A stretch of 64,000 nt of DNA, taken from NCBI GenBank assembly GCA_017447875.1, contig JAFSMP010000033.1, forward strand, positions 1-64,000, read 5' to 3'. Each line of letters starts with the position of its first letter. The first letter of the stretch is position 1. The notes beneath the pieces are model-generated. The model saw nothing but the letters and a program-made list of their open reading frames with translations, made no database searches and had not been told where the DNA came from. Positions 1-64,000 of this stretch are shown here, piece by piece. The position numbers and the translations under genes are program-made. The stretch comes from Paludibacteraceae bacterium (lineage in GTDB: Bacteria > Bacteroidota > Bacteroidia > Bacteroidales > Paludibacteraceae).

Positions 1-127
1 AGCACTGGCGAGCTGCAACGTGACACGGACGGTGACAACCAGTTCGGAGTACTTCCAGAAAGGCGACACCACCGTAGTCATCCAGACCAAGACCATCGAA
101 TCGTATGATGGCACGAAGAAACTGTAA
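1..127 (+). CDS. C-terminal part of a small predicted lipoprotein (partial at window edge)
   Basis: An open frame enters from the left edge and stops with TAA at 125-127. The visible 41 residues begin ALASCNVTRTV. The LASC tetrapeptide fits a lipobox, so the cysteine at codon 5 of the visible part would be the lipidated residue and the mature protein only about 37 residues. The mature part is rich in T, S and K and shows no family I recognise. It lies 26 bp upstream of the 125-residue hypothetical and probably shares its transcript. The start lies outside the window. Confidence 0.6.
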   Translation, partial: ALASCNVTRTVTTSSEYFQKGDTTVVIQTKTIESYDGTKKL

Positions 128-153
128 GTTTAACCCTTTAAACCTTAACGAAA

Positions 154-531
154 ATGGCAAAAGTAGAATGGAGTGCCGGTATCGACTCTGTATCCGGCGC
201 ACTCTCAAAACCGAGCAAGAGCGGTCAACACTCTTGTACCAAAATGTTACTCGGTACGCACCGTGTAGCAGCCACCCAGTCCAGCGACTGTAACCGCCTG
301 TACCTGCGTAAGAAAACCAAACGCTCCACTCCGGTGACGGAGAACGAGATCGGCGCACGCGCTCGCTTCACAGCCGTTCGCGCAGCGGTAAAAGCCCGCA
401 GCAAGAACCTCAGTACGATCTCTGCCGACCAGGCAGCCTTCGAGGCACAGAAGAACCTTGCCGACGGCAAGACCACCTTCAACGCTTACCTCTGGCAAGT
501 CTGCGGCGAAGAGTACGACGCTCAGCACTAA
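154..531 (+). CDS. Conserved hypothetical protein, 125 aa
   Basis: No signal peptide or membrane segment is visible. The protein is basic in the first two thirds (RLYLRKKTKRS near residue 50, then an R/A-rich helix with AVRAAVKARSK near 75) and ends in an acidic tail with a WQVCGEEYD segment. The start ATGGCAAAAG at 154 follows a 26-bp gap after the lipoprotein stop, and the gene is followed within 20 bp by a strong terminator, so the two genes form the end of an operon. I do not recognise the family; the basic character would suit nucleic acid binding, but that is only inference. Confidence 0.7.
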   Translation: MAKVEWSAGIDSVSGALSKPSKSGQHSCTKMLLGTHRVAATQSSDCNRLYLRKKTKRSTPVTENEIGARARFTAVRAAVKARSKNLSTISADQAAFEAQKNLADGKTTFNAYLWQVCGEEYDAQH

Positions 532-548
532 GCTGCATCAAGCGGAAG

Positions 549-572
549 GGAGCCTTCGGGCTCCTTTTTTTT
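549..572 (+). terminator. Rho-independent terminator
   Basis: GGAGCC-TTCG-GGCTCC forms a perfect 6-bp stem with a UUCG tetraloop, followed by eight T residues. It ends the lipoprotein/125-aa operon. Confidence 0.9.
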
Positions 573-590
573 GTTTTTTTAACAAAATAC

Positions 591-782
591 TTGCATATGT
601 CAAAAAAAAGCAAACAAATATTTGTTGTAACTTCGGTCCTCCCTACTAAAAAAAGCAGGGTCCCCCCGAATTTACGTTCGCACAATCGTGCAAATAACAA
701 GTATTTACCGCTTAAAACTCAAATAAATTCGATTTTTATCGTTAAATCCTTGTATATTTCAAATATTTGTTGTAATTTTGCA
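591..782 (+). repeat. Intergenic repeat, copy A, carrying the nitroreductase operon promoter
   Basis: This block is similar to 28694-28905. Shared landmarks in the same order are: TTGCATAT, an A-rich run, AGCAAACAAATATTTGTTGTAA, a C-rich spacer ending in CCCCGAA, the inverted repeat GCAC-nnnn-GTGC, AATAACAAG, then TTCGATTTTT/ATCGTTAAATCCTTG and CAAATATTTGTTGTAATTTTGCA. Each copy contains a promoter-like unit twice, around a spacer of about 85 bp. The last unit is the functional-looking promoter of the downstream gene. Confidence 0.75.
750..780 (+). promoter_or_regulatory. Promoter of the nitroreductase-pdxA-alaS operon
   Basis: Bacteroidota-type promoter: TTG at 750-752 and TAATTTTG at 773-780, 23 bp between the first bases of the two boxes. 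It lies inside the repeat copy A and 13 bp before the ATG at 794. Confidence 0.75.
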
Positions 783-793
783 CGCTAATTTGG

Positions 794-1330
794 ATGAATA
801 TGGATAATTTCGAACAGTTATGCCAACATCGGCGGTCGATACGCAAGTATACGGCACAACCGGTGGAACAGGAGAAGATAGACTATATGCTGCGTTGTGC
901 GCTGATGGCTCCCAGTTCCAAGCGAACCAATCCGTGGGAGTTCATTGTGGTGCGTGACGAAGCCAAACTGCGGGCGTTTGCGGGTTGCCGGACGTATGGC
1001 AGTCAGATGTTCGACACGGCCACTGCGGCGATCGTGGTGGTGCTGGATACGAGCCTGAGTGATGCCTGGATGGCTGACGGAGCGATTGCAGCGGAGCATC
1101 TGTTATTAGCGGCAGAAGAGCAGGGATTAGGTGCATGCTGGTGCCACGTCTATTGTCGCGAGGCGTCCGAAGAACTGGTCAAGCACCTCTGCGGCATTCC
1201 CGAAGACCGCACCGTGCTCTGCCTTATCTCCTTGGGATACAAAGATGAAGAGAGAAAGAACTACGATATAACGAAACTTAAATACGAGAAGATACACAAT
1301 GAAACCTATAGTAGCAATAACAGCCGGTGA
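794..1330 (+). CDS. Nitroreductase family protein (FMN-dependent)
   Basis: A 178-residue single-domain nitroreductase. The N-terminal RRSIRKYTAQPVEQEKI block is the usual FMN-phosphate-binding opening, APSSKRTNPWEFIVV (residues about 39-53) matches the S/N-containing FMN contact segment, and LAAEEQGLGACWCHVY (about 103-118) is the conserved GLGxCW motif. Proteins of this fold reduce nitro groups, quinones or similar acceptors with NAD(P)H; the substrate cannot be read from sequence. It is first in the operon and overlaps pdxA by 32 bp. An in-frame ATG also occurs at 800. Confidence 0.88.
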   Translation: MNMDNFEQLCQHRRSIRKYTAQPVEQEKIDYMLRCALMAPSSKRTNPWEFIVVRDEAKLRAFAGCRTYGSQMFDTATAAIVVVLDTSLSDAWMADGAIAAEHLLLAAEEQGLGACWCHVYCREASEELVKHLCGIPEDRTVLCLISLGYKDEERKNYDITKLKYEKIHNETYSSNNSR

Positions 1331-2480
1331 TACGAACGGAGTGGGATACGAGGTGATGATCAAAGCCCTGCTGACGGGCTATATGTTCGAGATCATGCGC
1401 CCGGTCATCTACGGCAACGCCGCCGTGGCAAAACAGCATATCCAGACGCTGGACGAGGAGTACCGTAATATCACCTGGAACATAGTGGACAGTCCGGAAC
1501 AGGCGAAAGACGGTCGTCTGAACCTCCTTACCTGTTATCCGGATAACCTGCCGGTGCAATTAGGCACGAACACGGCCGAGTCCAACAAAGCCGCCAAGGC
1601 TGCTTTGGATCGCGCGTGCGCAGATCTGAAGGCCGGTAAGGTGCAGGCGCTCGTGACCGCTCCGCTGAATAAAGAGGCGTTACATGGCGGGCATACGGAG
1701 TACTTGGAGAAATATTTCGGAACAATGGACAATGGACAATGGACAATGGACAAAAATGATCCGACGAAACAAACAAATCCATCGTCCTTTAGTGAAACGG
1801 TCCATCGTCCTGTGTCTAATGGCGAGAGCCTGATGATGCTCTGTTCGGAGAACCTGCGGGTGGCACTGGTATGCAACCATGTGGCCTTGGCCGATATACC
1901 GGCGCAGATCACCGAAGAGCGGATCCTATCCAAGCTGACGCTGCTCAACAAGAGTCTGCTGCGGGACTTCGGCATGGACAAACCGCGTATCGCGGTGCTG
2001 GCCCTCAATCCGCATGCAGGCGATGCCGGACTGCTGGGAAAAGAAGAGCAGGACATCATCGTGCCGGCTATCGAGAAAGCGAAAGAGCAGGGTATATGGG
2101 CATTCGGACCTTATGCCGCAGACGGCTTCTTCGGCTCCGGGCACTTCACCCATTTTGATGCGGTGCTGGCGATGTATCATGACCAGGGACTGATCCCGTT
2201 CAAAACACTCGATATGAGTGGCGTCAACTATACGGCGGGCCTGTCGATCGTGCGTACCTCACCGGATCACGGTACGGGCTACGACATCGCAGGTAAGAAC
2301 CAAGCCGACCCGTCCTCCATGCGTAATGCGATATACATGGCGATCGATGTGCTGCGTCAACGAGAGCAGTACGATGCTATGACTGCCAATCCGCTGCCGT
2401 TCATCGAGCGGGCAGACGGAGAAGGCAAACCCAGAAGAGAATTTATGGACTTTAAGACAACCAAATATAATGACAAGTAA
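1299..2480 (+). CDS. pdxA: 4-hydroxythreonine-4-phosphate dehydrogenase PdxA with an in-frame repeat insertion
   Basis: PdxA oxidises 4-phosphohydroxy-L-threonine in the DXP-dependent pyridoxal phosphate pathway. Family marks are [14 protein letters not shown] at the N-terminus, [20 protein letters not shown] (the P/H metal region), [15 protein letters not shown] and [11 protein letters not shown] near residue 290. At 393 residues it is about 30 longer than expected, because roughly residues 142-172 ([11 protein letters not shown] through ETVHRPVS) come from a tandem heptamer array plus flanking element at about 1720-1815 that stays in frame. The insertion falls between the [11 protein letters not shown] and NGESLMMLC blocks, probably in a surface loop. 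Overlaps alaS by 11 bp. Confidence 0.92.
1720..1815. repeat. Repeat element inserted in frame in pdxA
   Basis: Four heptamers ACAATGG run at 1722-1749, followed by about 65 bp ending in TCCATCGTCCTTTAGTGAAA and CGGTCCATCGTCC. The right part contains GTCC-type motifs that are reverse complements of the left GGAC heptamers. The same architecture occurs between alaS and the GtrA gene at 5083-5185. Confidence 0.75.
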
Positions 2481-5085
2481 AGAGATTAGACAGTCCTTTT
2501 TGGACTTTATGGCAAGTAAGGGACACCAGGTGGTGCCCTCCGCACCGATGGTCATCAAAGATGACCCGACCTTGATGTTCACCAATGCCGGTATGAACCC
2601 GTGGAAGGGTATCATCCTGGGTAATGACCCGATTAAATATCCGCGTGTGGCAGACAGTCAGAAATGTCTGCGCGTGAGCGGTAAGCATAACGACCTCGAA
2701 GAAGTGGGTCACGATACGTACCACCACACGATGTTCGAGATGTTGGGTAACTGGTCGTTCGGAGACTACTTCAAGAAAGAGGCCATCGACTTCGCATGGG
2801 AGTATATCGTGGATGTACTTAAGATTGATCCGTCGAACCTGTACGCGACGGTCTTTGAGGGTTCGCCCGAAGAGGGACTGTCCCGTGACGACGAGGCTGC
2901 ATCTATATGGGCGAAACATCTGCCTGCTGACCATATCCTGAATGGTAACAAACACGATAACTTCTGGGAGATGGGGGATACGGGTCCATGCGGTCCGTGT
3001 AGTGAGATCCATGTGGACAGCCGTTCGGCTGAGGAGCGTGCGAAAGTGCCGGGTCGTGAGTTGGTGAACAAAGACCACCCGCAGGTCATCGAGATATGGA
3101 ACATCGTCTTCATGCAGTATAACCGCAAGGCAGACGGTTCGTTGGAACCGCTGGCGAAGAAGGTGATCGACACCGGTATGGGTTTTGAGCGTCTCGTGCG
3201 TACTATCCAAGGCAAGACCTCGAACTACGACACCGACGTCTTCCAGCCTATGTTGACCAAGATCGGCAACATATGCGGATGCGAGTACGGTAAGGATGAG
3301 AAGACCGACATCGCTATGCGTGTGATAGCCGATCATATCCGTACCATCGCTTTTGCCATCACCGACGGACAACTGCCGTCCAACGAGAAAGCCGGCTATG
3401 TCATCCGTCGTATCCTCCGCCGTGCGATCCGTTACGGCTATACCTTCCTCAACATGCGTAGCGCGTTCCTTTATCAACTCGTGCCGCAACTGATCGCCGA
3501 CATGGGTGAGGCCTATCCGGAACTGAAGGCACAGGAAGCACAGATCACTCCGGTCATCAAGTCCGAAGAAGAAGCCTTCCTCCGTACGCTCGACAAGGGC
3601 ATCGGTCTGCTCGACAAACTGATGGACGAAGCCCGCAAAGCCGGTAAGACCGTCATCAGCGGTGTCGATGTGTTCACCCTCAAAGATACTTACGGCTTCC
3701 CGCTCGACCTGACAGAACTCATCCTTCGCGAGAACGGATTCACCACCAACGAGGACGAGTATAACAAAGCGCTCGAGCACCAGAAAGAGATGGGACGTTC
3801 CGCCAACAAACAGGACCTCGGCGACTGGACCGTACTGGCAGAAGGCGAGACCGAGTTCGTGGGCTACGATGAACTGAGCGTCGAGACGAAGATCCTTCGT
3901 TATCGTCAGGTGAGCCAGAAAGGCAAATCGTTCTACCAGGTCGTGCTCAGCAAGACCCCGTTCTATGCCGAGATGGGTGGTGAAGTAGGTGACACCGGAG
4001 AATTGAAAATGGAAAATGGGAAATGGAAAATTATAGATACCAAGCGAGAGAACGGACTTCCCGTACACATATTGACCGAACTGCCGAGCGATCCTTCGGC
4101 TACGTTCATTGCTGAGGTAGATGCAACTCGTCGGCAGGCGATTGCATGTAACCACTCCGCCACCCATATCATCCATCATGCGCTGCGTGAGGTATTAGGC
4201 AAGCATGTGGAGCAGAAGGGTAGTCTGGTGACCGCAGAGAGTCTGCGTTTTGACTTCAGCCATTTCCAGAAAGTGACACCGGAAGAACTGCGTAAGGTGG
4301 AGCAACTGGCGAATGCCTTTGTACGTCGTGACTTCCACCTCGAGGAGAGTCGTCATACGCCGATTGCTGAGGCTAAGGCGATGGGTGCTATGGCGCTGTT
4401 CGGTGAGAAATACGGTGACGACGTACGTGTGATCAAGTTCGGTGACTCAGTAGAGCTCTGCGGTGGATGCCACGTGTCCAGCACCGGTCGTATCGGTGCG
4501 ATCCGCATCGTGATGGAGACCTCGGTCGCAGCCGGCGTACGTCGTATCGAAGCCGTCACCGCTGCCAAAGCCGATGAACTGTATTACCTGGCGCAAGACA
4601 CGCTCAACGGTCTGAAGGCTCTCTTTAACAATGCTCCGGACCTGGCAGGCACGATTCATAAGTTCATCGACGAGAACGCGAACCTCAAGAAACAGATCGA
4701 GCAGTTTACCGCAGAGAAGATCGAGCAGTTCCGTGACCGTATCATCGGTCGTGCGGAGGACTATAACGATATCAAACTCGTGCGTCTGGAAGGTGAACAG
4801 GATCCGGAGATGATCCGTGGTGTGATGCCGCTGCTGCGGGGCAAGTTCACCGATGTGCCCTTTGCCGTAGTAGCCGCTACATCTTGGAACGACAAACCGA
4901 CGATTGCTGTGTTCCTGAGCCAACCGCTCGTGGAGGCAGGCAAGAACGCCGGTGCGATGATCAAGTCCGCAGCTAAACATATACAAGGCGGAGGTGGCGG
5001 TCAACCCTGTTTCGCTACTGCCGGTGGTCGTGACGTTAACGGCCTCAATGCTGCCATGGAAGAACTGTTAAATGGACTTAAATGA
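2470..5085 (+). CDS. alaS: Alanine--tRNA ligase
   Basis: At 871 residues this is a full-length AlaRS. The catalytic core opens with [15 protein letters not shown] and has [26 protein letters not shown] and [17 protein letters not shown]. The editing domain has HSATH near residue 562 and [10 protein letters not shown] near 662 for zinc binding. The C-terminal domain carries the glycine-rich [16 protein letters not shown]. Within the editing region, at nt 4005-4032, four degenerate heptamers encode [10 protein letters not shown]; this is an in-frame expansion of a loop. The stop TGA is itself the first bases of the heptamer array that follows. Cytoplasmic and essential. Confidence 0.97.
4005..4032. 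repeat. Heptamer array inside alaS
   Basis: Four 7-nt units: GAAAATG, GAAAATG, GGAAATG, GAAAATT. It encodes the KMENGKWKI loop in the AlaRS editing region. Confidence 0.7.
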
Positions 5086-5185
5086 CAATTGACAATGGAC
5101 AGTGGACTAAAATACACGAACAGAAGGTTTTTTATCTATCGTCTTTCAGCGAAGCGGTCCATAGTCCTTTAGCGAAGCGATCAAT
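5083..5185. repeat. Intergenic repeat element related to the pdxA insertion
   Basis: Heptamers TGACAAT, TGACAAT, GGACAGT, GGACTAA run from the alaS stop codon (5083-5109). The right side has two 23-nt direct units, each with a TTTnAGCGAAGCG core (about 5139-5184). GGACAGTGGAC on the left is an imperfect reverse complement of GTCCATAGTCC on the right. The element fills the whole gap between alaS and the GtrA-like gene. Confidence 0.75.
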
Positions 5186-5626
5186 ATGAAATTACCAACA
5201 AGTTATCTAAAAGGGAAAGTGCGTAGTTCGGTGCGATTCATGATCGTCGGACTGACGGGCACGTTCGTGCAGACATGGTTCTTCATGTTAGCGATGTGGC
5301 TGTTAAACCAACCCGAGAAAGGCTCGGTACTGTTCTACGTGGCTTTCGGAATAGGTTTCGTATGCGAGATGATCCCGAACTACCTGTTCTCGAACTGGTA
5401 CACCTTCGGTACGCGTCCTGACTGGAAGAATGCCGGCGGGTTCTTGTTTGCCCGTGCCGTCAACCTGGCGATTCAGTTCGCGCTGTTACCCTTCATGCTG
5501 CGGCTGTTGCCGACCTGGAGGGAAGACTACCTGAGTCTGGCGGTGATCTTCTTTGCCGGAATCATCAATTACCTGATACTACTATTATTCTTCAAAAAAC
5601 CAAAGAATGAAAATATACAAAGCTAA
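5186..5626 (+). CDS. GtrA-like small membrane protein
   Basis: 146 residues with four predicted membrane helices. RFMIVGLTGTFVQTWFFML (about 17-35), a second helix around YVAFGIGFVCEMIPNY with the characteristic NYLFSNWYTFG continuation, then FARAVNLAIQFALLPFML and a last helix ending LILLLFFKKPK. The pattern R-F-x-x-V-G followed by N-Y-x-x-x-x-x-W-x-F is typical of GtrA, whose members are thought to move polyprenyl-phosphate-linked sugars across the inner membrane. No partner glycosyltransferase is adjacent. Overlaps guaD by 20 bp. Confidence 0.82.
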   Translation: MKLPTSYLKGKVRSSVRFMIVGLTGTFVQTWFFMLAMWLLNQPEKGSVLFYVAFGIGFVCEMIPNYLFSNWYTFGTRPDWKNAGGFLFARAVNLAIQFALLPFMLRLLPTWREDYLSLAVIFFAGIINYLILLLFFKKPKNENIQS

Positions 5627-6884
5627 CATACTCTTTACTCCGACACCGGGTAAACTGGAGATCATCCCGCACGGCTATATCGTGGTCAAGTCGAACGGCT
5701 TGATCGAAGGGATCTACCGCGAGTTACCGGAGAACATGGACTGGAGACGCCAAGTCATGGATTTCGGTGATAAGTTACTTATCCCGGCATTCAATGACCT
5801 GCATGTGCATGCTCCGCAGTACCGCAATATGGGTCTGGCTTTAGACCTGGAGTTACTACCGTGGCTTAACACCTATACCTTTCCGGAGGAGAGCAAGTAT
5901 GCCGACCCGGAGTACGCCCGTCGTATGTACCGCCGGTTCGTGCATGAGCTATGGATGCAAGGCACGATGCGCAGTGCCGTCTTTGCGACCATCCATCCGG
6001 AGGCTACGCGTATCTTAGCCGACCTGTTCATTCAAGCCGGTATGGGTGCGATGGTGGGACTGGTAGCCATGAACCGTAACAGTCCCGACACGCTGCAGAA
6101 CACTACAGCCGAAGTGATGGAAGGCATGCGGATGCTCAAGGCACACCTGGACGAACACGGAGAGGGCAGGGTACAACCGATCATCACCCCGCGTTTTGTG
6201 CCGTCTTGTTCCGATAAGATGCTGACGGCCCTCGGGCAGTATGCTGCCGAGACCGGTCTACCGGTGCAGTCCCACCTCTCGGAGAACCGCTCGGAGATAG
6301 ACTGGGTGAAGGAACTGGAACCGGATAGCACCTGTTACGGTGACGCGTACAACAAATACGGCCTGTTCGGTCAGACGCCGACGCTCATGGCGCACTGCTG
6401 CTACACGGACGGCGAAGAGATGGAAATGATGCAGCGTAACGGCGTGTATGTAGTACACTGTCCGATGTCGAACAGTAACCTGTCTTCAGGTATGGCACCT
6501 ATTCGCAAGTTCCTCGATGCCGGTATTAACGTGGCGCTGGGTACGGATGTGTCTGCCGGTCACCATATGTCGATGCTGCGCGTGATGCAGTATGCGATTC
6601 AAGTGAGCAAACTCAACTACGCCCAGACGAAAGGTGAGATGCCGTTCTTGAGCCTGAGTGAAGTGTTCTACCTCGCTACCAAAGGCGGAGGATCGTTCTT
6701 CGGTAAGGTGGGCTCGTTTGAACCCGGGTATGAGTTCGATGCCTTGCTGGTGGATGACAGTTACCTCAACTACGACCACTATACGCTTGAACAACGTCTG
6801 GAACGCTATATCTACCTCGGTGACGACCGCGATATCAAACGCCGCTTTTGCCGAGGAGTGGAACTGACAGAACCATGCTTTTAA
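5607..6884 (+). CDS. guaD: Guanine deaminase / amidohydrolase
   Basis: A 425-residue amidohydrolase barrel. Metal ligands are visible as LHVHAPQYRNMG (HxH near residue 65), QSHLSEN (about 215), AHCCYTD (about 257) and LGTDVSAG (about 310). PQYRNMGLALD and TPRFVPSC are the guanine-binding signatures that separate guanine deaminases from other amidohydrolases. The enzyme would convert guanine to xanthine and ammonia in purine salvage. The last 10 bp overlap the start of the lipoate ligase-like gene. Confidence 0.88.
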   Translation: MKIYKANILFTPTPGKLEIIPHGYIVVKSNGLIEGIYRELPENMDWRRQVMDFGDKLLIPAFNDLHVHAPQYRNMGLALDLELLPWLNTYTFPEESKYADPEYARRMYRRFVHELWMQGTMRSAVFATIHPEATRILADLFIQAGMGAMVGLVAMNRNSPDTLQNTTAEVMEGMRMLKAHLDEHGEGRVQPIITPRFVPSCSDKMLTALGQYAAETGLPVQSHLSENRSEIDWVKELEPDSTCYGDAYNKYGLFGQTPTLMAHCCYTDGEEMEMMQRNGVYVVHCPMSNSNLSSGMAPIRKFLDAGINVALGTDVSAGHHMSMLRVMQYAIQVSKLNYAQTKGEMPFLSLSEVFYLATKGGGSFFGKVGSFEPGYEFDALLVDDSYLNYDHYTLEQRLERYIYLGDDRDIKRRFCRGVELTEPCF

Positions 6885-7489
6885 CTCATTATCCGGAAGG
6901 TCTGTCGTTGGCTGAGTACCTGCAGATCGAGCAGGACTTGGTCAAACAGGTCAAGGAACCGACGCTCTTCACCTGGATCGTCCGTCCGACAGTCATCTAC
7001 GGTAGGCATCAGCGTGCTGAAGTGGAAGTCAATGAAGCCTACTGCGCCGAGCACGGTATAGCGGTAGTGCAGCGTCAGAGTGGAGGAGGATGCGTGTATG
7101 CGGATGAAGGGAACCTGATGATCTCGTTCGTCACGCCTTCTACGCACAGCGAACAGGTGTTCAAGGAGTTTTTGCAGCATATCGCGGAAGCCTTACAAGC
7201 CAAAGGACTGCCAGCCGTCACAACCGATCATAACGACATCCTCGTGGACGGAAGAAAAGTGTCCGGATGGGCATGCTTCACGGGTCCTACCGGCACCATC
7301 GTACACGGCACGATGCTGTATGACGTGAATCTCGAAGCCCTGCAACACGCTATCACCCCTACTGCCGCCAAACTGGCCAAACACGGTGTAGCCTCCGTTC
7401 GGCAACGGGTAGCCAACATCAAAGAATTAACTGACGCGTTCGTCACGATTCACGAACTGCGCGCATATATAGAACAATATGGAAATTAG
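6875..7489 (+). CDS. Lipoate--protein ligase A family protein
   Basis: 204 residues of the LplA/LipB fold. VVQRQSGGGCVYADEGNLMISF corresponds to the RR-x-SGGGxVYHDxGN lipoyl-binding block, and HNDILVDGRKVSGWA holds the catalytic lysine of the GxKxSG motif. The C-terminal accessory domain of E. coli LplA is absent, as in many short LplA-like proteins, so the second substrate or transfer step may involve another protein. I chose the ATG at 6875 rather than the TTG at 6848, because it starts directly at the conserved region and overlaps guaD only by 10 bp. Confidence 0.82.
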   Translation: MLLTHYPEGLSLAEYLQIEQDLVKQVKEPTLFTWIVRPTVIYGRHQRAEVEVNEAYCAEHGIAVVQRQSGGGCVYADEGNLMISFVTPSTHSEQVFKEFLQHIAEALQAKGLPAVTTDHNDILVDGRKVSGWACFTGPTGTIVHGTMLYDVNLEALQHAITPTAAKLAKHGVASVRQRVANIKELTDAFVTIHELRAYIEQYGN

Positions 7490-8672
7490 TTTACGGGCTC
7501 AGTCCATGCCTGAGTCACCTATCCGAAAACTCGCCAAGTATGCCGATGCCGCTAAGTTAGCCGGCGTACATGTGTATCATCTTAATATCGGTCAGCCGGA
7601 TATCAAGACCCCGCCGCAAGCTTTGGAGGCGGTGAAGCAGTTCAGTCCGGAGATCCTGGAGTACTCGCCTTCTCAGGGTCTGAAATCCTTGCGCACGAAG
7701 ATGGTGAGTTATTATGCCGAGTACGGAATCGATCTCTCGCCGGATGAGATTATCATCACCTCCGGTGGTTCGGAGGCGATTATGTTTGCGTATATGAGTT
7801 GTCTCAACCCGGGCGACGAGATCATCGTCACCGATCCCTCGTACGCTAACTACATGGCGTTTGCTATCTCCTGCGGTGCGGTGGTCAAGTCTGTGAAGAC
7901 CGACATCAAGAACGGCTTTAAGTTACCGCCGGTGGAGGAGTTTGAGAAACAGATAACACCCAAGACCCGTGCGATCCTCATCTGCAACCCCAATAACCCG
8001 ACGGGTTACCTCTATACCAAACAGGAGATGCGGCAGATACGGGATCTGGTCAAGAAATACAACCTGTACCTCATCTCGGATGAGGTGTACCGTGAGTTCA
8101 TCTATACCAAGTCACCCTATATCTCTGCCTGCCACCTCGAAGGTATCGAGCAGAATGTGATCCTGGTGGACAGCGTGTCCAAGCGCTACAGCGAGTGCGG
8201 TATCCGTATCGGTGCTCTCATCACGAAGAATAAGGCGGTGCGCGAAGCGGTCATGAAATTCTGCCAGGCGCGTCTCAGTCCTCCGCTCTTCGGTCAGATC
8301 GTAGCCGAAGCGTCCCTCTCGACGCCGGAGGAATATATGCTGGAGGTATATGACGAGTACCTGACCCGCCGTAATTTCCTGATTGACCAACTCAACCAGA
8401 TACCGGGTGTCTTTGCGCCTGCTCCTACCGGTGCGTTCTACGTGATGGTGGAACTGCCGGTGGATGATGTGGAGAAGTTCTGCAAGTGGTGCTTGACGGA
8501 CTTCACCTATGAGGGCGCTACGATTATGATGGCTCCGGGCACGGGTTTCTATACCGATCCGGAAGAAGGACGGCATCAGGTACGTATGGCGTATGTGCTC
8601 AATAAAGAAGACCTTGCGAAAGCGATGATCGTGCTCCGCAAGGCCCTTGAGACGTATAACGCCGAGAAATAA
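7479..8672 (+). CDS. Pyridoxal-phosphate aminotransferase, class I (aspartate aminotransferase-like)
   Basis: 397 residues with the fold-type I marks: NIGQPDIKTPP near residue 37, ITSGGSEAIMFAY around 90, CNPNNPTGYLY near 170, ISDEVYREFIY near 199 and the Schiff-base lysine in VDSVSKRYSECGIRIG near 235. The SKRYSxCGxRIG version is common in Bacteroidota AspC-like enzymes that use aspartate or aromatic amino acids with 2-oxoglutarate. It overlaps the previous gene by 11 bp and is the last in the operon; the next gene converges on it with a 1-bp gap. Confidence 0.9.
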   Translation: MEISLRAQSMPESPIRKLAKYADAAKLAGVHVYHLNIGQPDIKTPPQALEAVKQFSPEILEYSPSQGLKSLRTKMVSYYAEYGIDLSPDEIIITSGGSEAIMFAYMSCLNPGDEIIVTDPSYANYMAFAISCGAVVKSVKTDIKNGFKLPPVEEFEKQITPKTRAILICNPNNPTGYLYTKQEMRQIRDLVKKYNLYLISDEVYREFIYTKSPYISACHLEGIEQNVILVDSVSKRYSECGIRIGALITKNKAVREAVMKFCQARLSPPLFGQIVAEASLSTPEEYMLEVYDEYLTRRNFLIDQLNQIPGVFAPAPTGAFYVMVELPVDDVEKFCKWCLTDFTYEGATIMMAPGTGFYTDPEEGRHQVRMAYVLNKEDLAKAMIVLRKALETYNAEK

Positions 8673-8673
8673 A

Positions 8674-9141
8674 TCACATGTTGGCGTTGTAGTATTCGGG
8701 ACGACCCGTTACTTCTTCGCCCAACCATTGAGGATAGGAGACGGGTTCATGCTCGTCTCCTAATTCGATCTCGGCAAGCACCAGTCCGGTCTTATGTCCA
8801 TGGAACACATCTACCTCCCAGCAGCGTTCCTGACCTTCATAAGCCGGGGCAGGGAGGATATAACGCGTCTTGATGATCGGATCCGGTAAACAGATCTTCA
8901 GCAGTTCTTTGGCATCTGCCAAGTCGATCTCCCGTTCCCACTCGAACTTAGCCAGTCCGTCCCTTAAGACGGACGACTTAATAGTAAGGAACGCGCGCGT
9001 GTCGCGTATACGTACGCGTATGGTCTTCTCCGGATCCTTGCATAAATAGCCCTGCACGATCTCGTAATGCCGGATGGACTGCGCGATAAAAGCGTCCGAT
9101 GTTACCAAGAACTTGCGCTCTATTTCTGTGTTTTTAGCCAT
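8674..9141 (-). CDS. CYTH-domain protein (triphosphate tunnel metalloenzyme)
   Basis: 155 residues opening with the EIERKFLV signature of CYTH proteins. Further charged strands of the tunnel are KTIRVRIRD, AFLTIKS, KFEWEREID, KTRYILP, CWEVDVFHG and LVLAEIELGDE. Bacterial single-domain CYTH proteins act on triphosphates, often inorganic tripolyphosphate; the exact substrate is unknown here. The ATG at 9141 is preferred over a GTG six bases upstream. A promoter at 9161-9191 sits just before it. Confidence 0.85.
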   Translation of the reverse strand: MAKNTEIERKFLVTSDAFIAQSIRHYEIVQGYLCKDPEKTIRVRIRDTRAFLTIKSSVLRDGLAKFEWEREIDLADAKELLKICLPDPIIKTRYILPAPAYEGQERCWEVDVFHGHKTGLVLAEIELGDEHEPVSYPQWLGEEVTGRPEYYNANM

Positions 9142-9160
9142 AATCACTCGTATTTGTGTG

Positions 9161-9191
9161 CAAAATTACAACTTTTTTGCGATATAAACAA
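9161..9191 (-). promoter_or_regulatory. Promoter of the CYTH gene
   Basis: Read on the minus strand: TTGTTTAT at the -33 position and TAATTTTG at -7, 23 bp apart. It is divergent from the tRNA-Ser promoter 20 bp away. Confidence 0.65.
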
Positions 9192-9209
9192 AAAAAAGTG
9201 CAAAAAAAT

Positions 9210-9240
9210 TTGCATATGTCATAAAAAAGCAGTACCTTTG
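9210..9240 (+). promoter_or_regulatory. Promoter of tRNA-Ser
   Basis: TTGCATAT at 9210 and TACCTTTG at 9233-9240, spacing 23 bp. It lies about 77 bp upstream of the mature tRNA 5' end. Confidence 0.75.
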
Positions 9241-9316
9241 CACCCGCTTTTGAAAAACAAAGTTAATCGTACCTCGTAAGGGGTTAAGAAAAATTTGTAT
9301 TTCAGTCAAAGCTTCC

Positions 9317-9385
<69 letters not shown>

Positions 9386-9403
<18 letters not shown>

Positions 9404-9487
9404 CTTAAAAGAAAAAGGACACCGCGATGGGTGTCCTTATTTCTTTTAGTGAGAAGCAGGAGAGCCTTCTCACCCTACGGTCGGGGG
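9386..9487 (+). repeat. 102-bp direct repeat, copy 1 (tRNA-Ser 3' end, terminator and flank)
   Basis: Starts in the T loop of tRNA-Ser and runs through its terminator and a second hairpin (GAGAAG...CTTCTC). Copy 2 lies at 9532-9633, and the only difference I see is A at 9427 against T at 9573. Confidence 0.9.
9405..9448 (+). terminator. Terminator of tRNA-Ser
   Basis: GGACACC (9417-9423) pairs with GGTGTCC (9430-9436) and is flanked by AAAAGAAAAA and TTATTTCTTTT, which extend the stem and give the U-rich tail. Confidence 0.85.
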
Positions 9488-9531
9488 TTCTCCGCCGCTG
9501 CGCTCTGTCGATTATTGCCTGCGGCAATTTA

Positions 9532-9633
9532 CGAATCCCCCCTCTTCCGCTTAAAAGAAAAAGGACACCGCGTTGGGTGTCCTTATTTCTTTTAGTGAGA
9601 AGCAGGAGAGCCTTCTCACCCTACGGTCGGGGG
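9532..9633 (+). repeat. 102-bp direct repeat, copy 2, with a tRNA-Ser 3' fragment and a second terminator
   Basis: Carries the last 18 nt of tRNA-Ser (T loop to discriminator) without the rest of the tRNA, followed by the same terminator hairpin (about 9551-9594). The copies are 146 bp apart, with a unique 44-bp spacer (9488-9531) containing TTGCC-TGC-GGCAA. Confidence 0.9.
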
Positions 9634-9642
9634 CATCATCGG

Positions 9643-10110
9643 TTAGAGTAGTGGCAACTCCGGAATGATGATATTCGGGTTGTGGGATTTGAGTTCCGCC
9701 AAGAATTGTTCGTTGTCTTGGATGCAAATAGGCATTTTTTGGCCGTTTGATAATTCAAGTATTAATATGATATAATTCTTATATAACGTCCAGCGTTTCT
9801 TAATGTAAATGTGCTTAATATCCCCAATAGAAATAATTTTATGCTTAAACCTGCCAAAAAAGGTTTCCAAATATCCATTATCATGGATCAATGTACGTTC
9901 TTTACTACTTCTAAGTGTATAATATGAGCCAGTAATAATCCATAAAACAAATACACAGATGGTTATATATATGTTTGATACTACTAGGAAAAACACACAT
10001 GCACCAATGAATGATGCTATTACATTTATTACGATATCAATAAAGTAACATAATTTTGGTGGAGTAATAAGTGTCGGCGGTCTATACTCCGAATACGACT
10101 TGCGTTCCAT
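9643..10110 (-). CDS. Membrane protein with a PH-like domain
   Basis: 155 residues. Two hydrophobic segments lie at about 24-46 (IDIVINVIASFIGACVFFLV) and 48-66 (YITICVFVLWIITG), followed by a soluble domain with alternating strands (TLIHDNGYLETFFGRFKHK, IISIGDIKHIYIKKRWTLY, IILILELSNGQKMPI) as in YcxB/PH-type membrane proteins. No specific function is known to me. It is clearly richer in A and T than the flanking core genes. It lies 12 bp downstream of a 37-residue ORF and may be co-transcribed from the promoter at 10306-10336. Confidence 0.6.
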   Translation of the reverse strand: MERKSYSEYRPPTLITPPKLCYFIDIVINVIASFIGACVFFLVVSNIYITICVFVLWIITGSYYTLRSSKERTLIHDNGYLETFFGRFKHKIISIGDIKHIYIKKRWTLYKNYIILILELSNGQKMPICIQDNEQFLAELKSHNPNIIIPELPLL

Positions 10111-10122
10111 AAACGATGAAAA

Positions 10123-10236
10123 TTAGAAATAATTAACCATAAATAGAAATCTGCCATCCCAGTGGTCTTCGAAGAAGTCTGAGCCATATGTATTATATTT
10201 GTCCTCCATAAGTAATTTTCTGAATGTTGTTTTCAT
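10123..10236 (-). CDS. Small ORF of 37 aa upstream of the PH-like membrane gene
   Basis: ATG at 10236 on the minus strand, stop TAA at 10123-10125. The peptide starts MKTTFRKLLMEDKYNTYGSD and ends in FLFMVNYF, with a basic N-terminus and an aromatic-rich C-terminus. It is the first ORF after a good promoter (10306-10336), and its stop lies 12 bp before the next gene. It could be a true small protein or a leader peptide. I do not recognise it; there is no family evidence. Confidence 0.4.
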   Translation of the reverse strand: MKTTFRKLLMEDKYNTYGSDFFEDHWDGRFLFMVNYF

Positions 10237-10305
10237 CTTTGTGTAATTTTTTTAATGTTAATAATGTAGCCTTTGCGCAAGAGCTGTTGATTTGGAAATC
10301 CGGTG

Positions 10306-10336
10306 CAAAGGTACTGCATTATTTTGTGTTGAGCAA
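10306..10336 (-). promoter_or_regulatory. Promoter reading toward the 37-aa ORF and PH-like gene
   Basis: On the minus strand, TTGCTCAA at -33 and TACCTTTG at -7 with 23-bp spacing. The predicted transcript begins about 60 bp before the 37-codon ORF. The rest of the 10237-10433 gap shows nothing else I can support. Confidence 0.65.
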
Positions 10337-10433
10337 ATAATTGAACACAAAAATGCAACACATACAAAAAGTCTAATTAATTGATAAAATGTGTGTTAGA
10401 TGCACACAAATACATTTTTTGCGACACAAGTTG

Positions 10434-10997
10434 TCAATCCTGCTGTACCAATTCCGTCAAACGGCTGTTCCAATCGGAAGAATTGCTTATTTTGAGCTTT
10501 TTCCAGATCCTTTTGCGGGTGGTGGGAATGCTTGCTTCGGAGTACTCCATGATAAGGGCAACCTGTTCATCAGAGAGTGCTAACAAAGACAGGCACACGA
10601 ACATCATCTCGCGATCGCTCACTTGGTAGTTATTGCGCATTTTGGTGGCAAAACCATCCAAACGCTTGTCTGCCAATCGGAAGAATTGCTCAAAACGATT
10701 GCAATACAATAGTTCGTTAAACAGTTGCCGATCATATTGGTCACGCTCTTCTCCTCTGTGTTTCGGGCGATTTTTCTGAGCAAGCCTGAGTGCTGTGTGT
10801 AGTTCCACTTTCCAGTCGTCTAGTGCTTTGAGACGAGGTGGCATGAATTCATCAGCATGTTCGCGGAGGCGTCTTACTTGTTCCCTCTGGTATGCCAGTT
10901 GCTGTTTGCTGTTGATACGCACAAGCACAATGACGATCACTAAAAGTATAATGAGTGCCACCAGTGAGAAAATCAGTATGTGCAAAGTGGTGATCAT
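10434..10997 (-). CDS. Membrane-anchored helix-turn-helix regulator
   Basis: 187 residues. One N-terminal membrane helix (about residues 5-27, LIFSLVALIILLVIVIVLV), a basic coiled-coil-like stretch (KQQLAYQREQVRRLREH), a helical middle and a C-terminal LuxR/SigA4-like helix-turn-helix (SDREMMFVCLSLLALSDEQV, then ASIPTTRKRIWKKL). The same C-terminal block occurs in Bacteroidota membrane regulators that end in such a domain after a TPR sensor; here the sensor part is missing and only the anchor remains. It lies 9 bp downstream of apbE on the same strand. Confidence 0.7.
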   Translation of the reverse strand: MITTLHILIFSLVALIILLVIVIVLVRINSKQQLAYQREQVRRLREHADEFMPPRLKALDDWKVELHTALRLAQKNRPKHRGEERDQYDRQLFNELLYCNRFEQFFRLADKRLDGFATKMRNNYQVSDREMMFVCLSLLALSDEQVALIMEYSEASIPTTRKRIWKKLKISNSSDWNSRLTELVQQD

Positions 10998-11006
10998 GAA
11001 TGCTAA

Positions 11007-12020
11007 TTATTTTATAAATTCGATCCAATTGGGAGAGCAGATGGCGGTGAGGCTGTCGGCTTGCGCGACGATGAGGTAACAGGCGGCATCACCGGCGCGG
11101 TCGATCAGGTCCAGTGCCTCTTCTGCTCCGAGGACCATACAGGCGGTAGCGAGTGCATCGGCACGCATGCAGGTCGAACTGACGACGGTGGCACTGAGCA
11201 GCGAGTGCTGCACCGGCCAACCGGTACGCGGGTCGATCGTATGACTGCGGCGCTCTGCACCGTCGTAATAGAAATTGCGGTAGTTACCGCTGGTTGCCAT
11301 GCATATATCCGTCACCTCGATGATCTTCTCCAGTTCGTCCTGTGCCCCTTCGTTATTGATATTGGGTTTGGTGATGCCTATATGCCAGGGGTCGCCTTTG
11401 GCATTGATCCCGTGTGCCACCACTTCGCCACCAATGTCCACCAGGTAATTCTCACATCCGTGTGCGCGCAGTACCGCCGCTACCATGTCGCATGCCTGTC
11501 CTTTAGCTACGGCTCCGCCGTCTATCTGCACCCGCGGATCGGTCTTGATGACCTGATGATCCACCAATTGCACTTTCTCGAAACCGACAAACGCCCGTAA
11601 CGAGTCGATCGTATGACTGCTGATAGCTGCATACTGATCCCTCTTTCGGCCAAAACCGAAAGCCTTCACCAGCGGAGCGACCGTGATGTCGAACGCACCG
11701 CCGGAGAGCAGGTACACCCGTTCGGCTTCTGCCCACATGGTCTCGAAAGCGGCATTGGTGACCGTATCCCGGTTGTCATTGACGGCCGAGAGGATGGAAG
11801 AGGGATTGAAGAGACTGAGGCTGTTGTCGAACTCCGTGAAGGCTGCACGTATGCTGTCTTCCAGGTCTTGCGTCGCCTCGTAACGGATGTTATAATAGGT
11901 GCCGAAGACCTTACCGTGATGGCTATAGTACGACAATTTGGGAGCTTCATCCAGCCCCCAAATCAATATCGCACAGATCGCAACGCCTATCAGCGCTCCT
12001 ATCGTCTTTCTCTTATTCAT
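11007..12020 (-). CDS. apbE: FAD:protein FMN transferase ApbE
   Basis: 337 residues with an N-terminal membrane anchor or signal (GALIGVAICAILIWGL). Marks of ApbE are GTYYNIRYE, FNPSSILSAVND, GGAFDITVAPLVKAFGFG, VQIDGGAVAKGQACD, YLVDIGGEVVAHG and the metal-site region SSTCMRADALATACMVLG. It transfers FMN from FAD to a threonine of partner proteins such as the Rnf or Nqr subunits outside the inner membrane. No recognisable flavinylated partner is adjacent. It overlaps the upstream barrel gene by one base (ATGA junction). Confidence 0.93.
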   Translation of the reverse strand: MNKRKTIGALIGVAICAILIWGLDEAPKLSYYSHHGKVFGTYYNIRYEATQDLEDSIRAAFTEFDNSLSLFNPSSILSAVNDNRDTVTNAAFETMWAEAERVYLLSGGAFDITVAPLVKAFGFGRKRDQYAAISSHTIDSLRAFVGFEKVQLVDHQVIKTDPRVQIDGGAVAKGQACDMVAAVLRAHGCENYLVDIGGEVVAHGINAKGDPWHIGITKPNINNEGAQDELEKIIEVTDICMATSGNYRNFYYDGAERRSHTIDPRTGWPVQHSLLSATVVSSTCMRADALATACMVLGAEEALDLIDRAGDAACYLIVAQADSLTAICSPNWIEFIK

Positions 12021-12898
12021 CAGAACCAGATACCGATACCGGCAGCGAGGTTAAGACGTTGTTCGCCGTAACTGTTCTTGATGGACGGCCAAACATTGTC
12101 TTTGTTGATACCGGCGGTGTTCAGCATGGCGATACCGTAGATATCCAGCGTGATGACCTCTTTGAGGGATGCCTCCCAATTGAGTTTGAGGGAGATGTTG
12201 TTCACCGAGAACTTATTCTCATAGTGGTTGTACATACTTGCCCAAGGCGTCATACCAACGGTCGGGATGATGGAGAAACCCAGCGGCAGTTCTGCCTCAT
12301 AACTAACCTCAAAATAACTGGAATAAGCACGCTTGAGGGTGACATCATTCGGGTCATTCTCGTTCTCCGTCACTTTCCAGTCGTCACCGGCAATATAGGT
12401 GGACCATAAGAAGGTTATCGGGAGTATCTCAATGATCTCGCCGAGTTCAAACTTTCCGAATACTTCCAATTGGCAGGTGTTATACCGCTTGTACTCGATC
12501 TCACCATCTTCATTACGAAGGATGTTGCCTGCTTCGTCGTACGCAAATCTCGGCTTGTTGTAACCGAAATACTTGGTGCCGTCGAAGTAGTAATAATGCG
12601 TGAAACCGACCGTCAGACCGGCTGCTTTATATTGCAGGGTCATGTCCAGTTCCGGATTGAACTCTTTGAACGAGTTATCCACTGCACCGATATTCGCCCA
12701 TGCTTCCAGACTCAGTCCTGCATAACCGACGCATACATCGGGTTGGAAGGACATACCACCCCAACGCATACCACGCCAGAGATAAGCCGTGGTGAAATCA
12801 CAACCGGCAGACCATTCAAAACCCGGTCGTTCGTACTCGTACGCCAAAGCGCTAACTGTAGTCATGATGGCTACGAAGAATGTAAAAATCTTTTTCAT
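12020..12898 (-). CDS. Secreted beta-rich protein, probable outer-membrane barrel (paralogue 1)
   Basis: 292 residues with a signal peptide cut after SALA. DFTTAYLWRGMRWGG followed by alternating amphipathic strands and a terminal aromatic residue (GIGIWF) suggests an outer-membrane barrel. It resembles its upstream neighbour at matched positions: TAYLWRG, GYAGL/GYGGL, DMTLQYK/DFSLGFN, LSFLWAT-like, RAYSSYFEVSYEAELP against RAYSSYMELSYTQALP, GMTPW. The TAYxWRG opening is seen in TorF-like putative porins. Adjacent to apbE; the function is unknown. Confidence 0.65.
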   Translation of the reverse strand: MKKIFTFFVAIMTTVSALAYEYERPGFEWSAGCDFTTAYLWRGMRWGGMSFQPDVCVGYAGLSLEAWANIGAVDNSFKEFNPELDMTLQYKAAGLTVGFTHYYYFDGTKYFGYNKPRFAYDEAGNILRNEDGEIEYKRYNTCQLEVFGKFELGEIIEILPITFLWSTYIAGDDWKVTENENDPNDVTLKRAYSSYFEVSYEAELPLGFSIIPTVGMTPWASMYNHYENKFSVNNISLKLNWEASLKEVITLDIYGIAMLNTAGINKDNVWPSIKNSYGEQRLNLAAGIGIWF

Positions 12899-12913
12899 AC
12901 CTAATATTGTTTG

Positions 12914-13840
12914 TTATTTCAAATAGACTCCAAAACCGATGTTGGCATTGATGGCTTGAGCACCCGGATTCTTAGGATGCCATTCGGCCGTATGCCGATC
13001 TTGGGATAGCATGTAAGGCTGGATCGTCAGTTGTCCCAATAGTTTCAGCCCGCAGTGTTCGCTCACACTCCAGTCTTTACGCAAACGGATGTCAATATTC
13101 ACCACCGCAAACGAACCCTGATAACCGGTGTAACCGCTCTTCCATGGGGTCATACCTACCGCTCCATACAGACTCATGTCATAGGGTAGGGCCTGGGTGT
13201 AACTGAGTTCCATATAACTGGAATAGGCCCTTATGATATCTCCGCTCGCATCCAGATAGCCGTCAGCGGCCGAGATGCGTGTGGCCCACAAGAAACTCAG
13301 AGGGATCTTACTGCTCACCGTATAGCGGGCATTAAGCTCCAAGCGGTTTCCTTTGTCGATGTAATTGGCGAAGTCAAAGAACCCGCAGTCGAAATTATGG
13401 ATATAGAGCGCAAAGATATTCAGTCCCCAGCGGTTAAAACCCAAGGAGAAATCCACTTCGGGTTGGAAGGTCTTAAAACTCCAGTCTGTGGCACCTAAAT
13501 TCCACCACATGTCCAGATACAGTCCTCCGTATCCTACATTCGCTCCTCCTTGTACGTTCAAACCTCCGGCATAGAATCCGCGCCAGAGATAGGCGGTGTT
13601 GAGCGTCGCATGTGCCCCGTAGGTGAAACCTACCGGAGCGGAGTAGTCATCTAACCAGGAGCGTCCTCCCGTTGATGCGGGAGGAGCGGCTTCCGCCGAG
13701 GAGGGCTCTTGCGCGTATGCGCCTGCGTTAAAAACAAAAGATAGCGCTCCAATGCAAAGCATCAGAGTCACTATCTTTTTTCCAATAACCGTTAATCTAT
13801 AACCTTTCACCGTTATTAAAGGGCATTCTGTACTTCCCAT
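12914..13840 (-). CDS. Secreted beta-rich protein, probable outer-membrane barrel (paralogue 2)
   Basis: Up to 308 residues, paralogous to the next gene downstream (NTAYLWRGFYAGG, RAYSSYMELSYTQALP, GAVGMTPWKSGY). The signal peptide hydrophobic core is MLCIGALSFVFNAGAYAQ. The start is uncertain: the ATG at 13840 overlaps the upstream gene by 25 bp, and an in-frame GTG lies at 13810. The N-terminal region before the core (ITVKGYRLTVIGKK) is encoded by a degenerate heptamer array at 13783-13817, so the leader has probably been rewritten by the repeat. Ends in VYLK. Confidence 0.6.
   Translation of the reverse strand: MGSTECPLITVKGYRLTVIGKKIVTLMLCIGALSFVFNAGAYAQEPSSAEAAPPASTGGRSWLDDYSAPVGFTYGAHATLNTAYLWRGFYAGGLNVQGGANVGYGGLYLDMWWNLGATDWSFKTFQPEVDFSLGFNRWGLNIFALYIHNFDCGFFDFANYIDKGNRLELNARYTVSSKIPLSFLWATRISAADGYLDASGDIIRAYSSYMELSYTQALPYDMSLYGAVGMTPWKSGYTGYQGSFAVVNIDIRLRKDWSVSEHCGLKLLGQLTIQPYMLSQDRHTAEWHPKNPGAQAINANIGFGVYLK
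13783..13817. repeat. Heptamer array at the signal-peptide coding region of barrel paralogue 2
   Basis: Five 7-nt units on the plus strand: CAATAAC, CGTTAAT, CTATAAC, CTTTCAC, CGTTATT. The units CAATAAC and CTATAAC recur in the array at 48688-48722. Confidence 0.7.
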
Positions 13841-14058
13841 GCCTTACGCAGGGCAACCTCCAGAATGCGTGTGTTGCTGAATACGACGATACCGCCATCG
13901 GGACCCGGCTCAATATGGTAGTCGGCATTACCCTCTCCATTAAAATACGCTCTTACTTCCTCTCCGCTAATGTTCAACTCTGCAGCAATAGCATCCATAC
14001 TACCATGAGGAAGACTGTCTTTCACTGCACGAAGGCGATTAAATGTTGTACGCACCAT
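13816..14058 (-). CDS. Small conserved hypothetical protein, 80 aa
   Basis: The first half is helical with a possible helix-turn-helix (SMDAIAAELNISGEEVRAYF), the second half has short strands (GGIVVFSNTRILEVALRKAW). It may bind DNA, for example as a small regulator, but this is inference. It has its own promoter (14113-14143) divergent from murC and overlaps the barrel ORF at its 3' end, so it probably leads the minus-strand set running to the membrane regulator. Confidence 0.6.
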   Translation of the reverse strand: MVRTTFNRLRAVKDSLPHGSMDAIAAELNISGEEVRAYFNGEGNADYHIEPGPDGGIVVFSNTRILEVALRKAWEVQNAL

Positions 14059-14112
14059 AATTGTGTTATGTTTTTATAAGGATTTATAAATGTTAATTTT
14101 CAAAATTCGGTG

Positions 14113-14143
14113 CAAAGATAATACTTTTTTTTTACATATGCAA
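14113..14143 (-). promoter_or_regulatory. Promoter of the 80-aa gene and following minus-strand genes
   Basis: Minus strand TTGCATAT at -33 and TATCTTTG at -7, spacing 23 bp; 55 bp upstream of the ATG and back-to-back with the murC promoter. Confidence 0.7.
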
Positions 14144-14170
14144 TTTTTTTCAAAGAAAAATCGCAAAAAC

Positions 14171-14201
14171 TTGCATATATGCAAATTTTTTAGTACCTTT
14201 G
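14171..14201 (+). promoter_or_regulatory. Promoter of murC-ftsQ-ftsA-ftsZ
   Basis: TTGCATAT at 14171 and TACCTTTG at 14194-14201 with 23-bp spacing. This places the transcription start downstream of 14201 and rules out the TTG at 14199 as the murC start. Confidence 0.75.
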
Positions 14202-14249
14202 CACCGGTTTTTGTGCGCGTTGTGCACTCGCGTGCGTTTACCGGTAAGA

Positions 14250-15626
14250 ATGATTAAGCAGTCGAACATACAAAATCTCTTTTTCTTAGGCATCGGAGGC
14301 ATCGGTATGAGTGCCTTAGCGCGCTATTTTCATCATCGTGGATATGCTGTGTCCGGATATGACCGTACGCCTTCGGACCTGACGAAAGAACTGGAAACGG
14401 AAGGAATCGTTATCCTCTATAACGACGACCCGTCCCTTCTTCAGTCCCTCTCTCCGGCTCTTCTCAAAGACCATACGCTGGTCGTTCGTACGCCGGCGGT
14501 GCCGGAAGACAGTGCGATATACACCTGGCTGCGTGAGCAGGGTTTCGATATCCGCAAGCGGGCAGAGATACTGGGCTTGGTCACGCATGGTATGAAAGCG
14601 CTGTGTGTGGCAGGTACGCATGGTAAGACCACGACCAGCACGATGTTAGCGCATCTGTTGTACCAGTCGGAGATCGGAACGAATGCTTTCTTGGGCGGCA
14701 TCAGCATGAACTACGGCACGAATATATTGCTGCAGAAAGACAGCAGTTACGTAGTCGTAGAAGCCGATGAATACGACCGATCTTTTCATCAGTTGAAGCC
14801 TTATATGTCGGTGGTGACGGCGGTGGATGCCGACCATCTGGATATTTACGGTACGCCGGAAGCCTACCGTGAGGCCTTTGCTCATTATACAAGTTTGATC
14901 AGCGATGCGCTTGTTATGAAACACGGCATTGCGTTACAACCCCAATTGAAGGAAGGTGTCAAATGTTACACCTACGGAGTCGGTGAGGGAGATTTCTATG
15001 CCGACAATATCCGTGTGGAGAAAGGGAATATTTACTTTGATTTTCATACACCGACTGAGAGTCTTGTGGACTTGAAGTTGGGAGTTCCCGTATGGGTGAA
15101 TGTCGAGAATGCGGTGGCTGCGATGGCGATGGCTTGGCTCAATGGCGTCTCTGCCATCGAGTTAAGGCAAGGTATAGCGTCTTTCAAAGGGGTACACCGG
15201 CGGTTTAATATTCATGTCAATACGCCGAAAGTGGCCTATATCGATGACTATGCGCATCATCCGCAGGAGATAGCTACGGCGATCGACTCTATCCGACGTC
15301 TGTTCCCCGAACGCAAACTCATTGGCGTGTTCCAACCGCATCTGTATACGCGTACGCGTGATTTCGCGGAAGGGTTTAGACAAGTGCTCGGCACCATGGA
15401 CGAGTGCCTGTTGCTGCCTATCTATCCGGCACGCGAAGAACCGATAGAAGGTGTGAATAGTGAGATGTTAGGCGGTGAGGTGGTACAGAAAACCGAACTG
15501 ATAGACGCACTCAGAAGTCGTATAGCGGCGAGTGAACAGCCGGTAGTGGTGCTGACTGTTGGTGCAGGCGATATCGATCGCCTCGTACCGGATATAACCA
15601 AGGCCTTGAAGAATGGTAAATGGTAA
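14250..15626 (+). CDS. murC: UDP-N-acetylmuramate--L-alanine ligase
   Basis: 458 residues from the ATG at 14250; the longer frame from TTG at 14199 would begin inside the -7 box. FLGIGGIGMSALARYF is the UMP-binding Rossmann start, CVAGTHGKTTTSTMLAHLL the P-loop of Mur ligases, VVEADEYDRSFHQL and DADHLDIYG further conserved blocks, and DDYAHHPQEIATAI the C-terminal substrate motif. It adds L-alanine to UDP-MurNAc in the cytoplasm. The last codons and the start of ftsQ lie in two heptamers ATGGTAA (15613-15626). Confidence 0.96.
   Translation: MIKQSNIQNLFFLGIGGIGMSALARYFHHRGYAVSGYDRTPSDLTKELETEGIVILYNDDPSLLQSLSPALLKDHTLVVRTPAVPEDSAIYTWLREQGFDIRKRAEILGLVTHGMKALCVAGTHGKTTTSTMLAHLLYQSEIGTNAFLGGISMNYGTNILLQKDSSYVVVEADEYDRSFHQLKPYMSVVTAVDADHLDIYGTPEAYREAFAHYTSLISDALVMKHGIALQPQLKEGVKCYTYGVGEGDFYADNIRVEKGNIYFDFHTPTESLVDLKLGVPVWVNVENAVAAMAMAWLNGVSAIELRQGIASFKGVHRRFNIHVNTPKVAYIDDYAHHPQEIATAIDSIRRLFPERKLIGVFQPHLYTRTRDFAEGFRQVLGTMDECLLLPIYPAREEPIEGVNSEMLGGEVVQKTELIDALRSRIAASEQPVVVLTVGAGDIDRLVPDITKALKNGKW
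15613..15626. repeat. Two heptamers at the murC/ftsQ junction
   Basis: ATGGTAA twice in tandem. The first unit supplies the ftsQ start codon and the second the murC stop codon. Confidence 0.55.
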
Positions 15627-16353
15627 GATCATAGCTAAGAGCATCGGTGTCGGTGTGGTAGCAGCGATTCTGGTGGCAGCGATAGTGTGGGGCTATAAGA
15701 TGACTCCTACCTCCTTGCCCTGCGTATCGCTGGACTATACGATAGCGGATCGGGAGGAACGATTGTACCTCAGTGAAGCGGAGTTGAACCAACTGCTGCG
15801 CACGGAGAATCTGTATCCGGTGGGACGGCCGATAGATCGGATATCGCTGCATCGCATAGAGAAAGCCGTCGCACATCATCCGATGGTACGCACCGCCGAG
15901 TGTTACCTCACGCCTCGTAACGAGGTGCATGTGCGCTTGACGCAGCGGATACCGTTATTGCGGGTGCAGGTGGCTACCGACTCGTATTTCGTGGATACCG
16001 ACCGGCGGGTGATGCCCGTGCGGGCAGCCGTGCAGGATGAGGTGTTGCTCGTTACCGGTAATGCCGGCATCCAACTGGCTTCGGGTGCACTGGCTAACTT
16101 CGCCATCTGGTTGCAAGACAACAGTTATTGGCGCAATCGGATCAAACGCGTACATGTGGTTAATCCCCATATGCTCGTGCTGCATATGAGCGACGCACAG
16201 ATACCGCCGGTGGTGCTGGGTAACCTGACCGGATATAACCGTAAACTCACTAAGTTACGTACTTTTCTGGAGGACGGCACCGAAGAGACCGCCGGTAAGG
16301 CATACACCGAACTGGACATCCGTTTCCACGGACAAGTAATAGGCAGAAAATAA
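15613..16353 (+). CDS. ftsQ: Cell division protein FtsQ
   Basis: 246 residues, assigned by position between murC and ftsA and by topology: a short cytoplasmic N-terminus, one membrane helix (SIGVGVVAAILVAAIVWGY, about 10-28), then a periplasmic POTRA-like domain (LYLSEAELNQLL, RISLHRIEKAVAHHPMVRTA) and the FtsQ beta-region with EVHVRLTQRIPLLRV and YFVDTDRRVMPV. FtsQ links the early divisome to FtsB and FtsL. The start lies within the murC 3' end (14-bp overlap). Confidence 0.88.
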   Translation: MVNGKIIAKSIGVGVVAAILVAAIVWGYKMTPTSLPCVSLDYTIADREERLYLSEAELNQLLRTENLYPVGRPIDRISLHRIEKAVAHHPMVRTAECYLTPRNEVHVRLTQRIPLLRVQVATDSYFVDTDRRVMPVRAAVQDEVLLVTGNAGIQLASGALANFAIWLQDNSYWRNRIKRVHVVNPHMLVLHMSDAQIPPVVLGNLTGYNRKLTKLRTFLEDGTEETAGKAYTELDIRFHGQVIGRK

Positions 16354-16387
16354 TTGGTAAATGGTAATTGGTAAATAGTAAATGGCT
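16353..16387. repeat. Heptamer array at the ftsQ/ftsA junction
   Basis: Five 7-nt units: ATTGGTA, AATGGTA, ATTGGTA, AATAGTA, AATGGCT. The ftsA start codon ATG (16382) is inside the last unit. Confidence 0.75.
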
Positions 16388-17665
16388 AAGAGGCAGACAC
16401 AAATAGCAGACTCGTTACCGTTAGTGGCGATCGACATGGGTAGCGGCAGCGTACGGGCGATGGCGGCACAACGGATAGCTCCGGACCTGTTCCGGGTGTT
16501 AGGTGTGGAAGAACGTCCGCAGAAAACCGGTAACGTGTGCGTAGAGCAAGGGATTATCACGCAGTCCAGCAATGCCGGATATGTCATCGCGGAGGTGCTG
16601 AAGTTACTGGCTAACCGCATCGGGCAGACCGAGTTACCTACGGCTTTCATCAGCGTAGGCGGTCAGTCGATGCAGATCGTGGCGGTACATTCGCGTCGCG
16701 ACCAGGCACGTAAGCGGGAGATCAGTCAGGATCTGCTGGACAGCATGGAGCGCGAATGCAAAGAGAAGATCGAGTCCCGCAATCCCGAAGTGGCGGTGTT
16801 GGGACTCGTACCGAGTTTCTTTACCTTGGACGGTGTGGAGCAGGATAATATACCGACACCCGAACAAAGGGCAGCACTCGTCGAAGCGCATTATATCGCT
16901 TTCTACGGTCGTAAGGCCATTGATACGCAGTTGCAGAAATCCTTCTCGCAAGCCGGACGTAGCATCGAGCATGCGTTCGTGCGCCCGGAGACTCTGCTGT
17001 CGGCTTTTGCTACCTGTGACGGCAACCATGTGCTGCTGAACGGTTGTGCCGTGTTGGACTTCGGTGCACAGACCACCAGCCTCACGGTCTATAAAGGCGG
17101 ACAGTACCTGATCAATAAAGTGGTTCCCAAGGGTGGGTACCATATCACGCGGATGTTGGAGCAGCAAGGACTCAGTTTCGCTACGGCCGAGGTGCTCAAA
17201 CGCAAGTACGGGTGTGCCTCACCGGATTGTATAACAAAGAACGTGCGCCTGCGTGTGCCTGCGAGTCCGGAGATGGGTGGAGACATCGTCATCTCTTCGC
17301 AGGAACTGGCAGAAGCCATTGAACTGAAGTTACAGGAGATACTGGCACCGCTCTTGGAGGAGTTACGGAAAGTGGAGAGCCGGATCACCACGCTCTATAT
17401 CACCGGAGGCGGTAGTATGATGAGCGGCATGGAGGAGTATATCCAGAGCCTGACGCCGGTGCGTGTGCAATACGGTGCGCATAACCTGCTGCTGCATCGC
17501 GATACGGAAGATAAATATCTCAGTCCGCAGTACACCTCGCTCGTCGGTACGATCCTGCTGGGACAGGATTTCCGGGACAGCCATAAGAACCAACTGGTGC
17601 AAAAACCCGGGTTCTTCGAGAAAATGAAAGAAACCACATTAGATATGTTTATAGATCAACAGTAA
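16382..17665 (+). CDS. ftsA: Cell division protein FtsA
   Basis: 427 residues of the actin fold. VAIDMGSGSVRAMAA is phosphate loop 1, FISVGGQSMQIV lies in subdomain 1C, LNGCAVLDFGAQTTSLTVY is phosphate loop 2, GGYHITRML follows, and LYITGGGSMMSGMEEYI is the adenosine motif. The C-terminal FEKMKETTLDMFIDQQ is the likely membrane-binding amphipathic helix. It tethers FtsZ filaments to the inner membrane. The start is supplied by the preceding heptamer array; ftsZ begins 2 bp after its stop. Confidence 0.95.
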   Translation: MAKRQTQIADSLPLVAIDMGSGSVRAMAAQRIAPDLFRVLGVEERPQKTGNVCVEQGIITQSSNAGYVIAEVLKLLANRIGQTELPTAFISVGGQSMQIVAVHSRRDQARKREISQDLLDSMERECKEKIESRNPEVAVLGLVPSFFTLDGVEQDNIPTPEQRAALVEAHYIAFYGRKAIDTQLQKSFSQAGRSIEHAFVRPETLLSAFATCDGNHVLLNGCAVLDFGAQTTSLTVYKGGQYLINKVVPKGGYHITRMLEQQGLSFATAEVLKRKYGCASPDCITKNVRLRVPASPEMGGDIVISSQELAEAIELKLQEILAPLLEELRKVESRITTLYITGGGSMMSGMEEYIQSLTPVRVQYGAHNLLLHRDTEDKYLSPQYTSLVGTILLGQDFRDSHKNQLVQKPGFFEKMKETTLDMFIDQQ

Positions 17666-17667
17666 GT

Positions 17668-18927
17668 ATGGAAGACGAAGTAATGACATTGCCTTTGGAA
17701 GGCTTGACAGAAGATAGTATCATCAAGGTCATCGGTGTCGGTGGCGGTGGATGTAACGCAGTGAACTATATGCACCGGCAGGGACTGAAAGATGTCTCGT
17801 TCTTGGTATGTAACACCGATCGTCAGGTGCTTATCAAGAGTTCCGTGCCCAGCAAACTGCAACTGGGTCCGGGTCTGGGTGCCGGAGGTGATCCTGAGAC
17901 CGCACGCCAGTATGCCGAGGAGAGTCGTGATCATATCCGTGAGGCACTCAATGACGGCACGCAGATGCTGTTCATCACTGCCGGCATGGGTGGTGGTACC
18001 GGTACCGGTGCTTCGTCCGTTGTAGCCGAAGTGGCGCAAGAGATGGGTATCCTCACCGTAGGTATCGTCACCATCCCGTTCTCCTTCGAGGGAAAGAAGA
18101 AGATCGAGAAAGCTATGACCGGTGTAGCACGTCTGGCGAAGCATGTGGACGCGCTGTTGATTATCAATAATGAGAAACTCAAACAGATCTATCCGGAACT
18201 GAACCTGCTCAATGCCTTCAGTAAGTCTGATGACGTAGTTGCCAATGCGGCTCGTTCGATCGCAGAGATCATCACCGTACCGGGCTATATCAATACGGAC
18301 TTCGCCGATGTGCGTAACACCCTCCGTAAGGGTGGAGTAGCGATCATGAATATCGGTCGTGCCTCCGGTGAGCGTCGTATCACCAATGCGATCAATGATG
18401 CTCTCAACTCGCCGCTCGTGAATACCAATGACGTACACGGAGCCGAGCGTATCCTGCTGCAGTTCTACTGCTCCACCGAACATGCCATCGTCATGGAAGA
18501 GATCGACCAGATCAATGACTTCGTACAAGAGGTGGGTGACGATATCGAAGTACAATGGGGTGCCTCCATTGATGAGACGCTGGGTGAAGAGGTGCGTGTG
18601 ACCGTCATCGCCACCGGTTATAAGGTGGACGGACTGCCTTCGGAAGAAGAGGAAGAAGGCAAGAAGACCATCTCGGAGGCTATCGAAGCCAATTATCCTC
18701 CGCAGCAACCCAAACCGATGGAGGATGAGAAAGCGACCCTCATTGACCTGAGTGACACTCTCCGTGCCGAAGGAATTGAGATACCGACCCAACCCAAGGA
18801 ACGTCCTGCTTCCACTTCTGCGGACGATATCGTCATCACCGTAGAAGAGGAGAGTAAAGAAGAAGCCAAAGAAGAGGAGAAAAAAGAAGAACGTCATAGT
18901 CCCTTCGGCTGGATCCGCCGCAAATAA
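17668..18927 (+). CDS. ftsZ: Cell division protein FtsZ
   Basis: 419 residues. Tubulin-like GTPase marks: IGVGGGGCNAVNYMH (about 23-37), GAGGDPETARQYAEES, FITAGMGGGTGTGASSVVAE (signature GGGTGTGAS), TIPFSFEGKKKIEKA, NEKLKQIYPELNLLNAFSKSDDV with the T7 region and NTDFADVRNTLRKGGVAIMNIG. After residue 320 comes a variable linker rich in E and K, and a basic tail (PFGWIRRK). Forms the Z ring. It is the last of the murC-ftsQ-ftsA-ftsZ run; earlier cluster genes are not in the window because the transcript starts at murC. Confidence 0.97.
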   Translation: MEDEVMTLPLEGLTEDSIIKVIGVGGGGCNAVNYMHRQGLKDVSFLVCNTDRQVLIKSSVPSKLQLGPGLGAGGDPETARQYAEESRDHIREALNDGTQMLFITAGMGGGTGTGASSVVAEVAQEMGILTVGIVTIPFSFEGKKKIEKAMTGVARLAKHVDALLIINNEKLKQIYPELNLLNAFSKSDDVVANAARSIAEIITVPGYINTDFADVRNTLRKGGVAIMNIGRASGERRITNAINDALNSPLVNTNDVHGAERILLQFYCSTEHAIVMEEIDQINDFVQEVGDDIEVQWGASIDETLGEEVRVTVIATGYKVDGLPSEEEEEGKKTISEAIEANYPPQQPKPMEDEKATLIDLSDTLRAEGIEIPTQPKERPASTSADDIVITVEEESKEEAKEEEKKEERHSPFGWIRRK

Positions 18928-18952
18928 ACTGAAATAGAAAACTGAATATTAT

Positions 18953-19903
18953 ATGGAAAAAGAAATGAATTTTTTGGACCTGTGTGTGGCCTGCGGTCGC
19001 GCGATAGGTCGTGCGTGTAAAGCACTCGGCCGCTTGTTGGCGCATATGCTTCGTCTGACCTACCGCTATTGGTGGATCGTGCTGACCCTGGTCGTTTTGG
19101 CAGTAGCTGCCGCTTGGTATTACACCCGTCAGGCTAACCTCACCTATCGTGTCAATGCGGTGGCGATGATCAACGGTGCTTCCTTGCAGCAGTTCGAGCA
19201 AGCATACATGCCGTTGCAGTCGGGTAAGATGATTCCGGAGGATGCTGCGATCCAGCCCTTCGTGATGAACCGCACCGCGTATCGTTTTGAGACCTATCAT
19301 ATCATAGACTGTCTGGATGACGGAGTAGCCGATCTCATTGATTTTAAGCGTAGGACATCCGCTTCCGATACGGTGAATGTGGTGATGCAAGACCGTCTGT
19401 GTCTGCAATTCCGCATCAAAGAGCGTAACCTGAAATTCCTGCCGCAGATAGAGCAGGCGATCGTGGATTTTCTCAATGCCAATACAGCGTTGCAGTCGTC
19501 CTATGAGACCTATCTCAAGAATATGAACGAGCAGGTGAACTTCAACCATACCCAGGCCCTCAAACTGGATAGTCTCACGACCGAATATTATTTCCACAAC
19601 CATCCGGGTAACCAGCCTTTAGGTACCGTACGGGAAGGATTTGTATTCATGGGTGACTGGAGAGTGCATCTGTTCCTGGAAGATATCTACGACCATCAGG
19701 AACGTATGCATAAGGATGACTACCGCATACAGTTAGCGACCGCTCCGGTGGTGCTTGAGAATCATTTTGCGGCAGATCCCAAACCCGTGAACGGTCGCTT
19801 CAAATGTCTCATCCTCTTCTTCTTGTTCGGATGGATATTCGGTTGCTGTCTGGCCGAACTGATCGACCAACGTAAAGCTATTTGCGCTTGGCTAAAGAAA
19901 TAA
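18953..19903 (+). CDS. Membrane protein with two terminal helices (Wzz-like topology)
   Basis: 316 residues. An N-terminal helix at about 42-61 (YWWIVLTLVVLAVAAAWYY) and a C-terminal helix at about 281-300 (CLILFFLFGWIFGCCLAELI) enclose a periplasmic domain with helical stretches. This topology and the VNAVAMINGASLQQFEQ region recall chain-length determinant proteins, but sequence signatures of Wzz are weak. It begins 25 bp after ftsZ and probably shares the transcript. Convergent with the DedA gene, overlapping by 26 bp. Confidence 0.6.
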   Translation: MEKEMNFLDLCVACGRAIGRACKALGRLLAHMLRLTYRYWWIVLTLVVLAVAAAWYYTRQANLTYRVNAVAMINGASLQQFEQAYMPLQSGKMIPEDAAIQPFVMNRTAYRFETYHIIDCLDDGVADLIDFKRRTSASDTVNVVMQDRLCLQFRIKERNLKFLPQIEQAIVDFLNANTALQSSYETYLKNMNEQVNFNHTQALKLDSLTTEYYFHNHPGNQPLGTVREGFVFMGDWRVHLFLEDIYDHQERMHKDDYRIQLATAPVVLENHFAADPKPVNGRFKCLILFFLFGWIFGCCLAELIDQRKAICAWLKK

Positions 19904-20531
19904 GATATTTAGCTGCATAGAAGAGAATAACTGCTCCAAGCAGTATGAGTATGGCCACGGATAATTCGTGGCTATATTCTTTTATCAGACTCATCTGTCC
20001 GGCTGCGATATAACCGACGGCAGCCAGGATACAATTCCAGATGAACGCACCTAAGAACGTCCACCATAGGAACGCACCGAAATGCATGCGGCTCAAGCCT
20101 GCAGGGATAGAGATGAGTTGGCGGATACCCGGAATGAAACGGCCGATGAAGGTCGACACATTGCCTTTCTCACGGAAATACGCCTCCGCTTTCTGCAGTT
20201 TCTCACTCGACAGCAGGCACATGTGTCCCAGTTTGCTGTCGGCGAACTTATAGATGATCAGTCGTCCGAGCCAAACACTCAAGCCGTAGTTGATGATGGC
20301 GCCGATCATCGCACCCAGCGTACCGAACAGCACGATGATGAGCACGTCAATAGGGTAGTTACCCGTGGCGTATAGTACGCTGTCCGGTTGCCCTGCTACG
20401 AAGGCCGCAGGAGGAATCACCACTTCGCTCGGAAACGGAATGAACGAACTCTCTACCGCCATCAACGCAGTAATCGACGCATAGTTCATATGCGCCGAGT
20501 ACCACGTGATGATGTTATCAACGAGACTCAT
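19878..20531 (-). CDS. DedA family inner-membrane protein
   Basis: 217 residues. Marks of the DedA/VTT domain: SSFIPFPSEVVIPPAAFVAG (about 27-46), LFGTLGAMIGAIINYGLSVW, the FxxF(R)GRFIPGIR motif in STFIGRFIPGIRQLISIPAG, and FLWWTFLGAFIWNCILAAVGY. DedA proteins support lipid-carrier or phospholipid translocation and envelope homeostasis. Last of a minus-strand run lepA, antiporter, dedA; it starts immediately after the antiporter stop. Confidence 0.9.
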   Translation of the reverse strand: MSLVDNIITWYSAHMNYASITALMAVESSFIPFPSEVVIPPAAFVAGQPDSVLYATGNYPIDVLIIVLFGTLGAMIGAIINYGLSVWLGRLIIYKFADSKLGHMCLLSSEKLQKAEAYFREKGNVSTFIGRFIPGIRQLISIPAGLSRMHFGAFLWWTFLGAFIWNCILAAVGYIAAGQMSLIKEYSHELSVAILILLGAVILFYAAKYLISLAKRK

Positions 20532-21821
20532 TTAGATAAAGAGGAGTTGAACGATGATATAAACCGGTAACAAGATGATCAAGCTGAACTTAATCATATA
20601 GCCGAAGAACGACGGCATCTCAATCTTCTCTTGCTCAGCAATCGACTTCACCATGAAGTTAGGTCCGTTACCGATATAGGTCAGTGCACCGAAGAAGACG
20701 GCACCCATCGAGATCGCTTTGAGGAATGCATCCGAAGCCAAACCGGCTATCTCACCGGACGGAGCCATCGAGTTGAAGACCATCGCGGTCGGAGCGTTAT
20801 CCAGGAATGCACTCAGCGCACCGGTCATATAGACATACTGCCAAGGCTCGCTGATGACCTGCTGGATACTCTCTTTCATCTCCTCCAGGAACATCAGCGC
20901 CGGAGTCATCGTAACGAAGATACCGAGGAACACACATGCTACCTCCAGGATCGGCGTCCAACTGTAGTTATTGTTCACACGTACCGCTTTCTTGGTTGTC
21001 CACCACGAAGCACCGATGATGAGGATGAAGGCCCACTCACGCAGCAGCTTCAAATACCAAGGAGCATGCTCTGCACCCATAGCCGGGATATATTTCGGGT
21101 TGATGAACATCGTTGAAGCGATCACGCACAGCAACCATAAGATATTGATCAGACCCGTCATACGCAACTGACGTGCCTCGCTGATATCTGCACGGATATT
21201 CTCCATCGGCTCTTTCTTATAGTAATACAAGTCCGTCACGTAGTAGATGGCTAACAGCAATGCACCGGTAACGAGCCATTCGCCCACCATGTTTTGCATC
21301 CACCACATGAAGTCTGCACCTTTCTGGAACAGCAGGAACAAAGGAGGATCACCGAGCGGCGAAAGCAAACCACCGCAGTTAGCGACGATAGCGATGAAGA
21401 ACAGCACCGTGTGTACTTTGTACTTACGTTGTTTGATCGTACTCAGCAACAGACGGATCAGCAACATAGCTGCACCGGTCGTTCCCATGAACGAAGCCAG
21501 CACCCAACCGAGCGCCATGATGACGGTGTTCGTCATCGGAGTCGCCTTCAGGTCACCGCGAATACAGATACCACCGGTGGTTACAAACAGTGCCATCAGC
21601 AGTAAGATAAACGGCACATAGTCGTAGATCATCTGGTGAATGAGGTCATGGCTCATGCCGTTAACGCACAGCCAGATACCTACCGGTACACCGAGAATCA
21701 ATGATACATACAACTTGTGCAAGTTGTGCTCCCACCACTCGCCTACATGCGGTACGAGCGGCAACACCGCGATGCATAACAGCATCACTACAAACGGGAT
21801 TAACATCCAAGCAGGAATCAT
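20532..21821 (-). CDS. Sodium:proton antiporter of the CitT/NhaD-like superfamily
   Basis: 429 residues with about 11 hydrophobic segments. GGICIRGDLKATPMTNTVIM, SFMGTTGAAMLLIRLLL and NCGGLLSPLGDPPLFLLF near residues 150-170 form the first half motif; FLDNAPTAMVFN and ALTYIGNGPNFMVKSIAE form the second. The repeated N-x-P/GDPP hairpins are typical for the ion transporter superfamily, and Bacteroidota proteins of this type are usually called sodium:proton antiporters. The ion specificity is inference. It lies 39 bp downstream of lepA. Confidence 0.82.
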   Translation of the reverse strand: MIPAWMLIPFVVMLLCIAVLPLVPHVGEWWEHNLHKLYVSLILGVPVGIWLCVNGMSHDLIHQMIYDYVPFILLLMALFVTTGGICIRGDLKATPMTNTVIMALGWVLASFMGTTGAAMLLIRLLLSTIKQRKYKVHTVLFFIAIVANCGGLLSPLGDPPLFLLFQKGADFMWWMQNMVGEWLVTGALLLAIYYVTDLYYYKKEPMENIRADISEARQLRMTGLINILWLLCVIASTMFINPKYIPAMGAEHAPWYLKLLREWAFILIIGASWWTTKKAVRVNNNYSWTPILEVACVFLGIFVTMTPALMFLEEMKESIQQVISEPWQYVYMTGALSAFLDNAPTAMVFNSMAPSGEIAGLASDAFLKAISMGAVFFGALTYIGNGPNFMVKSIAEQEKIEMPSFFGYMIKFSLIILLPVYIIVQLLFI

Positions 21822-21860
21822 GATACTTAAATTTTTATGTTTATTGTTTGTTATAGTTGA

Positions 21861-23636
21861 CTAGTCTAGTTTCAAAACCGCTAAGAAGGCTTTCTGCGGC
21901 ACCTCGACGTTACCGATCTGCTTCATACGTTTCTTACCGCGTTTCTGCTTCTCGAGCAACTTGCGCTTACGGCTTACGTCACCACCGTAGCACTTCGCCA
22001 ACACATCCTTACGCACCTGTTTTACGGTCTCGCGGGCGATAATCTTCGCGCCTATTGCCGCCTGTATTGCTATATCGAACTGCTGACGCGGCAACAACTC
22101 TTTGAGTTTCTCGCACATGCGACGTCCGAAGTCTACGGCATTGTCGCGGTGGGTGAGGGTAGAGAGGGCATCGACTTGCTCGCCGTTCAAGAGGATATCC
22201 AGTTTCACGAGGTTAGACGGTCTAAAGCCGTTCATATGCCAGTCAAACGACGCATAGCCTTTCGAGATCGACTTGAGCTTGTCGTAGAAATCGATCACGA
22301 TCTCACCCAGCGGCATATCGAAGAGCAGTTCCATACGGTTGCCGGAGATATACTCCTGCTTGACTAACTCACCGCGTTTGCCGAGGCACAACGTCATGAT
22401 CGGACCTATATAATCGGCGGTCGTGATGACCGAGGCACGGATATACGGTTCCTCGATGCGGTCGATCTCCGTCAGATCCGGCATGCCGGCAGGGTTATGC
22501 ACCTCTACCATGCCTCCGTCTTTCGTATAGACGTTATAGCTTACGTTCGGCACCGTCGTGATGACGTCCATGTCGAACTCGCGGTCTAACCGTTCCTGGA
22601 TAATCTCCATATGCAGCAGTCCCAGGAATCCGCAGCGGAAACCGAAACCGAGCGCCATCGAACTCTCCGGCTGGAACGTCAGCGACGCATCGTTCAGTTG
22701 TAACTTCTCCAGACTCGCCCGCAGATCCTCATAGTCCTCACTCTCAATCGGATAGACACCGGCAAAGACCATCGGTTTGGCTTCCTCGAAACCGTCGATC
22801 GCCTTGTCGCAAGGCCGTGCCACATGCGTGATCGTATCGCCTACCTTCACCTCCGTACTCGTCTTGATACCTGAGATGATATAACCCACATTTCCGGCAC
22901 TGATCTCTTTGCGCGGACTCATGTCCAGTTTGAGAATTCCAATCTCATCCGCGTCGTACTCCTTACCCGTGTTCACGAACCGCACCTGGTCGCCTGTCTT
23001 CATCGTGCCGTTGACAACCTTGAAGTACGCGATGATGCCGCGGAAAGAGTTAAATACCGAGTCGAACACCAGACACTGCAGCGGAGCGTTCGGGTCTCCT
23101 ACCGGCGCAGGAATACGCTCGATGATGGCGTCCAGTATCTCCGGCACGCCTTCTCCGGTCTTGGCGGAACAGCGTAATATCTCTTCGCGTTTGCAACCCA
23201 ATAAATCCACAATCTCATCTTCCACCCGCTCGGGCATCGCGTTATCCATGTCGCATTTGTTCAGCACCGGGATGATCTCCAGATCATGCTCGATGGCCAT
23301 GTAAAGGTTCGATATCGTCTGTGCTTGTACGCCTTGCGTCGCATCTACCACCAGCACTGCTCCTTCGCAGGCCGCTATACTGCGGCTCACTTCGTACGAG
23401 AAGTCCACATGCCCCGGAGTGTCAATCAGGTTAAGGGTATAACCCTTATGCTGCATCTGAATCGCGTGACTCTTGATGGTGATTCCGCGTTCTTTCTCCA
23501 GATCCATGTCGTCCAGCACCTGGTTCTCCATCTGTCTCACGTCCACCGTGCCGGTCAACTCCAACATACGATCGGCCAAGGTACTTTTGCCGTGGTCTAT
23601 GTGCGCTATAATACAAAAATTACGTATCTTATTCAT
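21861..23636 (-). CDS. lepA: Elongation factor 4 (LepA)
   Basis: 591 residues from [20 protein letters not shown]; a longer frame to 23696 is rejected because it would start upstream of the -7 box. G1 [10 protein letters not shown]2 region RGITIKS, G3 DTPGHVDF, G4 NKCDMD. The C-terminal LepA-specific domain includes [18 protein letters not shown] and the basic tail [19 protein letters not shown]. LepA is a ribosome-associated GTPase acting in initiation and back-translocation. Its promoter overlaps that of the divergent HAD gene. Confidence 0.97.
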
Positions 23637-23645
23637 ATTCGGCTG

Positions 23646-23676
23646 CAAAATTACAAAAATATTTTGATATATGCAA
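23646..23676 (-). promoter_or_regulatory. Promoter of lepA
   Basis: Minus strand TTGCATAT and TAATTTTG, spacing 23 bp; the -7 box lies about 10 bp upstream of the lepA ATG. It interlocks with the forward promoter at 23664-23693. Confidence 0.7.
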
Positions 23677-23693
23677 AAAAAAGTGTATCTTTG
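23664..23693 (+). promoter_or_regulatory. Promoter of the HAD gene
   Basis: TTGATATA and TATCTTTG with a 22-bp spacing, one less than the other promoters here. Its -33 box lies between the two boxes of the lepA promoter. Confidence 0.65.
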
Positions 23694-23718
23694 CACGATT
23701 TTTGAAAAAAAATATACA

Positions 23719-24354
23719 ATGCCGATCTATATTTTTGACCTGGGAGGTGTTCTGATCAACCTCCATGTAAGCCGTTGTATGGCAGTGTTTGAAGCACTCA
23801 TGGGCGAAGCGAACATGCGTGCCGTATTGGGTATGGACAGCCGCGGAGAAGGTGTCAAGGCCGTCAGTGTGGCTTCGAAACAACTGATGTATGAGTTCGA
23901 ACGGGGACTGATCTCCGAAGAGAATTTTGTCAAGGAGATCCTGCCTTTCTGTCATCCCGGTACGACGCCCCAACAGGTCATCGATGCCTGGATGGCGATG
24001 TTAGCCGACCTGCCTGCTGAACGGTTGGCGTTCATTGATGAGCTGCGTGCGAAAGGGTACAAGACCTATATGCTGTCCAATGGTAATGATCTGCATTTTC
24101 ATTTTATCGACCAAACCTATGGTTTGCGACCGCGTTTCAATGCGCTCTTCTTGTCGCAAGAGATGCATATAGCCAAACCTGAACCCGAGATCTTCAAGGC
24201 CGTGCATGCCGCTATTCAACCCGCTGCGGACGAACAGGTCATCTTCATCGATGATCTGGAACTCAACCGCCTTGCGGCTGAACGCACTGTCCATTGGAAG
24301 ACCTTCTCCTCTATTGATGAACTGAAGGCAGCAGGCGATATAGAATCTCGATAG
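23719..24354 (+). CDS. HAD-superfamily hydrolase, subfamily IA
   Basis: 211 residues from the ATG at 23719; the longer frame starting at 23671 lies in the promoter. Motif [13 protein letters not shown] (D at about residue 6; a G replaces the second aspartate, as in the YihX-type IA group), motif II MLSNGND, motif III KPEPEIF and motif [15 protein letters not shown]. The likely reaction is dephosphorylation of a small sugar phosphate or nucleotide. The 3' end overlaps the convergent FAD/Fe-S gene by 44 bp. Confidence 0.85.
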
Positions 24355-27103
24355 GGTGCAAGGCCGTGATGCCGGTGCCGTCATGTATCTGCGTGCGGCA
24401 GGAGATACCCGGTGCGGCGATGAAGACGGGATGCTCCATCGTGTGATGCTTGACCGCTTCACGAACGGCCGGGAAGAGAATCATCTCACCGATAGCGATC
24501 GAGGTTTGGTAATGCGCTTTCTCGTAACCGAATGAACCTGCCATGCCGCAACATCCCGAAGGGATGACATGGACCGTTGTGTTCTTCGGCAAACGGAGTA
24601 GGGCAGCCGTTTTCTCCACGCCTACAATCGCTTTCTGATGGCAATGACCATGGAGCCATATCTCGGCCGGCATGTCAGAGAAAGCGTCTGCCGTGATTCG
24701 TCCCGCTTCCACTTCCCGCATCAGGAACTCATCGAACAGCATGCAGTTCTTGGAGATGGAAGAAGGAAACTCATCGCGGAAAGTGAGGATGCATGAGGGT
24801 TCAATTCCTACTAACGGTGTCTCATCTGTGATCAGGTCTTTGAGCAAACGGTAATTCTTTTGTGCCAAACGCTCTGCCTGCCGCCAACAACCCTTCGAGA
24901 TAGCGGCTCTACCGCTCTCCACATGTTTCGGAATAATCACCTCGTAACCTAAACGGTTCAGCAACGCCACGAATGTCTGAGCCAATCTTGGCTCATTGTA
25001 TCGCGTAAATTCATCCAAGAACAAGTATACCCGCTTGTCGAACTTTCCACTTTCTACTTTCCACCTTCCACCAATCTGCGGAATATGCCGTTCATCTGCA
25101 AAGCCGACGATCTTTTTGAGGATAGAGGATGTGAACTTGTTGGATGCAAAGAAATTGTAGATGTGCGGCACGAAGGAACCGAGTTTTTGGAACGCAGCAT
25201 TGTTCGCAATCATACGAATGTGCAGCGGAGTACCTTCTTGATCGTAGATGCGTTGCAGGGCTTCGGCACGTAAACGGGTCATATCGACACCCGACGGGCA
25301 CTCTTTCTTGCATGCTTTGCAGGCCAGGCAAGACATCAAAACTTCCTTCACTTGTGCGGTGTCCACCGGCCCGCCACTCAAGAACTCGCGAAGCAGATTA
25401 GCCCTTGCCCGAGTGGTCTGCAGTTCGTCGTGGCTGACCTTATAGGTAGGACACATCGTGCCGCCGATCACTTGCGACTTACGGCAGTCTCCGGCACCGT
25501 TACATTGCTCCACACGACAGAGCAGGTCGTCACCTGTAACCGGTTTTCCGTAACCCATCACCCGTAAGCCCTCGTCCATCCTCGGTGTATCGATGATCTT
25601 ATGGGGATTGAAGATATTGTCCGGATCCCAGCAGTACTTCACTTGCCGCATCAACTCGTAGGTGGGTTCTCCGTACTGCAGCGGGATGAACTCACCGCGC
25701 AGACGACCGTCTCCGTGTTCACCGCTGATCGTACCGCGGTGTTTGCGAACCAGCAATGTCGTCTCATGAGCGATCGTGCGGAAGAGCTGTCGACCTTCTT
25801 CCGTCTTGAGATTCAAGATCGGGCGCAGGTGCAACTCACCGGTACTGATATGTCCGTAGAAGACGCAGGACGTACCGAGACGCTTGAGCATCTCGCGGAA
25901 GTCTTTCATATAAGCGGGTAGGCGGGACGGGGCCACTGCCGTATCTTCGATCACGCCGGTCGGTTTGGCGTCGCCTTTCATGCTGCTTAAGATACCGAGT
26001 CCGGCTTTACGCAAGTTCCAGACCTTAGCTACGTCGGAGCCATAGACACGCGTGCAGCCGGTGATAAGACCCGTGGCTTGCAGGGCTTGCTCCATGGCTT
26101 CGGCTTGCTTATCCAAATCCTCGCGGCTGTCGCTACGTAACTCGGCGATGAGCAACGCAGCCGGGTCACCTTGCACGAAGAACCGTTCTACGGAAGGCGT
26201 GTGTTTGCTTAGTTCGAGGATCTCACCGTCCATGAGTTCGATGGCGGTGGGGTGTTGCTTGAGGGCAGTCAAGTTCGCTTCGAAGGCAGCGTCCAGACTC
26301 ACGCAATGCGCACAAACGACCATCACTTCTTTGGGAGGCTGCGGGTCGAGCGAAACCTTGATGCGGGTAAGGAAAGCCAGCGTGCCTTCACTTCCGGCGA
26401 TCAGTTTGCAGAGGTTGATCGTGCCGTCTTTGGCGATATCTTCAATCGTCTCATCGATCGCGTAACCGCAACTGCGGCGTGTCAACTCCTTGTCCGGATA
26501 GGTCTCTTCGATCAACTTCCTCGTTTTCTCATCCTCCGCCCAATGAATCAACTGCTGATAGATGCGTCCTTCTAAAGAATTGCTTTCGACTTTTGACTTT
26601 CGACTTTCGACTTTTCCGAAGTGTACTTTAGTACCGTCGGAGAGCACGCCGTCTGCTTCCAATACGTGCGGGCGCGTGCTGCCGTATATTAAGGAGTGGG
26701 TACCGCAGGAGTTATTACCCACCATTCCGCCGATACAGCAGCGGTTTGAGGTCGAGGTCTCCGGACTGAAGAAAAGCCCGTAGGGCTTGAGCGCCAGATT
26801 CAGTTCGTCGCGTACCACACCCGGTTCAACCCAAGCATAGCGTTCCTCGGCGTTGATCTCGAGGATTCGGTTCATGTGGCGACTGATGTCCACCACGATG
26901 CCGTTTCCCACGACCTGTCCGGCGATAGACGTACCGCCTGCACGCGCAATGAGGTTCGTTCCGCGACGACGCGCCTCATGGATCAACTCCACGATATCGT
27001 CCTCGTTCTTAGGGTAGGCAACACCGTACGGTATCTCGCGATACACACTCGCGTCCGTGGCGTACGCGATCTTATGCAAACTGTCTGTTTGGATGTCTAT
27101 CAT
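24311..27103 (-). CDS. FAD-binding and Fe-S oxidoreductase (D-lactate dehydrogenase-like)
   Basis: 930 residues. N-terminal PCMH FAD domain (RGTNLIARAGGTSIAGQVVG, RCCIGGMVGNNSCG), FAD-oxidase C domain with SGEHGDGRLRGEFIP, then a ferredoxin region (CNGAGDCRKS...MCPTYK and CLACKACKKECPSGVD) and a CCG domain (HGHCHQKAIVG, IPSGCCGMAGSFGYEKAHY). This arrangement is that of GlcD/DLD-type fusions oxidising D-2-hydroxy acids and passing electrons to a quinone or carrier. Two heptamer arrays, at 25042-25069 and 26583-26617, encode RWKVESGKF and GKVESRKSKVES in frame, at linker-like sites. Confidence 0.88.
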   Translation of the reverse strand: MIDIQTDSLHKIAYATDASVYREIPYGVAYPKNEDDIVELIHEARRRGTNLIARAGGTSIAGQVVGNGIVVDISRHMNRILEINAEERYAWVEPGVVRDELNLALKPYGLFFSPETSTSNRCCIGGMVGNNSCGTHSLIYGSTRPHVLEADGVLSDGTKVHFGKVESRKSKVESNSLEGRIYQQLIHWAEDEKTRKLIEETYPDKELTRRSCGYAIDETIEDIAKDGTINLCKLIAGSEGTLAFLTRIKVSLDPQPPKEVMVVCAHCVSLDAAFEANLTALKQHPTAIELMDGEILELSKHTPSVERFFVQGDPAALLIAELRSDSREDLDKQAEAMEQALQATGLITGCTRVYGSDVAKVWNLRKAGLGILSSMKGDAKPTGVIEDTAVAPSRLPAYMKDFREMLKRLGTSCVFYGHISTGELHLRPILNLKTEEGRQLFRTIAHETTLLVRKHRGTISGEHGDGRLRGEFIPLQYGEPTYELMRQVKYCWDPDNIFNPHKIIDTPRMDEGLRVMGYGKPVTGDDLLCRVEQCNGAGDCRKSQVIGGTMCPTYKVSHDELQTTRARANLLREFLSGGPVDTAQVKEVLMSCLACKACKKECPSGVDMTRLRAEALQRIYDQEGTPLHIRMIANNAAFQKLGSFVPHIYNFFASNKFTSSILKKIVGFADERHIPQIGGRWKVESGKFDKRVYLFLDEFTRYNEPRLAQTFVALLNRLGYEVIIPKHVESGRAAISKGCWRQAERLAQKNYRLLKDLITDETPLVGIEPSCILTFRDEFPSSISKNCMLFDEFLMREVEAGRITADAFSDMPAEIWLHGHCHQKAIVGVEKTAALLRLPKNTTVHVIPSGCCGMAGSFGYEKAHYQTSIAIGEMILFPAVREAVKHHTMEHPVFIAAPGISCRTQIHDGTGITALHPIEILYRLLPSVHQ
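25042..25069. repeat. Heptamer array inside the FAD/Fe-S gene, first site
   Basis: Four 7-nt units on the plus strand: ACTTTCC, ACTTTCT, ACTTTCC, ACCTTCC; encodes WKVESGKF on the minus strand. Confidence 0.72.
26583..26617. repeat. Heptamer array inside the FAD/Fe-S gene, second site
   Basis: Five 7-nt units: CTTTCGA, CTTTTGA, CTTTCGA, CTTTCGA, CTTTTCC; encodes GKVESRKSKVES on the minus strand, between the FAD-binding half and the EGRIYQQL segment. Confidence 0.75.
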
Positions 27104-27124
27104 GCTTCATTTCCAAATTCGCGG

Positions 27125-27155
27125 CAAAGGTACAAAAATTTTTGCATATACGCAA
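27125..27155 (-). promoter_or_regulatory. Promoter of the FAD/Fe-S oxidoreductase
   Basis: Minus strand TTGCGTAT and TACCTTTG, spacing 23 bp; the -7 box ends 22 bp from the ATG at 27103. Confidence 0.7.
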
Positions 27156-27183
27156 AGAAAAATGAATTTTTATCGTAAAATCT

Positions 27184-27214
27184 TTGCATATGTCAGGTTT
27201 TTTTTGTACCTTTG
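27184..27214 (+). promoter_or_regulatory. Promoter of the BRO-N gene
   Basis: TTGCATAT and TACCTTTG, spacing 23 bp, preceded by ATTTTTATCGTAAAATC, which also occurs ahead of promoter units of the intergenic repeats. This rules out the ORF start at 27184. Confidence 0.72.
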
Positions 27215-27234
27215 CAGTCGCAAAGGTTTTTACT

Positions 27235-27837
27235 ATGGAAGACAATTTCGCAATACAACTTTTTGAAGGAAAGAAAGTCCGCATCGTCTGGGATGAGGAG
27301 CAAGAAAAGTACTGGTTCTCGGTAGTAGATATAGTACAAGTGTTAACCGGTAGTTTCGACTATCAGCAAGCTCGGAAGTATTGGAAAGTGCTGAAAGGCC
27401 GTCTAATAAAGGAGGGAAATGAGTCGGTAACAAATTGTTACCAACTGAAATTGCCTTCTTCCGATGGAAAGAAATACATGACGGATGTTGCTGATTTACA
27501 AGGAATTTTCCGTATTATTCAATCCATTCCTTCCAAGAAAGCAGAGCCGGTAAAGCAGTGGCTGGCACAGTTGGGTGAGCAGCGAATAGACCAGATGATC
27601 GATCCGGAACTGACTTTAACCACAGAGTTGTCGCGTCAACGAAATCCGAAAGGCATGGTTGAAAGTAAACAAGCGGCACAAGCAGGAGGAAAAGTAGCAA
27701 AGAACGCGCGGGAAGATCTTGAGCGTCAACTAGGTCGCAGTGTCATCTCTTCCGAACGCGCTTCCGACTATCTTCGTCCCATCGAAGAAACAAAGGCCGA
27801 AGAATTACCATTTGAAGATGGGACAAATGATAAATAA
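27235..27837 (+). CDS. BRO-N (phage antirepressor-like) domain protein
   Basis: 200 residues from the ATG at 27235. The N-terminal domain (QLFEGKKVRIVWDEEQEKYW, FSVVDIVQVLTGS, YWKVLKGRL, YQLKLPSSDGKKYMTDVAD, IIQSIPSKKAEPVKQWLAQL) fits BRO-N, found in phage antirepressors. The C-terminal NAREDLERQLGRSVISSERA recalls the tail of DinD-like BRO proteins induced by DNA damage. No phage genes are near. It opens an AT-richer segment continuing to 33.2 kb. Confidence 0.8.
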   Translation: MEDNFAIQLFEGKKVRIVWDEEQEKYWFSVVDIVQVLTGSFDYQQARKYWKVLKGRLIKEGNESVTNCYQLKLPSSDGKKYMTDVADLQGIFRIIQSIPSKKAEPVKQWLAQLGEQRIDQMIDPELTLTTELSRQRNPKGMVESKQAAQAGGKVAKNAREDLERQLGRSVISSERASDYLRPIEETKAEELPFEDGTNDK

Positions 27838-27844
27838 AAGAGTA

Positions 27845-27869
27845 GGGGTATTAGCTCATCTTATACCCC
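27845..27869 (+). terminator. Possible weak terminator after the BRO-N gene
   Basis: GGGGTAT and ATACCCC form a 7-bp stem with an 11-nt loop, followed by an A-rich rather than T-rich stretch, so termination on the plus strand is doubtful. Confidence 0.35.
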
Positions 27870-27910
27870 ACAAAAAGAAAAATAACTTATTCACATAAAA
27901 TTTTATAACT

Positions 27911-28045
27911 ATGGCAAAGTACATTTGTGATGTCTGCGGGTACGAATATGACCCCAGCGAAACAGGAAAAGCGTTTAATGAACTCCCGGAAGATTGGACA
28001 TGCCCGATTTGCGGTGTAGGCAAAGACCAGTTTTCTGAGTTATAA
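27911..28045 (+). CDS. Rubredoxin, short-loop type, 44 aa
   Basis: ATG at 27911, stop TAA at 28043-28045. The four iron ligands are in [10 protein letters not shown] and [13 protein letters not shown], i.e. two CxxCG knuckles. The usual rubredoxin is about 52-54 residues; here the loop between the knuckles is shortened ([16 protein letters not shown]), as in the 45-residue Desulfovibrio desulfuricans type. It carries single electrons in the cytoplasm, often to peroxide or superoxide reductases; no such partner is adjacent. Confidence 0.92.
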
Positions 28046-28055
28046 TTAAATACCA

Positions 28056-28622
28056 TTGATAAAAAATTCTCCTGAAATAGTATCACTTCGTGCAGATATT
28101 GAGCGTCTTATGGGACGACAAATGCGTACGCCTGCTGATTTCGATTGGCTTAATCTGCGTATTTGGGAAACGTGCCACGAATACTTGTCTCCAACGACGC
28201 TCAAACATTTGTGGGGGTATATAAATGGCGATACTCCGCGTCATACAACGCTTTGTATCCTCTGCCGTTTATTGGGATATGTCTCATGGGAAGAATATAT
28301 CGATCATCTTTCTATCTGCAACGAAGAAGAGAGTGAATCGTTCTTCGGCAAAGGTATTCGCGCGGACGAATTGCAAATAGGTGAATGTCTGGAAGTAGCA
28401 TGGAGACCTAACAGGCGCGCTGTCTTGCGTTATGAGGGAGGTAATCGTTTTACGATTGTAGAAGCCGAAAACAGCAAGTTGCATGTTGGCGATACGTGTA
28501 ATGCAGTATGTTTCTTGCTCAACCGCCCCATGTATCTGGATAACTTAGTCCAAGAGACTCAATCCCCTAAAACCTACGTAGCCGGCAAACGGCACGGTCT
28601 TACTTATGTCCGCAAACTTTGA
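28056..28622 (+). CDS. Hypothetical protein with a possible HTH-like N-terminus, 188 aa
   Basis: The N-terminal half (SLRADIERLMGRQMRTPADF, LSPTTLKHLWGYINGDTPRH, TTLCILCRLLGYVSWEEYID) is typical of a Bacteroidota family whose first part looks like a helix-turn-helix. The second half (LQIGECLEVAWRPNRRAVLRYEGGNRF, LHVGDTCNAVCF) is a small beta domain. I do not know its function. The start is a TTG at 28056, 10 bp after the rubredoxin stop; the next in-frame ATG, at codon 19, would cut into the conserved first helix. Confidence 0.62.
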   Translation: MIKNSPEIVSLRADIERLMGRQMRTPADFDWLNLRIWETCHEYLSPTTLKHLWGYINGDTPRHTTLCILCRLLGYVSWEEYIDHLSICNEEESESFFGKGIRADELQIGECLEVAWRPNRRAVLRYEGGNRFTIVEAENSKLHVGDTCNAVCFLLNRPMYLDNLVQETQSPKTYVAGKRHGLTYVRKL

Positions 28623-28693
28623 TACTTCCAGTTCTTCCGGCTTCATTGTTTCTGATACATGGAATAATGAATGGTCTGACCTGACGCTTCTTC

Positions 28694-28905
28694 AAATAAA
28701 ATCGATTTTTATCGTTAAATCCTTGCATATATCAAAAAAAGCAAACAAATATTTGTTGTAACGTCGGACTCCGCCACTTCGTTTTCCCCGAACTTACTTT
28801 CGCACAGTCGTGCTAATAACAAGTCTTTTTCGCAAAAACTACAATTAAATTTGATTTTTTGCGCTAAATCCTTGTGTATTTCAAATATTTGTTGTAATTT
28901 TGCAG
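28694..28905 (+). repeat. Intergenic repeat, copy B, with two promoter-like units
   Basis: This fills most of the 305-bp gap 28623-28927. Unit 1 (28694-28762) has ATCGATTTTTATCGTTAAAT, CCTTGCATAT and AAATATTTGTTGTAAC. The spacer contains CCCCGAACTTACTTTCGCAC and GTGCTAATAACAAG. Unit 2 (about 28846-28905) repeats the promoter motif and ends TTGTAATTTTGCAG. Copy A lies at 591-782. Nothing else is recognisable in 28623-28693. Confidence 0.75.
28872..28902 (+). promoter_or_regulatory. Promoter of the toxin-antitoxin pair
   Basis: TTGTGTAT at 28872 and TAATTTTG at 28895-28902, 23-bp spacing, in unit 2 of the repeat; 25 bp before the antitoxin ATG. Confidence 0.72.
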
Positions 28906-28927
28906 GCAAAATTGAGAGGAGGCTATT

Positions 28928-29176
28928 ATGACCGCTTTACAACTAAATGCAGAAATCTATCGTAGTTTAGGAGTTCTTTCCGAGGACGAAAGCATGCTCA
29001 AACGTGCAGCCAAGTATCTCAAACGCTTGGCGGCAGAACTCACGTACGACCCTACATTGATGTCGAAAGAAGAGTTCTATGCACGTGTGGACGAGGCAGA
29101 GCGTGAGATTGCAGAGGGAAAAGGAATTCGTTTTACGGATAAGGCCGAGATGAATGCTTGGCTTAATTCTCTTTGA
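28928..29176 (+). CDS. Antitoxin of a YoeB/Txe-type toxin-antitoxin module
   Basis: 82 residues, largely helical and acidic. MTALQLNAEIYRSLGVLSED and MLKRAAKYLKRLAAE match a Bacteroidota antitoxin family usually found before Txe/YoeB toxins. The centre (LMSKEEFYARVDEAEREI) would neutralise the toxin. It lies 2 bp upstream of a toxin reading frame that is now broken, so it may persist only as a repressor of its own promoter or as an orphan antitoxin. Confidence 0.8.
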   Translation: MTALQLNAEIYRSLGVLSEDESMLKRAAKYLKRLAAELTYDPTLMSKEEFYARVDEAEREIAEGKGIRFTDKAEMNAWLNSL

Positions 29177-29178
29177 GT

Positions 29179-29450
29179 ATGTTTATGATCGTCTATTCAT
29201 CACGCGCACAAGAAGACTTGCACAAGTTAAAGAAAGATGAACCGACTGCTTTTCAGAAAGCACTCAAACTATTGAATGAGTTGGTAGACATCCCCAAACG
29301 GGAACTGGTCATCCTGAGCCATTGAAAGGAAAACCGGAAGGTCGATGGAGCCGCCAGATAACAAAGAAGCATCGGTTGGTCTATCGCATTTATGAGCAAG
29401 AGGTATATGTGGATGTCCTGACCGCTTATGGTCATTATGACGATAAATGA
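29179..29450 (+). pseudogene. YoeB/Txe-family toxin, disrupted by a one-base deletion
   Basis: The first frame reads MFMIVYSSRAQEDLHKLKKD to ELVDIPK, then diverges and stops at 29325. The +1 frame continues with TGTGHPEPLKGKPEGRWSRQ, KHRLVYRIYEQEVYVDVLTA and YGHYDDK, ending at TGA 29448-29450. Adding one A to the run at 29296-29298 restores PKTGTGHPEPLKG and a 90-residue toxin with the family's GTGxPEPLKG, WSRxI, HRLVYR and GHY motifs. The intact toxin would cleave mRNA at the ribosome. A sequencing error cannot be excluded. Confidence 0.88.
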
Positions 29451-29536
29451 ATATACCGTCTCCTCTCTGGGAGGAAAAATGGAGAGGGCTGAACCGACAG
29501 CGAAAAAGCGTAGATAATAACATACTTACTAACATT

Positions 29537-30436
29537 ATGAAAAAGTTACTCTTCTTCACTTTCGTAGCATTTTTGCTTGCAACGCCTACTAATGCCAAGA
29601 AACCGCAATTGGCACGTTCGGTGTGGTTTTTGTTTGAGAAACAGGACAATCTGGAGAAACAGCCCAATGACAGCGTGGTTGTTTCGTACAAAACGGAAAT
29701 AAAAGGTCTGGCACCCAATGACCCTAATAGATCTGCATGGAATCCACAGCCTACCATTATAATGACTATTCATAACAAGAGTGAGAGGATTATCTATGTC
29801 GATTTGCAAAAATCATTTGCGGTTATTAACGAGGAACTCTATCCGCTATATGTTCATACCTCTGAAGTGCAGACAACAAGCAATACATCCATGGTCGGTG
29901 TCAATCTCGGTTTGGTGGGTATTGGGTCTGCCGGTACGACTTCCAATGCGAAAATTACTCATGCCGAGCGATATATAATAGTTCCCGGCGAAACCAAAAA
30001 ATCTATAGAGATACCTCTTACAAAATGGGAGAAATCATTTGTGTTGAACAATGTGGATGGCATAATTGAATTACGACCTGCCGAATATATGGCGATAAAA
30101 GACCCTAATATTCAATGGTATATAAGACTCCTTCAATATTTTATCAATTACGGAGAGGTAAAGAACTATGATTATGACGATAATCCGTTGACTTTGGATA
30201 TGCGTGTATGCTATTCTTTCGATGACAGCATGACTCCAAATTACACCAATCGTTCTGTTTATTATGTGGCGCATATAGTTGGTTCTGACTATGTTACAGG
30301 AGGCGGCGGTCAATACATTAATGAATTGGCAATAGAAAGAGCATTGGAGATATATCCGCCTTTGAATGATTATCTGACCTCTCCAAAAAAACTCTATTTC
30401 CATCTTTGGACCCCACATCCTATACCCAAGAAGTAA
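29537..30436 (+). CDS. Secreted protein of an unrecognised tandem family, paralogue 1
   Basis: 299 residues from MKKLLFFTFVAFLLATPTNA (signal peptide). The mature protein starts KKPQLARSVWFLFEKQDN. Conserved blocks shared by the four copies: a strand-rich part with NKSERIIYVDLQKSFAVINE and LYPLY, a serine/glycine-rich centre (SNTSMVGVNLGLVGIGSAGT), a PGETKKSIEIPLTKWEKSF block and LDMRVCYSFDDSMTPNYTNR near the C-terminus. No catalytic motif is apparent; periplasmic or surface location is inferred. The ORF start at 29447 is too far upstream of the signal peptide. Identical to copy 4 over 95 bp (29594-29688). Confidence 0.7.
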   Translation: MKKLLFFTFVAFLLATPTNAKKPQLARSVWFLFEKQDNLEKQPNDSVVVSYKTEIKGLAPNDPNRSAWNPQPTIIMTIHNKSERIIYVDLQKSFAVINEELYPLYVHTSEVQTTSNTSMVGVNLGLVGIGSAGTTSNAKITHAERYIIVPGETKKSIEIPLTKWEKSFVLNNVDGIIELRPAEYMAIKDPNIQWYIRLLQYFINYGEVKNYDYDDNPLTLDMRVCYSFDDSMTPNYTNRSVYYVAHIVGSDYVTGGGGQYINELAIERALEIYPPLNDYLTSPKKLYFHLWTPHPIPKK

Positions 30437-30462
30437 ATCCATTCTACTAATAATTGCGAATT

Positions 30463-31368
30463 ATGAAGAAAGTTATTCTCTTTAGTTTGGCTCTGTGCCT
30501 GTTGGCAGTGCCGGTAAACGCCAAGAAGCCTCAACTAGCGCGGTCTGTGTGGTTCTTGTTTGAAAAGGTGGATAATATGAAGAAGCAACCAAATGATAGC
30601 GTGGTTGTTTCGTATAAAACGATTTTGGGTAATATTTGGCCTAACAATCCCGATGAAGAGAGTTTTTGGCCGCAACCCCATATCATAATGACCATTCAGA
30701 ATAACACAGAACGAGTTATTTATGCGGATCTGCAGCAATCATTTATAGTAATTAACGGGGAACTCTATCCTCTGTACATTCCTACTTCTGAGGTGAAAAC
30801 GCAGAGTAGCACATCTATAACGGGCGTGAACCTCGGATTAGTAGGAGTAGGTTCTGCCGGTACTACCGCTAATACAAAGATTGTGCATGCCGAACGATAT
30901 GTCATAATCCCTGGAGAAACCAAAAAATCAATAGATATACCACTGACCAAATGGGAAACATCATTTGTTTTGAATAATAAAGACGGAAAGATTAAGTTGG
31001 AACCCGCAGGAGGAAATGGCGAAACTAATCCAAATAGCAAATATTATTGTGCCGCGTACCACAAACTCATCCAGTATTTTGTCAATGTCGGGGATGTGAA
31101 AAACTATGAATATGACGATAATCCGATGACTTTGGATATGCGGTTGTGTTACTCTTTCAATGATAATATGACCCCGAATTACACTAACCGTTCGGTATAT
31201 TATACGGCACATATTGTTGGTTCCGATTATCGCAAAGGAGGTAAATTTGGTAATAAAATAGCTATTGAGAGAGCAACAGAGTTTTATCCTCCGTTTAATG
31301 AGTATCTAACTTCACCAAGAAAACTATATTTCCATTTCTGGACTCCCGAGTTTATGCCCAAGAAATAA
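30463..31368 (+). CDS. Secreted protein of an unrecognised tandem family, paralogue 2
   Basis: 301 residues with signal MKKVILFSLALCLLAVPVNA. Same domain order as its neighbours: ARSVWFLFEKVDNMKKQPND, NTERVIYADLQQSFIVINGE, SSTSITGVNLGLVGVGSAGT, PGETKKSIDIPLTKWETSF, LDMRLCYSFNDNMTPNYTNR. The ATG at 30463 is preferred over a TTG at 30454. The upstream 20 bp and signal-peptide region are nearly identical to copy 3, and the GDVKNYEYDDNPMTLDMR region is nearly identical to copy 4. Confidence 0.7.
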   Translation: MKKVILFSLALCLLAVPVNAKKPQLARSVWFLFEKVDNMKKQPNDSVVVSYKTILGNIWPNNPDEESFWPQPHIIMTIQNNTERVIYADLQQSFIVINGELYPLYIPTSEVKTQSSTSITGVNLGLVGVGSAGTTANTKIVHAERYVIIPGETKKSIDIPLTKWETSFVLNNKDGKIKLEPAGGNGETNPNSKYYCAAYHKLIQYFVNVGDVKNYEYDDNPMTLDMRLCYSFNDNMTPNYTNRSVYYTAHIVGSDYRKGGKFGNKIAIERATEFYPPFNEYLTSPRKLYFHFWTPEFMPKK

Positions 31369-31391
31369 ATCTATCTCAATAATTGCGAATT

Positions 31392-32273
31392 ATGAAGAAA
31401 GTTATTCTCTTTAGTTTTGCGTTGTTGTGCATGTTGGCAGTGCCGGTAAACGCCAAGAAGCCGAAGTTGTCGAATTGTCTGTGGTTCGTAATGGAAAAAC
31501 AAGAGAACTTGAACAAACAACCTATCGACAGCGTTTGTTGCAATTATACCATCAATAACGGCACAGCATTTAGTTATACCCCTACAATAATCATAACGAT
31601 AATCAACAAATCCGAGCGGACTATCTATATCGACAAGCAGAACTCTTTCGTAATTCCTAATGGTGTTACCTATTCATTATTTCAAAATACGACAAAAGTA
31701 GCCACGCAAGGAAATACATCCACAACCGGAGTAAATCTTGGGTTAGTGGGAGTTGGTTCTTCCTCCTCAAATTATAATACAACGATTACCCAAGAGGAAC
31801 GTTTTGTGATTATTCCTGCCGTCTCGCAAAAAATCATCCGGGTTCCCTTTGTTGAACCGTGGGGGGCAGCATGGCAGTTAAACGGTGTTAATGGGCATAT
31901 GGCTATGTTGCAAGAAAATTCTCGTGCGTCTGGTGCCTACTCTATCATTTATATCTATCAAAACTTCATCAATGAAGGCGAATTGCTCAATTATGAAGGC
32001 GAGAATAATCCATTTTGTCTGGATATGAGAATATGCTACTCATTTAGCGAGAATATGATTCCTAATTATGTTAACAAAGAGGTTTATTACACAAAGCATA
32101 TTATCGGTTCCGTTTATCAACCCAAGAATCCATTCAGCGCTAAATATGAAGGAGACCGTGATATGGCTCTGCAAGTACTCCCAACGTTAGAAAAGTATGA
32201 GAATGACAATACAAAATATATGTTCGTCAAGATAAAGACATATGAACCGTATCAAAAAGCATTGCAACGATAA
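31392..32273 (+). CDS. Secreted protein of an unrecognised tandem family, paralogue 3 (divergent)
   Basis: 293 residues, the most divergent copy. Signal MKKVILFSFALLCMLAVPVNA, then KKPKLSNCLWFVMEKQENLN. The family blocks are kept in altered form: NKSERTIYIDKQNSFVIPNG, GNTSTTGVNLGLVGVGSSSS, ERFVIIPAVSQKIIRVPF, LDMRICYSFSENMIPNYVNK. The PGETKKSI motif is lost. The central glycine/serine stretch is the best-conserved element of the family, suggesting a structural or processing role. Confidence 0.68.
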   Translation: MKKVILFSFALLCMLAVPVNAKKPKLSNCLWFVMEKQENLNKQPIDSVCCNYTINNGTAFSYTPTIIITIINKSERTIYIDKQNSFVIPNGVTYSLFQNTTKVATQGNTSTTGVNLGLVGVGSSSSNYNTTITQEERFVIIPAVSQKIIRVPFVEPWGAAWQLNGVNGHMAMLQENSRASGAYSIIYIYQNFINEGELLNYEGENNPFCLDMRICYSFSENMIPNYVNKEVYYTKHIIGSVYQPKNPFSAKYEGDRDMALQVLPTLEKYENDNTKYMFVKIKTYEPYQKALQR

Positions 32274-32295
32274 TCACATAAATAAAGCACTGATT

Positions 32296-33201
32296 ATGAA
32301 AAAATTACTCTTATTCGTTTTGGCAGCATTCATGCTTGCTGCACCAACAAACGCCAAGAAACCGCAATTGGCACGTTCGGTGTGGTTTTTGTTTGAGAAA
32401 CAGGACAATCTGGAGAAACAGCCCAATGACAGCGTGGTTGTTTCGTATAAGATGGTTATGGAAAGTATTTATCGGAACGATAAAAAATACCCTGATTTTT
32501 ATCCACAACCCAAAATAGTAATAACTATTCGGAATAAAACAGAGCGACCGGTTTATGTGGATTTGCAGAAATCGTTTATTGTAATCAACGAAGAACTCTA
32601 TCCGTTGTATCTTCCGACATCGGATGTTCAGACGCAAAGCAATACATCCATGGTTGGTGTTAATCTCGGATTAGTTGGAATTGGTTCTGCCGGTACAACA
32701 TCTACAGCCAAGATTACTCATGCCGAGCGTTTTGTCCAAATCCCCGGAGAAACGAAAAAATCTATTGACGTACGGCTGACCAAATGGGAAAAATCATTTA
32801 CCTTAAATAATGTGGATGGAAGATTTGAGTATAAACCGGCCGGCTGGAATGGTGAAAAAAATCCTAATGCCATATCTTATTCTTTTGAATGTCATGAGTT
32901 TATTCAGTATTTTGTCAATGTCGGAGATGTGAAAAACTATGAATATGACGATAATCCGATGACTTTGGATATGCGGATGTGTTATTCTTTCAATGAAAGC
33001 ATGACACCAAATTTCATTAATCGTTCCGTATATTATACGAAGTATGCAGTAGGAGCGGAGCGTGCAAAAGGTGGCCTGCTTGATGTCGAGCATGAAAGAA
33101 AAACCGCAATAAATGCGTGCCCTGCCGTGAATGATTATCTTAATTCGTCAGATAAACTGTATTTCCGTATATGGACTCCCTATATCATGCCTAAGAAATA
33201 A
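32296..33201 (+). CDS. Secreted protein of an unrecognised tandem family, paralogue 4
   Basis: 301 residues with signal MKKLLLFVLAAFMLAAPTNA. Its N-terminal coding region is identical to copy 1 over 95 bp (32353-32447), while the GDVKNYEYDDNPMTLDMRMC region matches copy 2 with one mismatch over about 66 bp; it is a mosaic. The start at 32296 is chosen by the signal peptide; the frame is open from 32242 into the end of copy 3. A strong terminator follows at 33212-33243, ending the array. Confidence 0.7.
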   Translation: MKKLLLFVLAAFMLAAPTNAKKPQLARSVWFLFEKQDNLEKQPNDSVVVSYKMVMESIYRNDKKYPDFYPQPKIVITIRNKTERPVYVDLQKSFIVINEELYPLYLPTSDVQTQSNTSMVGVNLGLVGIGSAGTTSTAKITHAERFVQIPGETKKSIDVRLTKWEKSFTLNNVDGRFEYKPAGWNGEKNPNAISYSFECHEFIQYFVNVGDVKNYEYDDNPMTLDMRMCYSFNESMTPNFINRSVYYTKYAVGAERAKGGLLDVEHERKTAINACPAVNDYLNSSDKLYFRIWTPYIMPKK

Positions 33202-33211
33202 ACACAAAACC

Positions 33212-33243
33212 AAAGACGCGCTCCTTTCGGGGCGCGTCTTTTT
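33212..33243 (+). terminator. Terminator of the paralogue array
   Basis: AAGACGCGC and GCGCGTCTT flank a loop with CTTTCG, followed by TTTTTG. A second hairpin, ATCCGCC-AAACAT-GGCGGAT, lies at 33246-33265 and may serve ppdK from the other strand. Confidence 0.85.
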
Positions 33244-33283
33244 GTATCCGCCAAACATGGCGGATGGATGATTCGCAGGGCGA

Positions 33284-36013
33284 TTATTGCTCGTCTTCTA
33301 CGGCGGCTTGAGCGGCGGCGAGGCGGGCGATGGGGACACGGAACGGAGAGCAGGAAGCGTAGTTCATGCCTACACGTGCGCAGAACTTAACGGACGAAGG
33401 TTCACCACCATGCTCGCCGCAGATACCGGTACGCAATCCCGGACGAACGGCACGACCTTTCTCTACCGCCATCTTGATCAGCTGGCCAACACCATTCTGG
33501 TCGAGTACCTGGAACGGATCCACTTTGAGGATCTTCTTCTCAAGGTAAGCCGGCAAGAAGGAAGCGATATCATCACGGCTGTAACCGAAGGTCATCTGCG
33601 TGAGGTCGTTGGTACCGAAGCTGAAGTACTGAGCTTCCGTAGCGATGCGGTCTGCGGTCAGGGCTGCACGCGGGATCTCGATCATCGTACCGATCTCGAA
33701 TTCTACCTCTACACCATACTCAGCGAATACTTCCTTAGCTACTTTTTGGATAATCTCTTTCTGCTGTTTCAACTCATAGAGGATACCGATCAGCGGAACC
33801 ATGATCTCCGGCATCGGGTTCTTGCCCTCTTTCTTGAGTTCGCAAGCAGCACTGAGGATAGCGCGTGTCTGCATAGCGGTGATCTCCGGGAAGGTGATAC
33901 CCAGACGGCAACCACGGTGACCGAGCATCGGGTTGTTCTCTGCCAACTGAGCTACACGGGTCTGGATCTCCTCAACGGAAACGCCCATCTCCTTAGCCAT
34001 CTGCTCTTGTCCCTTCAGATCATGCGGAACGAACTCGTGCAAAGGCGGGTCGAGCAGACGGATGTTCACAGGCAGGCCGTCCATAGCGTCCAAGATACCT
34101 TTGAAGTCGGCTTTCTGGTAGGGGAGGAGTTTAGCCAATGCTTTCTCACGACCTTCGCTATCCTTAGCGAGAATCATCTCACGCATAGCGATGATCTTCT
34201 GGTCGTCGAAGAACATGTGCTCGGTACGCGTCAGACCGATACCCTTGGCACCGAAGGCGCGTGCAACAGCAGCGTCGTGCGGCGTATCTGCGTTCGTACG
34301 AACTTGCAGTTTGGTATATTTGTCGCAGAGGTCCATCAATGCCTTGAAGTCACCGCTGAGTTCAGCAGCCTTGGTCGGGATCTCACCTGCATATACTTGT
34401 CCGGTCGTACCGTTGAGGGAGATATAGTCACCCTCTTTGTAGGTAACGCCTTCGATCTTAACGGTCTTAGCCTTGTAGTCCACTTGGATAGCACCTGCAC
34501 CCGATACGCAGCATTTACCCATACCACGGGCAACGACAGCAGCGTGCGAAGTCATACCACCACGAGCGGTGAGGATACCTTCGGCGGCCGACATACCTGC
34601 GAGGTCTTCCGGGCTGGTCTCGATACGAACCATGACTACTTTGTGACCGTTAGCGTGCCACTCCTGAGCGTCATCGGCATGGAAGACGATCTGACCGCAA
34701 GCTGCACCCGGAGAAGCGGGCAGACCTTGGGTGATCACTTTGGCTTTCTTGAGTGCGTCCTTGTCGAAGACAGGGTGGAGCAGTTCGTCCAGTTTCTGCG
34801 GCTCGCAGCGCATAATCGCCTCTTTCTCGGAGATCTTACCTTCACGAACCATATCCATAGCGATCTTCACCATTGCGGTACCGGTACGCTTACCGTTACG
34901 GGTCTGGAGGAACCAGAGTTTGCCTTCCTGAACGGTGAACTCCATATCCTGCATGTCGCGGTAGTGATCCTCGAGTTTCTGTTGGATAGCGTTTAGTTCA
35001 GCGTACATCTCCGGCATCGCCTCTTCCATAGACGGATACTTAGCCAGACGCTCTGCCTCGCTGATGCCTGCGCGCTCAGCCCAACGTTGCGAACCGATCT
35101 TCGTGATCTGTTGCGGCGTACGGATACCTGCTACCACGTCCTCACCCTGTGCGTTTACAAGGTACTCACCGTTGAAAAGGTTCTCACCGTTACCGGCATC
35201 ACGGCTGAAGCAAACACCTGTTGCGGATGTGTCGCCCATGTTACCGAATACCATCGCCATAACCGAAACAGCCGTTCCCCACTCGTCAGGAATTCCTTCC
35301 ATCTTACGATAGAGGATAGCACGCTCGTTCATCCAGCTGCGGAAGACAGCGCAGATAGCGCCCCAGAGTTGCTCCATCGGATCATCCGGGAAGTCCTTTC
35401 CTGTGCGCTCTTTGATAGCCGTTTTGAAACGAGCAACAAGGAGCTTGAGCTCTTCTACATTGAGGTCCTTGTCCAGTTTCACGCCACGGATCTCTTTAAC
35501 CTCGTCGATGATAGCCTCGAACGGATCGATGTCGGTTTTGTTCACCGGCTTCATACCCAGCACGACGTCACCGTACATCTGTACGAAACGACGATAGGAG
35601 TCATACACGAAGTGCGGGTTCTGGGTCTTAGCCACCATACCTTCTGCTACAACATCGTTCAGACCGAGGTTGAGGATAGTATCCATCATACCCGGCATAG
35701 ATGCGCGAGCACCCGAACGAACAGATACGAGCAGCGGGTTCTTCGGATCGCCGAACTTGCAGTTCATCAGACCCTCTACATGAGCAACCGCAGCGTTCAC
35801 CTCTTCGGTGAGCTCCGCTACGATCTTCTCCTGACCGACCTGATAGTACTCGTTGCAGACTTCGGTGGTGATGGTGAATCCCGGAGGAACGGGCACACCC
35901 ACCAAGTTCATCTCAGCACAGTTAGCGCCCTTACCGCCCAGCAGTTCGCGCATTTGTGCGTTACCTTCAGCCTTACCGTTACCGAAGGTGTAAACTCTTT
36001 TTTTCTTTTCCAT
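33284..36013 (-). CDS. ppdK: Pyruvate, phosphate dikinase
   Basis: 909 residues, the full family length. YTFGNGKAEG and LLGGKGANCAEM open the nucleotide-binding domain, SVRSGARASMPGMMDTILNL follows, GGMTSHAAVVARGMGK (about 485-500) carries the swivelling phospho-histidine, and NDLTQMTFGYSRDD with GICGEHGG (about 862) lie in the PEP/pyruvate barrel with the catalytic cysteine. It interconverts pyruvate, ATP and Pi with PEP, AMP and PPi. Single gene under its own promoter, divergent from the LPP20-like operon. Confidence 0.97.
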   Translation of the reverse strand: MEKKKRVYTFGNGKAEGNAQMRELLGGKGANCAEMNLVGVPVPPGFTITTEVCNEYYQVGQEKIVAELTEEVNAAVAHVEGLMNCKFGDPKNPLLVSVRSGARASMPGMMDTILNLGLNDVVAEGMVAKTQNPHFVYDSYRRFVQMYGDVVLGMKPVNKTDIDPFEAIIDEVKEIRGVKLDKDLNVEELKLLVARFKTAIKERTGKDFPDDPMEQLWGAICAVFRSWMNERAILYRKMEGIPDEWGTAVSVMAMVFGNMGDTSATGVCFSRDAGNGENLFNGEYLVNAQGEDVVAGIRTPQQITKIGSQRWAERAGISEAERLAKYPSMEEAMPEMYAELNAIQQKLEDHYRDMQDMEFTVQEGKLWFLQTRNGKRTGTAMVKIAMDMVREGKISEKEAIMRCEPQKLDELLHPVFDKDALKKAKVITQGLPASPGAACGQIVFHADDAQEWHANGHKVVMVRIETSPEDLAGMSAAEGILTARGGMTSHAAVVARGMGKCCVSGAGAIQVDYKAKTVKIEGVTYKEGDYISLNGTTGQVYAGEIPTKAAELSGDFKALMDLCDKYTKLQVRTNADTPHDAAVARAFGAKGIGLTRTEHMFFDDQKIIAMREMILAKDSEGREKALAKLLPYQKADFKGILDAMDGLPVNIRLLDPPLHEFVPHDLKGQEQMAKEMGVSVEEIQTRVAQLAENNPMLGHRGCRLGITFPEITAMQTRAILSAACELKKEGKNPMPEIMVPLIGILYELKQQKEIIQKVAKEVFAEYGVEVEFEIGTMIEIPRAALTADRIATEAQYFSFGTNDLTQMTFGYSRDDIASFLPAYLEKKILKVDPFQVLDQNGVGQLIKMAVEKGRAVRPGLRTGICGEHGGEPSSVKFCARVGMNYASCSPFRVPIARLAAAQAAVEDEQ

Positions 36014-36062
36014 TTTTAATAAAATATGTATAGATTTTAATATAATTTCTCAAATCCGGCTG

Positions 36063-36093
36063 CAAAGTTACAAAAAATTATTGAGATATGCAA
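36063..36093 (-). promoter_or_regulatory. Promoter of ppdK
   Basis: Minus strand TTGCATAT and TAACTTTG with 23-bp spacing; 50 bp upstream of the ATG. Confidence 0.72.
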
Positions 36094-36140
36094 ATATCTG
36101 CGTATAAAAATATTTTTTTTTAGGAAAAACGCGCGCACGC

Positions 36141-36171
36141 TTGCGTATATGAAAAAATTTTTGTAATTTTG
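36141..36171 (+). promoter_or_regulatory. Promoter of the LPP20-like/PEGA operon
   Basis: TTGCGTAT and TAATTTTG, 23-bp spacing. The upstream GCGCGCACGC is almost the same as GCGCACGC ahead of the GH3 promoter at 53933. Confidence 0.72.
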
Positions 36172-36196
36172 CAGCGTTTTTTTACTATGGGCTTTT

Positions 36197-38005
36197 ATGA
36201 GCAAAAAATTTACTTATTTATTGGTATTTATTTTTAACGTCTGCTGCGTGGCAGGAATGTATGCGCAGGACTTTGCGGATATCAAGGGCGATGCGTCGTA
36301 TGTATGGGGGCAGGGTAGTTCAGAGACCTTGCAGTCGGCAGACGATGCCGCGGTTCGGGACCTGATCAGTCAGATCTCGGTGAATATCAACAATGAGGTG
36401 GAGACCACGATCTCGAACGAGCAGTCGGGTGGGGACGCCAAATCGTCCGTCTCGACGACGGGTAACTTACGCGTCAGTTCGAGTGTGCAGTTGTCGAACT
36501 GCAAGCGTCTGGTGAAAGAGGAGAAAGGATTCTTCATCGTGCTGCGTTATGTGGCGCGGGAAGAGATCGATAAGATGTTCGATGCCCGCAAGGCGAAGAT
36601 AGACGACCTGATCAATGCCGCAGAGCGTGCGGAGAGTCGTAATAAAGTGGGCGATGCGTTGCGTAACTACTACTGGGCGCTGAAGATGACGATCTCGATA
36701 CCCGAAGAGCAACGCAGTCGTATGATGGCAGAAGGCGGTATCATGCTCACCACGGAGATTCAGGAGCATATCGAAGATATCCTGGACAGCGTACAGATCG
36801 CGGTGAAGAAGATCGAGAAGACCGAAGATGCCAACAGCATCGAGTTGACGTTTACCTACAAGGGACGGCCTGTGACCAAATGCGACTTCCTGTATTTTGA
36901 CGGATATGACTGGTTGGTTTCTTCCGCGAAAGACGGTGTGGCGGTGGCAGAGATGCCGACCGACGCACGGAACATGAAGATCCGAATGGAGTATATGTTC
37001 CATCATCTATGGAAATCCGACCCGATGGTGAATGCGATCCTGGAGCAGTTGTCCGCACCGATCCCTTATCCGCAAGCGGAGAAACGGGTGGACCTGACGC
37101 AAGTAGCCGCCGAAGAACCGGTGATGCCGGCTACGAACACGAAGGCTATCGCGAAAGAGATGTCGGTGGACAGTCTGGCGGCTTGCGAGAAACAGGTGGT
37201 GTTCAACCAGGCTGAGATCGTTGCTTCGCTCATTAAGTCCATGGAGGCGCGCAAGTACGATGACGTACGTTCCTTATGCACCGAGAACGGCTGGAAATGG
37301 TTCGAGAAACTGGTCAAATACGGTAACGCCAAGATCATCGAGCGTAACGAGTTACAGTTGTCCGCCTTTGCGAACGGCTATCTGGTGCGCGGTATCAAGG
37401 CTTCGTTCTCCTTCAAGAAAAACAGCAAGACTTTCGTGGAAGACCTGGTGTTCTACCTCAAGGACGGCTTGATTGACGGTATCAATTTCGGTCTGGAGAA
37501 GGGTGCGTTGGACGATATCTACCGTCATGAGATGTGGGACCCGAAGAGTAGGCTGGTGCTGGTCAATTTCCTGGAAAACTACAAGACCGCCTATGCCTTG
37601 GAGCGCCTGGACTACCTCAATGCCATCTTCTCGGACGATGCGCTGATCATCGTCGGAAACAAACTGCCGCAGACGAAGGTGTCGGAGATCACGGCGGTGG
37701 ACGAGGAGAGTTACGAGCATAACAAGTTGACCAAGAGTGAGTACATTGCGCAGTTGGAGCGCGTGTTCCGCAAGCAGGAATATGTGAATATCCAATTCGA
37801 GGACGCGTCGGTGAAGAAGACCAACCGCACCTCCGAGCGCTATGAGATCATCATCAAGCAGAATTACTATTCTACGACCTATGCGGACAAGGGTTACTTA
37901 TACCTGCTGGCGGATATCTCCGATCCGGAGATGCCGATCATCCATGTGCGCGTATGGGACGAGAACCGAAATAACCTCATGAATTATGGTGAATGGATTT
38001 TCTAA
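36197..38005 (+). CDS. Secreted LPP20-like domain protein
   Basis: 602 residues with a signal peptide ending GMYAQ. The first mature domain (ASYVWGQGSSETLQSADDAA, VRDLISQISVNINNEVETTI, SVQLSNCKRLVKEEKGFFIV, YVAREEIDKMF) has the pattern of LPP20-type lipoprotein domains, though without a lipobox cysteine. A helical segment (KIDDLINAAERAESRNKVGD) and beta-rich modules follow. LPP20-like proteins in Bacteroidota often pair with PEGA or barrel proteins, as here (next gene, 20-bp overlap). The function is unknown; the location is probably periplasmic or outer membrane. Confidence 0.68.
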   Translation: MSKKFTYLLVFIFNVCCVAGMYAQDFADIKGDASYVWGQGSSETLQSADDAAVRDLISQISVNINNEVETTISNEQSGGDAKSSVSTTGNLRVSSSVQLSNCKRLVKEEKGFFIVLRYVAREEIDKMFDARKAKIDDLINAAERAESRNKVGDALRNYYWALKMTISIPEEQRSRMMAEGGIMLTTEIQEHIEDILDSVQIAVKKIEKTEDANSIELTFTYKGRPVTKCDFLYFDGYDWLVSSAKDGVAVAEMPTDARNMKIRMEYMFHHLWKSDPMVNAILEQLSAPIPYPQAEKRVDLTQVAAEEPVMPATNTKAIAKEMSVDSLAACEKQVVFNQAEIVASLIKSMEARKYDDVRSLCTENGWKWFEKLVKYGNAKIIERNELQLSAFANGYLVRGIKASFSFKKNSKTFVEDLVFYLKDGLIDGINFGLEKGALDDIYRHEMWDPKSRLVLVNFLENYKTAYALERLDYLNAIFSDDALIIVGNKLPQTKVSEITAVDEESYEHNKLTKSEYIAQLERVFRKQEYVNIQFEDASVKKTNRTSERYEIIIKQNYYSTTYADKGYLYLLADISDPEMPIIHVRVWDENRNNLMNYGEWIF

Positions 38006-40229
38006 ATACCTGGGACTGATACTGCTGTCAGTGATCAGTATTCAGTATTCAGTGGCGCAGAACCAAGTGAAGGTGACTGCGCTGCAGCACGATATCAAGG
38101 ACCTGTCGCAGCGTTCGTCGAAGGTGTTTGACCAGAACGGCGAGCGGTGTGCGGTGATCAAGTTCGAGACGCCGATCCCTTCCTTCTTCTCGTTCAACCT
38201 CGGCGCACAGCAGATCGAGAAACGCGAGAACAAAGATGACGAGGTATGGATATGGGTGAGTCCGGACGTGAAGAAGATGACCATCCGCTGCAGCGACTGT
38301 ACGCCGCTCAAGGACTACCGCGTCAACCTCAAGTCGGGTAACGTCTATCGCGCGAAGATCACGACAGGCCTGCCGCAAGAGGTAGCTACGACGCAAAAAG
38401 TCAATTTCTACTGCGATCATATCCCGTACTATATCTCCATCGACGGCGCAGAACCGATAGAGCACAAGGCGCATACCTATTATACGGAGTTACCGATCGG
38501 AGCGCACCAGGTGATGATGTCGGCGAAGTTATACAAGCCGTACAACGCCACGTTCCGCGTGTTCCGCAGCAAGCCGTATATGGATACTGTGCGTCTGGAG
38601 GAGAACTACGGCGAGATCGCATTGACCGCTACGCAGTCCGCTTATACAGTCTATCTGGACGATGAGTTACAGCGTCATAACCGCTTAATCAAAGCCGAAC
38701 CGGGTGAGCACAAGCTGGTGGTGAGCAAAGACCGTTACGAGTCCTATGAGACGCGTGTGGAGGTGAAGCTCAAAGAGCAGACTCCGGTACATGCGGTGCT
38801 CAAACCGGCGTTTATGCTGTTTACGATCGAGGCTGCGGAAGATGAGACGGAGATATGGGTGGACGATACCTACCGCGGTCGCAGAAAAGCGAATGTCGAG
38901 TTGGTATGGGGTACGCACCAGATCGAGGGTCGACGCAAAGGGTATGACACCTGGGAGTACGCGGTGAAGGATATCAATGCCAATTCGGAGAAGAACATCC
39001 GAATCCCGAAGCTGAACAAGCAGTACGGCAGTATCCGTCTGTCGATCTTCCCGCCGGGCGCAGAGACGTATGTGGACGGTAAGTTAGTCAACTCGAGTAA
39101 CGGTATTTACACCGATCCGCGCGTCGTGACCGGTCTGCATTTCGTGCAGATTCGTTTGACGGATTATAAGTCGGTTCGCGACACCTTCACCGTTGAGTCG
39201 GGGCAGGTGTATGCGCGTAACTATGAGTTACAACCGATCGCCTTGGGTGAGGCTACGATTCAGACCGATCAGGATGTGGCGATCTACCGTCGTGTGCCGG
39301 ATGAAGATGTGCCTATCTTCTTGGGACATACGCAGTATAAGGGTAAACTGCCGGCAGGTGAGAACGTGATCGAGTTGAAGAGCGCTGCCGGAGTGACCTG
39401 CCAGTACCACGTGTTCATCAACGAGAAACAGATGCATACCTTCTCTATGCCGTTCAAGCGCAAGCTGATGGTTCGTACCAACGTGGTAGGCGGCAAACTG
39501 ATGGTGAGCACGCCATATACGAAGCAGCCGTACCGTATCAAGGCGAACAAGAAGATGAACAGCAACCCGCTTAAGTATGTCATCGATATCGACAAGAAAG
39601 GCTATCAGCCGTTTCATGACACGATCGACTTGACGATCCCGGGACAGAAATATACGGTTTACCGGGCGGAGTTACGCAAGACCAATGATACCATCCCGCA
39701 TGAGAAACGGTATCAGAGTCCGGCGTTCCTGCAGCGCTACTACGACAATGCCGGTACCTGGTTCATCGGTATCATCGATTTCGGCTATATCTTTGACTTC
39801 AACGGAGGTAAGGACTTTGGATTCAAACATATCCTGACGGCCGGTGTGCTGCCGTTCCGTTACCGCATGTTAGGCGTCAACGCGGCGGACTTCGAGCTCT
39901 GTGTGAGTGACTCGGCGAAGATGGAATCATTCAGTTATCGTCCGAAGATATCGCTCGTGCTGCCCTGCAAGCCGGGCTTTGCCTTCACGTTCTACACGGG
40001 TCTGTCGATCAACCTGTACGACCGGCATTTCGCCAAAGAGAAACCGGCCACAGTGCGTACGGATCTGTTAGGCGGCGTATCGATGAAACTCAACAGCGCA
40101 GGACGTTTCCCGGTGGATATCTTTGCCGAATACAAATATCCGCTGAAGGGACGCGATCTGTCGCTTATCAGTCATAAGGAACAGTTGTTCCGCGTAGGTA
40201 TCCTGTTCACTCCGGGTATCGATCATTAA
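37986..40229 (+). CDS. PEGA-domain protein with a C-terminal barrel-like region
   Basis: 747 residues. The signal peptide core LILLSVISIQYSVAQ is partly encoded by a heptamer array (38028-38055). Several PEGA-type modules follow (GAHQVMMSAKLYKPYNATFR, AEPGEHKLVVSKDRYESYET, VWGTHQIEGRRKGYDTWEYA, GSIRLSIFPPGAETYVDGKL, VTGLHFVQIRLTDYKSVRDT). The last 150 residues (WFIGIIDFGYIFDF, FPVDIFAEYKYPLKG, LFRVGILFTPG) look like barrel strands. PEGA modules bind extracellular or peptidoglycan-linked surfaces in other proteins; the role here is inference. Confidence 0.75.
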   Translation: MVNGFSKYLGLILLSVISIQYSVAQNQVKVTALQHDIKDLSQRSSKVFDQNGERCAVIKFETPIPSFFSFNLGAQQIEKRENKDDEVWIWVSPDVKKMTIRCSDCTPLKDYRVNLKSGNVYRAKITTGLPQEVATTQKVNFYCDHIPYYISIDGAEPIEHKAHTYYTELPIGAHQVMMSAKLYKPYNATFRVFRSKPYMDTVRLEENYGEIALTATQSAYTVYLDDELQRHNRLIKAEPGEHKLVVSKDRYESYETRVEVKLKEQTPVHAVLKPAFMLFTIEAAEDETEIWVDDTYRGRRKANVELVWGTHQIEGRRKGYDTWEYAVKDINANSEKNIRIPKLNKQYGSIRLSIFPPGAETYVDGKLVNSSNGIYTDPRVVTGLHFVQIRLTDYKSVRDTFTVESGQVYARNYELQPIALGEATIQTDQDVAIYRRVPDEDVPIFLGHTQYKGKLPAGENVIELKSAAGVTCQYHVFINEKQMHTFSMPFKRKLMVRTNVVGGKLMVSTPYTKQPYRIKANKKMNSNPLKYVIDIDKKGYQPFHDTIDLTIPGQKYTVYRAELRKTNDTIPHEKRYQSPAFLQRYYDNAGTWFIGIIDFGYIFDFNGGKDFGFKHILTAGVLPFRYRMLGVNAADFELCVSDSAKMESFSYRPKISLVLPCKPGFAFTFYTGLSINLYDRHFAKEKPATVRTDLLGGVSMKLNSAGRFPVDIFAEYKYPLKGRDLSLISHKEQLFRVGILFTPGIDH
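38028..38055. repeat. Heptamer array in a signal-peptide coding region
   Basis: Four 7-nt units: TCAGTGA, TCAGTAT, TCAGTAT, TCAGTGG; encodes SVISIQYSVA of the PEGA protein signal peptide. Confidence 0.7.
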
Positions 40230-40260
40230 TATTGAAAAACAAGCATAATCTATACTATTT

Positions 40261-41490
40261 ATGGCAAGTACCAGACAAGAGCTCATTGACGAGCTGAAGG
40301 CTCTGATGGAGCAAGATGTAATGGTCATCAAGGACCAAGTGGAACACATCAAGACGCAGTTCTACAAGGAAGAATCGGATGAACTGGAAGAGGAGTTTAA
40401 GGCCGTGCTGGCGGAATATAAGTCCAAACGCGCGGAGGCTGTAGCTGTGGCTGCCAAGGAGCAGGAGGCGAATCTCAAACGCAAGCAGGCGATCCTGGAT
40501 ACGATGAAGACGCTGGCGGAGGGAGAGACGGACGCCGTGATGAGCGCTCTGCCGCGTATGCGTGAGTTACAGGCCGAATGGAAAACCATCGGTGCCGTAG
40601 CCGCAGACAAGGTACAGGAGTTGCGCAAGGCGTACCAGAAATACCAGGAGCAGTTCTACGATATGGTGAAGATCAATATCGAGTTGCGTGATCTGGATTT
40701 CAAGAAGAACCTGGAGATGAAGACCTTGCTGTGCGAAGCAGCCGAGCGTCTGCAGAACAACGACAATATCGTAGAAGCCAGCCGTGCGTTGCAGCAGTTG
40801 CATGACGAGTGGGCAGAGATCGGTCCGGTGGCGCGTGAGTTACGCGAAGACCTGTGGGAGCGTTTCAAAGCGGCTTCTACCATCATCAATAAGAAACATC
40901 AGGCATTCTTCGATGAGTTACATGCCAAGGAGCAGGAGAACCTGAACGCCAAGCGTGCGATCATCGAGCAGCTGCAGGCATTGATTACCGAGATGACCGC
41001 AGAGGATGCCAAGAAAGATGCCAAGGCATGGGAAGAGGCTACGGAGCAAGTGCAGAAGATGCAGGAGGCGTGGCGTAAGATCGGTTTTGCACCCAAGAAA
41101 TACAACCAGTCGATCTACGATGAGTACCGCGCAGAGTGCGATAAGTTCTTCCAGGCTAAGAAAGCGTTCTTCCTCACCCTGCGTGAGCGTCGTAAGGAAC
41201 GGGAACAACGCCATAAGGAGTATTTGGAGCGCGTGAAGGCACGGGAAGAGCGTCAACGCGAGCGGGAAGAGAAGATGCAGAAGATGGTAGCCAAAGGCGG
41301 TGAAAGCCTGCGTCGTATGCGCGACAAACTGCAGCAGGAGATCAAGACCGCGGAGAACAATATCCTCTTCTTCACCGCCAAGTCCAAGACCGCTAACAAA
41401 CTCGTGGACGACATGCAGAAGAAGATCGATGTGCTCAAGAAACAGTTAGAGGACATCAAGACCCAAATTGACAAAGCAGAAGAAGAGTAA
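40261..41490 (+). CDS. DUF349-domain coiled-coil protein
   Basis: 409 residues, almost entirely helical and highly charged. DUF349 marks are the W-containing segments MRELQAEWKTIGAVAADKVQ, LHDEWAEIGPVARELREDLW and MQEAWRKIGFAPKKYNQSIY, spaced about 70 residues. A basic helix (RERRKEREQRHKEYLERVKA) and a final coiled coil (KLVDDMQKKIDVLKKQLED) follow. The protein is shorter than many Bacteroidota DUF349 proteins. Its stop overlaps the ftsE-like start by one base, implying translational coupling. Function unknown. Confidence 0.82.
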   Translation: MASTRQELIDELKALMEQDVMVIKDQVEHIKTQFYKEESDELEEEFKAVLAEYKSKRAEAVAVAAKEQEANLKRKQAILDTMKTLAEGETDAVMSALPRMRELQAEWKTIGAVAADKVQELRKAYQKYQEQFYDMVKINIELRDLDFKKNLEMKTLLCEAAERLQNNDNIVEASRALQQLHDEWAEIGPVARELREDLWERFKAASTIINKKHQAFFDELHAKEQENLNAKRAIIEQLQALITEMTAEDAKKDAKAWEEATEQVQKMQEAWRKIGFAPKKYNQSIYDEYRAECDKFFQAKKAFFLTLRERRKEREQRHKEYLERVKAREERQREREEKMQKMVAKGGESLRRMRDKLQQEIKTAENNILFFTAKSKTANKLVDDMQKKIDVLKKQLEDIKTQIDKAEEE

Positions 41491-42158
41491 TGGCAGTTCT
41501 GATCGAATATAAGAATGTAGCGATTCATCAAGCCGACCAGATCGTGCTGCATGATGTCAACCTGCACGTGGAGAACGGCGAGATGATATACATGTTAGGC
41601 AAGGTAGGCAGCGGTAAATCGTCTCTGATGCAGACCTTCTATGGTGCCCTGCCGATCGCCGAAGGAGAGGCGCACGTGCTCGACTACGACATGACGCGTA
41701 TCCGTCAGCGTAAGTTGCCCTATCTGCGTCGGAGGTTAGGCATCATCTTCCAGGACTATAAACTGCTCACCGACCGCTCGGTAGAGGAGAACCTGCTGTT
41801 CGTCTTGCGTGCCACCGGATGGAAAGACAAGCAACTGATGAAGTCGCATGTGCAGGAGATCTTGCAGCAGGTAGGCATGGAGAACAAGGCCTATAAGAAA
41901 CCGTATGAGTTATCCGGAGGTGAGCAGCAGCGTGTGGTCATTGCACGTGCCTTGCTGAACTCACCGGAGATCATCCTGGCCGATGAACCGACCGGCAACC
42001 TCGATGCTGAGACGGGTAAGGAGATCATGGACCTGCTGTACACCATCAGTCAGGCGGGTATCACCATACTGATGTCCACCCATAACAGGCTGTGGCCGGA
42101 GTTGTATCCGGGTAAGAAATGGCTATTTAACGGAGGAGAGATCAAAGATGTCGATTAA
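41490..42158 (+). CDS. ftsE: FtsE-like ABC transporter ATP-binding protein
   Basis: 222 residues. Walker [13 protein letters not shown] (K replaces the usual first variable residue), Q-loop [13 protein letters not shown], signature [18 protein letters not shown], Walker [13 protein letters not shown] and H-loop MSTHN. The short length and [20 protein letters not shown] are typical for FtsE, which with FtsX controls periplasmic peptidoglycan hydrolases. FtsX is not adjacent; it is separate in many Bacteroidota. Overlaps sufE by 11 bp. Confidence 0.85.
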
Positions 42159-42570
42159 CGAGATACAAGACGAGATCATCGAGGAGTTCGAGGTCTTCGA
42201 TGACTGGATGGACCGCTACCAACTCATCATCGACTACGCCAATGAGTTGAAGAAAAAGCCGATGCTGGCGGAGGATAAGATCGACCGCAATAAGATCGAC
42301 GGCTGTCAGTCAACCGTCTGGTTCACGGCGCGTATGGAGGAAGGGAAGATCATCTTCAACGGCGATTCGGATGCATTGTTGGTCAAAGGTATCGTAGCCT
42401 TGTTACTCGCGGTGCTGAGCGGACATACGCCGCAAGAGATCCTCAAGGCCGATCTGTATTTCATCGACAGGATAGGGCTGCGGGAACATCTCAGTCCCAC
42501 ACGCAGCAACGGCGTAGCCGCTATGTTAAAACAGATGAAGTTATACGCTCTTGCGTATCAGTCGAAATAA
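42148..42570 (+). CDS. sufE: SufE-like sulfur acceptor
   Basis: 140 residues. FEVFDDWMDRYQLIIDYANE opens the domain; DGCQSTVWFTARMEEGKIIF contains the active cysteine in the GCQSxVW motif; FNGDSDALLVKGIVALLLAV follows. SufE takes persulfide sulfur from SufS for Fe-S cluster assembly. No suf genes lie nearby. The 3' end overlaps the convergent aroK by 30 bp. Confidence 0.92.
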   Translation: MSINEIQDEIIEEFEVFDDWMDRYQLIIDYANELKKKPMLAEDKIDRNKIDGCQSTVWFTARMEEGKIIFNGDSDALLVKGIVALLLAVLSGHTPQEILKADLYFIDRIGLREHLSPTRSNGVAAMLKQMKLYALAYQSK

Positions 42571-43086
42571 CTCTTCAGCAATCCTTTCATCGGACTGCTC
42601 ATCGCAGAGTTCGACATCGAGAATATGATGCGCGCGGCTGTAGAACGGTTCGCGCGCTTCTAATTGCGGAGCGATGAACTCCAGCAACTCCTGCTCCGTG
42701 CGTCCTTGCAACACCGGCCGATCACTCAGGTCTGTCAGGCTCAGACGCTTGGCTAAGTGTTCGGGTTTCCAGCGGATATAGATGCTCGTACCTAATTCCC
42801 GCAAGCAGTCCATGTTATCTTCCCAACACGGATAGCCGCCACCGGTGGCGTAGATGATATGTTCAAACGGGATCTGATCCGCTAGATCTTCCACTACGTA
42901 TTTCTCTTTCTTACGGAAGGCTTCCAAACCAAAGGTACGGATATAATCCGCCGTGGTGTAACCGTGAATCTGCTCGAACGCGTCGTCCAGATCCACAAAA
43001 CGCCAGCCGAGTTTGTCTGCCAGCAGTCGTCCGGCAGTCGTCTTACCGGCTCCCATATAACCAACCAAATAGATAGGAAGTTCCAT
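42541..43086 (-). CDS. aroK: Shikimate kinase
   Basis: 181 residues from ATG at 43086; the TTG at 43098 is less likely. P-loop VGYMGAGKTTAGRLLAD, shikimate-binding VDLDDAFE and TFGLEAFRKKE, Walker-B-like IIYATGGGYPCWEDN with the GGG motif, and lid DLSDRPVLQGRTEQEL. Phosphorylates shikimate in chorismate synthesis. It starts with an ATGA overlap to the preceding small secreted gene and ends the porU-porV-ispF run. Confidence 0.94.
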   Translation of the reverse strand: MELPIYLVGYMGAGKTTAGRLLADKLGWRFVDLDDAFEQIHGYTTADYIRTFGLEAFRKKEKYVVEDLADQIPFEHIIYATGGGYPCWEDNMDCLRELGTSIYIRWKPEHLAKRLSLTDLSDRPVLQGRTEQELLEFIAPQLEAREPFYSRAHHILDVELCDEQSDERIAEELFRLIRKSV

Positions 43087-43409
43087 CAGTATTCCCAATT
43101 GTCATTGTCTTTCCATACGATCCGGCCGTCCTGAATAGAAGCCAGCGGAAAGATAGAAGGAGTAGGGGATTGCGGGGTGGCGATCAGTTGCCACTCCTTA
43201 TTATATACACGCGCGCACGAAGAGCATTGCGGTGCACAAACGGTCAGCACCACCAGGATCGAATCCGACTCATACACCTCGAGCGTCGCGCTGTCCGTCA
43301 CTTGCACGCGGGTGTATGGTCCGACCGTCTCCACGACCTCCGGATGTCCTTTGAGTTGAAACAGATCCGGGATCAGCGTCATTGCTATAGAAAGAAAGAG
43401 GTATCTCAT
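43086..43409 (-). CDS. Small secreted protein with a cysteine cluster (possible DUF3256-like)
   Basis: 107 residues. A short hydrophobic N-terminus (MRYLFLSIAMTLIPDLF) may be a signal peptide, followed by strands (VQVTDSATLEVYESDSILVV) and VCAPQCSSCARVYNKEWQLI with four cysteines. The ending IVWKDNDNWEY is acidic and aromatic. The cysteine-containing part reminds me of the C-terminal region of Bacteroidota DUF3256 proteins, but this copy is about half their length; weak assignment. It overlaps ispF and aroK by ATGA-type junctions. Confidence 0.55.
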   Translation of the reverse strand: MRYLFLSIAMTLIPDLFQLKGHPEVVETVGPYTRVQVTDSATLEVYESDSILVVLTVCAPQCSSCARVYNKEWQLIATPQSPTPSIFPLASIQDGRIVWKDNDNWEY

Positions 43410-43876
43410 TGTATCAGTACAACGGCATAAGCCGCAATGCCTTCTTCTCGACCGACAAAACCCAAATGCTCGGTCGTGGTGGCTTTGATACTCACTTGTC
43501 CCGGTGCCACGTTCATCACCTCAGCCAGACAAGCCTGCATCGCTTCAATATGCGGATTCAATTTCGGCGCCTGCGCACAGATCGTAATATCGCAGTTTCC
43601 TAACTCATATCCGGCGTTACGGATCATGTCCATCACGCGGCGAAGAAGAATTTTGGAATCTATGCCTTCATATTCGTTGCCCTTGGTGTCCGGAAAATGA
43701 TAGCCAATATCGCGCATAGCGGCGGCACCTAAGAGAGCGTCGCACAACGCATGGATGACCACGTCGGCATCCGAATGACCGAGCAGGCCGCGTTCACAGG
43801 GTACCTCAATTCCCCCTAACCACAAAGCGCGGTTAGGGGCAAATTGATGTACGTCATATCCAAAACCGATTCTCAT
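43406..43876 (-). CDS. ispF: 2-C-methyl-D-erythritol 2,4-cyclodiphosphate synthase
   Basis: 156 residues. GYDVHQFAPNRALWLGG holds the DVH zinc ligand, LLGHSDADVVIHALCDALLG the HSD-A-D-H site, IGYHFPDTKGNEYEGIDS the substrate loop, and IKATTTEHLGFVGREEGIAA the conserved C-terminus. Acts in the non-mevalonate isoprenoid pathway. Coupled by ATGA overlaps to porV upstream and the small secreted gene downstream. Confidence 0.96.
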   Translation of the reverse strand: MRIGFGYDVHQFAPNRALWLGGIEVPCERGLLGHSDADVVIHALCDALLGAAAMRDIGYHFPDTKGNEYEGIDSKILLRRVMDMIRNAGYELGNCDITICAQAPKLNPHIEAMQACLAEVMNVAPGQVSIKATTTEHLGFVGREEGIAAYAVVLIQ

Positions 43877-45051
43877 TTCTTGTTATTTACAAGATCTTTG
43901 ATACCGGCAAGGTCAAAGCCGAGCGTGAAGCGCATGGTCTGATCCAGCGGGTTGGTAGCTGCCAGACCTACGCAGTACGATACGTCCAGCGTGACGATCG
44001 AGAGGTGGAAACCGGCACCGAAAGTGAGGTAGTTACGGTTACCCTTGTAGTAGTTCTCGTAACTGTAACCGGCACGAGCGAAGAACTGCTTGTTGTAGCT
44101 ATACTCGATACCTGCGCCCCAACGAACCTCGTTGAACTCCTCTTTGACACCACCCGGAGCGTCCGCAAAGGACTGGAACCAACCTTTGGCAGGGTTGATC
44201 TGGCTGTACTGCTCACCCGTATATTCCTTACCGTCCGGTGCTTTGGTCGATTTACGACTCGGTACCATCATCTTGTTCGCCTCGAGGTTGAAGGTGAGGA
44301 AGTTATACTTGTCGCACGGTAACTCATAGCCTACACCGATATTCATTGATGCCGGGATGAAGTTACTGGTCACTTTGTCGTAGGTCATCTTACCACCGAG
44401 GTTCTTGATCGTGAAACCGAGGGCGAAGTTACTCGTTCCCATCGGTAACTCGATCGGCTGACGGTAGTACAGACCGATGTCTGCAGCCATCGTCCATGCC
44501 GGATGCATCTCGGTAGCACCGCTCTCACCGGCTGAACTGTTCACGCCGTTATTGAGGTCGGAGTAGAGGAAACGAACCGCCACCGACATCGATACGTACT
44601 CGTGTAACTTACGGAAATAGCTCACATCCAGCGCCCACTCATTCGGACGCACTTTCTGCAACTCCTGACCCTTGCTGTCGGTGAGCGATACATCACCCAT
44701 CGAGAAATAGGTGAAGCTGGCACCGATACCGCCGGCCAACTCACCGAAGTTATAGAATCCGGCAAGGTAAGCCAGGTCGATGTCTCCGACCAGTTTACGG
44801 AGCCACGGCGTGTAGTTAGCGGTCAATCCACCCTTGGAGTACATGTACGCGTACTTGGCAGGGTTCCAGTACTGTGAGTTAAAATCTGCATCGGTAGCCA
44901 CGCCGACATCACCCAAACCGGCAGCACGTGCATCCGGAGCGATAGACAGCGACGGCATCGAAGTGATCAGCGGGTTCATTGTGTCATCTGCAGCTTTGGC
45001 ACTGATCGTCAGGCACAAAAGGGCTGCAAGCGAAATAAGAATTTTTTTCAT
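43873..45051 (-). CDS. porV: Type IX secretion outer-membrane protein PorV (LptO)
   Basis: 392 residues with signal peptide MKKILISLAALLCLTISAKA. PSLSIAPDARAAGLGDVGVATDAD is the opening of the PorV/PorQ barrel family, followed by FNSQYWNPAKYAYM, SYFRKLHEYVSMSVAVRFLY and the final strand FTLGFDLAGIKDL. PorV shuttles cargo from the translocon to the PorU attachment complex. It lies downstream of porU on the same strand, a common pairing. The gap to porU (118 bp) holds a 9-nt repeat array. Confidence 0.92.
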   Translation of the reverse strand: MKKILISLAALLCLTISAKAADDTMNPLITSMPSLSIAPDARAAGLGDVGVATDADFNSQYWNPAKYAYMYSKGGLTANYTPWLRKLVGDIDLAYLAGFYNFGELAGGIGASFTYFSMGDVSLTDSKGQELQKVRPNEWALDVSYFRKLHEYVSMSVAVRFLYSDLNNGVNSSAGESGATEMHPAWTMAADIGLYYRQPIELPMGTSNFALGFTIKNLGGKMTYDKVTSNFIPASMNIGVGYELPCDKYNFLTFNLEANKMMVPSRKSTKAPDGKEYTGEQYSQINPAKGWFQSFADAPGGVKEEFNEVRWGAGIEYSYNKQFFARAGYSYENYYKGNRNYLTFGAGFHLSIVTLDVSYCVGLAATNPLDQTMRFTLGFDLAGIKDLVNNKK

Positions 45052-45078
45052 TGTGATATTATTGTTTTTTTTATAAAT

Positions 45079-45114
45079 TTCTGAATATTCCGAATATTCT
45101 GAATAATCCGATTT
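45079..45114. repeat. Nonamer array between porU and porV
   Basis: Four 9-nt units: TTCTGAATA, TTCCGAATA, TTCTGAATA, ATCCGATTT. Related in consensus to the 9-nt array at 63952-63996. Confidence 0.65.
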
Positions 45115-45168
45115 TTTTAAACTTTTCCAGCGATATGCTTCATAGGCAATGAACAGACTAATTTATTA

Positions 45169-48100
45169 TTATTGAATTACGATAATTTTTCCGGATGAGG
45201 AGTTAAATTTCTTACCGTCAGCCGCTTTGATACGGACGTTGTAGAAATAGACACCGGCATGCAATCCCGCTTGACCGATATTGATCCCGATATGGTCGGG
45301 ATTCTCTTGGGTCTGTTTCCAAACCATCTGTCCGTTGGTGTTATACAGATAGACCTCCGTATCGATCAGTTCGTCCGGTTGGTCGTATTGAACGATCATA
45401 TTCAGCACACCAGTAGACCGAACGGGGTTGGGGTAGGTGGTGATAGAATAGATCGACGGATCGAGACTGGCATCCACGACGAAGTTAAGTGACTGCGTGG
45501 TGCTGTTGTTCAGCAAGTCCCATGCGCGGAAGGTCAGACTGTGCGGACCGTCCGGCAGTTCGATCATCAGATAGTTCACCATACCGCGCTGGTAACTGTC
45601 GTTCTCCGAGGTAAAATACTCATTGAGAGCATAGGTCTGCTTGGCATCATCATCGATGACGAGCATCAGGTCATGTCCGATACCGGCACCGGCAGTGTTG
45701 ATACCGTTCTCATCATACAGCTCGGCATAGAACCGCGGGGTAGCATAGGTTTTATCACCATTCTGGAAAGCCGGTGAGTTCAGATAGATACGCATCTGCG
45801 GACCGGTCGAGTCGGCTAACAGGATGTTACCCGTACCACCAATCACGAACTGCTCGAAATGTCCTACGGCCTCCGACAGCACCGCATCATCCGTCGTATG
45901 CGCGTAATACACGATACGGCCGTTACCGTAGTTATAACGGATGTCTTTGGGCACCATGAAAGTGTATTGGAACAGACCGTCTTTCACTTGCGTCGAACCG
46001 GAGAAGAGCGTATTCGTGTAGTCCTTGTAATCCACCACTTTCTGATCGCCGCCTACCTGGTCGTTATCGCGGGTAGGGATGGTCTGGATCTTGTCATAGA
46101 CCGTGATATCCACCATACCGTTGAAGTCCGAGACGGTGAGACTGTCTTCATCGATGATACGTCCCGCCACATGTTGCACATCCAGTGCATGCAGGGTATC
46201 CATCTTCGTTTGTGTCTCAACCTGATACTGCGTTGGGAAATTCAGTCGCAGCGCCGGGTCACCCAACAGCACGTATGCCATTTTGTTCTCATCGCCGAAG
46301 AGGGCGTTCTTGCCTTGCATGATCGCTTCTCCTAACGTAGCCTCATAATGGAACGGATCCTCGTGCGCAAAGAGCGCCTTGTTGACGGCCCGGTTGAGGT
46401 CGGTGTTCTGCGAAGCATATACGGTTCGCGTCGCGGAGAAGACACCGATAGCTCCGCCGATCGGATTCATCAAGGCCGCCTCGGCTGCACAACGTTTACC
46501 TCCGTCGCATTCGGCGAAGTTACAGGTGACAAAGAGCCAGAAAGCATGTTTGTCATTACGCATGTTCTCTACTTCACGAAGGGTCAGAATCGACTCACTG
46601 GTGATGGCATTGAAACCACCGTGACCGGAGTAGTCGAAGAAGAACACGCCTTCCTTGAGCATGTTATGCACCTTATTCTTGGCGATCGGGTAACTCTCAC
46701 CGCTGGCGTTGGACTCTTGCGGATAGGCATCGAGGAAGATTTTATTGACGATAAAATCCGGATTGGCCAAGCGTACCAATTCTGCACTCTCTTCCGAGGT
46801 CTCGGTATGTGTACCGCCTTCACCGTCATCTGCCAGGAAGACCAACTCGCTCTTCCATTTGCCGGCTTGATCGTTCTTCATGTAGTTGATCAGCTTGGCT
46901 ACCACCTCTTCTGCTTCGGTCAGGTTATTCACCGGCAAACGGCCGACACCGATATCCATACGTCCGTTGGTATCCGCCTCGCCCTCGTTATCATCGAGGA
47001 ACGCAAAATAGTCATCGGTGCAGTACGCATGAATCTCATTGACCGAGTTCTTCGCCTGATAGGTCAACAGCAGCGACGTACCGGAGGCCGAGAGGAGTTT
47101 GCGGTTATCGAACGAACCGTGTCCCATCAGCAATAACCATCTCGGTTTGGCGATAGCACCGCCATCGGCACGGTCGTACAGCATCTTCATCAACCATCGG
47201 TAAGCCGTGGCATCCGGTGTACCGGACGAGAACTCGTTATATACCTGCTGGTCCGTCACAACCGCCCAGGTGATACCTTGTGTGGCCTGGTGCGCACGCG
47301 CCAGTTTCTCGGATACACTCTCGTAACCGGCAGGACAGATGATGACGTAGTCGATGTTAGTCAGTTTATGCAGGTTCTGATTCGCCACGTTACCTACCAC
47401 GCTTGCACTGACCCAACTGCTGCCTTGCGGATTGACGATCACATATTCGTGAATACCGTCTTTCTGCGTACCGGTCCATGTCATTTCGCCGTCCGCATAG
47501 GTGGCAGGCATGCGTACGATAGCGCCGCGGTCGGTGATGTCCCATACCTGCAACGCACTATTGGCATTGGTCAGGTGAAAACGAACCGGCGTAGTGGTCT
47601 TGTTATTCTGCTTGGTGCGAACGGTCATATAACTGCCGTTCATCTTCAGCGTAGAAGGAGTGGTTAACTCGATATAATTGAGCCAGCCGAACGAACCGGC
47701 AGAATTATTCTCATATCTCAGTTTGATCTGCTGACGGGAAGCAACAGCCGAAGCACTCGTCTTGATCGAACGAGCGATACCGAAGTCATAAAACGTCTCA
47801 TAAATCGGGATACTGACTCCGCCGGTGGTGCTATTGAAAGTGCTGCGGAAATACGAGGTCTCTTTCGAATATCCGACCACATCGATATAAGCACTTGCCG
47901 TCTCACCTTCGATGGCATTCGGTGTGGAGAAGGTGAAGGTACGCGTCTGATTAGGACTGAACTGCTCTCCGTAGAACTCCCGTCCGCCACCGAACACACC
48001 CGTGCGGTCAATGAGGTTGATCGAGTCTTTCTCATGCACCTGGATATTCAGATACGTCGTCACGTCCGTAGGCGTACCGGTCACCTCTTCTGCCATCGGC

Positions 48101-48519
48101 GGCGCTAAGGGTGAGCCTACGTTATCCGTCAAGAAATAATAACCGTAGTTAGAGTAGGTATTGCGGGTGTGCACGAAACGTGCCAGACTGGTGTCATAGG
48201 TCCAACTGATGGGTCCTTGCACCCAGAACAGGATATAGTCCGAACCCATATACACCGGCACCTGCGGCAGATCATCTATCTTCGATTTCCGAAAATCCTG
48301 CGCTAACATCGCTCCTCCGTATCCGTACACACGCACCTGACTCGGGTTGATACCGGCGTTTTGTAACTGATCGAAACTCATCCGGCAGATACCGGACTCG
48401 CTGACGCGGATCTTCACCCAATGACCGCTGCTTAATACCGATTGTTCGGTATAACTGTGTATACCTGCCATCAGCGGCATACTAAGCGCGATGAGTATTA
48501 TAAACAGAATTTTTCTCAT
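45169..48519 (-). CDS. porU: Type IX secretion C-terminal signal peptidase PorU (C25 family)
   Basis: 1116 residues with a signal peptide (ILFIILIALSMPLMAG). Gingipain-like catalytic elements: FFDYSGHGGFNA (histidine near residue 635) and FVTCNFAECDGGKRC (cysteine near 660). Earlier LLLMGHGSFDNRKL and YFAFLDDNEGEADTNGRMDI belong to the fold. The C-terminal about 90 residues (TTYPNPVRSTGVLN, LYNTNGQMVWKQ, GLHAGVYFYNVRI) resemble a type IX sorting domain. PorU removes the sorting signal from cargo and links it to the surface anchor. Starts within the preceding FAH-like gene (4-bp overlap). Confidence 0.94.
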   Translation of the reverse strand: MRKILFIILIALSMPLMAGIHSYTEQSVLSSGHWVKIRVSESGICRMSFDQLQNAGINPSQVRVYGYGGAMLAQDFRKSKIDDLPQVPVYMGSDYILFWVQGPISWTYDTSLARFVHTRNTYSNYGYYFLTDNVGSPLAPPMAEEVTGTPTDVTTYLNIQVHEKDSINLIDRTGVFGGGREFYGEQFSPNQTRTFTFSTPNAIEGETASAYIDVVGYSKETSYFRSTFNSTTGGVSIPIYETFYDFGIARSIKTSASAVASRQQIKLRYENNSAGSFGWLNYIELTTPSTLKMNGSYMTVRTKQNNKTTTPVRFHLTNANSALQVWDITDRGAIVRMPATYADGEMTWTGTQKDGIHEYVIVNPQGSSWVSASVVGNVANQNLHKLTNIDYVIICPAGYESVSEKLARAHQATQGITWAVVTDQQVYNEFSSGTPDATAYRWLMKMLYDRADGGAIAKPRWLLLMGHGSFDNRKLLSASGTSLLLTYQAKNSVNEIHAYCTDDYFAFLDDNEGEADTNGRMDIGVGRLPVNNLTEAEEVVAKLINYMKNDQAGKWKSELVFLADDGEGGTHTETSEESAELVRLANPDFIVNKIFLDAYPQESNASGESYPIAKNKVHNMLKEGVFFFDYSGHGGFNAITSESILTLREVENMRNDKHAFWLFVTCNFAECDGGKRCAAEAALMNPIGGAIGVFSATRTVYASQNTDLNRAVNKALFAHEDPFHYEATLGEAIMQGKNALFGDENKMAYVLLGDPALRLNFPTQYQVETQTKMDTLHALDVQHVAGRIIDEDSLTVSDFNGMVDITVYDKIQTIPTRDNDQVGGDQKVVDYKDYTNTLFSGSTQVKDGLFQYTFMVPKDIRYNYGNGRIVYYAHTTDDAVLSEAVGHFEQFVIGGTGNILLADSTGPQMRIYLNSPAFQNGDKTYATPRFYAELYDENGINTAGAGIGHDLMLVIDDDAKQTYALNEYFTSENDSYQRGMVNYLMIELPDGPHSLTFRAWDLLNNSTTQSLNFVVDASLDPSIYSITTYPNPVRSTGVLNMIVQYDQPDELIDTEVYLYNTNGQMVWKQTQENPDHIGINIGQAGLHAGVYFYNVRIKAADGKKFNSSSGKIIVIQ

Positions 48520-49040
48520 TTGATCTTGCAGTATAATAGTTCTTTGCCGTCGTGCTCAACACGTATGACTTGTTCTTTCTGTACTTTTTGCGGGGCTTGC
48601 TTTGCCTGAATATAGATCAGGTCTCCTTGTCGGATGGTCATCACCTTACTCGCCTCCGCGATCGCTTGCTCGGGGGAGATAAGAAGACTATCACCTATAA
48701 CCAATAACCTATCACCTTTATCCATCCATTCGCCTATTGCTAAGGAGTAGTCAAACGCCAAGGCTTTCGTCCAGGGTTTTCCTTGTGCTTTCGCCTCACG
48801 GGCTATATCTATCGCAAGGAAGTCTGCTCCGGGAGCTACCGCATCGTAGTAACGGTCGGCAAACTTAGGGGCTATCTCTTTGCCCAAACGGCTCACTCGC
48901 AGGATCAGACACGGAGTAACGCCTATCTCGTTCGACCACTCGGGCAGGAAGAACGGTTTGCGGCCGTTGAGCAGACAACTGTCGCCCTTCAGCACCATCT
49001 CGTACCTGCCTTCACGATATATAAAGCCTATAATCTTCAC
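48516..49040 (-). CDS. Fumarylacetoacetase-fold protein, probably catalytically dead
   Basis: 174 residues. KPFFLPEWSNEI, LRVSRLGKEIAPKFADRYYD, GADFLAIDIAREAKAQGKPW and FDYSLAIGEW align with short Bacteroidota FAH proteins (pattern LPD...EI, RLGKxIxxxFAxRYYD, GxDFTARDLQ, KGFDxSAxIG). The YETE segment that supplies two metal-binding glutamates in those relatives reads GVTPCL here, so the metal site looks lost. A heptamer array at 48688-48722 encodes KGDRLLVIGDSL. It is coupled to porU by a 4-bp overlap and leads the porU-porV operon. Confidence 0.65.
   Translation of the reverse strand: MKIIGFIYREGRYEMVLKGDSCLLNGRKPFFLPEWSNEIGVTPCLILRVSRLGKEIAPKFADRYYDAVAPGADFLAIDIAREAKAQGKPWTKALAFDYSLAIGEWMDKGDRLLVIGDSLLISPEQAIAEASKVMTIRQGDLIYIQAKQAPQKVQKEQVIRVEHDGKELLYCKIK
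48688..48722. repeat. Heptamer array inside the FAH-like gene
   Basis: Five 7-nt units: CTATCAC, CTATAAC, CAATAAC, CTATCAC, CTTTATC. Shares units with the array at 13783-13817. Confidence 0.72.
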
Positions 49041-49060
49041 TTAACCCAACAAAAAGCGCA

Positions 49061-49091
49061 CAAAGTTACAACTTTTTTTGCATATATGCAA
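49061..49091 (-). promoter_or_regulatory. Promoter of the FAH-like/porU/porV operon
   Basis: Minus strand TTGCATATATGC and TAACTTTG with 23-bp spacing, 20 bp before the ATG at 49040. Confidence 0.72.
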
Positions 49092-49131
49092 ATAAAAATG
49101 CATTTCGGCAATTTTTTCTTAATATAGGAGG

Positions 49132-50448
49132 CTATTTCGCCCTAATAAACAGTTGCACCGGAGTACCGGTGAAGTCCCACCACTCACGCAGTTTGTTCTC
49201 CAGGAAGCGGCGGTACGGTTCTTTGACGTACTGCGGCAGGTTCGCGAAGAATACAAACGTCGGTATCTGCGTGTTGGGTAACTGCGTACAATACTTGATC
49301 TTGATATACTTGCCTTTCCAAGCAGGTGGGGGATAGTTCTCGATCAGCGGCAGGAATTTCTCGTTCAACTGCGCGGTCGGCACCTTCTTGTTCTTGTTCT
49401 CGTACACATGGATCGCCGTCTCCACTACTTTGAAGATACGCTGTTTGGTGAGCGCACTGGTGAAGATGATCGGAAAATCCGTAAAAGGCGCAATGCGTTC
49501 GCGAATAGCCGCTTCGTAGGCCTTGATATCCTGATTCGTCTTGCTCTCCACCAAATCCCACTTGTTGATACAAACGACGAGTCCCTTCTTGTTCTTCTGG
49601 ATCAGCGAGTAGATGTTCAGGTCCTGCGCCTCGATACCGCGTGTGGCGTCGATCATCAGGATACATACGTCGCTGTTCTCGATCGCCCGGATGGAACGAA
49701 CGACGGAGTAGTACTCCAGGTCTTCCGTCACTTTCGCTTTCTTACGGATACCGGCGGTGTCCACCAGGTAAAAATCCTTGCCGAACTTATTGTACCGCGT
49801 ATAGATTGAGTCGCGTGTCGTACCCGGTATATCCGTCACGATGGTGCGCTCCTCACCGATAAAGGCATTCAGGATACTCGATTTTCCGGCGTTCGGACGA
49901 CCTACGATCGCAAAACGCGGTAACTCTTCGAGTGCCTCGTCGCTGTTGTCTTCTTTGTGAAAACGACTCACTACCTCATCCAGCAGGTCACCTGTGCCAA
50001 GACCGTTCTCGGCGGACAGGATAAAGGGTTCGCCGAGTCCCAGTTTGTAGAAATCGGCTGCACCGTATTGGTTCTCGAACGTATCGACCTTGTTCACGCA
50101 CAGGATCGTCGGTTTCTTCGCCTGACGCAACAGGTGCGCCACCTCGGTATCGAACTGCGTCACACCTTCGTTCACGTCCACTACCAGCATCACCACATCC
50201 GCCTCACGGATAGCGAGGTCCACCTGGCGGTTGATCTCAGACTCGAAGGTGTCGTCGCTGTTGACCACCCATCCTCCGGTATCAATGACGGAGAACTCAC
50301 GACCGCACCATTCGGCCTTGCCGTACTGCCGGTCACGTGTCGTTCCCGCCGTATTGTTCACGATCGCCCGACGGGTACCCGTCAAGCGGTTAAATAACGT
50401 GGATTTGCCTACATTAGGCCTCCCCACAATAGCCACAATGTTCGCCAT
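49132..50448 (-). CDS. der: Ribosome-assembly GTPase Der (EngA)
   Basis: 438 residues with two G domains. First: [32 protein letters not shown]. Second: [39 protein letters not shown]-terminal KH-like domain follows ([20 protein letters not shown]). Der acts in 50S subunit assembly. It overlaps the FKBP gene by 35 bp and is last in the lptD-FKBP-der run. Confidence 0.96.
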
Positions 50449-50980
50449 TACATTCGTTGCATTTAGAATGACATTTACCGCACCTGTGCGGGTTGCGTAT
50501 CGCTTTCAGTTCTCCTTCCGTCACGTCACGGATAGAGAGGATCTTACCGGTAAAATGCAGGTCCTCGCCGGCATAAGGATGGTTCAGGTCAATCGTCACC
50601 TGATCGTCCGTCACCTCGCACACCTGCGCCTTGACGATCTGACCGTCCACGGTGTTCATCGGCACGATAGCACCGACATACACACGCTCCTCGTCAAACT
50701 CGCCGTCTCCGTTGAAGAACATCTTCTTCGGCAGGTCCATCAGACCCTCTTGGATATATTCTCCGTAAGCATCCGCTGCCTTGAGCACGAAGTCGAACGT
50801 ATCGCCTTCTTGCTTGCCGGCCATCTCGGCCTCAAAGGCAGGAAGCATCATGCCTTCCCCTTGACACCAGGTCAGCGGAGTAGCCTCCGTCGCTTGCTCC
50901 ATTAACTCTTCTTTGCCGCCTTCGCCGTTGATATACAACGAATACGTGGCGCTTACTACTTTTAAATTTTCTACCACCAT
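50414..50980 (-). CDS. SlyD-like FKBP peptidyl-prolyl isomerase with Cys-rich tail
   Basis: 188 residues. The FKBP part is [20 protein letters not shown] with the insert-in-flap region [38 protein letters not shown], and [20 protein letters not shown], which is the usual SlyD ending. The last 25 residues hold six cysteines and two histidines ([20 protein letters not shown]), a metal-binding tail as in SlyD, which delivers nickel. It overlaps lptD by 10 bp. Confidence 0.9.
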
Positions 50981-53823
50981 GATACCGTTGAGTTAGTTGA
51001 TGAATTACTATTCTTGTCATATTTGAGATCTTGCAGGATCGATGCGTTCACACCGATATGGAAGGTATAACTCTTGTACGGACCCACCGGATTGATGCTG
51101 GCACTCATGTTCCAGCAGTGCAGGTCACGACTCACATTGAAGTTACAACTCGTCACGCGCTTATGATCGAAGTCATAACTCATGGACGCACTCACTTTCC
51201 ATCCTTTACCCAGACCCAGCGTACCGCTCAGACTGAGGTTATTGGTGAAAAGGAAGTTATACCACATCTTGTTGTAGTTAAAGTCCTCCAGACGCGTACT
51301 CGGCGTGTAAGCCAGCGAGTAGTTGATGGAGATACTCCATGGGAACTCGGTCTTCACATACCCGTCATCCACCGTCTCCTCTTTCTTGCTGTTTAACTTG
51401 GCTCCACTGTCCGTACCGTCTTCGTTACGCTCGACCGGAGTCAGGTCCGCCTCATCTTCCGGCGGGGTAGATGAGGACTTCTTGCCGCTCGCTTTCTCTT
51501 TCCATTTCTTGATGGTCTGGTCGCTGAACGTATAACTGAAACTCCATCTCACACCGCTCCAGTGCGGGAACTTACCGTGATGCCAGTATTGCTTGTCCGT
51601 ACGGTGCGGCAGACCGGCCGCATCCAGTTCGTACATGTATGGATCCAAAGCCGTAGAGAGGTTGACGCTGTAGTTGTTCAACTTCGGGAATTTGAGACGC
51701 AGGTTCACCTGGAATAGACTCCAGTTCATACTGTCGGCGGCGAAGTTATAGCCTCCGTCCACACTGAGGTTATCAATCAGACTCACTACCTTATACGGGT
51801 TCTTACCCGTCGTATCCTCGCGGTTGAGCACCTTCATCTCCAGGTTGTTCGCTACACCGAAACTCATCGTCGCCGACTGTCCGCCTGCCGGTGCATTACC
51901 GTATATGCCGTTCGAGAAACGCGACATCGTACGATGGATATACACCGGATTACCCATCTCGTCCACTTTCTGTATCTTACGTCCCGTGACGCTGTCCGTA
52001 CCACTGTATATCGGCTCGTCGAACTGGGAATAATAGCCCCAACCCTTGGTGGTGAAGTCCGGATGGTAACTGACGCTCAAGGTCGGTGTGATCACGTGAC
52101 GGAACTTCTCCACACGCCCTTTCGGGAACAGCTTGCGCAGCGGCGTATAGAATCCGTAGATCTTCGTACTCAGACTTACGCCCACATTGAAGTCAAACAC
52201 ATTGTAGAATCCTTGCGTCGTATCTGCCTGCACCTGTTGCTCCGCCTCGTTCCAGTCATGCGTGATACGCTGGAAATACATACGGTCTTTCAGACTGATG
52301 GACGGCGTGATGCTCAGGTATTTGAACAGCATGAAGCTGGCGTTGATCGGTACAGAATGCTGCATACCCGTTTGCCAGTCTTTTAGGAAATTGGAGTGGG
52401 GCAGGTAGGACTCCTTCATGTTATTGGCAGCGATACGACCGTTCATCGCATAACTGATCTTGATCTTCTCGTACCATTGTTCTTTGCCCGCTACCTTGCC
52501 TTTCTTATCCAGCACTTTCTGCCTTAACTCCTTGAACGGATAGACACTGGTCATGTTCACTGCCAGTTCCGGTGCAGTCAGCGAGATGGTCGAGTCTTTG
52601 GTGCGCTGCGTGATGCTGGCGGTCGTACTCAAACTCCACGGGCTGTCCGGGAAACGCTGCTGGTAACTGATCGTACTGCTCTTCGTGTTCTCCGACAGCG
52701 CAGCCGTGTTGTAGTAGTTATTGATGTTACTGCGACTGTAACCGCTGGTGGAGAAGTTCACGCTGGCCGAGAACGTGGAGTAGGGATTGAACTTCGGATC
52801 CTGCGAATGGGTCCATTGTACCTGGAAGTTCCTGCTCACCGCATGATCCGGCAACCCTTTCTCACCCGTCACGTCGTTACGGTAACTGATATTGATGTTT
52901 CCCGAGAAATGATACCTCCATATATAGCGTGACTGCGCCCGAACCGCCCAGGTACCTTTGGTGTAGATATCGCCTAACACCTGCAGGTCCATATAGTCGT
53001 TGATGGCAAAGTAATATCCTCCGTTGGATAAGTTCAGTCCTCGTGTGAAGTCATCGCCGAAGGTAGGCATGATGATACCGCTGGAGTAACCCTTGGTGAT
53101 CGGGAAGAAACCAAAGGGGATCGCTAAAGGTAACGGTACATCACCCACCACCATATATGCCGGACCGGTAGCGATATAATCGCCCGGCTTCACTTTCGCT
53201 TTGGTCATCTTCAGGTAGAAATGCGGGTGCTCGTGGTCATCGCAGGTCGTGTACTGACCGCCCGCCATCATCATCACATCCGTATCCGTCTTCTTCGTGC
53301 GGTCCGCGATCACGTAGCCCTCGCCTTGCTTGGTCACCACATGCCGGATATAACCCTTCTGCGTACGGATGTTATACGTCATCTCGTTGGTTTCGTAGCT
53401 GTCATTCTGGTCTTTGAACACCGGACGACCGACCCATTCGTAGTTCACCGTATCATAGATTCCATGCGCATAGATCAGACTGCTGTCCAAGTTCATGCGG
53501 ATAAACTCCGAGGTGAGCTCCATGTTCTCGTATTTCATCTCGCCCTTACCATGCAGATACGCGTTACCGTTCTTGGTCATCACCATCGAGTCCGAAGACT
53601 GGTAGAACACCGGTGCGGTGAGCGTGCTCTTCTTCTCCGGCATAATACTGTCCGCAGGAATGCTGTCTGTAGGAATACTATCCGTCATTAGACTATCCAC
53701 GACAAGGCTGTCTGCGGTAAGGCTATCCACGGATAATACAGGGATACTGTCTTCTGCCCACACTGCCGTCAAGCAGAGTAGGAGCATACCTATTAACCCA
53801 TATGTACGTATACGTGTGCGCAT
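50971..53823 (-). CDS. lptD: LPS-assembly protein LptD-like outer-membrane protein
   Basis: 950 residues. Signal peptide ending AVWA, then a serine/aspartate repeat region (DSLTADSLVVDSLMTDSIPT; six 15-nt units at 53648-53737). An OstA-like beta-jellyroll follows (KNGNAYLHGKGEMKYENMEL, YNIRTQKGYIRHVVTKQGEG, YTTCDDHEHPHFYLKMTKAK, PLAIPFGFFPITKGYSSGII), and a large barrel to the end. Together with LptE it inserts LPS in the outer membrane. The repeat linker after the signal peptide is not a general LptD feature. First gene of a minus-strand operon. Confidence 0.85.
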   Translation of the reverse strand: MRTRIRTYGLIGMLLLCLTAVWAEDSIPVLSVDSLTADSLVVDSLMTDSIPTDSIPADSIMPEKKSTLTAPVFYQSSDSMVMTKNGNAYLHGKGEMKYENMELTSEFIRMNLDSSLIYAHGIYDTVNYEWVGRPVFKDQNDSYETNEMTYNIRTQKGYIRHVVTKQGEGYVIADRTKKTDTDVMMMAGGQYTTCDDHEHPHFYLKMTKAKVKPGDYIATGPAYMVVGDVPLPLAIPFGFFPITKGYSSGIIMPTFGDDFTRGLNLSNGGYYFAINDYMDLQVLGDIYTKGTWAVRAQSRYIWRYHFSGNINISYRNDVTGEKGLPDHAVSRNFQVQWTHSQDPKFNPYSTFSASVNFSTSGYSRSNINNYYNTAALSENTKSSTISYQQRFPDSPWSLSTTASITQRTKDSTISLTAPELAVNMTSVYPFKELRQKVLDKKGKVAGKEQWYEKIKISYAMNGRIAANNMKESYLPHSNFLKDWQTGMQHSVPINASFMLFKYLSITPSISLKDRMYFQRITHDWNEAEQQVQADTTQGFYNVFDFNVGVSLSTKIYGFYTPLRKLFPKGRVEKFRHVITPTLSVSYHPDFTTKGWGYYSQFDEPIYSGTDSVTGRKIQKVDEMGNPVYIHRTMSRFSNGIYGNAPAGGQSATMSFGVANNLEMKVLNREDTTGKNPYKVVSLIDNLSVDGGYNFAADSMNWSLFQVNLRLKFPKLNNYSVNLSTALDPYMYELDAAGLPHRTDKQYWHHGKFPHWSGVRWSFSYTFSDQTIKKWKEKASGKKSSSTPPEDEADLTPVERNEDGTDSGAKLNSKKEETVDDGYVKTEFPWSISINYSLAYTPSTRLEDFNYNKMWYNFLFTNNLSLSGTLGLGKGWKVSASMSYDFDHKRVTSCNFNVSRDLHCWNMSASINPVGPYKSYTFHIGVNASILQDLKYDKNSNSSTNSTVSWW
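53648..53737. repeat. 15-nt minisatellite in lptD
   Basis: Six degenerate 15-nt units beginning CTGTCC, CTGTCT, CTATCC, CTATCC, CTGTCT, CTATCC (plus strand); each encodes a pentapeptide with DS on the minus strand. Confidence 0.8.
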
Positions 53824-53842
53824 TATACCGCAATTTAGCGTA

Positions 53843-53873
53843 CAAAGGTACTACATTTTTGCGAAATACGCAA
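53843..53873 (-). promoter_or_regulatory. Promoter of lptD-FKBP-der
   Basis: Minus strand TTGCGTAT and TACCTTTG with 23-bp spacing, 20 bp before the ATG. Confidence 0.72.
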
Positions 53874-53932
53874 GAAAAAAATGCGTTTTTCACCTAAAAT
53901 GACCGCTCTTACGAAAAAAAACACGCGCACGC

Positions 53933-53963
53933 TTGCGTATATAAAATATTTTTTGTATTTTTG
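53933..53963 (+). promoter_or_regulatory. Promoter of the GH3-HAD-acyltransferase-EamA operon
   Basis: TTGCGTAT and TATTTTTG, spacing 23 bp, preceded by ACACGCGCACGC as at the 36141 promoter. Confidence 0.72.
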
Positions 53964-53989
53964 CAGCCAAATTAGTATTTTGGCTTATT

Positions 53990-55852
53990 ATGGCTGGTAA
54001 GATTAAACCCTATTTGGATAATGAAGGCCGAGCGCTGCCTTATCCGTGGCTTATTAATTTCATGCTGATGCTCGTCGGCGGTACACAGACACTGCGTCTG
54101 CGTTTCTGGAGTCGCAAACCCCGACATACGGCGGAGAAGACATTACGTGATATATTGACGATCTCGCGTGATACCGTCTATGGTAAAGAGCATCATTTCG
54201 ACCGTATCCTGAGTGCTACAACGGCGGAGGATCTCTTCCGTCTGTACCGTCTCTACGTGCCGGTGAATAACTCCTTCGAGACCCTGCGTCCGTACGTGGA
54301 GCGGCATAAGCACGGAGAGGAGAACGTCCTCTTCCCCGGTAAACCGGATATGTACGCCACTACCTCCGGTACGACCTCGGAACCCAAATGGATTCCGATG
54401 ACCCATAAGTACCTCAAGGATGTGTACGGTAAGATGTCGCATATCTGGACCTGGAACTTCGTCAAGCACCGCAGCCGTATCTTCGGCGGACATATCTTCA
54501 CGACCGTAGGTAAGGAATGCGAAGGGTACGCACCGGACGGTACGCTTTTCGGCGCTGTCAGCGGTGTGCTCGTACGCGATATCCCGAAGATCATCAAGAA
54601 GCATTATACGGCACCGGCATCCGTGATGGCGATACCGGATTATGCTACGCGTAACTATGTGCTGATGCGGCTGGCGTTGCAACATCGCGACGTCACGCTC
54701 TGGGCAACCGCGAACCCCTCTACCATCCTCGAGCTACTGCGTGCGCTCAATGAGAACACCGAGCAGATGCTCCATGATATAGAACACGGTACGATCACCG
54801 AAGATGTGGATATCCCGTACGAGATCCGTTCGGAACTGGATGCTTATATCTCCCCCAAACCCGAACGGGCCGCAGAACTGCGTAAGATACTGGAGGAGAC
54901 CGGGCATCTGTACCCGAAAGACTTCTGGCCGTGGCTCCAGTACCTCAGTACCTGGAAATGCGGTAACACGAAGATATACATGGATAAGTACATGGACCAG
55001 TTCAACTGGGACAAGACTTTCTATCAGGAACTCGGATATATTGCTACCGAGTGCCGTTTCGGTTTCTCGCTGGACGACACCAACGAGTCCGTTCTTTTCC
55101 CGCAATTCCACTACTATGAGTTCGTAGAGGAGAGTGAGTTGGATAGCCCGGTTAAGCATTTCCGTCAGATAGACGAACTGGAGTTCGGTAAGCGCTATTG
55201 TGCGTACGTTACGACCTATTCGGGCCTCTTCCGTTATAACATGAACGACCTCGTGGAGGTAGGAGGCAAATACAAGAATACGCCTACCGTTCATATGGTT
55301 TCCAAGGTCAACGGTATCGTCTCCATGACCGGTGAGAAACTGTATGAACCGCAGTTCATGAATGCCGTCCATCAGGCGGAAGAGGAGACCGGTATAAAGA
55401 CCAAGTTCTTCGTCGGTTTTGCCGATGTGGAGGAATCCAAATACCATTTCTACTATGAGTTCGAGGACGAGCGGATGAAGCAGGAGCAAGCCGAAGAGTT
55501 TACCAAAGTGGTGGATCGCAAACTGCAGGAGATCAACCTGGAATACGAGTCCAAACGTCAGTCGTTCCGACTGCATGACCCGGAGACCCATATCCTGCTG
55601 TCTAATGCGTATGCACGATTCAAAGCCGCCTGTCTGAAGGACGGTTTCCGTGACGGACAGTTTAAGTTCAACCTGCTGATGCAGGACGAGAAACGCCGTA
55701 CGAAGTTCAACATGCTACAACGCTGGGAGAACCGCTTCGAGCAGTGGAGCGAGAATATTATCGAAAGAGCAGACCAGATCGATGAGAGACGTAAAGCAAG
55801 AGACGCACGGCGCCAAGCCAGAAGAGCTGAGCGCAGTGCTAAGCGGGATTAA
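53990..55852 (+). CDS. GH3-family acyl-adenylating protein
   Basis: 620 residues. YATTSGTTSEPKWIPMTHKY (about 120-139) is the ATP-binding motif 1 of GH3 proteins; YVTTYSGLFRYNMNDLVEVG and HMVSKVNGIVSMTGEKLYEP are the motif 2/3 regions. GH3 enzymes adenylate a carboxylate and conjugate it to an amine, e.g. auxin to amino acids in plants; bacterial substrates are unknown. The C-terminus has an extra basic tail (RRKARDARRQARRAERSAKR) after the usual end near residue 590. Overlaps the HAD gene. Confidence 0.85.
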   Translation: MAGKIKPYLDNEGRALPYPWLINFMLMLVGGTQTLRLRFWSRKPRHTAEKTLRDILTISRDTVYGKEHHFDRILSATTAEDLFRLYRLYVPVNNSFETLRPYVERHKHGEENVLFPGKPDMYATTSGTTSEPKWIPMTHKYLKDVYGKMSHIWTWNFVKHRSRIFGGHIFTTVGKECEGYAPDGTLFGAVSGVLVRDIPKIIKKHYTAPASVMAIPDYATRNYVLMRLALQHRDVTLWATANPSTILELLRALNENTEQMLHDIEHGTITEDVDIPYEIRSELDAYISPKPERAAELRKILEETGHLYPKDFWPWLQYLSTWKCGNTKIYMDKYMDQFNWDKTFYQELGYIATECRFGFSLDDTNESVLFPQFHYYEFVEESELDSPVKHFRQIDELEFGKRYCAYVTTYSGLFRYNMNDLVEVGGKYKNTPTVHMVSKVNGIVSMTGEKLYEPQFMNAVHQAEEETGIKTKFFVGFADVEESKYHFYYEFEDERMKQEQAEEFTKVVDRKLQEINLEYESKRQSFRLHDPETHILLSNAYARFKAACLKDGFRDGQFKFNLLMQDEKRRTKFNMLQRWENRFEQWSENIIERADQIDERRKARDARRQARRAERSAKRD

Positions 55853-56429
55853 GACCGTCATTTTTGACCTGGACGGAACGCTGTATGACAAGAGCGGTCT
55901 GGCGGCACGGATGGTGAGACGTTTGTGGTGGTGTCTGCCTATGCTGGCATCCGAACGGCTCGCGCGGCGGAACATGCATTATGTCCAATACGCTTCCGCG
56001 GAGGAGTTCTTCGATGCATTCTTCTCTACGATGTCCCGTGGTCACTGGTGGGGGGCCAACTCCGCGGCACAGTGGTATTTTCATGTCTATCTGCCGACCA
56101 TGGTGCGACTGATCGCCAAGTGTCATCCCGTACGTCCTAAAGCATTGGCTATCCTGGAGGAATGCAAACGTAAAGGAATCAAAACAGCGATCTATTCCGA
56201 CTACGGCTGCGTGCTTGAGAAACTGGAAGCGCTGCATATCGATCCGGCGCAGTTCGATCTGCTAATAGCAGCACCTGAGTTAGGTGCCCTCAAACCCTCC
56301 GAACCCTGCGCCAGACACGTGATGGAACTGCTGGATGCCCAACCCGATACCACGCTTTTTGTGGGAGATCGGGACGATAAAGACGGGGCTTCGGCACGTG
56401 CTGTCGGAGCAAGATTTTTTAAGATATGA
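55782..56429 (+). CDS. HAD-superfamily hydrolase, subfamily IA
   Basis: Up to 215 residues. Motif I VIFDLDGTLYDKSG, motif II AIYSDYG, motif III lysine in ALKPSEPC, motif IV FVGDRDDKDGASA. The ATG at 55782 overlaps GH3 by 71 bp; an in-frame GTG nearer the HAD motif (about 55836) would give a 16-bp overlap and is an alternative. Lying between a GH3 and an acyltransferase, it may dephosphorylate a lipid or sugar intermediate; this is inference. Confidence 0.82.
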   Translation: MRDVKQETHGAKPEELSAVLSGIKTVIFDLDGTLYDKSGLAARMVRRLWWCLPMLASERLARRNMHYVQYASAEEFFDAFFSTMSRGHWWGANSAAQWYFHVYLPTMVRLIAKCHPVRPKALAILEECKRKGIKTAIYSDYGCVLEKLEALHIDPAQFDLLIAAPELGALKPSEPCARHVMELLDAQPDTTLFVGDRDDKDGASARAVGARFFKI

Positions 56430-57310
56430 CGAACAAAAGATATCAAGATTTACAAGTCTCTGAAGGCACCTATGTGCCGCCGGTGACTACCGCTTATCCG
56501 GAAGAGAATCCTTATGAGGGATTATACAAACCGGTCTATGACCGCGATTTTCCGGCAGTAGATGCTTCGTATCCCTATTTCGATGAGTCGTTCCGCAACA
56601 GATGGCGGATGTGGTGGGCGTATCAACTGATCCTCCGTATGCTGGGCTGGATACTGCGTATCAAGTACGGACTGAGATGGAAGATAGAAGGGGACAAACA
56701 CTGGTCCCGCTCTTCGTGGATCACCCGTTGGAGACTGCGTAAATATGACTTCAGCCGGGGTGCTATCACCGTCTCTAACCATTGCTACCGGCATGATGCG
56801 GCATCGGTGCTCACCGCCATCAACGCTTCGTACCATACGCGTATCCCGATGTTTGCTCCGAACTTCAAGACCAAAGACCAGTTCTTCCTGCTCGTAGTAG
56901 GCGGTATACCTATTCCGGAAGCAGAAGGCGGACTGAGTGCGATGAAAGCCTTTAATGCCGCCTTTGATGCCTATAACGAACGCGGATACTGGTTTCATAT
57001 CTTCCCCGAAGCCAAACGATGGGACTGGTATAAACCTCTGCGGCCGTTCCAGAAAGGTGCCTTCACGATGTCGTATAAGTACAACAAACCGATCCTTCCG
57101 TGTGCGGTCACGTATCGTCCCAGAACGGGTATCTATAAGCTGTTCGGACCGGCCGAGGAACCTCTTACGCAAGTCACCATCGGTGCACCTATCTACCCGG
57201 ACACCGCCACACCGCGTGCCGTGGAAACCGAGCGTCTGTTAACTACTACTCACCAAACCATATGCCGACTAGCCGGGATAGAACACAATACGTGGCCGTC
57301 ATCGCTCTGA
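56426..57310 (+). CDS. PlsC-like acyltransferase
   Basis: 294 residues. The acyltransferase box I is SNHCYRHDAAS (H-x4-D pattern HCYRHD), box III-like HIFPEAKRWDWY and box IV ILPCAVTYRPRTG. A membrane-associated helix lies at about 60-78 (WWAYQLILRMLGWILRIKYG). The domain transfers acyl groups to glycerophosphate or a related acceptor. It overlaps the HAD gene by 4 bp and the EamA gene by 49 bp. Confidence 0.82.
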   Translation: MTNKRYQDLQVSEGTYVPPVTTAYPEENPYEGLYKPVYDRDFPAVDASYPYFDESFRNRWRMWWAYQLILRMLGWILRIKYGLRWKIEGDKHWSRSSWITRWRLRKYDFSRGAITVSNHCYRHDAASVLTAINASYHTRIPMFAPNFKTKDQFFLLVVGGIPIPEAEGGLSAMKAFNAAFDAYNERGYWFHIFPEAKRWDWYKPLRPFQKGAFTMSYKYNKPILPCAVTYRPRTGIYKLFGPAEEPLTQVTIGAPIYPDTATPRAVETERLLTTTHQTICRLAGIEHNTWPSSL

Positions 57311-58182
57311 TTCTTTCTATGGTCATCTGGTCGGTCAGCGGCATTGCTATCAAGCATGCGTTGGCCGTCTTTCCGCCCTTTACGATGATCGTGCTGCGGT
57401 TCGTACCTTCGGTATTGCTGATGTTCATCATCGGTATGGTCAGACGCAAACACTCGCTCTTCTGCCTGCAAAAGATGGACCTCAAAGACCTGCCTCTTTT
57501 TCTGATTGCAGGCTTCTGTCAACCCTTCCTCTATTACATGCTCGAGACCTTCGCTTTCGATGCACTCAACAGCCCTACTATTGCCGAAACACTGCTCTCA
57601 ACCAGTCCTTTACTCAGTCCTATCTTTGCGGCTGTTATCTTACGCGAACGGGTAACAAAATACAATATCATCGGTATTCTTATTTCTACAACAGGCGTTT
57701 TTACCCTTTCGCTCGTTGGCAATAAAGACTTCTCCATCGGTAGTTTTTGGGGTGTACCGTTAGCCTTTGCGGCCGTCTCTGCAGCCGTGGTGGACTCGAT
57801 CATGATGCGCAAGGCTCCGGTAAAATATAGCTCGCTCAGTTTCGTGTTCTACACCCAACTCATCAGCCTCTGTTTCTTCATCCCTGTGTGGTTTGTTAAG
57901 GAAGGACCGGAAGCCATTTACCAATTACCATTTACCATTCACGATACAGAGCTGCAAATGGCGTTAGGTTGCATCGCGTACCTTACGATCTTTGCTTCCG
58001 TCATCGCGTTTATCCTCTTCTGTTATGCCCTTCGGCAGGTAGGAGTGACGCAGGCCAATGCGTTCAATAATATCCGACCGGCATTTACCGCATTATGGAT
58101 GTTCCTCTTCTTCGATGAGATACTGCCTTTAGGCAAGTGGATAGGTATGATTTTAATTATTTTCGGTTTATTTGTGTGTTAA
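57262..58182 (+). CDS. EamA/DMT-superfamily transporter
   Basis: 306 residues with ten predicted helices in two EamA repeats: the first from ALILSMVIWSVSGIAIKHAL, the second from GSFWGVPLAFAAVSAAVVDS. Typical PTIAETLLSTSPLLSPIFAAVILRE (as shorter blocks) and a closing FFDEILPLGKWIGMILIIFG are present. A heptamer array (57915-57942) encodes the external loop YQLPFTIHD between helices 6 and 7. The substrate is unknown. Confidence 0.87.
   Translation: MPTSRDRTQYVAVIALILSMVIWSVSGIAIKHALAVFPPFTMIVLRFVPSVLLMFIIGMVRRKHSLFCLQKMDLKDLPLFLIAGFCQPFLYYMLETFAFDALNSPTIAETLLSTSPLLSPIFAAVILRERVTKYNIIGILISTTGVFTLSLVGNKDFSIGSFWGVPLAFAAVSAAVVDSIMMRKAPVKYSSLSFVFYTQLISLCFFIPVWFVKEGPEAIYQLPFTIHDTELQMALGCIAYLTIFASVIAFILFCYALRQVGVTQANAFNNIRPAFTALWMFLFFDEILPLGKWIGMILIIFGLFVC
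57915..57942. repeat. Heptamer array inside the EamA gene
   Basis: Four 7-nt units: CATTTAC, CAATTAC, CATTTAC, CATTCAC; in frame within a loop of the transporter. Confidence 0.72.
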
Positions 58183-58227
58183 AAACAAGAAAAAATTGCC
58201 GATTCTTAAGATTTTTTTAAATTTTAT

Positions 58228-58258
58228 TTGCATATACGAAATTTATTTCGTAACTTTG
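58228..58258 (+). promoter_or_regulatory. Promoter of the steroid-reductase-like operon
   Basis: TTGCATAT and TAACTTTG with 23-bp spacing; 34 bp before the ATG at 58292. Confidence 0.75.
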
Positions 58259-58291
58259 CACGCTTTTTATCGAATATAACAAACAATCGAT

Positions 58292-59095
58292 ATGGAATAT
58301 TTGAATACTTCTTTTGGTGACCTGTTGTTTATCATGTTCTTGGTGGGACTGGTTGTTTTTGTGTCGCTATATTATGTGGATGCCGGATATGGTAAGATGC
58401 GTTCGGAGAAATGGGGACCGGCGATGAATAACAAAGCCGGCTGGTTATTGATGGAGTGTCCCGTGTTCATTGTTATGCTCTATGAGTATTTCAAGTCGCT
58501 GCCGCTCTACGGTGGTGTGACGGCGAATGCTCCGTACTGGATCTTCCTGCTCATCTTTGAGTTTCATTATTTCCAGCGCTCGTTTATTTTCCCCTTCTTG
58601 CTGAAGGGTAAGAGTAAGATGCCGTTTGCGATCATGATCATGTCGGTTATCTGGAATCTGATCAACGGTTATGTTCAGGGTTATTTCCTCTTCCATATAG
58701 CGCCGCAGGATCCGACCTACTCGCATCTCTATTCGACGGCTTGGTTAACCGATCCGCGTTTCATCATCGGTACGCTGATCTTCTTCACCGGATGGGTCAT
58801 TAACATGCATTCGGATCATGTCATCCGTAACTTGCGCAAACCCGGGGATACCAACCATTATCTGCCCAAGAAAGGTATGTACAAGTATGTGACCAGCGCC
58901 AACTACCTGGGTGAGATCACCGAGTGGCTCGGTTTCGCTATCCTTACCTGGTCGCTCGCCGGACTGCTGTTCTTCTGGTTCAGCTGCTGTAACCTCGTGC
59001 CGCGCAGTCATGCGATATACAAGAAATATGAGGAAGAATTCCAGGATGAGTTCGATCCTAAGAAACTGAAACGAATTATACCCTTTATTTACTAA
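58292..59095 (+). CDS. Steroid 5-alpha-reductase family membrane enzyme
   Basis: 267 residues with about six membrane helices. The C-terminal half has the family signature: INMHSDHVIRNLRKPGD (NADPH site), YLPKKGMYKYVTSANYLGEI, TEWLGFAILTWSLAGLLFFW and the SHAIYKKYEEEFQDEFDPKK ending with IIPFIY, closely following the animal SRD5A pattern (N-Y-x-G-E-x-x-E-W). Such enzymes reduce the delta-4 bond of 3-oxo steroids to the 5-alpha form; gut Bacteroidales versions act on bile acids and steroid hormones. First gene of a three-gene operon with an OYE reductase and an SDR; its stop overlaps the next ATG. Confidence 0.88.
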   Translation: MEYLNTSFGDLLFIMFLVGLVVFVSLYYVDAGYGKMRSEKWGPAMNNKAGWLLMECPVFIVMLYEYFKSLPLYGGVTANAPYWIFLLIFEFHYFQRSFIFPFLLKGKSKMPFAIMIMSVIWNLINGYVQGYFLFHIAPQDPTYSHLYSTAWLTDPRFIIGTLIFFTGWVINMHSDHVIRNLRKPGDTNHYLPKKGMYKYVTSANYLGEITEWLGFAILTWSLAGLLFFWFSCCNLVPRSHAIYKKYEEEFQDEFDPKKLKRIIPFIY

Positions 59096-60369
59096 TGAAT
59101 AAATTATTCACTCCCTATAAATTGGGTCCTATCACGCTGCGGAACAGAATCATCCGCAGCGCTGCTTTTGAGAATATGGCTCGGGCCAATGCGCCTACGC
59201 AGCAGTTACAAGACTACCACGTATCGGTGGCTCGTGGCGGAGTAGGTATGACGACAGTCGCCTATTGCGCAGTCGATCTGAGTGGTGTGTCCTTCGACGG
59301 ACAACTATACGTCCGTCCGGAGATCATTCCGGATATGAAGAAGATGACCGATGCTATCCATGCCGAAGGAGCCAAAGCATCCATCCAACTCGGTCACTGC
59401 GGTAACATGACGCATTTCTATACCTGTCATTGTATGCCGGTGAGTGCCGACACCTGGTTCAACCTCTATAGCCCGACTATCCACCGTCGCCTTAAAGTGG
59501 CGGAGATCAAGAATCTGGTTAAGAAATTCGGTGAGGCGGTGGACTGGGCACGTGAGTGCGGGTTCGACTGCGTGGAGATCCATGCCGGGCATGCGTACCT
59601 GATCTCGCAGTTCATCTCGCCGCGTACCAACCATCGTCATGACGAATACGGCGGATCGTTTGAGAACCGCGTACGGTTCATGAACGAGATACTTGATGAG
59701 GTGATGGCGCATGCCGGCAAAGACATCGCCGTGGTGGTGAAGACCAATATGTGGGATGACTGCTGGCGTGGCGTATCCGTAGAAGAAGGTATCAAGGTAG
59801 CCCAAGAGATCGCCAAACATAAGGTACACGGTATCGTGCTCTCCGGTGGTACGGTGAGTCGCAGTCCGATGACGATCTTAGGTGGTGCAATGCCCTACAA
59901 GACCCTGGCGCACTATATGAACATGAAGTCGTTCTGGTGGCTCAAGGCTGCGCTCAATATCCCGGGCGTAGCAGCTATCATGACGCCGACGGTGCCGTTC
60001 AAGGAACTCTATTTCATGGACAAAGCCAAGATCTTCCAGGAAGCGCTCAAGGATATCAATATCCCGCTCATCTACGTCGGTGGTGTACAGAGTGGCGATA
60101 ACTGCCAGCAGATCATGGACGAAGGTTTTGAACTGTTCCAGATAGCGCATGTGCTGATCAAAGATCCGGACTTCGTCAAGCATGTTCAGGCCGATCCGCA
60201 TTATCATGCCGGTTGCAAACGCTCCAACTACTGCGTGGGACGTATGTATTCCAAAGATATGAAATGTCACGAGTGCGTGGAGCGCGACGGCGAAATGATC
60301 GCTCCGCGTATCCAACGGGAAATAGCTAAATTAGAGAAAGATGCTGAGCTTAGTAACAGGAGCAAGTAG
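59095..60369 (+). CDS. Old-yellow-enzyme family NADH:flavin oxidoreductase (enoate/steroid 5-beta-reductase-like)
   Basis: 424 residues with only the TIM-barrel part of the OYE/2,4-dienoyl-CoA reductase group. LFTPYKLGPITLRNRIIRSA opens the FMN barrel; IQLGHCGNMTH, VEIHAGHAYLISQFISPRTN and RHDEYGGSFENRVRFMNEIL are the FMN/substrate motifs. GCKRSNYC and MKCHECVE suggest an Fe-S cluster near the C-terminus. Bacterial members reduce conjugated C=C bonds, including bile acid delta-4 or delta-6 bonds (BaiCD/BaiH and the 5-beta-reductases of Bacteroidales). Overlaps the SDR gene by 29 bp. Confidence 0.85.
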   Translation: MNKLFTPYKLGPITLRNRIIRSAAFENMARANAPTQQLQDYHVSVARGGVGMTTVAYCAVDLSGVSFDGQLYVRPEIIPDMKKMTDAIHAEGAKASIQLGHCGNMTHFYTCHCMPVSADTWFNLYSPTIHRRLKVAEIKNLVKKFGEAVDWARECGFDCVEIHAGHAYLISQFISPRTNHRHDEYGGSFENRVRFMNEILDEVMAHAGKDIAVVVKTNMWDDCWRGVSVEEGIKVAQEIAKHKVHGIVLSGGTVSRSPMTILGGAMPYKTLAHYMNMKSFWWLKAALNIPGVAAIMTPTVPFKELYFMDKAKIFQEALKDINIPLIYVGGVQSGDNCQQIMDEGFELFQIAHVLIKDPDFVKHVQADPHYHAGCKRSNYCVGRMYSKDMKCHECVERDGEMIAPRIQREIAKLEKDAELSNRSK

Positions 60370-61120
60370 CGGTATAGGACTTCAGTACGCCACCCAACTG
60401 GCACGCGACTATCAATCCGACCTGCTGTTGGTCTCTAATCAGGAGCAGGAACTCCAACAAGTAGCCAAGGACCTGGCGGAGCAGTACGGCGTGAAGACGA
60501 TAGCGCATTATGCGGATCTGAGTCTGACGGATGCTGCCGAGAACCTCTACGAGTGGTGTCATGAGCAGCATTTGGAAGTCGATGTGCTGATCAATAACGC
60601 CGGCGTGTTCTTCTTCAATGAGTACTGCAAGACCGATATCAAACGCATCGAACTGATGCTGCAACTGCATGTGATGACGGTGGCTAAGATGACCCGACTT
60701 TTTGCGGCGGATATGTGTGCGCGCAGAAACGGGTATATACTAAATATGAGTTCGATGTCCGCATGGATGGCGATGCCGGGTATCCAAACCTACAATGCCT
60801 CCAAAGCGTTTATCTATAACTTCTCCAAGTCGCTGTGGTATGAACTCAAGCCCTATAACGTACATATCACCGTGATGGCACCCGGAGCAGTGGATACGGG
60901 ACTCTTCGGTCTGGCACCGAAACTAAGAAAGTTAGCGGTGAACCTCACCGTCTCTATCCCGCCGGAGAAACTGGTTAAGCGGGCACTCAAGAAACTGTTC
61001 AAGGGCAAACAAGCCGACACTCCGGGTTTCATCAACTGGCTCTCGACACCCTTGCTCAAGCATACGCCTGACTGGGTGCTCATGCTGGCACAGAAGAAAC
61101 TGGCCAAATACATGCATTAA
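60341..61120 (+). CDS. Short-chain dehydrogenase/reductase (hydroxysteroid dehydrogenase-like)
   Basis: 259 residues. Nucleotide-binding LVTGASSGIGLQYA, NADP-type region, DVLINNAGVFFF, catalytic serine in NMSSMSAWMAMPG and the Y-x-x-x-K in TYNASKAFIYNFSK. The C-terminal FINWLSTPLLKHTPDWVLML extends beyond minimal SDRs. In the context of the two upstream reductases a 3-hydroxysteroid dehydrogenase role is plausible, but the substrate cannot be proved from sequence. Confidence 0.85.
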   Translation: MLSLVTGASSGIGLQYATQLARDYQSDLLLVSNQEQELQQVAKDLAEQYGVKTIAHYADLSLTDAAENLYEWCHEQHLEVDVLINNAGVFFFNEYCKTDIKRIELMLQLHVMTVAKMTRLFAADMCARRNGYILNMSSMSAWMAMPGIQTYNASKAFIYNFSKSLWYELKPYNVHITVMAPGAVDTGLFGLAPKLRKLAVNLTVSIPPEKLVKRALKKLFKGKQADTPGFINWLSTPLLKHTPDWVLMLAQKKLAKYMH

Positions 61121-61128
61121 TCCTGCCA

Positions 61129-62091
61129 ATGAAAAAGAATATGAATATATCCATTATAGTACCTCTGTATAACGAGGCTGAATCGCTGCCGAAACTCTAT
61201 GAGTGGATCGCGCGGGTGATGAAGGAGAATAAGTTCTCCTATGAGATCATTTTTGTCAATGACGGTTCGACCGACGAGTCCTGGCAAGTTATTCGTGAGT
61301 TAAAAGATAAGAGCGAAGAGGTAAAAGGTATTTGCTTCAGACGCAATTACGGTAAGTCTGCCGCGTTATACTGCGGTTTCAAGGCTGCACAAGGCGATGT
61401 GGTCATCACTATGGATGCCGACCTGCAAGACTCGCCGGACGAGATACCGGAACTCTATCGTATGATCACGGAAGAAGGCTATGACCTGGTCAGCGGATGG
61501 AAACAGAAGCGTTTTGACAATAAGTTGACTAAGAACCTGCCGTCGAAACTCTTCAACGCTACCGCACGTCGTGTGACGGGTATTCAACTGCATGATATGA
61601 ATTGCGGTCTAAAGGCCTATCGCAAAGAGGTGGTTAAGAATATCGAGGTCTTCTCCGAGATGCACCGATACATCCCGTACCTGGCTAAGAATGCCGGTTT
61701 CACCAAGATCGGCGAGAAAGTGGTGCAGCACCGCAAACGCGAGTTCGGCACCTCTAAGTTCGGTCTCAACCGCTTCGTGAACGGATACCTGGACCTGATG
61801 ACCTTGTGGTTCCTTAATAAGTTCGGCAAGCAACCCATGCATTTCTTCGGACTCGTGGGCAGTGTGATGTTCTTCATCGGTTTTATCGCGGTCATCGTAG
61901 TGGGCAGTATGAAGCTATATGCCCTCTCCAATGGTGTACACGCGATGCTGGTGGGTGTCAATCCGTATTTCCATATAGCGATCCTGATGATGATTCTTGG
62001 TTGCATGCTCTTCTTGGCCGGCTTCTTAGCCGAACTCGTCATCCGTAATTCTCCTTCCAGAAACGATTATCTCATTAAAGAAGAGATATAG
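61129..62091 (+). CDS. Family 2 glycosyltransferase with C-terminal membrane helices (DPM1/GtrB-like)
   Basis: 320 residues. ISIIVPLYNEAESLPKLYEW, FVNDGSTDESW, ITMDADLQDSPDEIPELYRM (DxD), and DMNCGLKAYRKEVVKNI are the GT2 polyprenyl-phosphate transferase marks. Two helices at about 240-260 and 282-302 (FFGLVGSVMFFIGFIAVIVV and HIAILMMILGCMLFLAGFLA) anchor it. It would make a polyprenyl-phosphate sugar, for which the GtrA-like protein at 5.2 kb could be the partner, although unlinked. The stop overlaps the next start by one base (TAGTG). Confidence 0.9.
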   Translation: MKKNMNISIIVPLYNEAESLPKLYEWIARVMKENKFSYEIIFVNDGSTDESWQVIRELKDKSEEVKGICFRRNYGKSAALYCGFKAAQGDVVITMDADLQDSPDEIPELYRMITEEGYDLVSGWKQKRFDNKLTKNLPSKLFNATARRVTGIQLHDMNCGLKAYRKEVVKNIEVFSEMHRYIPYLAKNAGFTKIGEKVVQHRKREFGTSKFGLNRFVNGYLDLMTLWFLNKFGKQPMHFFGLVGSVMFFIGFIAVIVVGSMKLYALSNGVHAMLVGVNPYFHIAILMMILGCMLFLAGFLAELVIRNSPSRNDYLIKEEI

Positions 62092-63317
62092 TGTCTCAGA
62101 GTCTGGAAGAACATATGGCTACCATCGAGCGGGCGTTGGGTGAGCGCATGGTGATGCATGCGCTGGTCATCGTGCGTTCCTGGCTCAATGAGTTGGGGGA
62201 GAACAACCCCTACGAGCAGGCTTTTGGTCAGATCCAGACTCAGTATGAGACTCTCTTCAGTCAATGGTTGACTTCCGATGACCCGGAACGCGAGGAGCAG
62301 TTGGAGCGTCTCACCGGTGACACCTACCGTCTGGTGGATGCGTCCTATGCGGCCTTGCGTCTCAAACGCGGTCTGTCACCCGACATGCACGGTTTCAATC
62401 GGGACAACCTGCAGTCGGTGATGCAGTATTTCTCGTTCTGCCTGAATATACGTGAAGAGGACTACGACTGGATGCGGGAAGTGATGAACGACTCTGACCA
62501 CGCGGCGATAGCCCTGATGGCCGTGGCAGCGCTGGCGAAGAATATCCGGGATTGCTTTGACGAAAAGGCGATGATGGTGCTCATCGAAGGCATCAACTGC
62601 GAGAATGAGGTGGTGGCAGAACAATGCCTGGCGAACCTGCTGATCCTGATGGCGCATTACGATGTGCGTATTGATTTCTTCCCGGACCTGCAAAACGCGT
62701 TCATCGCAGCTATTAACGAGATGGAAGATGAGGGCGAACAGGCTTTTCATACGCTCTGCGCACTCGTTCGTTCGGTCAAATCCAACTGGCGGGAGAATAT
62801 CGCATCCGGAGAACTGAAGATAGAAGACCTGCCGGAAGAGTTGCAGAGCTTACTCGAACTGACCGGCAATAAGGATGATATACAAGGCGTCGTGTCCTGG
62901 ATTCCGGCCTCAGAGCAGGAGTACATGATGGGCTTGATCGAGATTCTGCCGGACACCTGGATTTACAGTGCCCTCATCGGTGACTCTACCGAACGGGCCT
63001 CCCATATGGCCATCATCTATCTGTCCATCGGTCGTATGGACCTGCTGTGGAACCATACGGACGTGGCGGCCAAATGGCTCGTCAACCAGTTACGGGAAGG
63101 TAGTCAATCTCCGCTCGACTATATCAACTATGCGCATTGTCTGTTGCTGCAGGGCGACCGGATGATGGCTTACGAATACTACAAACAGGCACGGCAGTTA
63201 TGCAAAGGATCCAAGGAGTTCTTTGCGCTCTTCCGTCCTGACCGAAATGACCTGGTAGAACACGGAATACCACTCGAGCAGGTCTATCTGATCGAAGATA
63301 ATCTGCTTAAAAACTGA
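62091..63317 (+). CDS. TPR/HEAT-like repeat protein of unknown function
   Basis: 408 residues, nearly all helical. Hints of repeats are AIALMAVAALAKNIRDCFDE, VVAEQCLANLLILMAHYDVR and, near the end, SPLDYINYAHCLLLQGDRMM with AYEYYKQARQLCKGSKEFFA, a typical TPR pair. It starts with a GTG at 62091 that overlaps the glycosyltransferase stop, so it is translationally coupled to it. No enzyme motif is seen. Convergent with the partial outer-membrane gene, 11-bp overlap. Confidence 0.65.
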   Translation: MSQSLEEHMATIERALGERMVMHALVIVRSWLNELGENNPYEQAFGQIQTQYETLFSQWLTSDDPEREEQLERLTGDTYRLVDASYAALRLKRGLSPDMHGFNRDNLQSVMQYFSFCLNIREEDYDWMREVMNDSDHAAIALMAVAALAKNIRDCFDEKAMMVLIEGINCENEVVAEQCLANLLILMAHYDVRIDFFPDLQNAFIAAINEMEDEGEQAFHTLCALVRSVKSNWRENIASGELKIEDLPEELQSLLELTGNKDDIQGVVSWIPASEQEYMMGLIEILPDTWIYSALIGDSTERASHMAIIYLSIGRMDLLWNHTDVAAKWLVNQLREGSQSPLDYINYAHCLLLQGDRMMAYEYYKQARQLCKGSKEFFALFRPDRNDLVEHGIPLEQVYLIEDNLLKN

Positions 63318-64000
63318 CGCCAAGTCCGGCATCGATAAACTCAGCCCGTACACCGTGGGTCTTAAGACCCAACTGCACAAACAGGTGATCCAGTACGTGG
63401 TATTTCATCACAAACTGCATATAGCACCAGCCATCCTGATAATTGCTGGCTTTCGAGAAATCATAACCGTAGAAGACACCGCGGTTCAAGGACTTACCGT
63501 TATCATCCGCTGCCTTTGCCTCTTTGTACGGTTCTAAGTTCTTGACCGGATCGAAGATATAGAATCCGACATGAATACCGGCGGTCAGATGACCGATGAT
63601 GAACTCCGGCTGGATACTGAAACCTACGCGGAAACAGTTCTTGATATCGCTTTTTTTCAGATAGGTCTTACCGAAATAGGTGGGAGTTGCCCCCTCATTA
63701 CCCGGTTCATTGATAAAATCCTTACTTACACAGGCATAATAACCGTCGTAGAACGCATCGAATCCACCACCGATACGGAAGATACTCACCGGCACCCAGT
63801 ACGCAGCAGCCTTCAGCGTCGCAACACCGAAGAACTTCTGACCGTTCATGTTGTCCTTGTAGTAATTCTGCTTCGCGCCACCCGTCGCACTGATCTCCAC
63901 TGCCCAGGCTTTTTCCACCTCTTCGTGTAACTCCTTGGTGGTCATCCGCTTCGGAGTACTCTGAGTATTCTGCGTATTCGGAGTACTCGGATGGTATCTG
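63307..64000 (-). CDS. Outer-membrane protein, acyloxyacyl hydrolase/PagL-like (partial)
   Basis: The frame is open to the window edge, so the start is outside. The visible part begins with a linker RYHPSTPNTQNTQSTPKRMT, encoded by a 9-nt repeat array, then barrel-like strands: KFFGVATLKAAAYWVPVSIF, CFRVGFSIQPEFIIGHLTAG, YMQFVMKYHVLDHLFVQLGL and the last KTHGVRAEFIDAGLGVSF. The last two strands resemble Bacteroidota proteins annotated as acyloxyacyl hydrolases (lipid A deacylase-like), but catalytic residues cannot be confirmed. Confidence 0.55.
   Translation of the reverse strand, partial: RYHPSTPNTQNTQSTPKRMTTKELHEEVEKAWAVEISATGGAKQNYYKDNMNGQKFFGVATLKAAAYWVPVSIFRIGGGFDAFYDGYYACVSKDFINEPGNEGATPTYFGKTYLKKSDIKNCFRVGFSIQPEFIIGHLTAGIHVGFYIFDPVKNLEPYKEAKAADDNGKSLNRGVFYGYDFSKASNYQDGWCYMQFVMKYHVLDHLFVQLGLKTHGVRAEFIDAGLGVSF
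63952..63996. repeat. Nonamer array in the linker of the outer-membrane protein
   Basis: 9-nt units: CGGAGTACT, CTGAGTATT, CTGCGTATT, CGGAGTACT, CGGATGGTA; each gives a tripeptide in the minus-strand frame (pattern S/N-T-P/Q). Confidence 0.72.

What the first reader, a model, noticed from the sequence alone, without database searches (positions are those of the whole stretch)
1722..63996. Dispersed short tandem arrays with exact 7-nt (and 9-nt) periods, between genes and in frame inside conserved genes
Eleven arrays with a strict 7-nt period lie at 1722-1749, 4005-4032, 5083-5109, 13783-13817, 15613-15626, 16353-16387, 25042-25069, 26583-26617, 38028-38055, 48688-48722 and 57915-57942; two 9-nt arrays lie at 45079-45114 and 63952-63996. 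Unit sequences differ between loci (ACAATGG, GAAAATG, ATGGTAA, CTTTCGA, CTATCAC, CATTTAC, TCAGTAT), but the period is constant and some units recur at distant loci. Seven encode loops or linkers in proteins such as AlaRS and an FAD enzyme; others form start and stop codons. The shared period but changing unit suggests a replication, repair or templating process that favours a seven-base register, or a family of mobile micro-repeats like the heptameric STRRs of cyanobacteria. I know of no described mechanism for this in Bacteroidales.
Basis: partly seen in the sequence, partly recalled or inferred. Interest (0 to 1): 0.8.

Follow-up and report, generated by a model that had tools for sequence, protein, structure and literature searches.

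The report
Spreading seven-base repeat blocks in genes
Short blocks of repeated seven-letter DNA are scattered through this gut bacterium and its relatives, even inside important genes without breaking their reading frame, and whole blocks appear, vanish and change between related species, so they seem to spread by copying rather than by slow stretching.

Summary
The observation largely holds. Nine of 11 listed 7-nt arrays and both 9-nt arrays far exceed shuffles; 13783 is not a strict 7-nt array and 15613 is weak alone. A 464-kb sample of the same genome holds 53 period-7 arrays against 0 in four shuffles. Period 7 dominates; 8, 9 and 11 also occur. Lengths peak near 31 nt.

These do not behave like ordinary slippage tracts. 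The same permissive places (PdxA, AlaRS and HisRS loops, gene junctions) carry different arrays in different species. Imperfect arrays recur at unrelated loci. One family, AGTCR(AAAGTCR)nAAAG, which includes the array at 26583, is in 98 of 178 congeners with up to 202 overlapping hits; its ends are nearly constant and its lengths cluster at 16, 23, 30 and 37 nt. Between two species whose shared samples are 91% identical, 8 of 12 array sites are replaced or empty; one shows a one-unit change.

Best reading: dispersed micro-repeats that spread as whole blocks and survive where tolerated. The copying route is inferred. Heptad excess in bacteria is published; block turnover inside conserved genes is what this adds.

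The parts
1722..1753 (+). period-7 array, family AATGGAC, in frame in a PdxA loop
   Evidence: score 25; exact AATGGAC runs at 7 places in the own-genome stretches read and in 22 of 178 congeners; loop empty or differently filled in relatives
4001..4032 (+). period-7 array in frame in AlaRS (site 1)
   Evidence: score 15; other units or no array in congeners
5083..5109 (+). period-7 array over the alaS stop codon
   Evidence: score 12; arrays at the same junction in some congeners
13783..13817 (-). listed array at the start of a 308-aa ORF; not a strict 7-nt array
   Evidence: 16 of 28 lag-7 matches, no local segment of score >=5
15612..15626 (+). two heptads of the AAATGGT family at the end of a Mur ligase gene and the start of the next ORF
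   Evidence: score 8, weak alone; family at 10 places in the own-genome stretches read
16351..16387 (+). period-7 array, AAATGGT family, between two ORFs, giving stop and start codons
   Evidence: score 14; shares 22 nt with the arrays at 57914 and in L164
25042..25072 (-). period-7 array in frame in the FAD-linked oxidase gene, second site
   Evidence: score 15
26583..26617 (-). period-7 array, AAAGTCR family (30-nt block at 26583-26612), in frame in the FAD-linked oxidase gene
   Evidence: score 19; exact 30-nt block; 32 nt identical to an array in another place of congener G015; family in 98 of 178 congeners
38028..38055 (+). period-7 array near the start of a PEGA-domain ORF
   Evidence: score 13; Pfam PEGA
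45079..45114 (.). period-9 array TTCNGANTA type, between genes
   Evidence: score 12; similar 9-nt arrays at 63952 and twice in L156
48688..48722 (-). period-7 array in a 174-aa ORF with a weak FAA_hydrolase match
   Evidence: score 11; Pfam
57914..57942 (+). period-7 array, AAATGGT family read on the other strand, in frame in EamA-like transporter
   Evidence: score 13; 26 nt shared with an array in L164 of the same genome
63952..63996 (.). period-9 array TTCNGANTA type, upstream of a 212-aa ORF
   Evidence: score 14

Best explanation
The arrays are dispersed micro-repeats. Blocks of about 16-40 nt, made of two to five heptads, arrive, spread and are lost as whole blocks, and survive where a protein loop or a gene junction tolerates them. 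Arrays of one family are copies of each other, amplified separately in each lineage. Unit-by-unit slippage adds only occasional changes. Shown here: sharing of units and of imperfect arrays between unrelated loci; permissive sites with different arrays in different species; amplification of one family with nearly constant ends and clustered lengths; gain, loss or replacement at most sites compared between two close species. Inferred: the copying step. I commit to short-patch ectopic copying: single-stranded DNA from one array anneals by a few bases at a replication fork or gap and is copied in, which would also replace local sequence and needs no dedicated gene. First arrays of a new unit would come from rare polymerase stutter with a preferred seven-base step, as Mrazek and colleagues proposed (quoted in papers read).
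For: Excess of period 7. Length peak near 31 nt with fewer short arrays. Same unit in 3.09% of within-genome pairs against 1.05% between genomes, p=0.001. 22 pairs of arrays among 211 share an imperfect string of at least 22 nt; 19 have unrelated flanks. Same places, different arrays in the pdxA-alaS region of 62 loci, the PdxA loop, AlaRS, HisRS. AAAGTCR family in 98 of 178 congeners; 13 of 13 own-genome copies end at one phase, 56 of 62 in the larger set. Between G519 and G085, 12 distinct sites read: 8 replaced or empty, 1 interrupted by a hairpin, 1 one-unit change, 2 unchanged.
Against: No insertion was caught within one species; the closest pair differs by about 9%. Constant ends were found only for AAAGTCR; the AATGGAC family shows none. 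Constant ends fit an end-recognising enzyme better than patch copying. Some arrays are conserved between species, and recombination of whole alleles between species can mimic new insertions (AlaRS alleles). Short proteins loops vary in any case: other non-array inserts occur at the same sites. No donor was traced for any patch.
Confidence: 0.5

Rival explanations
1. Ordinary long simple-sequence repeats: DNA polymerase slippage favours a seven-base step, each array grows locally from a chance seed and drifts.
For: Published heptanucleotide excess with this proposed cause (passages of PMC4679880 and PMC4692102). A one-unit difference (37 against 30 nt) between G085 and G519; a 9-nt PdxA array differs by 27 nt between G030 and G015.
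Against: Sharing of units within genomes above between genomes, identical imperfect arrays at unrelated loci, amplified family with constant ends, and replacement by other arrays at 91% identity. In coding sequence single steps of 7 would shift the frame.
Confidence: 0.2
2. A true mobile element: an unidentified enzyme recognises the ends of blocks such as AGTC...AAAG and inserts them in trans, like a very small transposon.
For: Ends AGTC in 41 of 62 and AAAG in 56 of 62 copies, preceded by T in 39 and followed by C in 38, lengths clustering at 16, 23, 30, 37; 0 to 202 overlapping hits per genome; clean-looking insertion at L409:18385.
Against: No terminal inverted repeat is visible in the block and no target duplication is evident in the few empty sites seen (not tested systematically). 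Other families lack constant ends. No candidate enzyme found; Y1 transposase matches occur in 12 of 33 congeners, mostly partial, and their link to array number was not tested statistically.
Confidence: 0.17
3. The arrays are functional sites (regulatory, RNA-binding or useful protein loops) kept by selection for their sequence.
For: Some arrays are conserved across species; arrays at gene junctions can supply stop and start codons.
Against: At one place the unit changes freely between species, and array-free alleles of the same loops exist. The unit grammar is slight.
Confidence: 0.08
4. Products of a defence-type reverse transcriptase such as DRT10, which makes tandem-repeat DNA, integrated by chance.
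For: DRT10 makes tandem-repeat single-stranded DNA, 9-nt units for Eco3 (preprint PMC12632851: outline, one results section and passages read). In a 33-genome subset all 8 genomes with RVT_1 have AAAGTCR hits, against 16 of 25 without.
Against: Over 178 congeners RVT_1 is in 35; the AAAGTCR pattern is in 17 of these 35 and in 81 of the other 143 (tables crossed by hand; Fisher p=0.45). G519, listed 100% complete with 128 hits, is not among the RVT_1 matches. Very divergent RTs could be missed.
Confidence: 0.03

Closest known systems
Heptanucleotide long simple-sequence repeats (Mrazek and colleagues; Huang and Mrazek 2014, PMC4060949)
   Same: Tandem heptads dominate among unit sizes; excess reported in Bacteroidetes genomes.
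   Different: Here whole arrays recur at unrelated loci, sit in frame in conserved genes, and turn over as blocks more than by unit steps.
Cyanobacterial STRRs and TAACTGA or GGGAATC heptads (PMC4679880, PMC4692102)
   Same: Short dispersed heptad arrays shared between distant lineages; horizontal spread was suggested for TAACTGA without a mechanism.
   Different: Those reports centre on intergenic arrays of one or a few units; here many unit families coexist in one genome and many arrays lie inside genes. Identity of sequence with cyanobacterial STRRs was not tested.
Rickettsia palindromic elements (RPE) and other in-gene MITEs (PMC10969869, passages)
   Same: Dispersed repeats inserted in frame in unrelated protein genes.
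   Different: RPEs are about 150 bp and palindromic; these blocks are 16-40 nt, tandem and not palindromic.
Short-patch double illegitimate recombination (recalled; no paper found)
   Same: Would copy an ectopic short stretch into a locus and replace local sequence.
   Different: Not tested here; no donor was traced.

Membership tests
Heptanucleotide simple-sequence repeats | head-to-tail units with a seven-nt preference above chance | tested here: met
   53 period-7 arrays in 464 kb against 0 in four shuffles
Heptanucleotide simple-sequence repeats | relatives differ mainly by unit number at the same site | tested here: not met
   one of 12 distinct sites between G519 and G085 shows a one-unit change, 8 are replaced or empty
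Cyanobacterial STRR | short dispersed heptad arrays | tested here: met
Cyanobacterial STRR | unit sequences of the named STRR classes | not tested
   no cyanobacterial genome was searched
Rickettsia palindromic elements / MITEs | in-frame insertion in unrelated protein genes | tested here: met
   PdxA, AlaRS, FAD oxidase, HisRS, TsaD, a 50S-binding GTPase
Rickettsia palindromic elements / MITEs | palindrome or terminal inverted repeats | tested here: not met
   by inspection of AGTCR(AAAGTCR)nAAAG copies
Rickettsia palindromic elements / MITEs | target-site duplication | tested here: inconclusive
   only a few empty sites read, none with an evident duplication
REP elements with Y1 (RAYT) transposase | Y1 transposase in the carrier genomes | tested here: inconclusive
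   PF01797 in 12 of 33 congeners, mostly partial matches; no link to array number tested
DRT10-type tandem-repeat DNA | reverse transcriptase in array-bearing genomes | tested here: not met
   RVT_1 in 35 of 178; no association, p=0.45

The most novel reading that the evidence does not exclude
These are a class of mobile sequence smaller than any I know: non-palindromic blocks of a few heptads, 16-40 nt, with defined ends in at least one family, copied in trans to new loci and overwriting short stretches of essential genes in frame, by a machinery not yet described. They would be a standing source of new protein loops and gene junctions across a genus and perhaps across phyla.
Probability: 0.28. 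Interest if true: 0.85.

Novelty: new variant of a known kind. Interest (0 to 1): 0.62.

Why it matters
Heptad repeats have been counted in bacteria for years, with slippage as a proposed but, in the papers read, untested cause. Here a genus of 178 held species shows gains, losses and replacements of whole arrays at known sites in conserved genes, so the question of how they arise becomes directly testable. If they spread by block copying, they are an overlooked source of in-frame protein variation and a visible trace of short-patch DNA copying.

Tried and rejected
Hypervariable template column: arrays with a column of three or more letters are not in excess (22 of 114 against 27.4 expected). 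Core-and-spacer architecture inside arrays: a simulation shows that trimming of array ends creates it. A strict unit grammar: only slight (information 4.39 against 3.92 for shuffled units). Constant ends in all families: not seen for AATGGAC; the pooled phase test mixed in runs of N and variant-bounded runs and is not used. Constant reading frame of AAAGTCR copies: 8 of 10 in this genome, but 11 of 20 and 16 of 36 sense copies in the larger sets, so not claimed. Reverse transcriptase: not associated. Rfam: only a tRNA in the window and nothing in four array-rich loci. Failed steps: AlaRS alignment with unoriented loci, a too-narrow PdxA pattern.

Corrections to my notebook: entry 1 called a 33-nt array of L022 and L023 non-orthologous; that was wrong (AlaRS site 2 in both), as entry 3 says. 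Entry 2 said that 22 species with long AlaRS alleles all show the register; one search has 19 long alleles, 7 short and 4 not read, and not all long ones show it. Entry 2 also said 0 arrays for the Bacteroides-like loci; one of them (L080) has one. Entry 3 counted 18 non-orthologous pairs; one search lists 19.

Literature: searches (ten, PubMed Central open papers only). Nothing on these arrays in Paludibacteraceae came up; the seven papers holding an AAAGTC-type string are on other subjects by their titles and abstract starts.
Full report
What is there. The window belongs to a 2.25-Mb draft genome in 70 contigs, listed 76.7% complete. Its nearest named relatives are uncultured Bacteroidales of rumen and gut, some labelled Paludibacteraceae by their depositors. 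Nine of the 11 listed 7-nt arrays and both 9-nt arrays stand far above shuffles; 13783 is not a strict array and 15613 is two copies. In the window plus 400 kb of the same genome, periods 7, 8, 9, 10 and 11 give 53, 18, 8, 7 and 4 arrays; four block shuffles give 0 at period 7. By a simple ORF test, 33 of the 53 lie inside reading frames, 14 at edges and 6 between; ORFs called this way cover 92% of the sample, so arrays are relatively scarcer inside them.

Length. Lengths peak at 30-32 nt, about four and a half units, with fewer short arrays although the detector reaches 16-19 nt. Growth by single units would not be expected to give that shape, and in coding sequence each single step of 7 shifts the frame.

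Sharing. Among 198 arrays from this genome and its congeners, two arrays of one genome have the same unit in 3.09% of pairs against 1.05% between genomes (permutation p=0.001; shuffled units 0.37%). Among 211 arrays, 22 pairs share an imperfect string of at least 22 nt; 3 look orthologous by their flanks and 19 do not. The array at 26583 shares 32 nt, its variant unit included, with an array elsewhere in congener G015.

Permissive sites. In the pdxA-alaS region of 62 loci from the genus, arrays fall at the same few places: gene junctions, one PdxA loop and two AlaRS sites (a few loci may be one species under two labels). The PdxA loop could be read in 24 of 63 sequences: eight are empty or nearly so (10-11 residues), others hold heptad arrays of different units, 9-nt arrays or other inserts. 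AlaRS site 1 was read in 26 of 30 loci: 7 short alleles of 51 nt without array and 19 long ones (18 of 63 nt, one of 69), many of them visible heptad arrays of different units (more species). Alleles are also shuffled across the AlaRS tree, so recombination between species plays a part. The FAD enzyme site at 26583 was read in 7 of 25 loci: 48 nt shorter in G563, another heptad array in G034, other inserts elsewhere. The array thus often stands in place of other sequence rather than as a simple addition.

One family in depth. AGTCR(AAAGTCR)nAAAG, R being G or A, was read at 13 places in this genome, 7 of them in stretches fetched because a search had found it there. All 13 end at the same phase (naive p about 7e-11), and the ten coding copies are all sense and all followed by C. 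The 23-nt pattern is in 98 of 178 congeners, with 0 to 202 overlapping hits per genome; the reversed control pattern is in 13 of 178, with at most 8 hits. In 62 copies from G519, G062 and a few loci of G547, 41 begin AGTC, 56 end AAAG, and lengths cluster at 16, 23, 30 and 37; 36 lie in sense ORFs, 8 in antisense ORFs, 13 between and 5 at edges. The search patterns demand a perfect core, so the lack of other variation is partly by construction. Copies lie in frame in HisRS, TsaD and a 50S-binding GTPase. A second family, AATGGAC, is in 22 of 178 congeners and shows no constant ends.

Turnover. The samples of G519 and G085 share 39 kb of alignment at a mean 91% identity. As counted by the script, of 10 G519 arrays with an orthologous site 3 are identical and 7 different or absent; of 6 G085 arrays 3 are identical, 1 similar and 2 absent. 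Counting each site once, by reading the alignments: 12 sites, 2 unchanged, 1 with one unit more, 1 interrupted by a hairpin, 8 replaced or empty. In one replacement a heptad array stands against a period-8 array. The HisRS loop has neither array nor insert in G043, AAAGTCR in G519, a variant of it in G093, and another insert in G085. Yet some arrays are conserved between species with their internal variants (AlaRS site 2 in G096 and G034; G067 and G059; several in an unnamed genus of the same class), so a settled array can be stable.

Reach. The 25-nt AAAGTCR pattern is in 19 of 394 genomes drawn from the phylum, 15 of them in one unnamed genus, and in 35 stretches of the viral collection. In 80 named Bacteroidales loci there are 64 period-7 arrays in 26 loci: up to 10 in a near relative and 8 in a rumen Prevotella, none in 54.

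How it works. The evidence favours spread and loss of whole blocks, with survival at tolerant sites. The copying step is not shown. Short-patch copying from an existing array needs no dedicated gene and would explain replacement; constant ends in one family speak instead for an end-recognising enzyme. Slippage does occur but looks minor. Reverse transcriptase is not associated (17 of 35 RT-bearing genomes have the AAAGTCR pattern, 81 of 143 others; p=0.45). Y1 transposase matches are in 12 of 33 congeners and mostly partial.

Against what is known. Heptanucleotide excess in bacteria, Bacteroidetes included, is published (PMC4060949, section read; PMC4679880 and PMC4692102, passages read), with polymerase slippage as a proposed cause. 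Heptad tracts for phase variation are known in Haemophilus (PMC2651432, passages). In-frame dispersed elements are known as Rickettsia palindromic elements (PMC10969869, passages), but those are about 150 bp and palindromic. Added here: whole-block turnover in conserved genes over a genus, and one amplified heptad family with defined ends. I file it as a new variant of a known kind.

Noticed in passing
L358, L360, L361, L364, L369, L370 (G519); L302, L304, L290, L157: Small hairpins abut AAAGTCR arrays: GTGCCTCCGGGCACTCCGA (its 14-mer at 10 places in 254 kb of G519) and GACCG-stem-CTCAAAG; one lies inside the reading frame of a GTPase gene, and one interrupts an array in G085.
   Followed up: partly
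L148, L157, L158, L159, L161, L163 (own genome); L047, L054, L058: A period-8 family with core TTTAAC and two or three free positions recurs in this genome and congeners.
   Followed up: no
45079-45114, 63952-63996; L156:486-511 and 2985-3024: The 9-nt arrays of this genome resemble one family, TTCNGANTA.
   Followed up: no
L051, L053, L063, L029 (PdxA loop): A 9-nt in-frame array encoding NDA-type repeats varies in copy number between congeners (48 nt in G030, 75 nt in G015), as an ordinary VNTR would.
   Followed up: partly
L218, L221, L225, L226, L232, L234, L235, L238: AAAGTCG arrays in viral-collection contigs, several directly after CAT, that is beside a possible start codon on the other strand.
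   Followed up: no
L069:9190-9230 region and L171 (AlaRS site 1): Two species far apart on the AlaRS tree share a nearly identical ACAATGT-array allele at AlaRS site 1, which suggests allele transfer.
   Followed up: no
own genome sample: Dispersed 14-mers such as AAGCAGTACCTTTG and TTGCATATATCAAA recur at 11-14 places; they look like Bacteroidales promoter parts (recalled motif).
   Followed up: no
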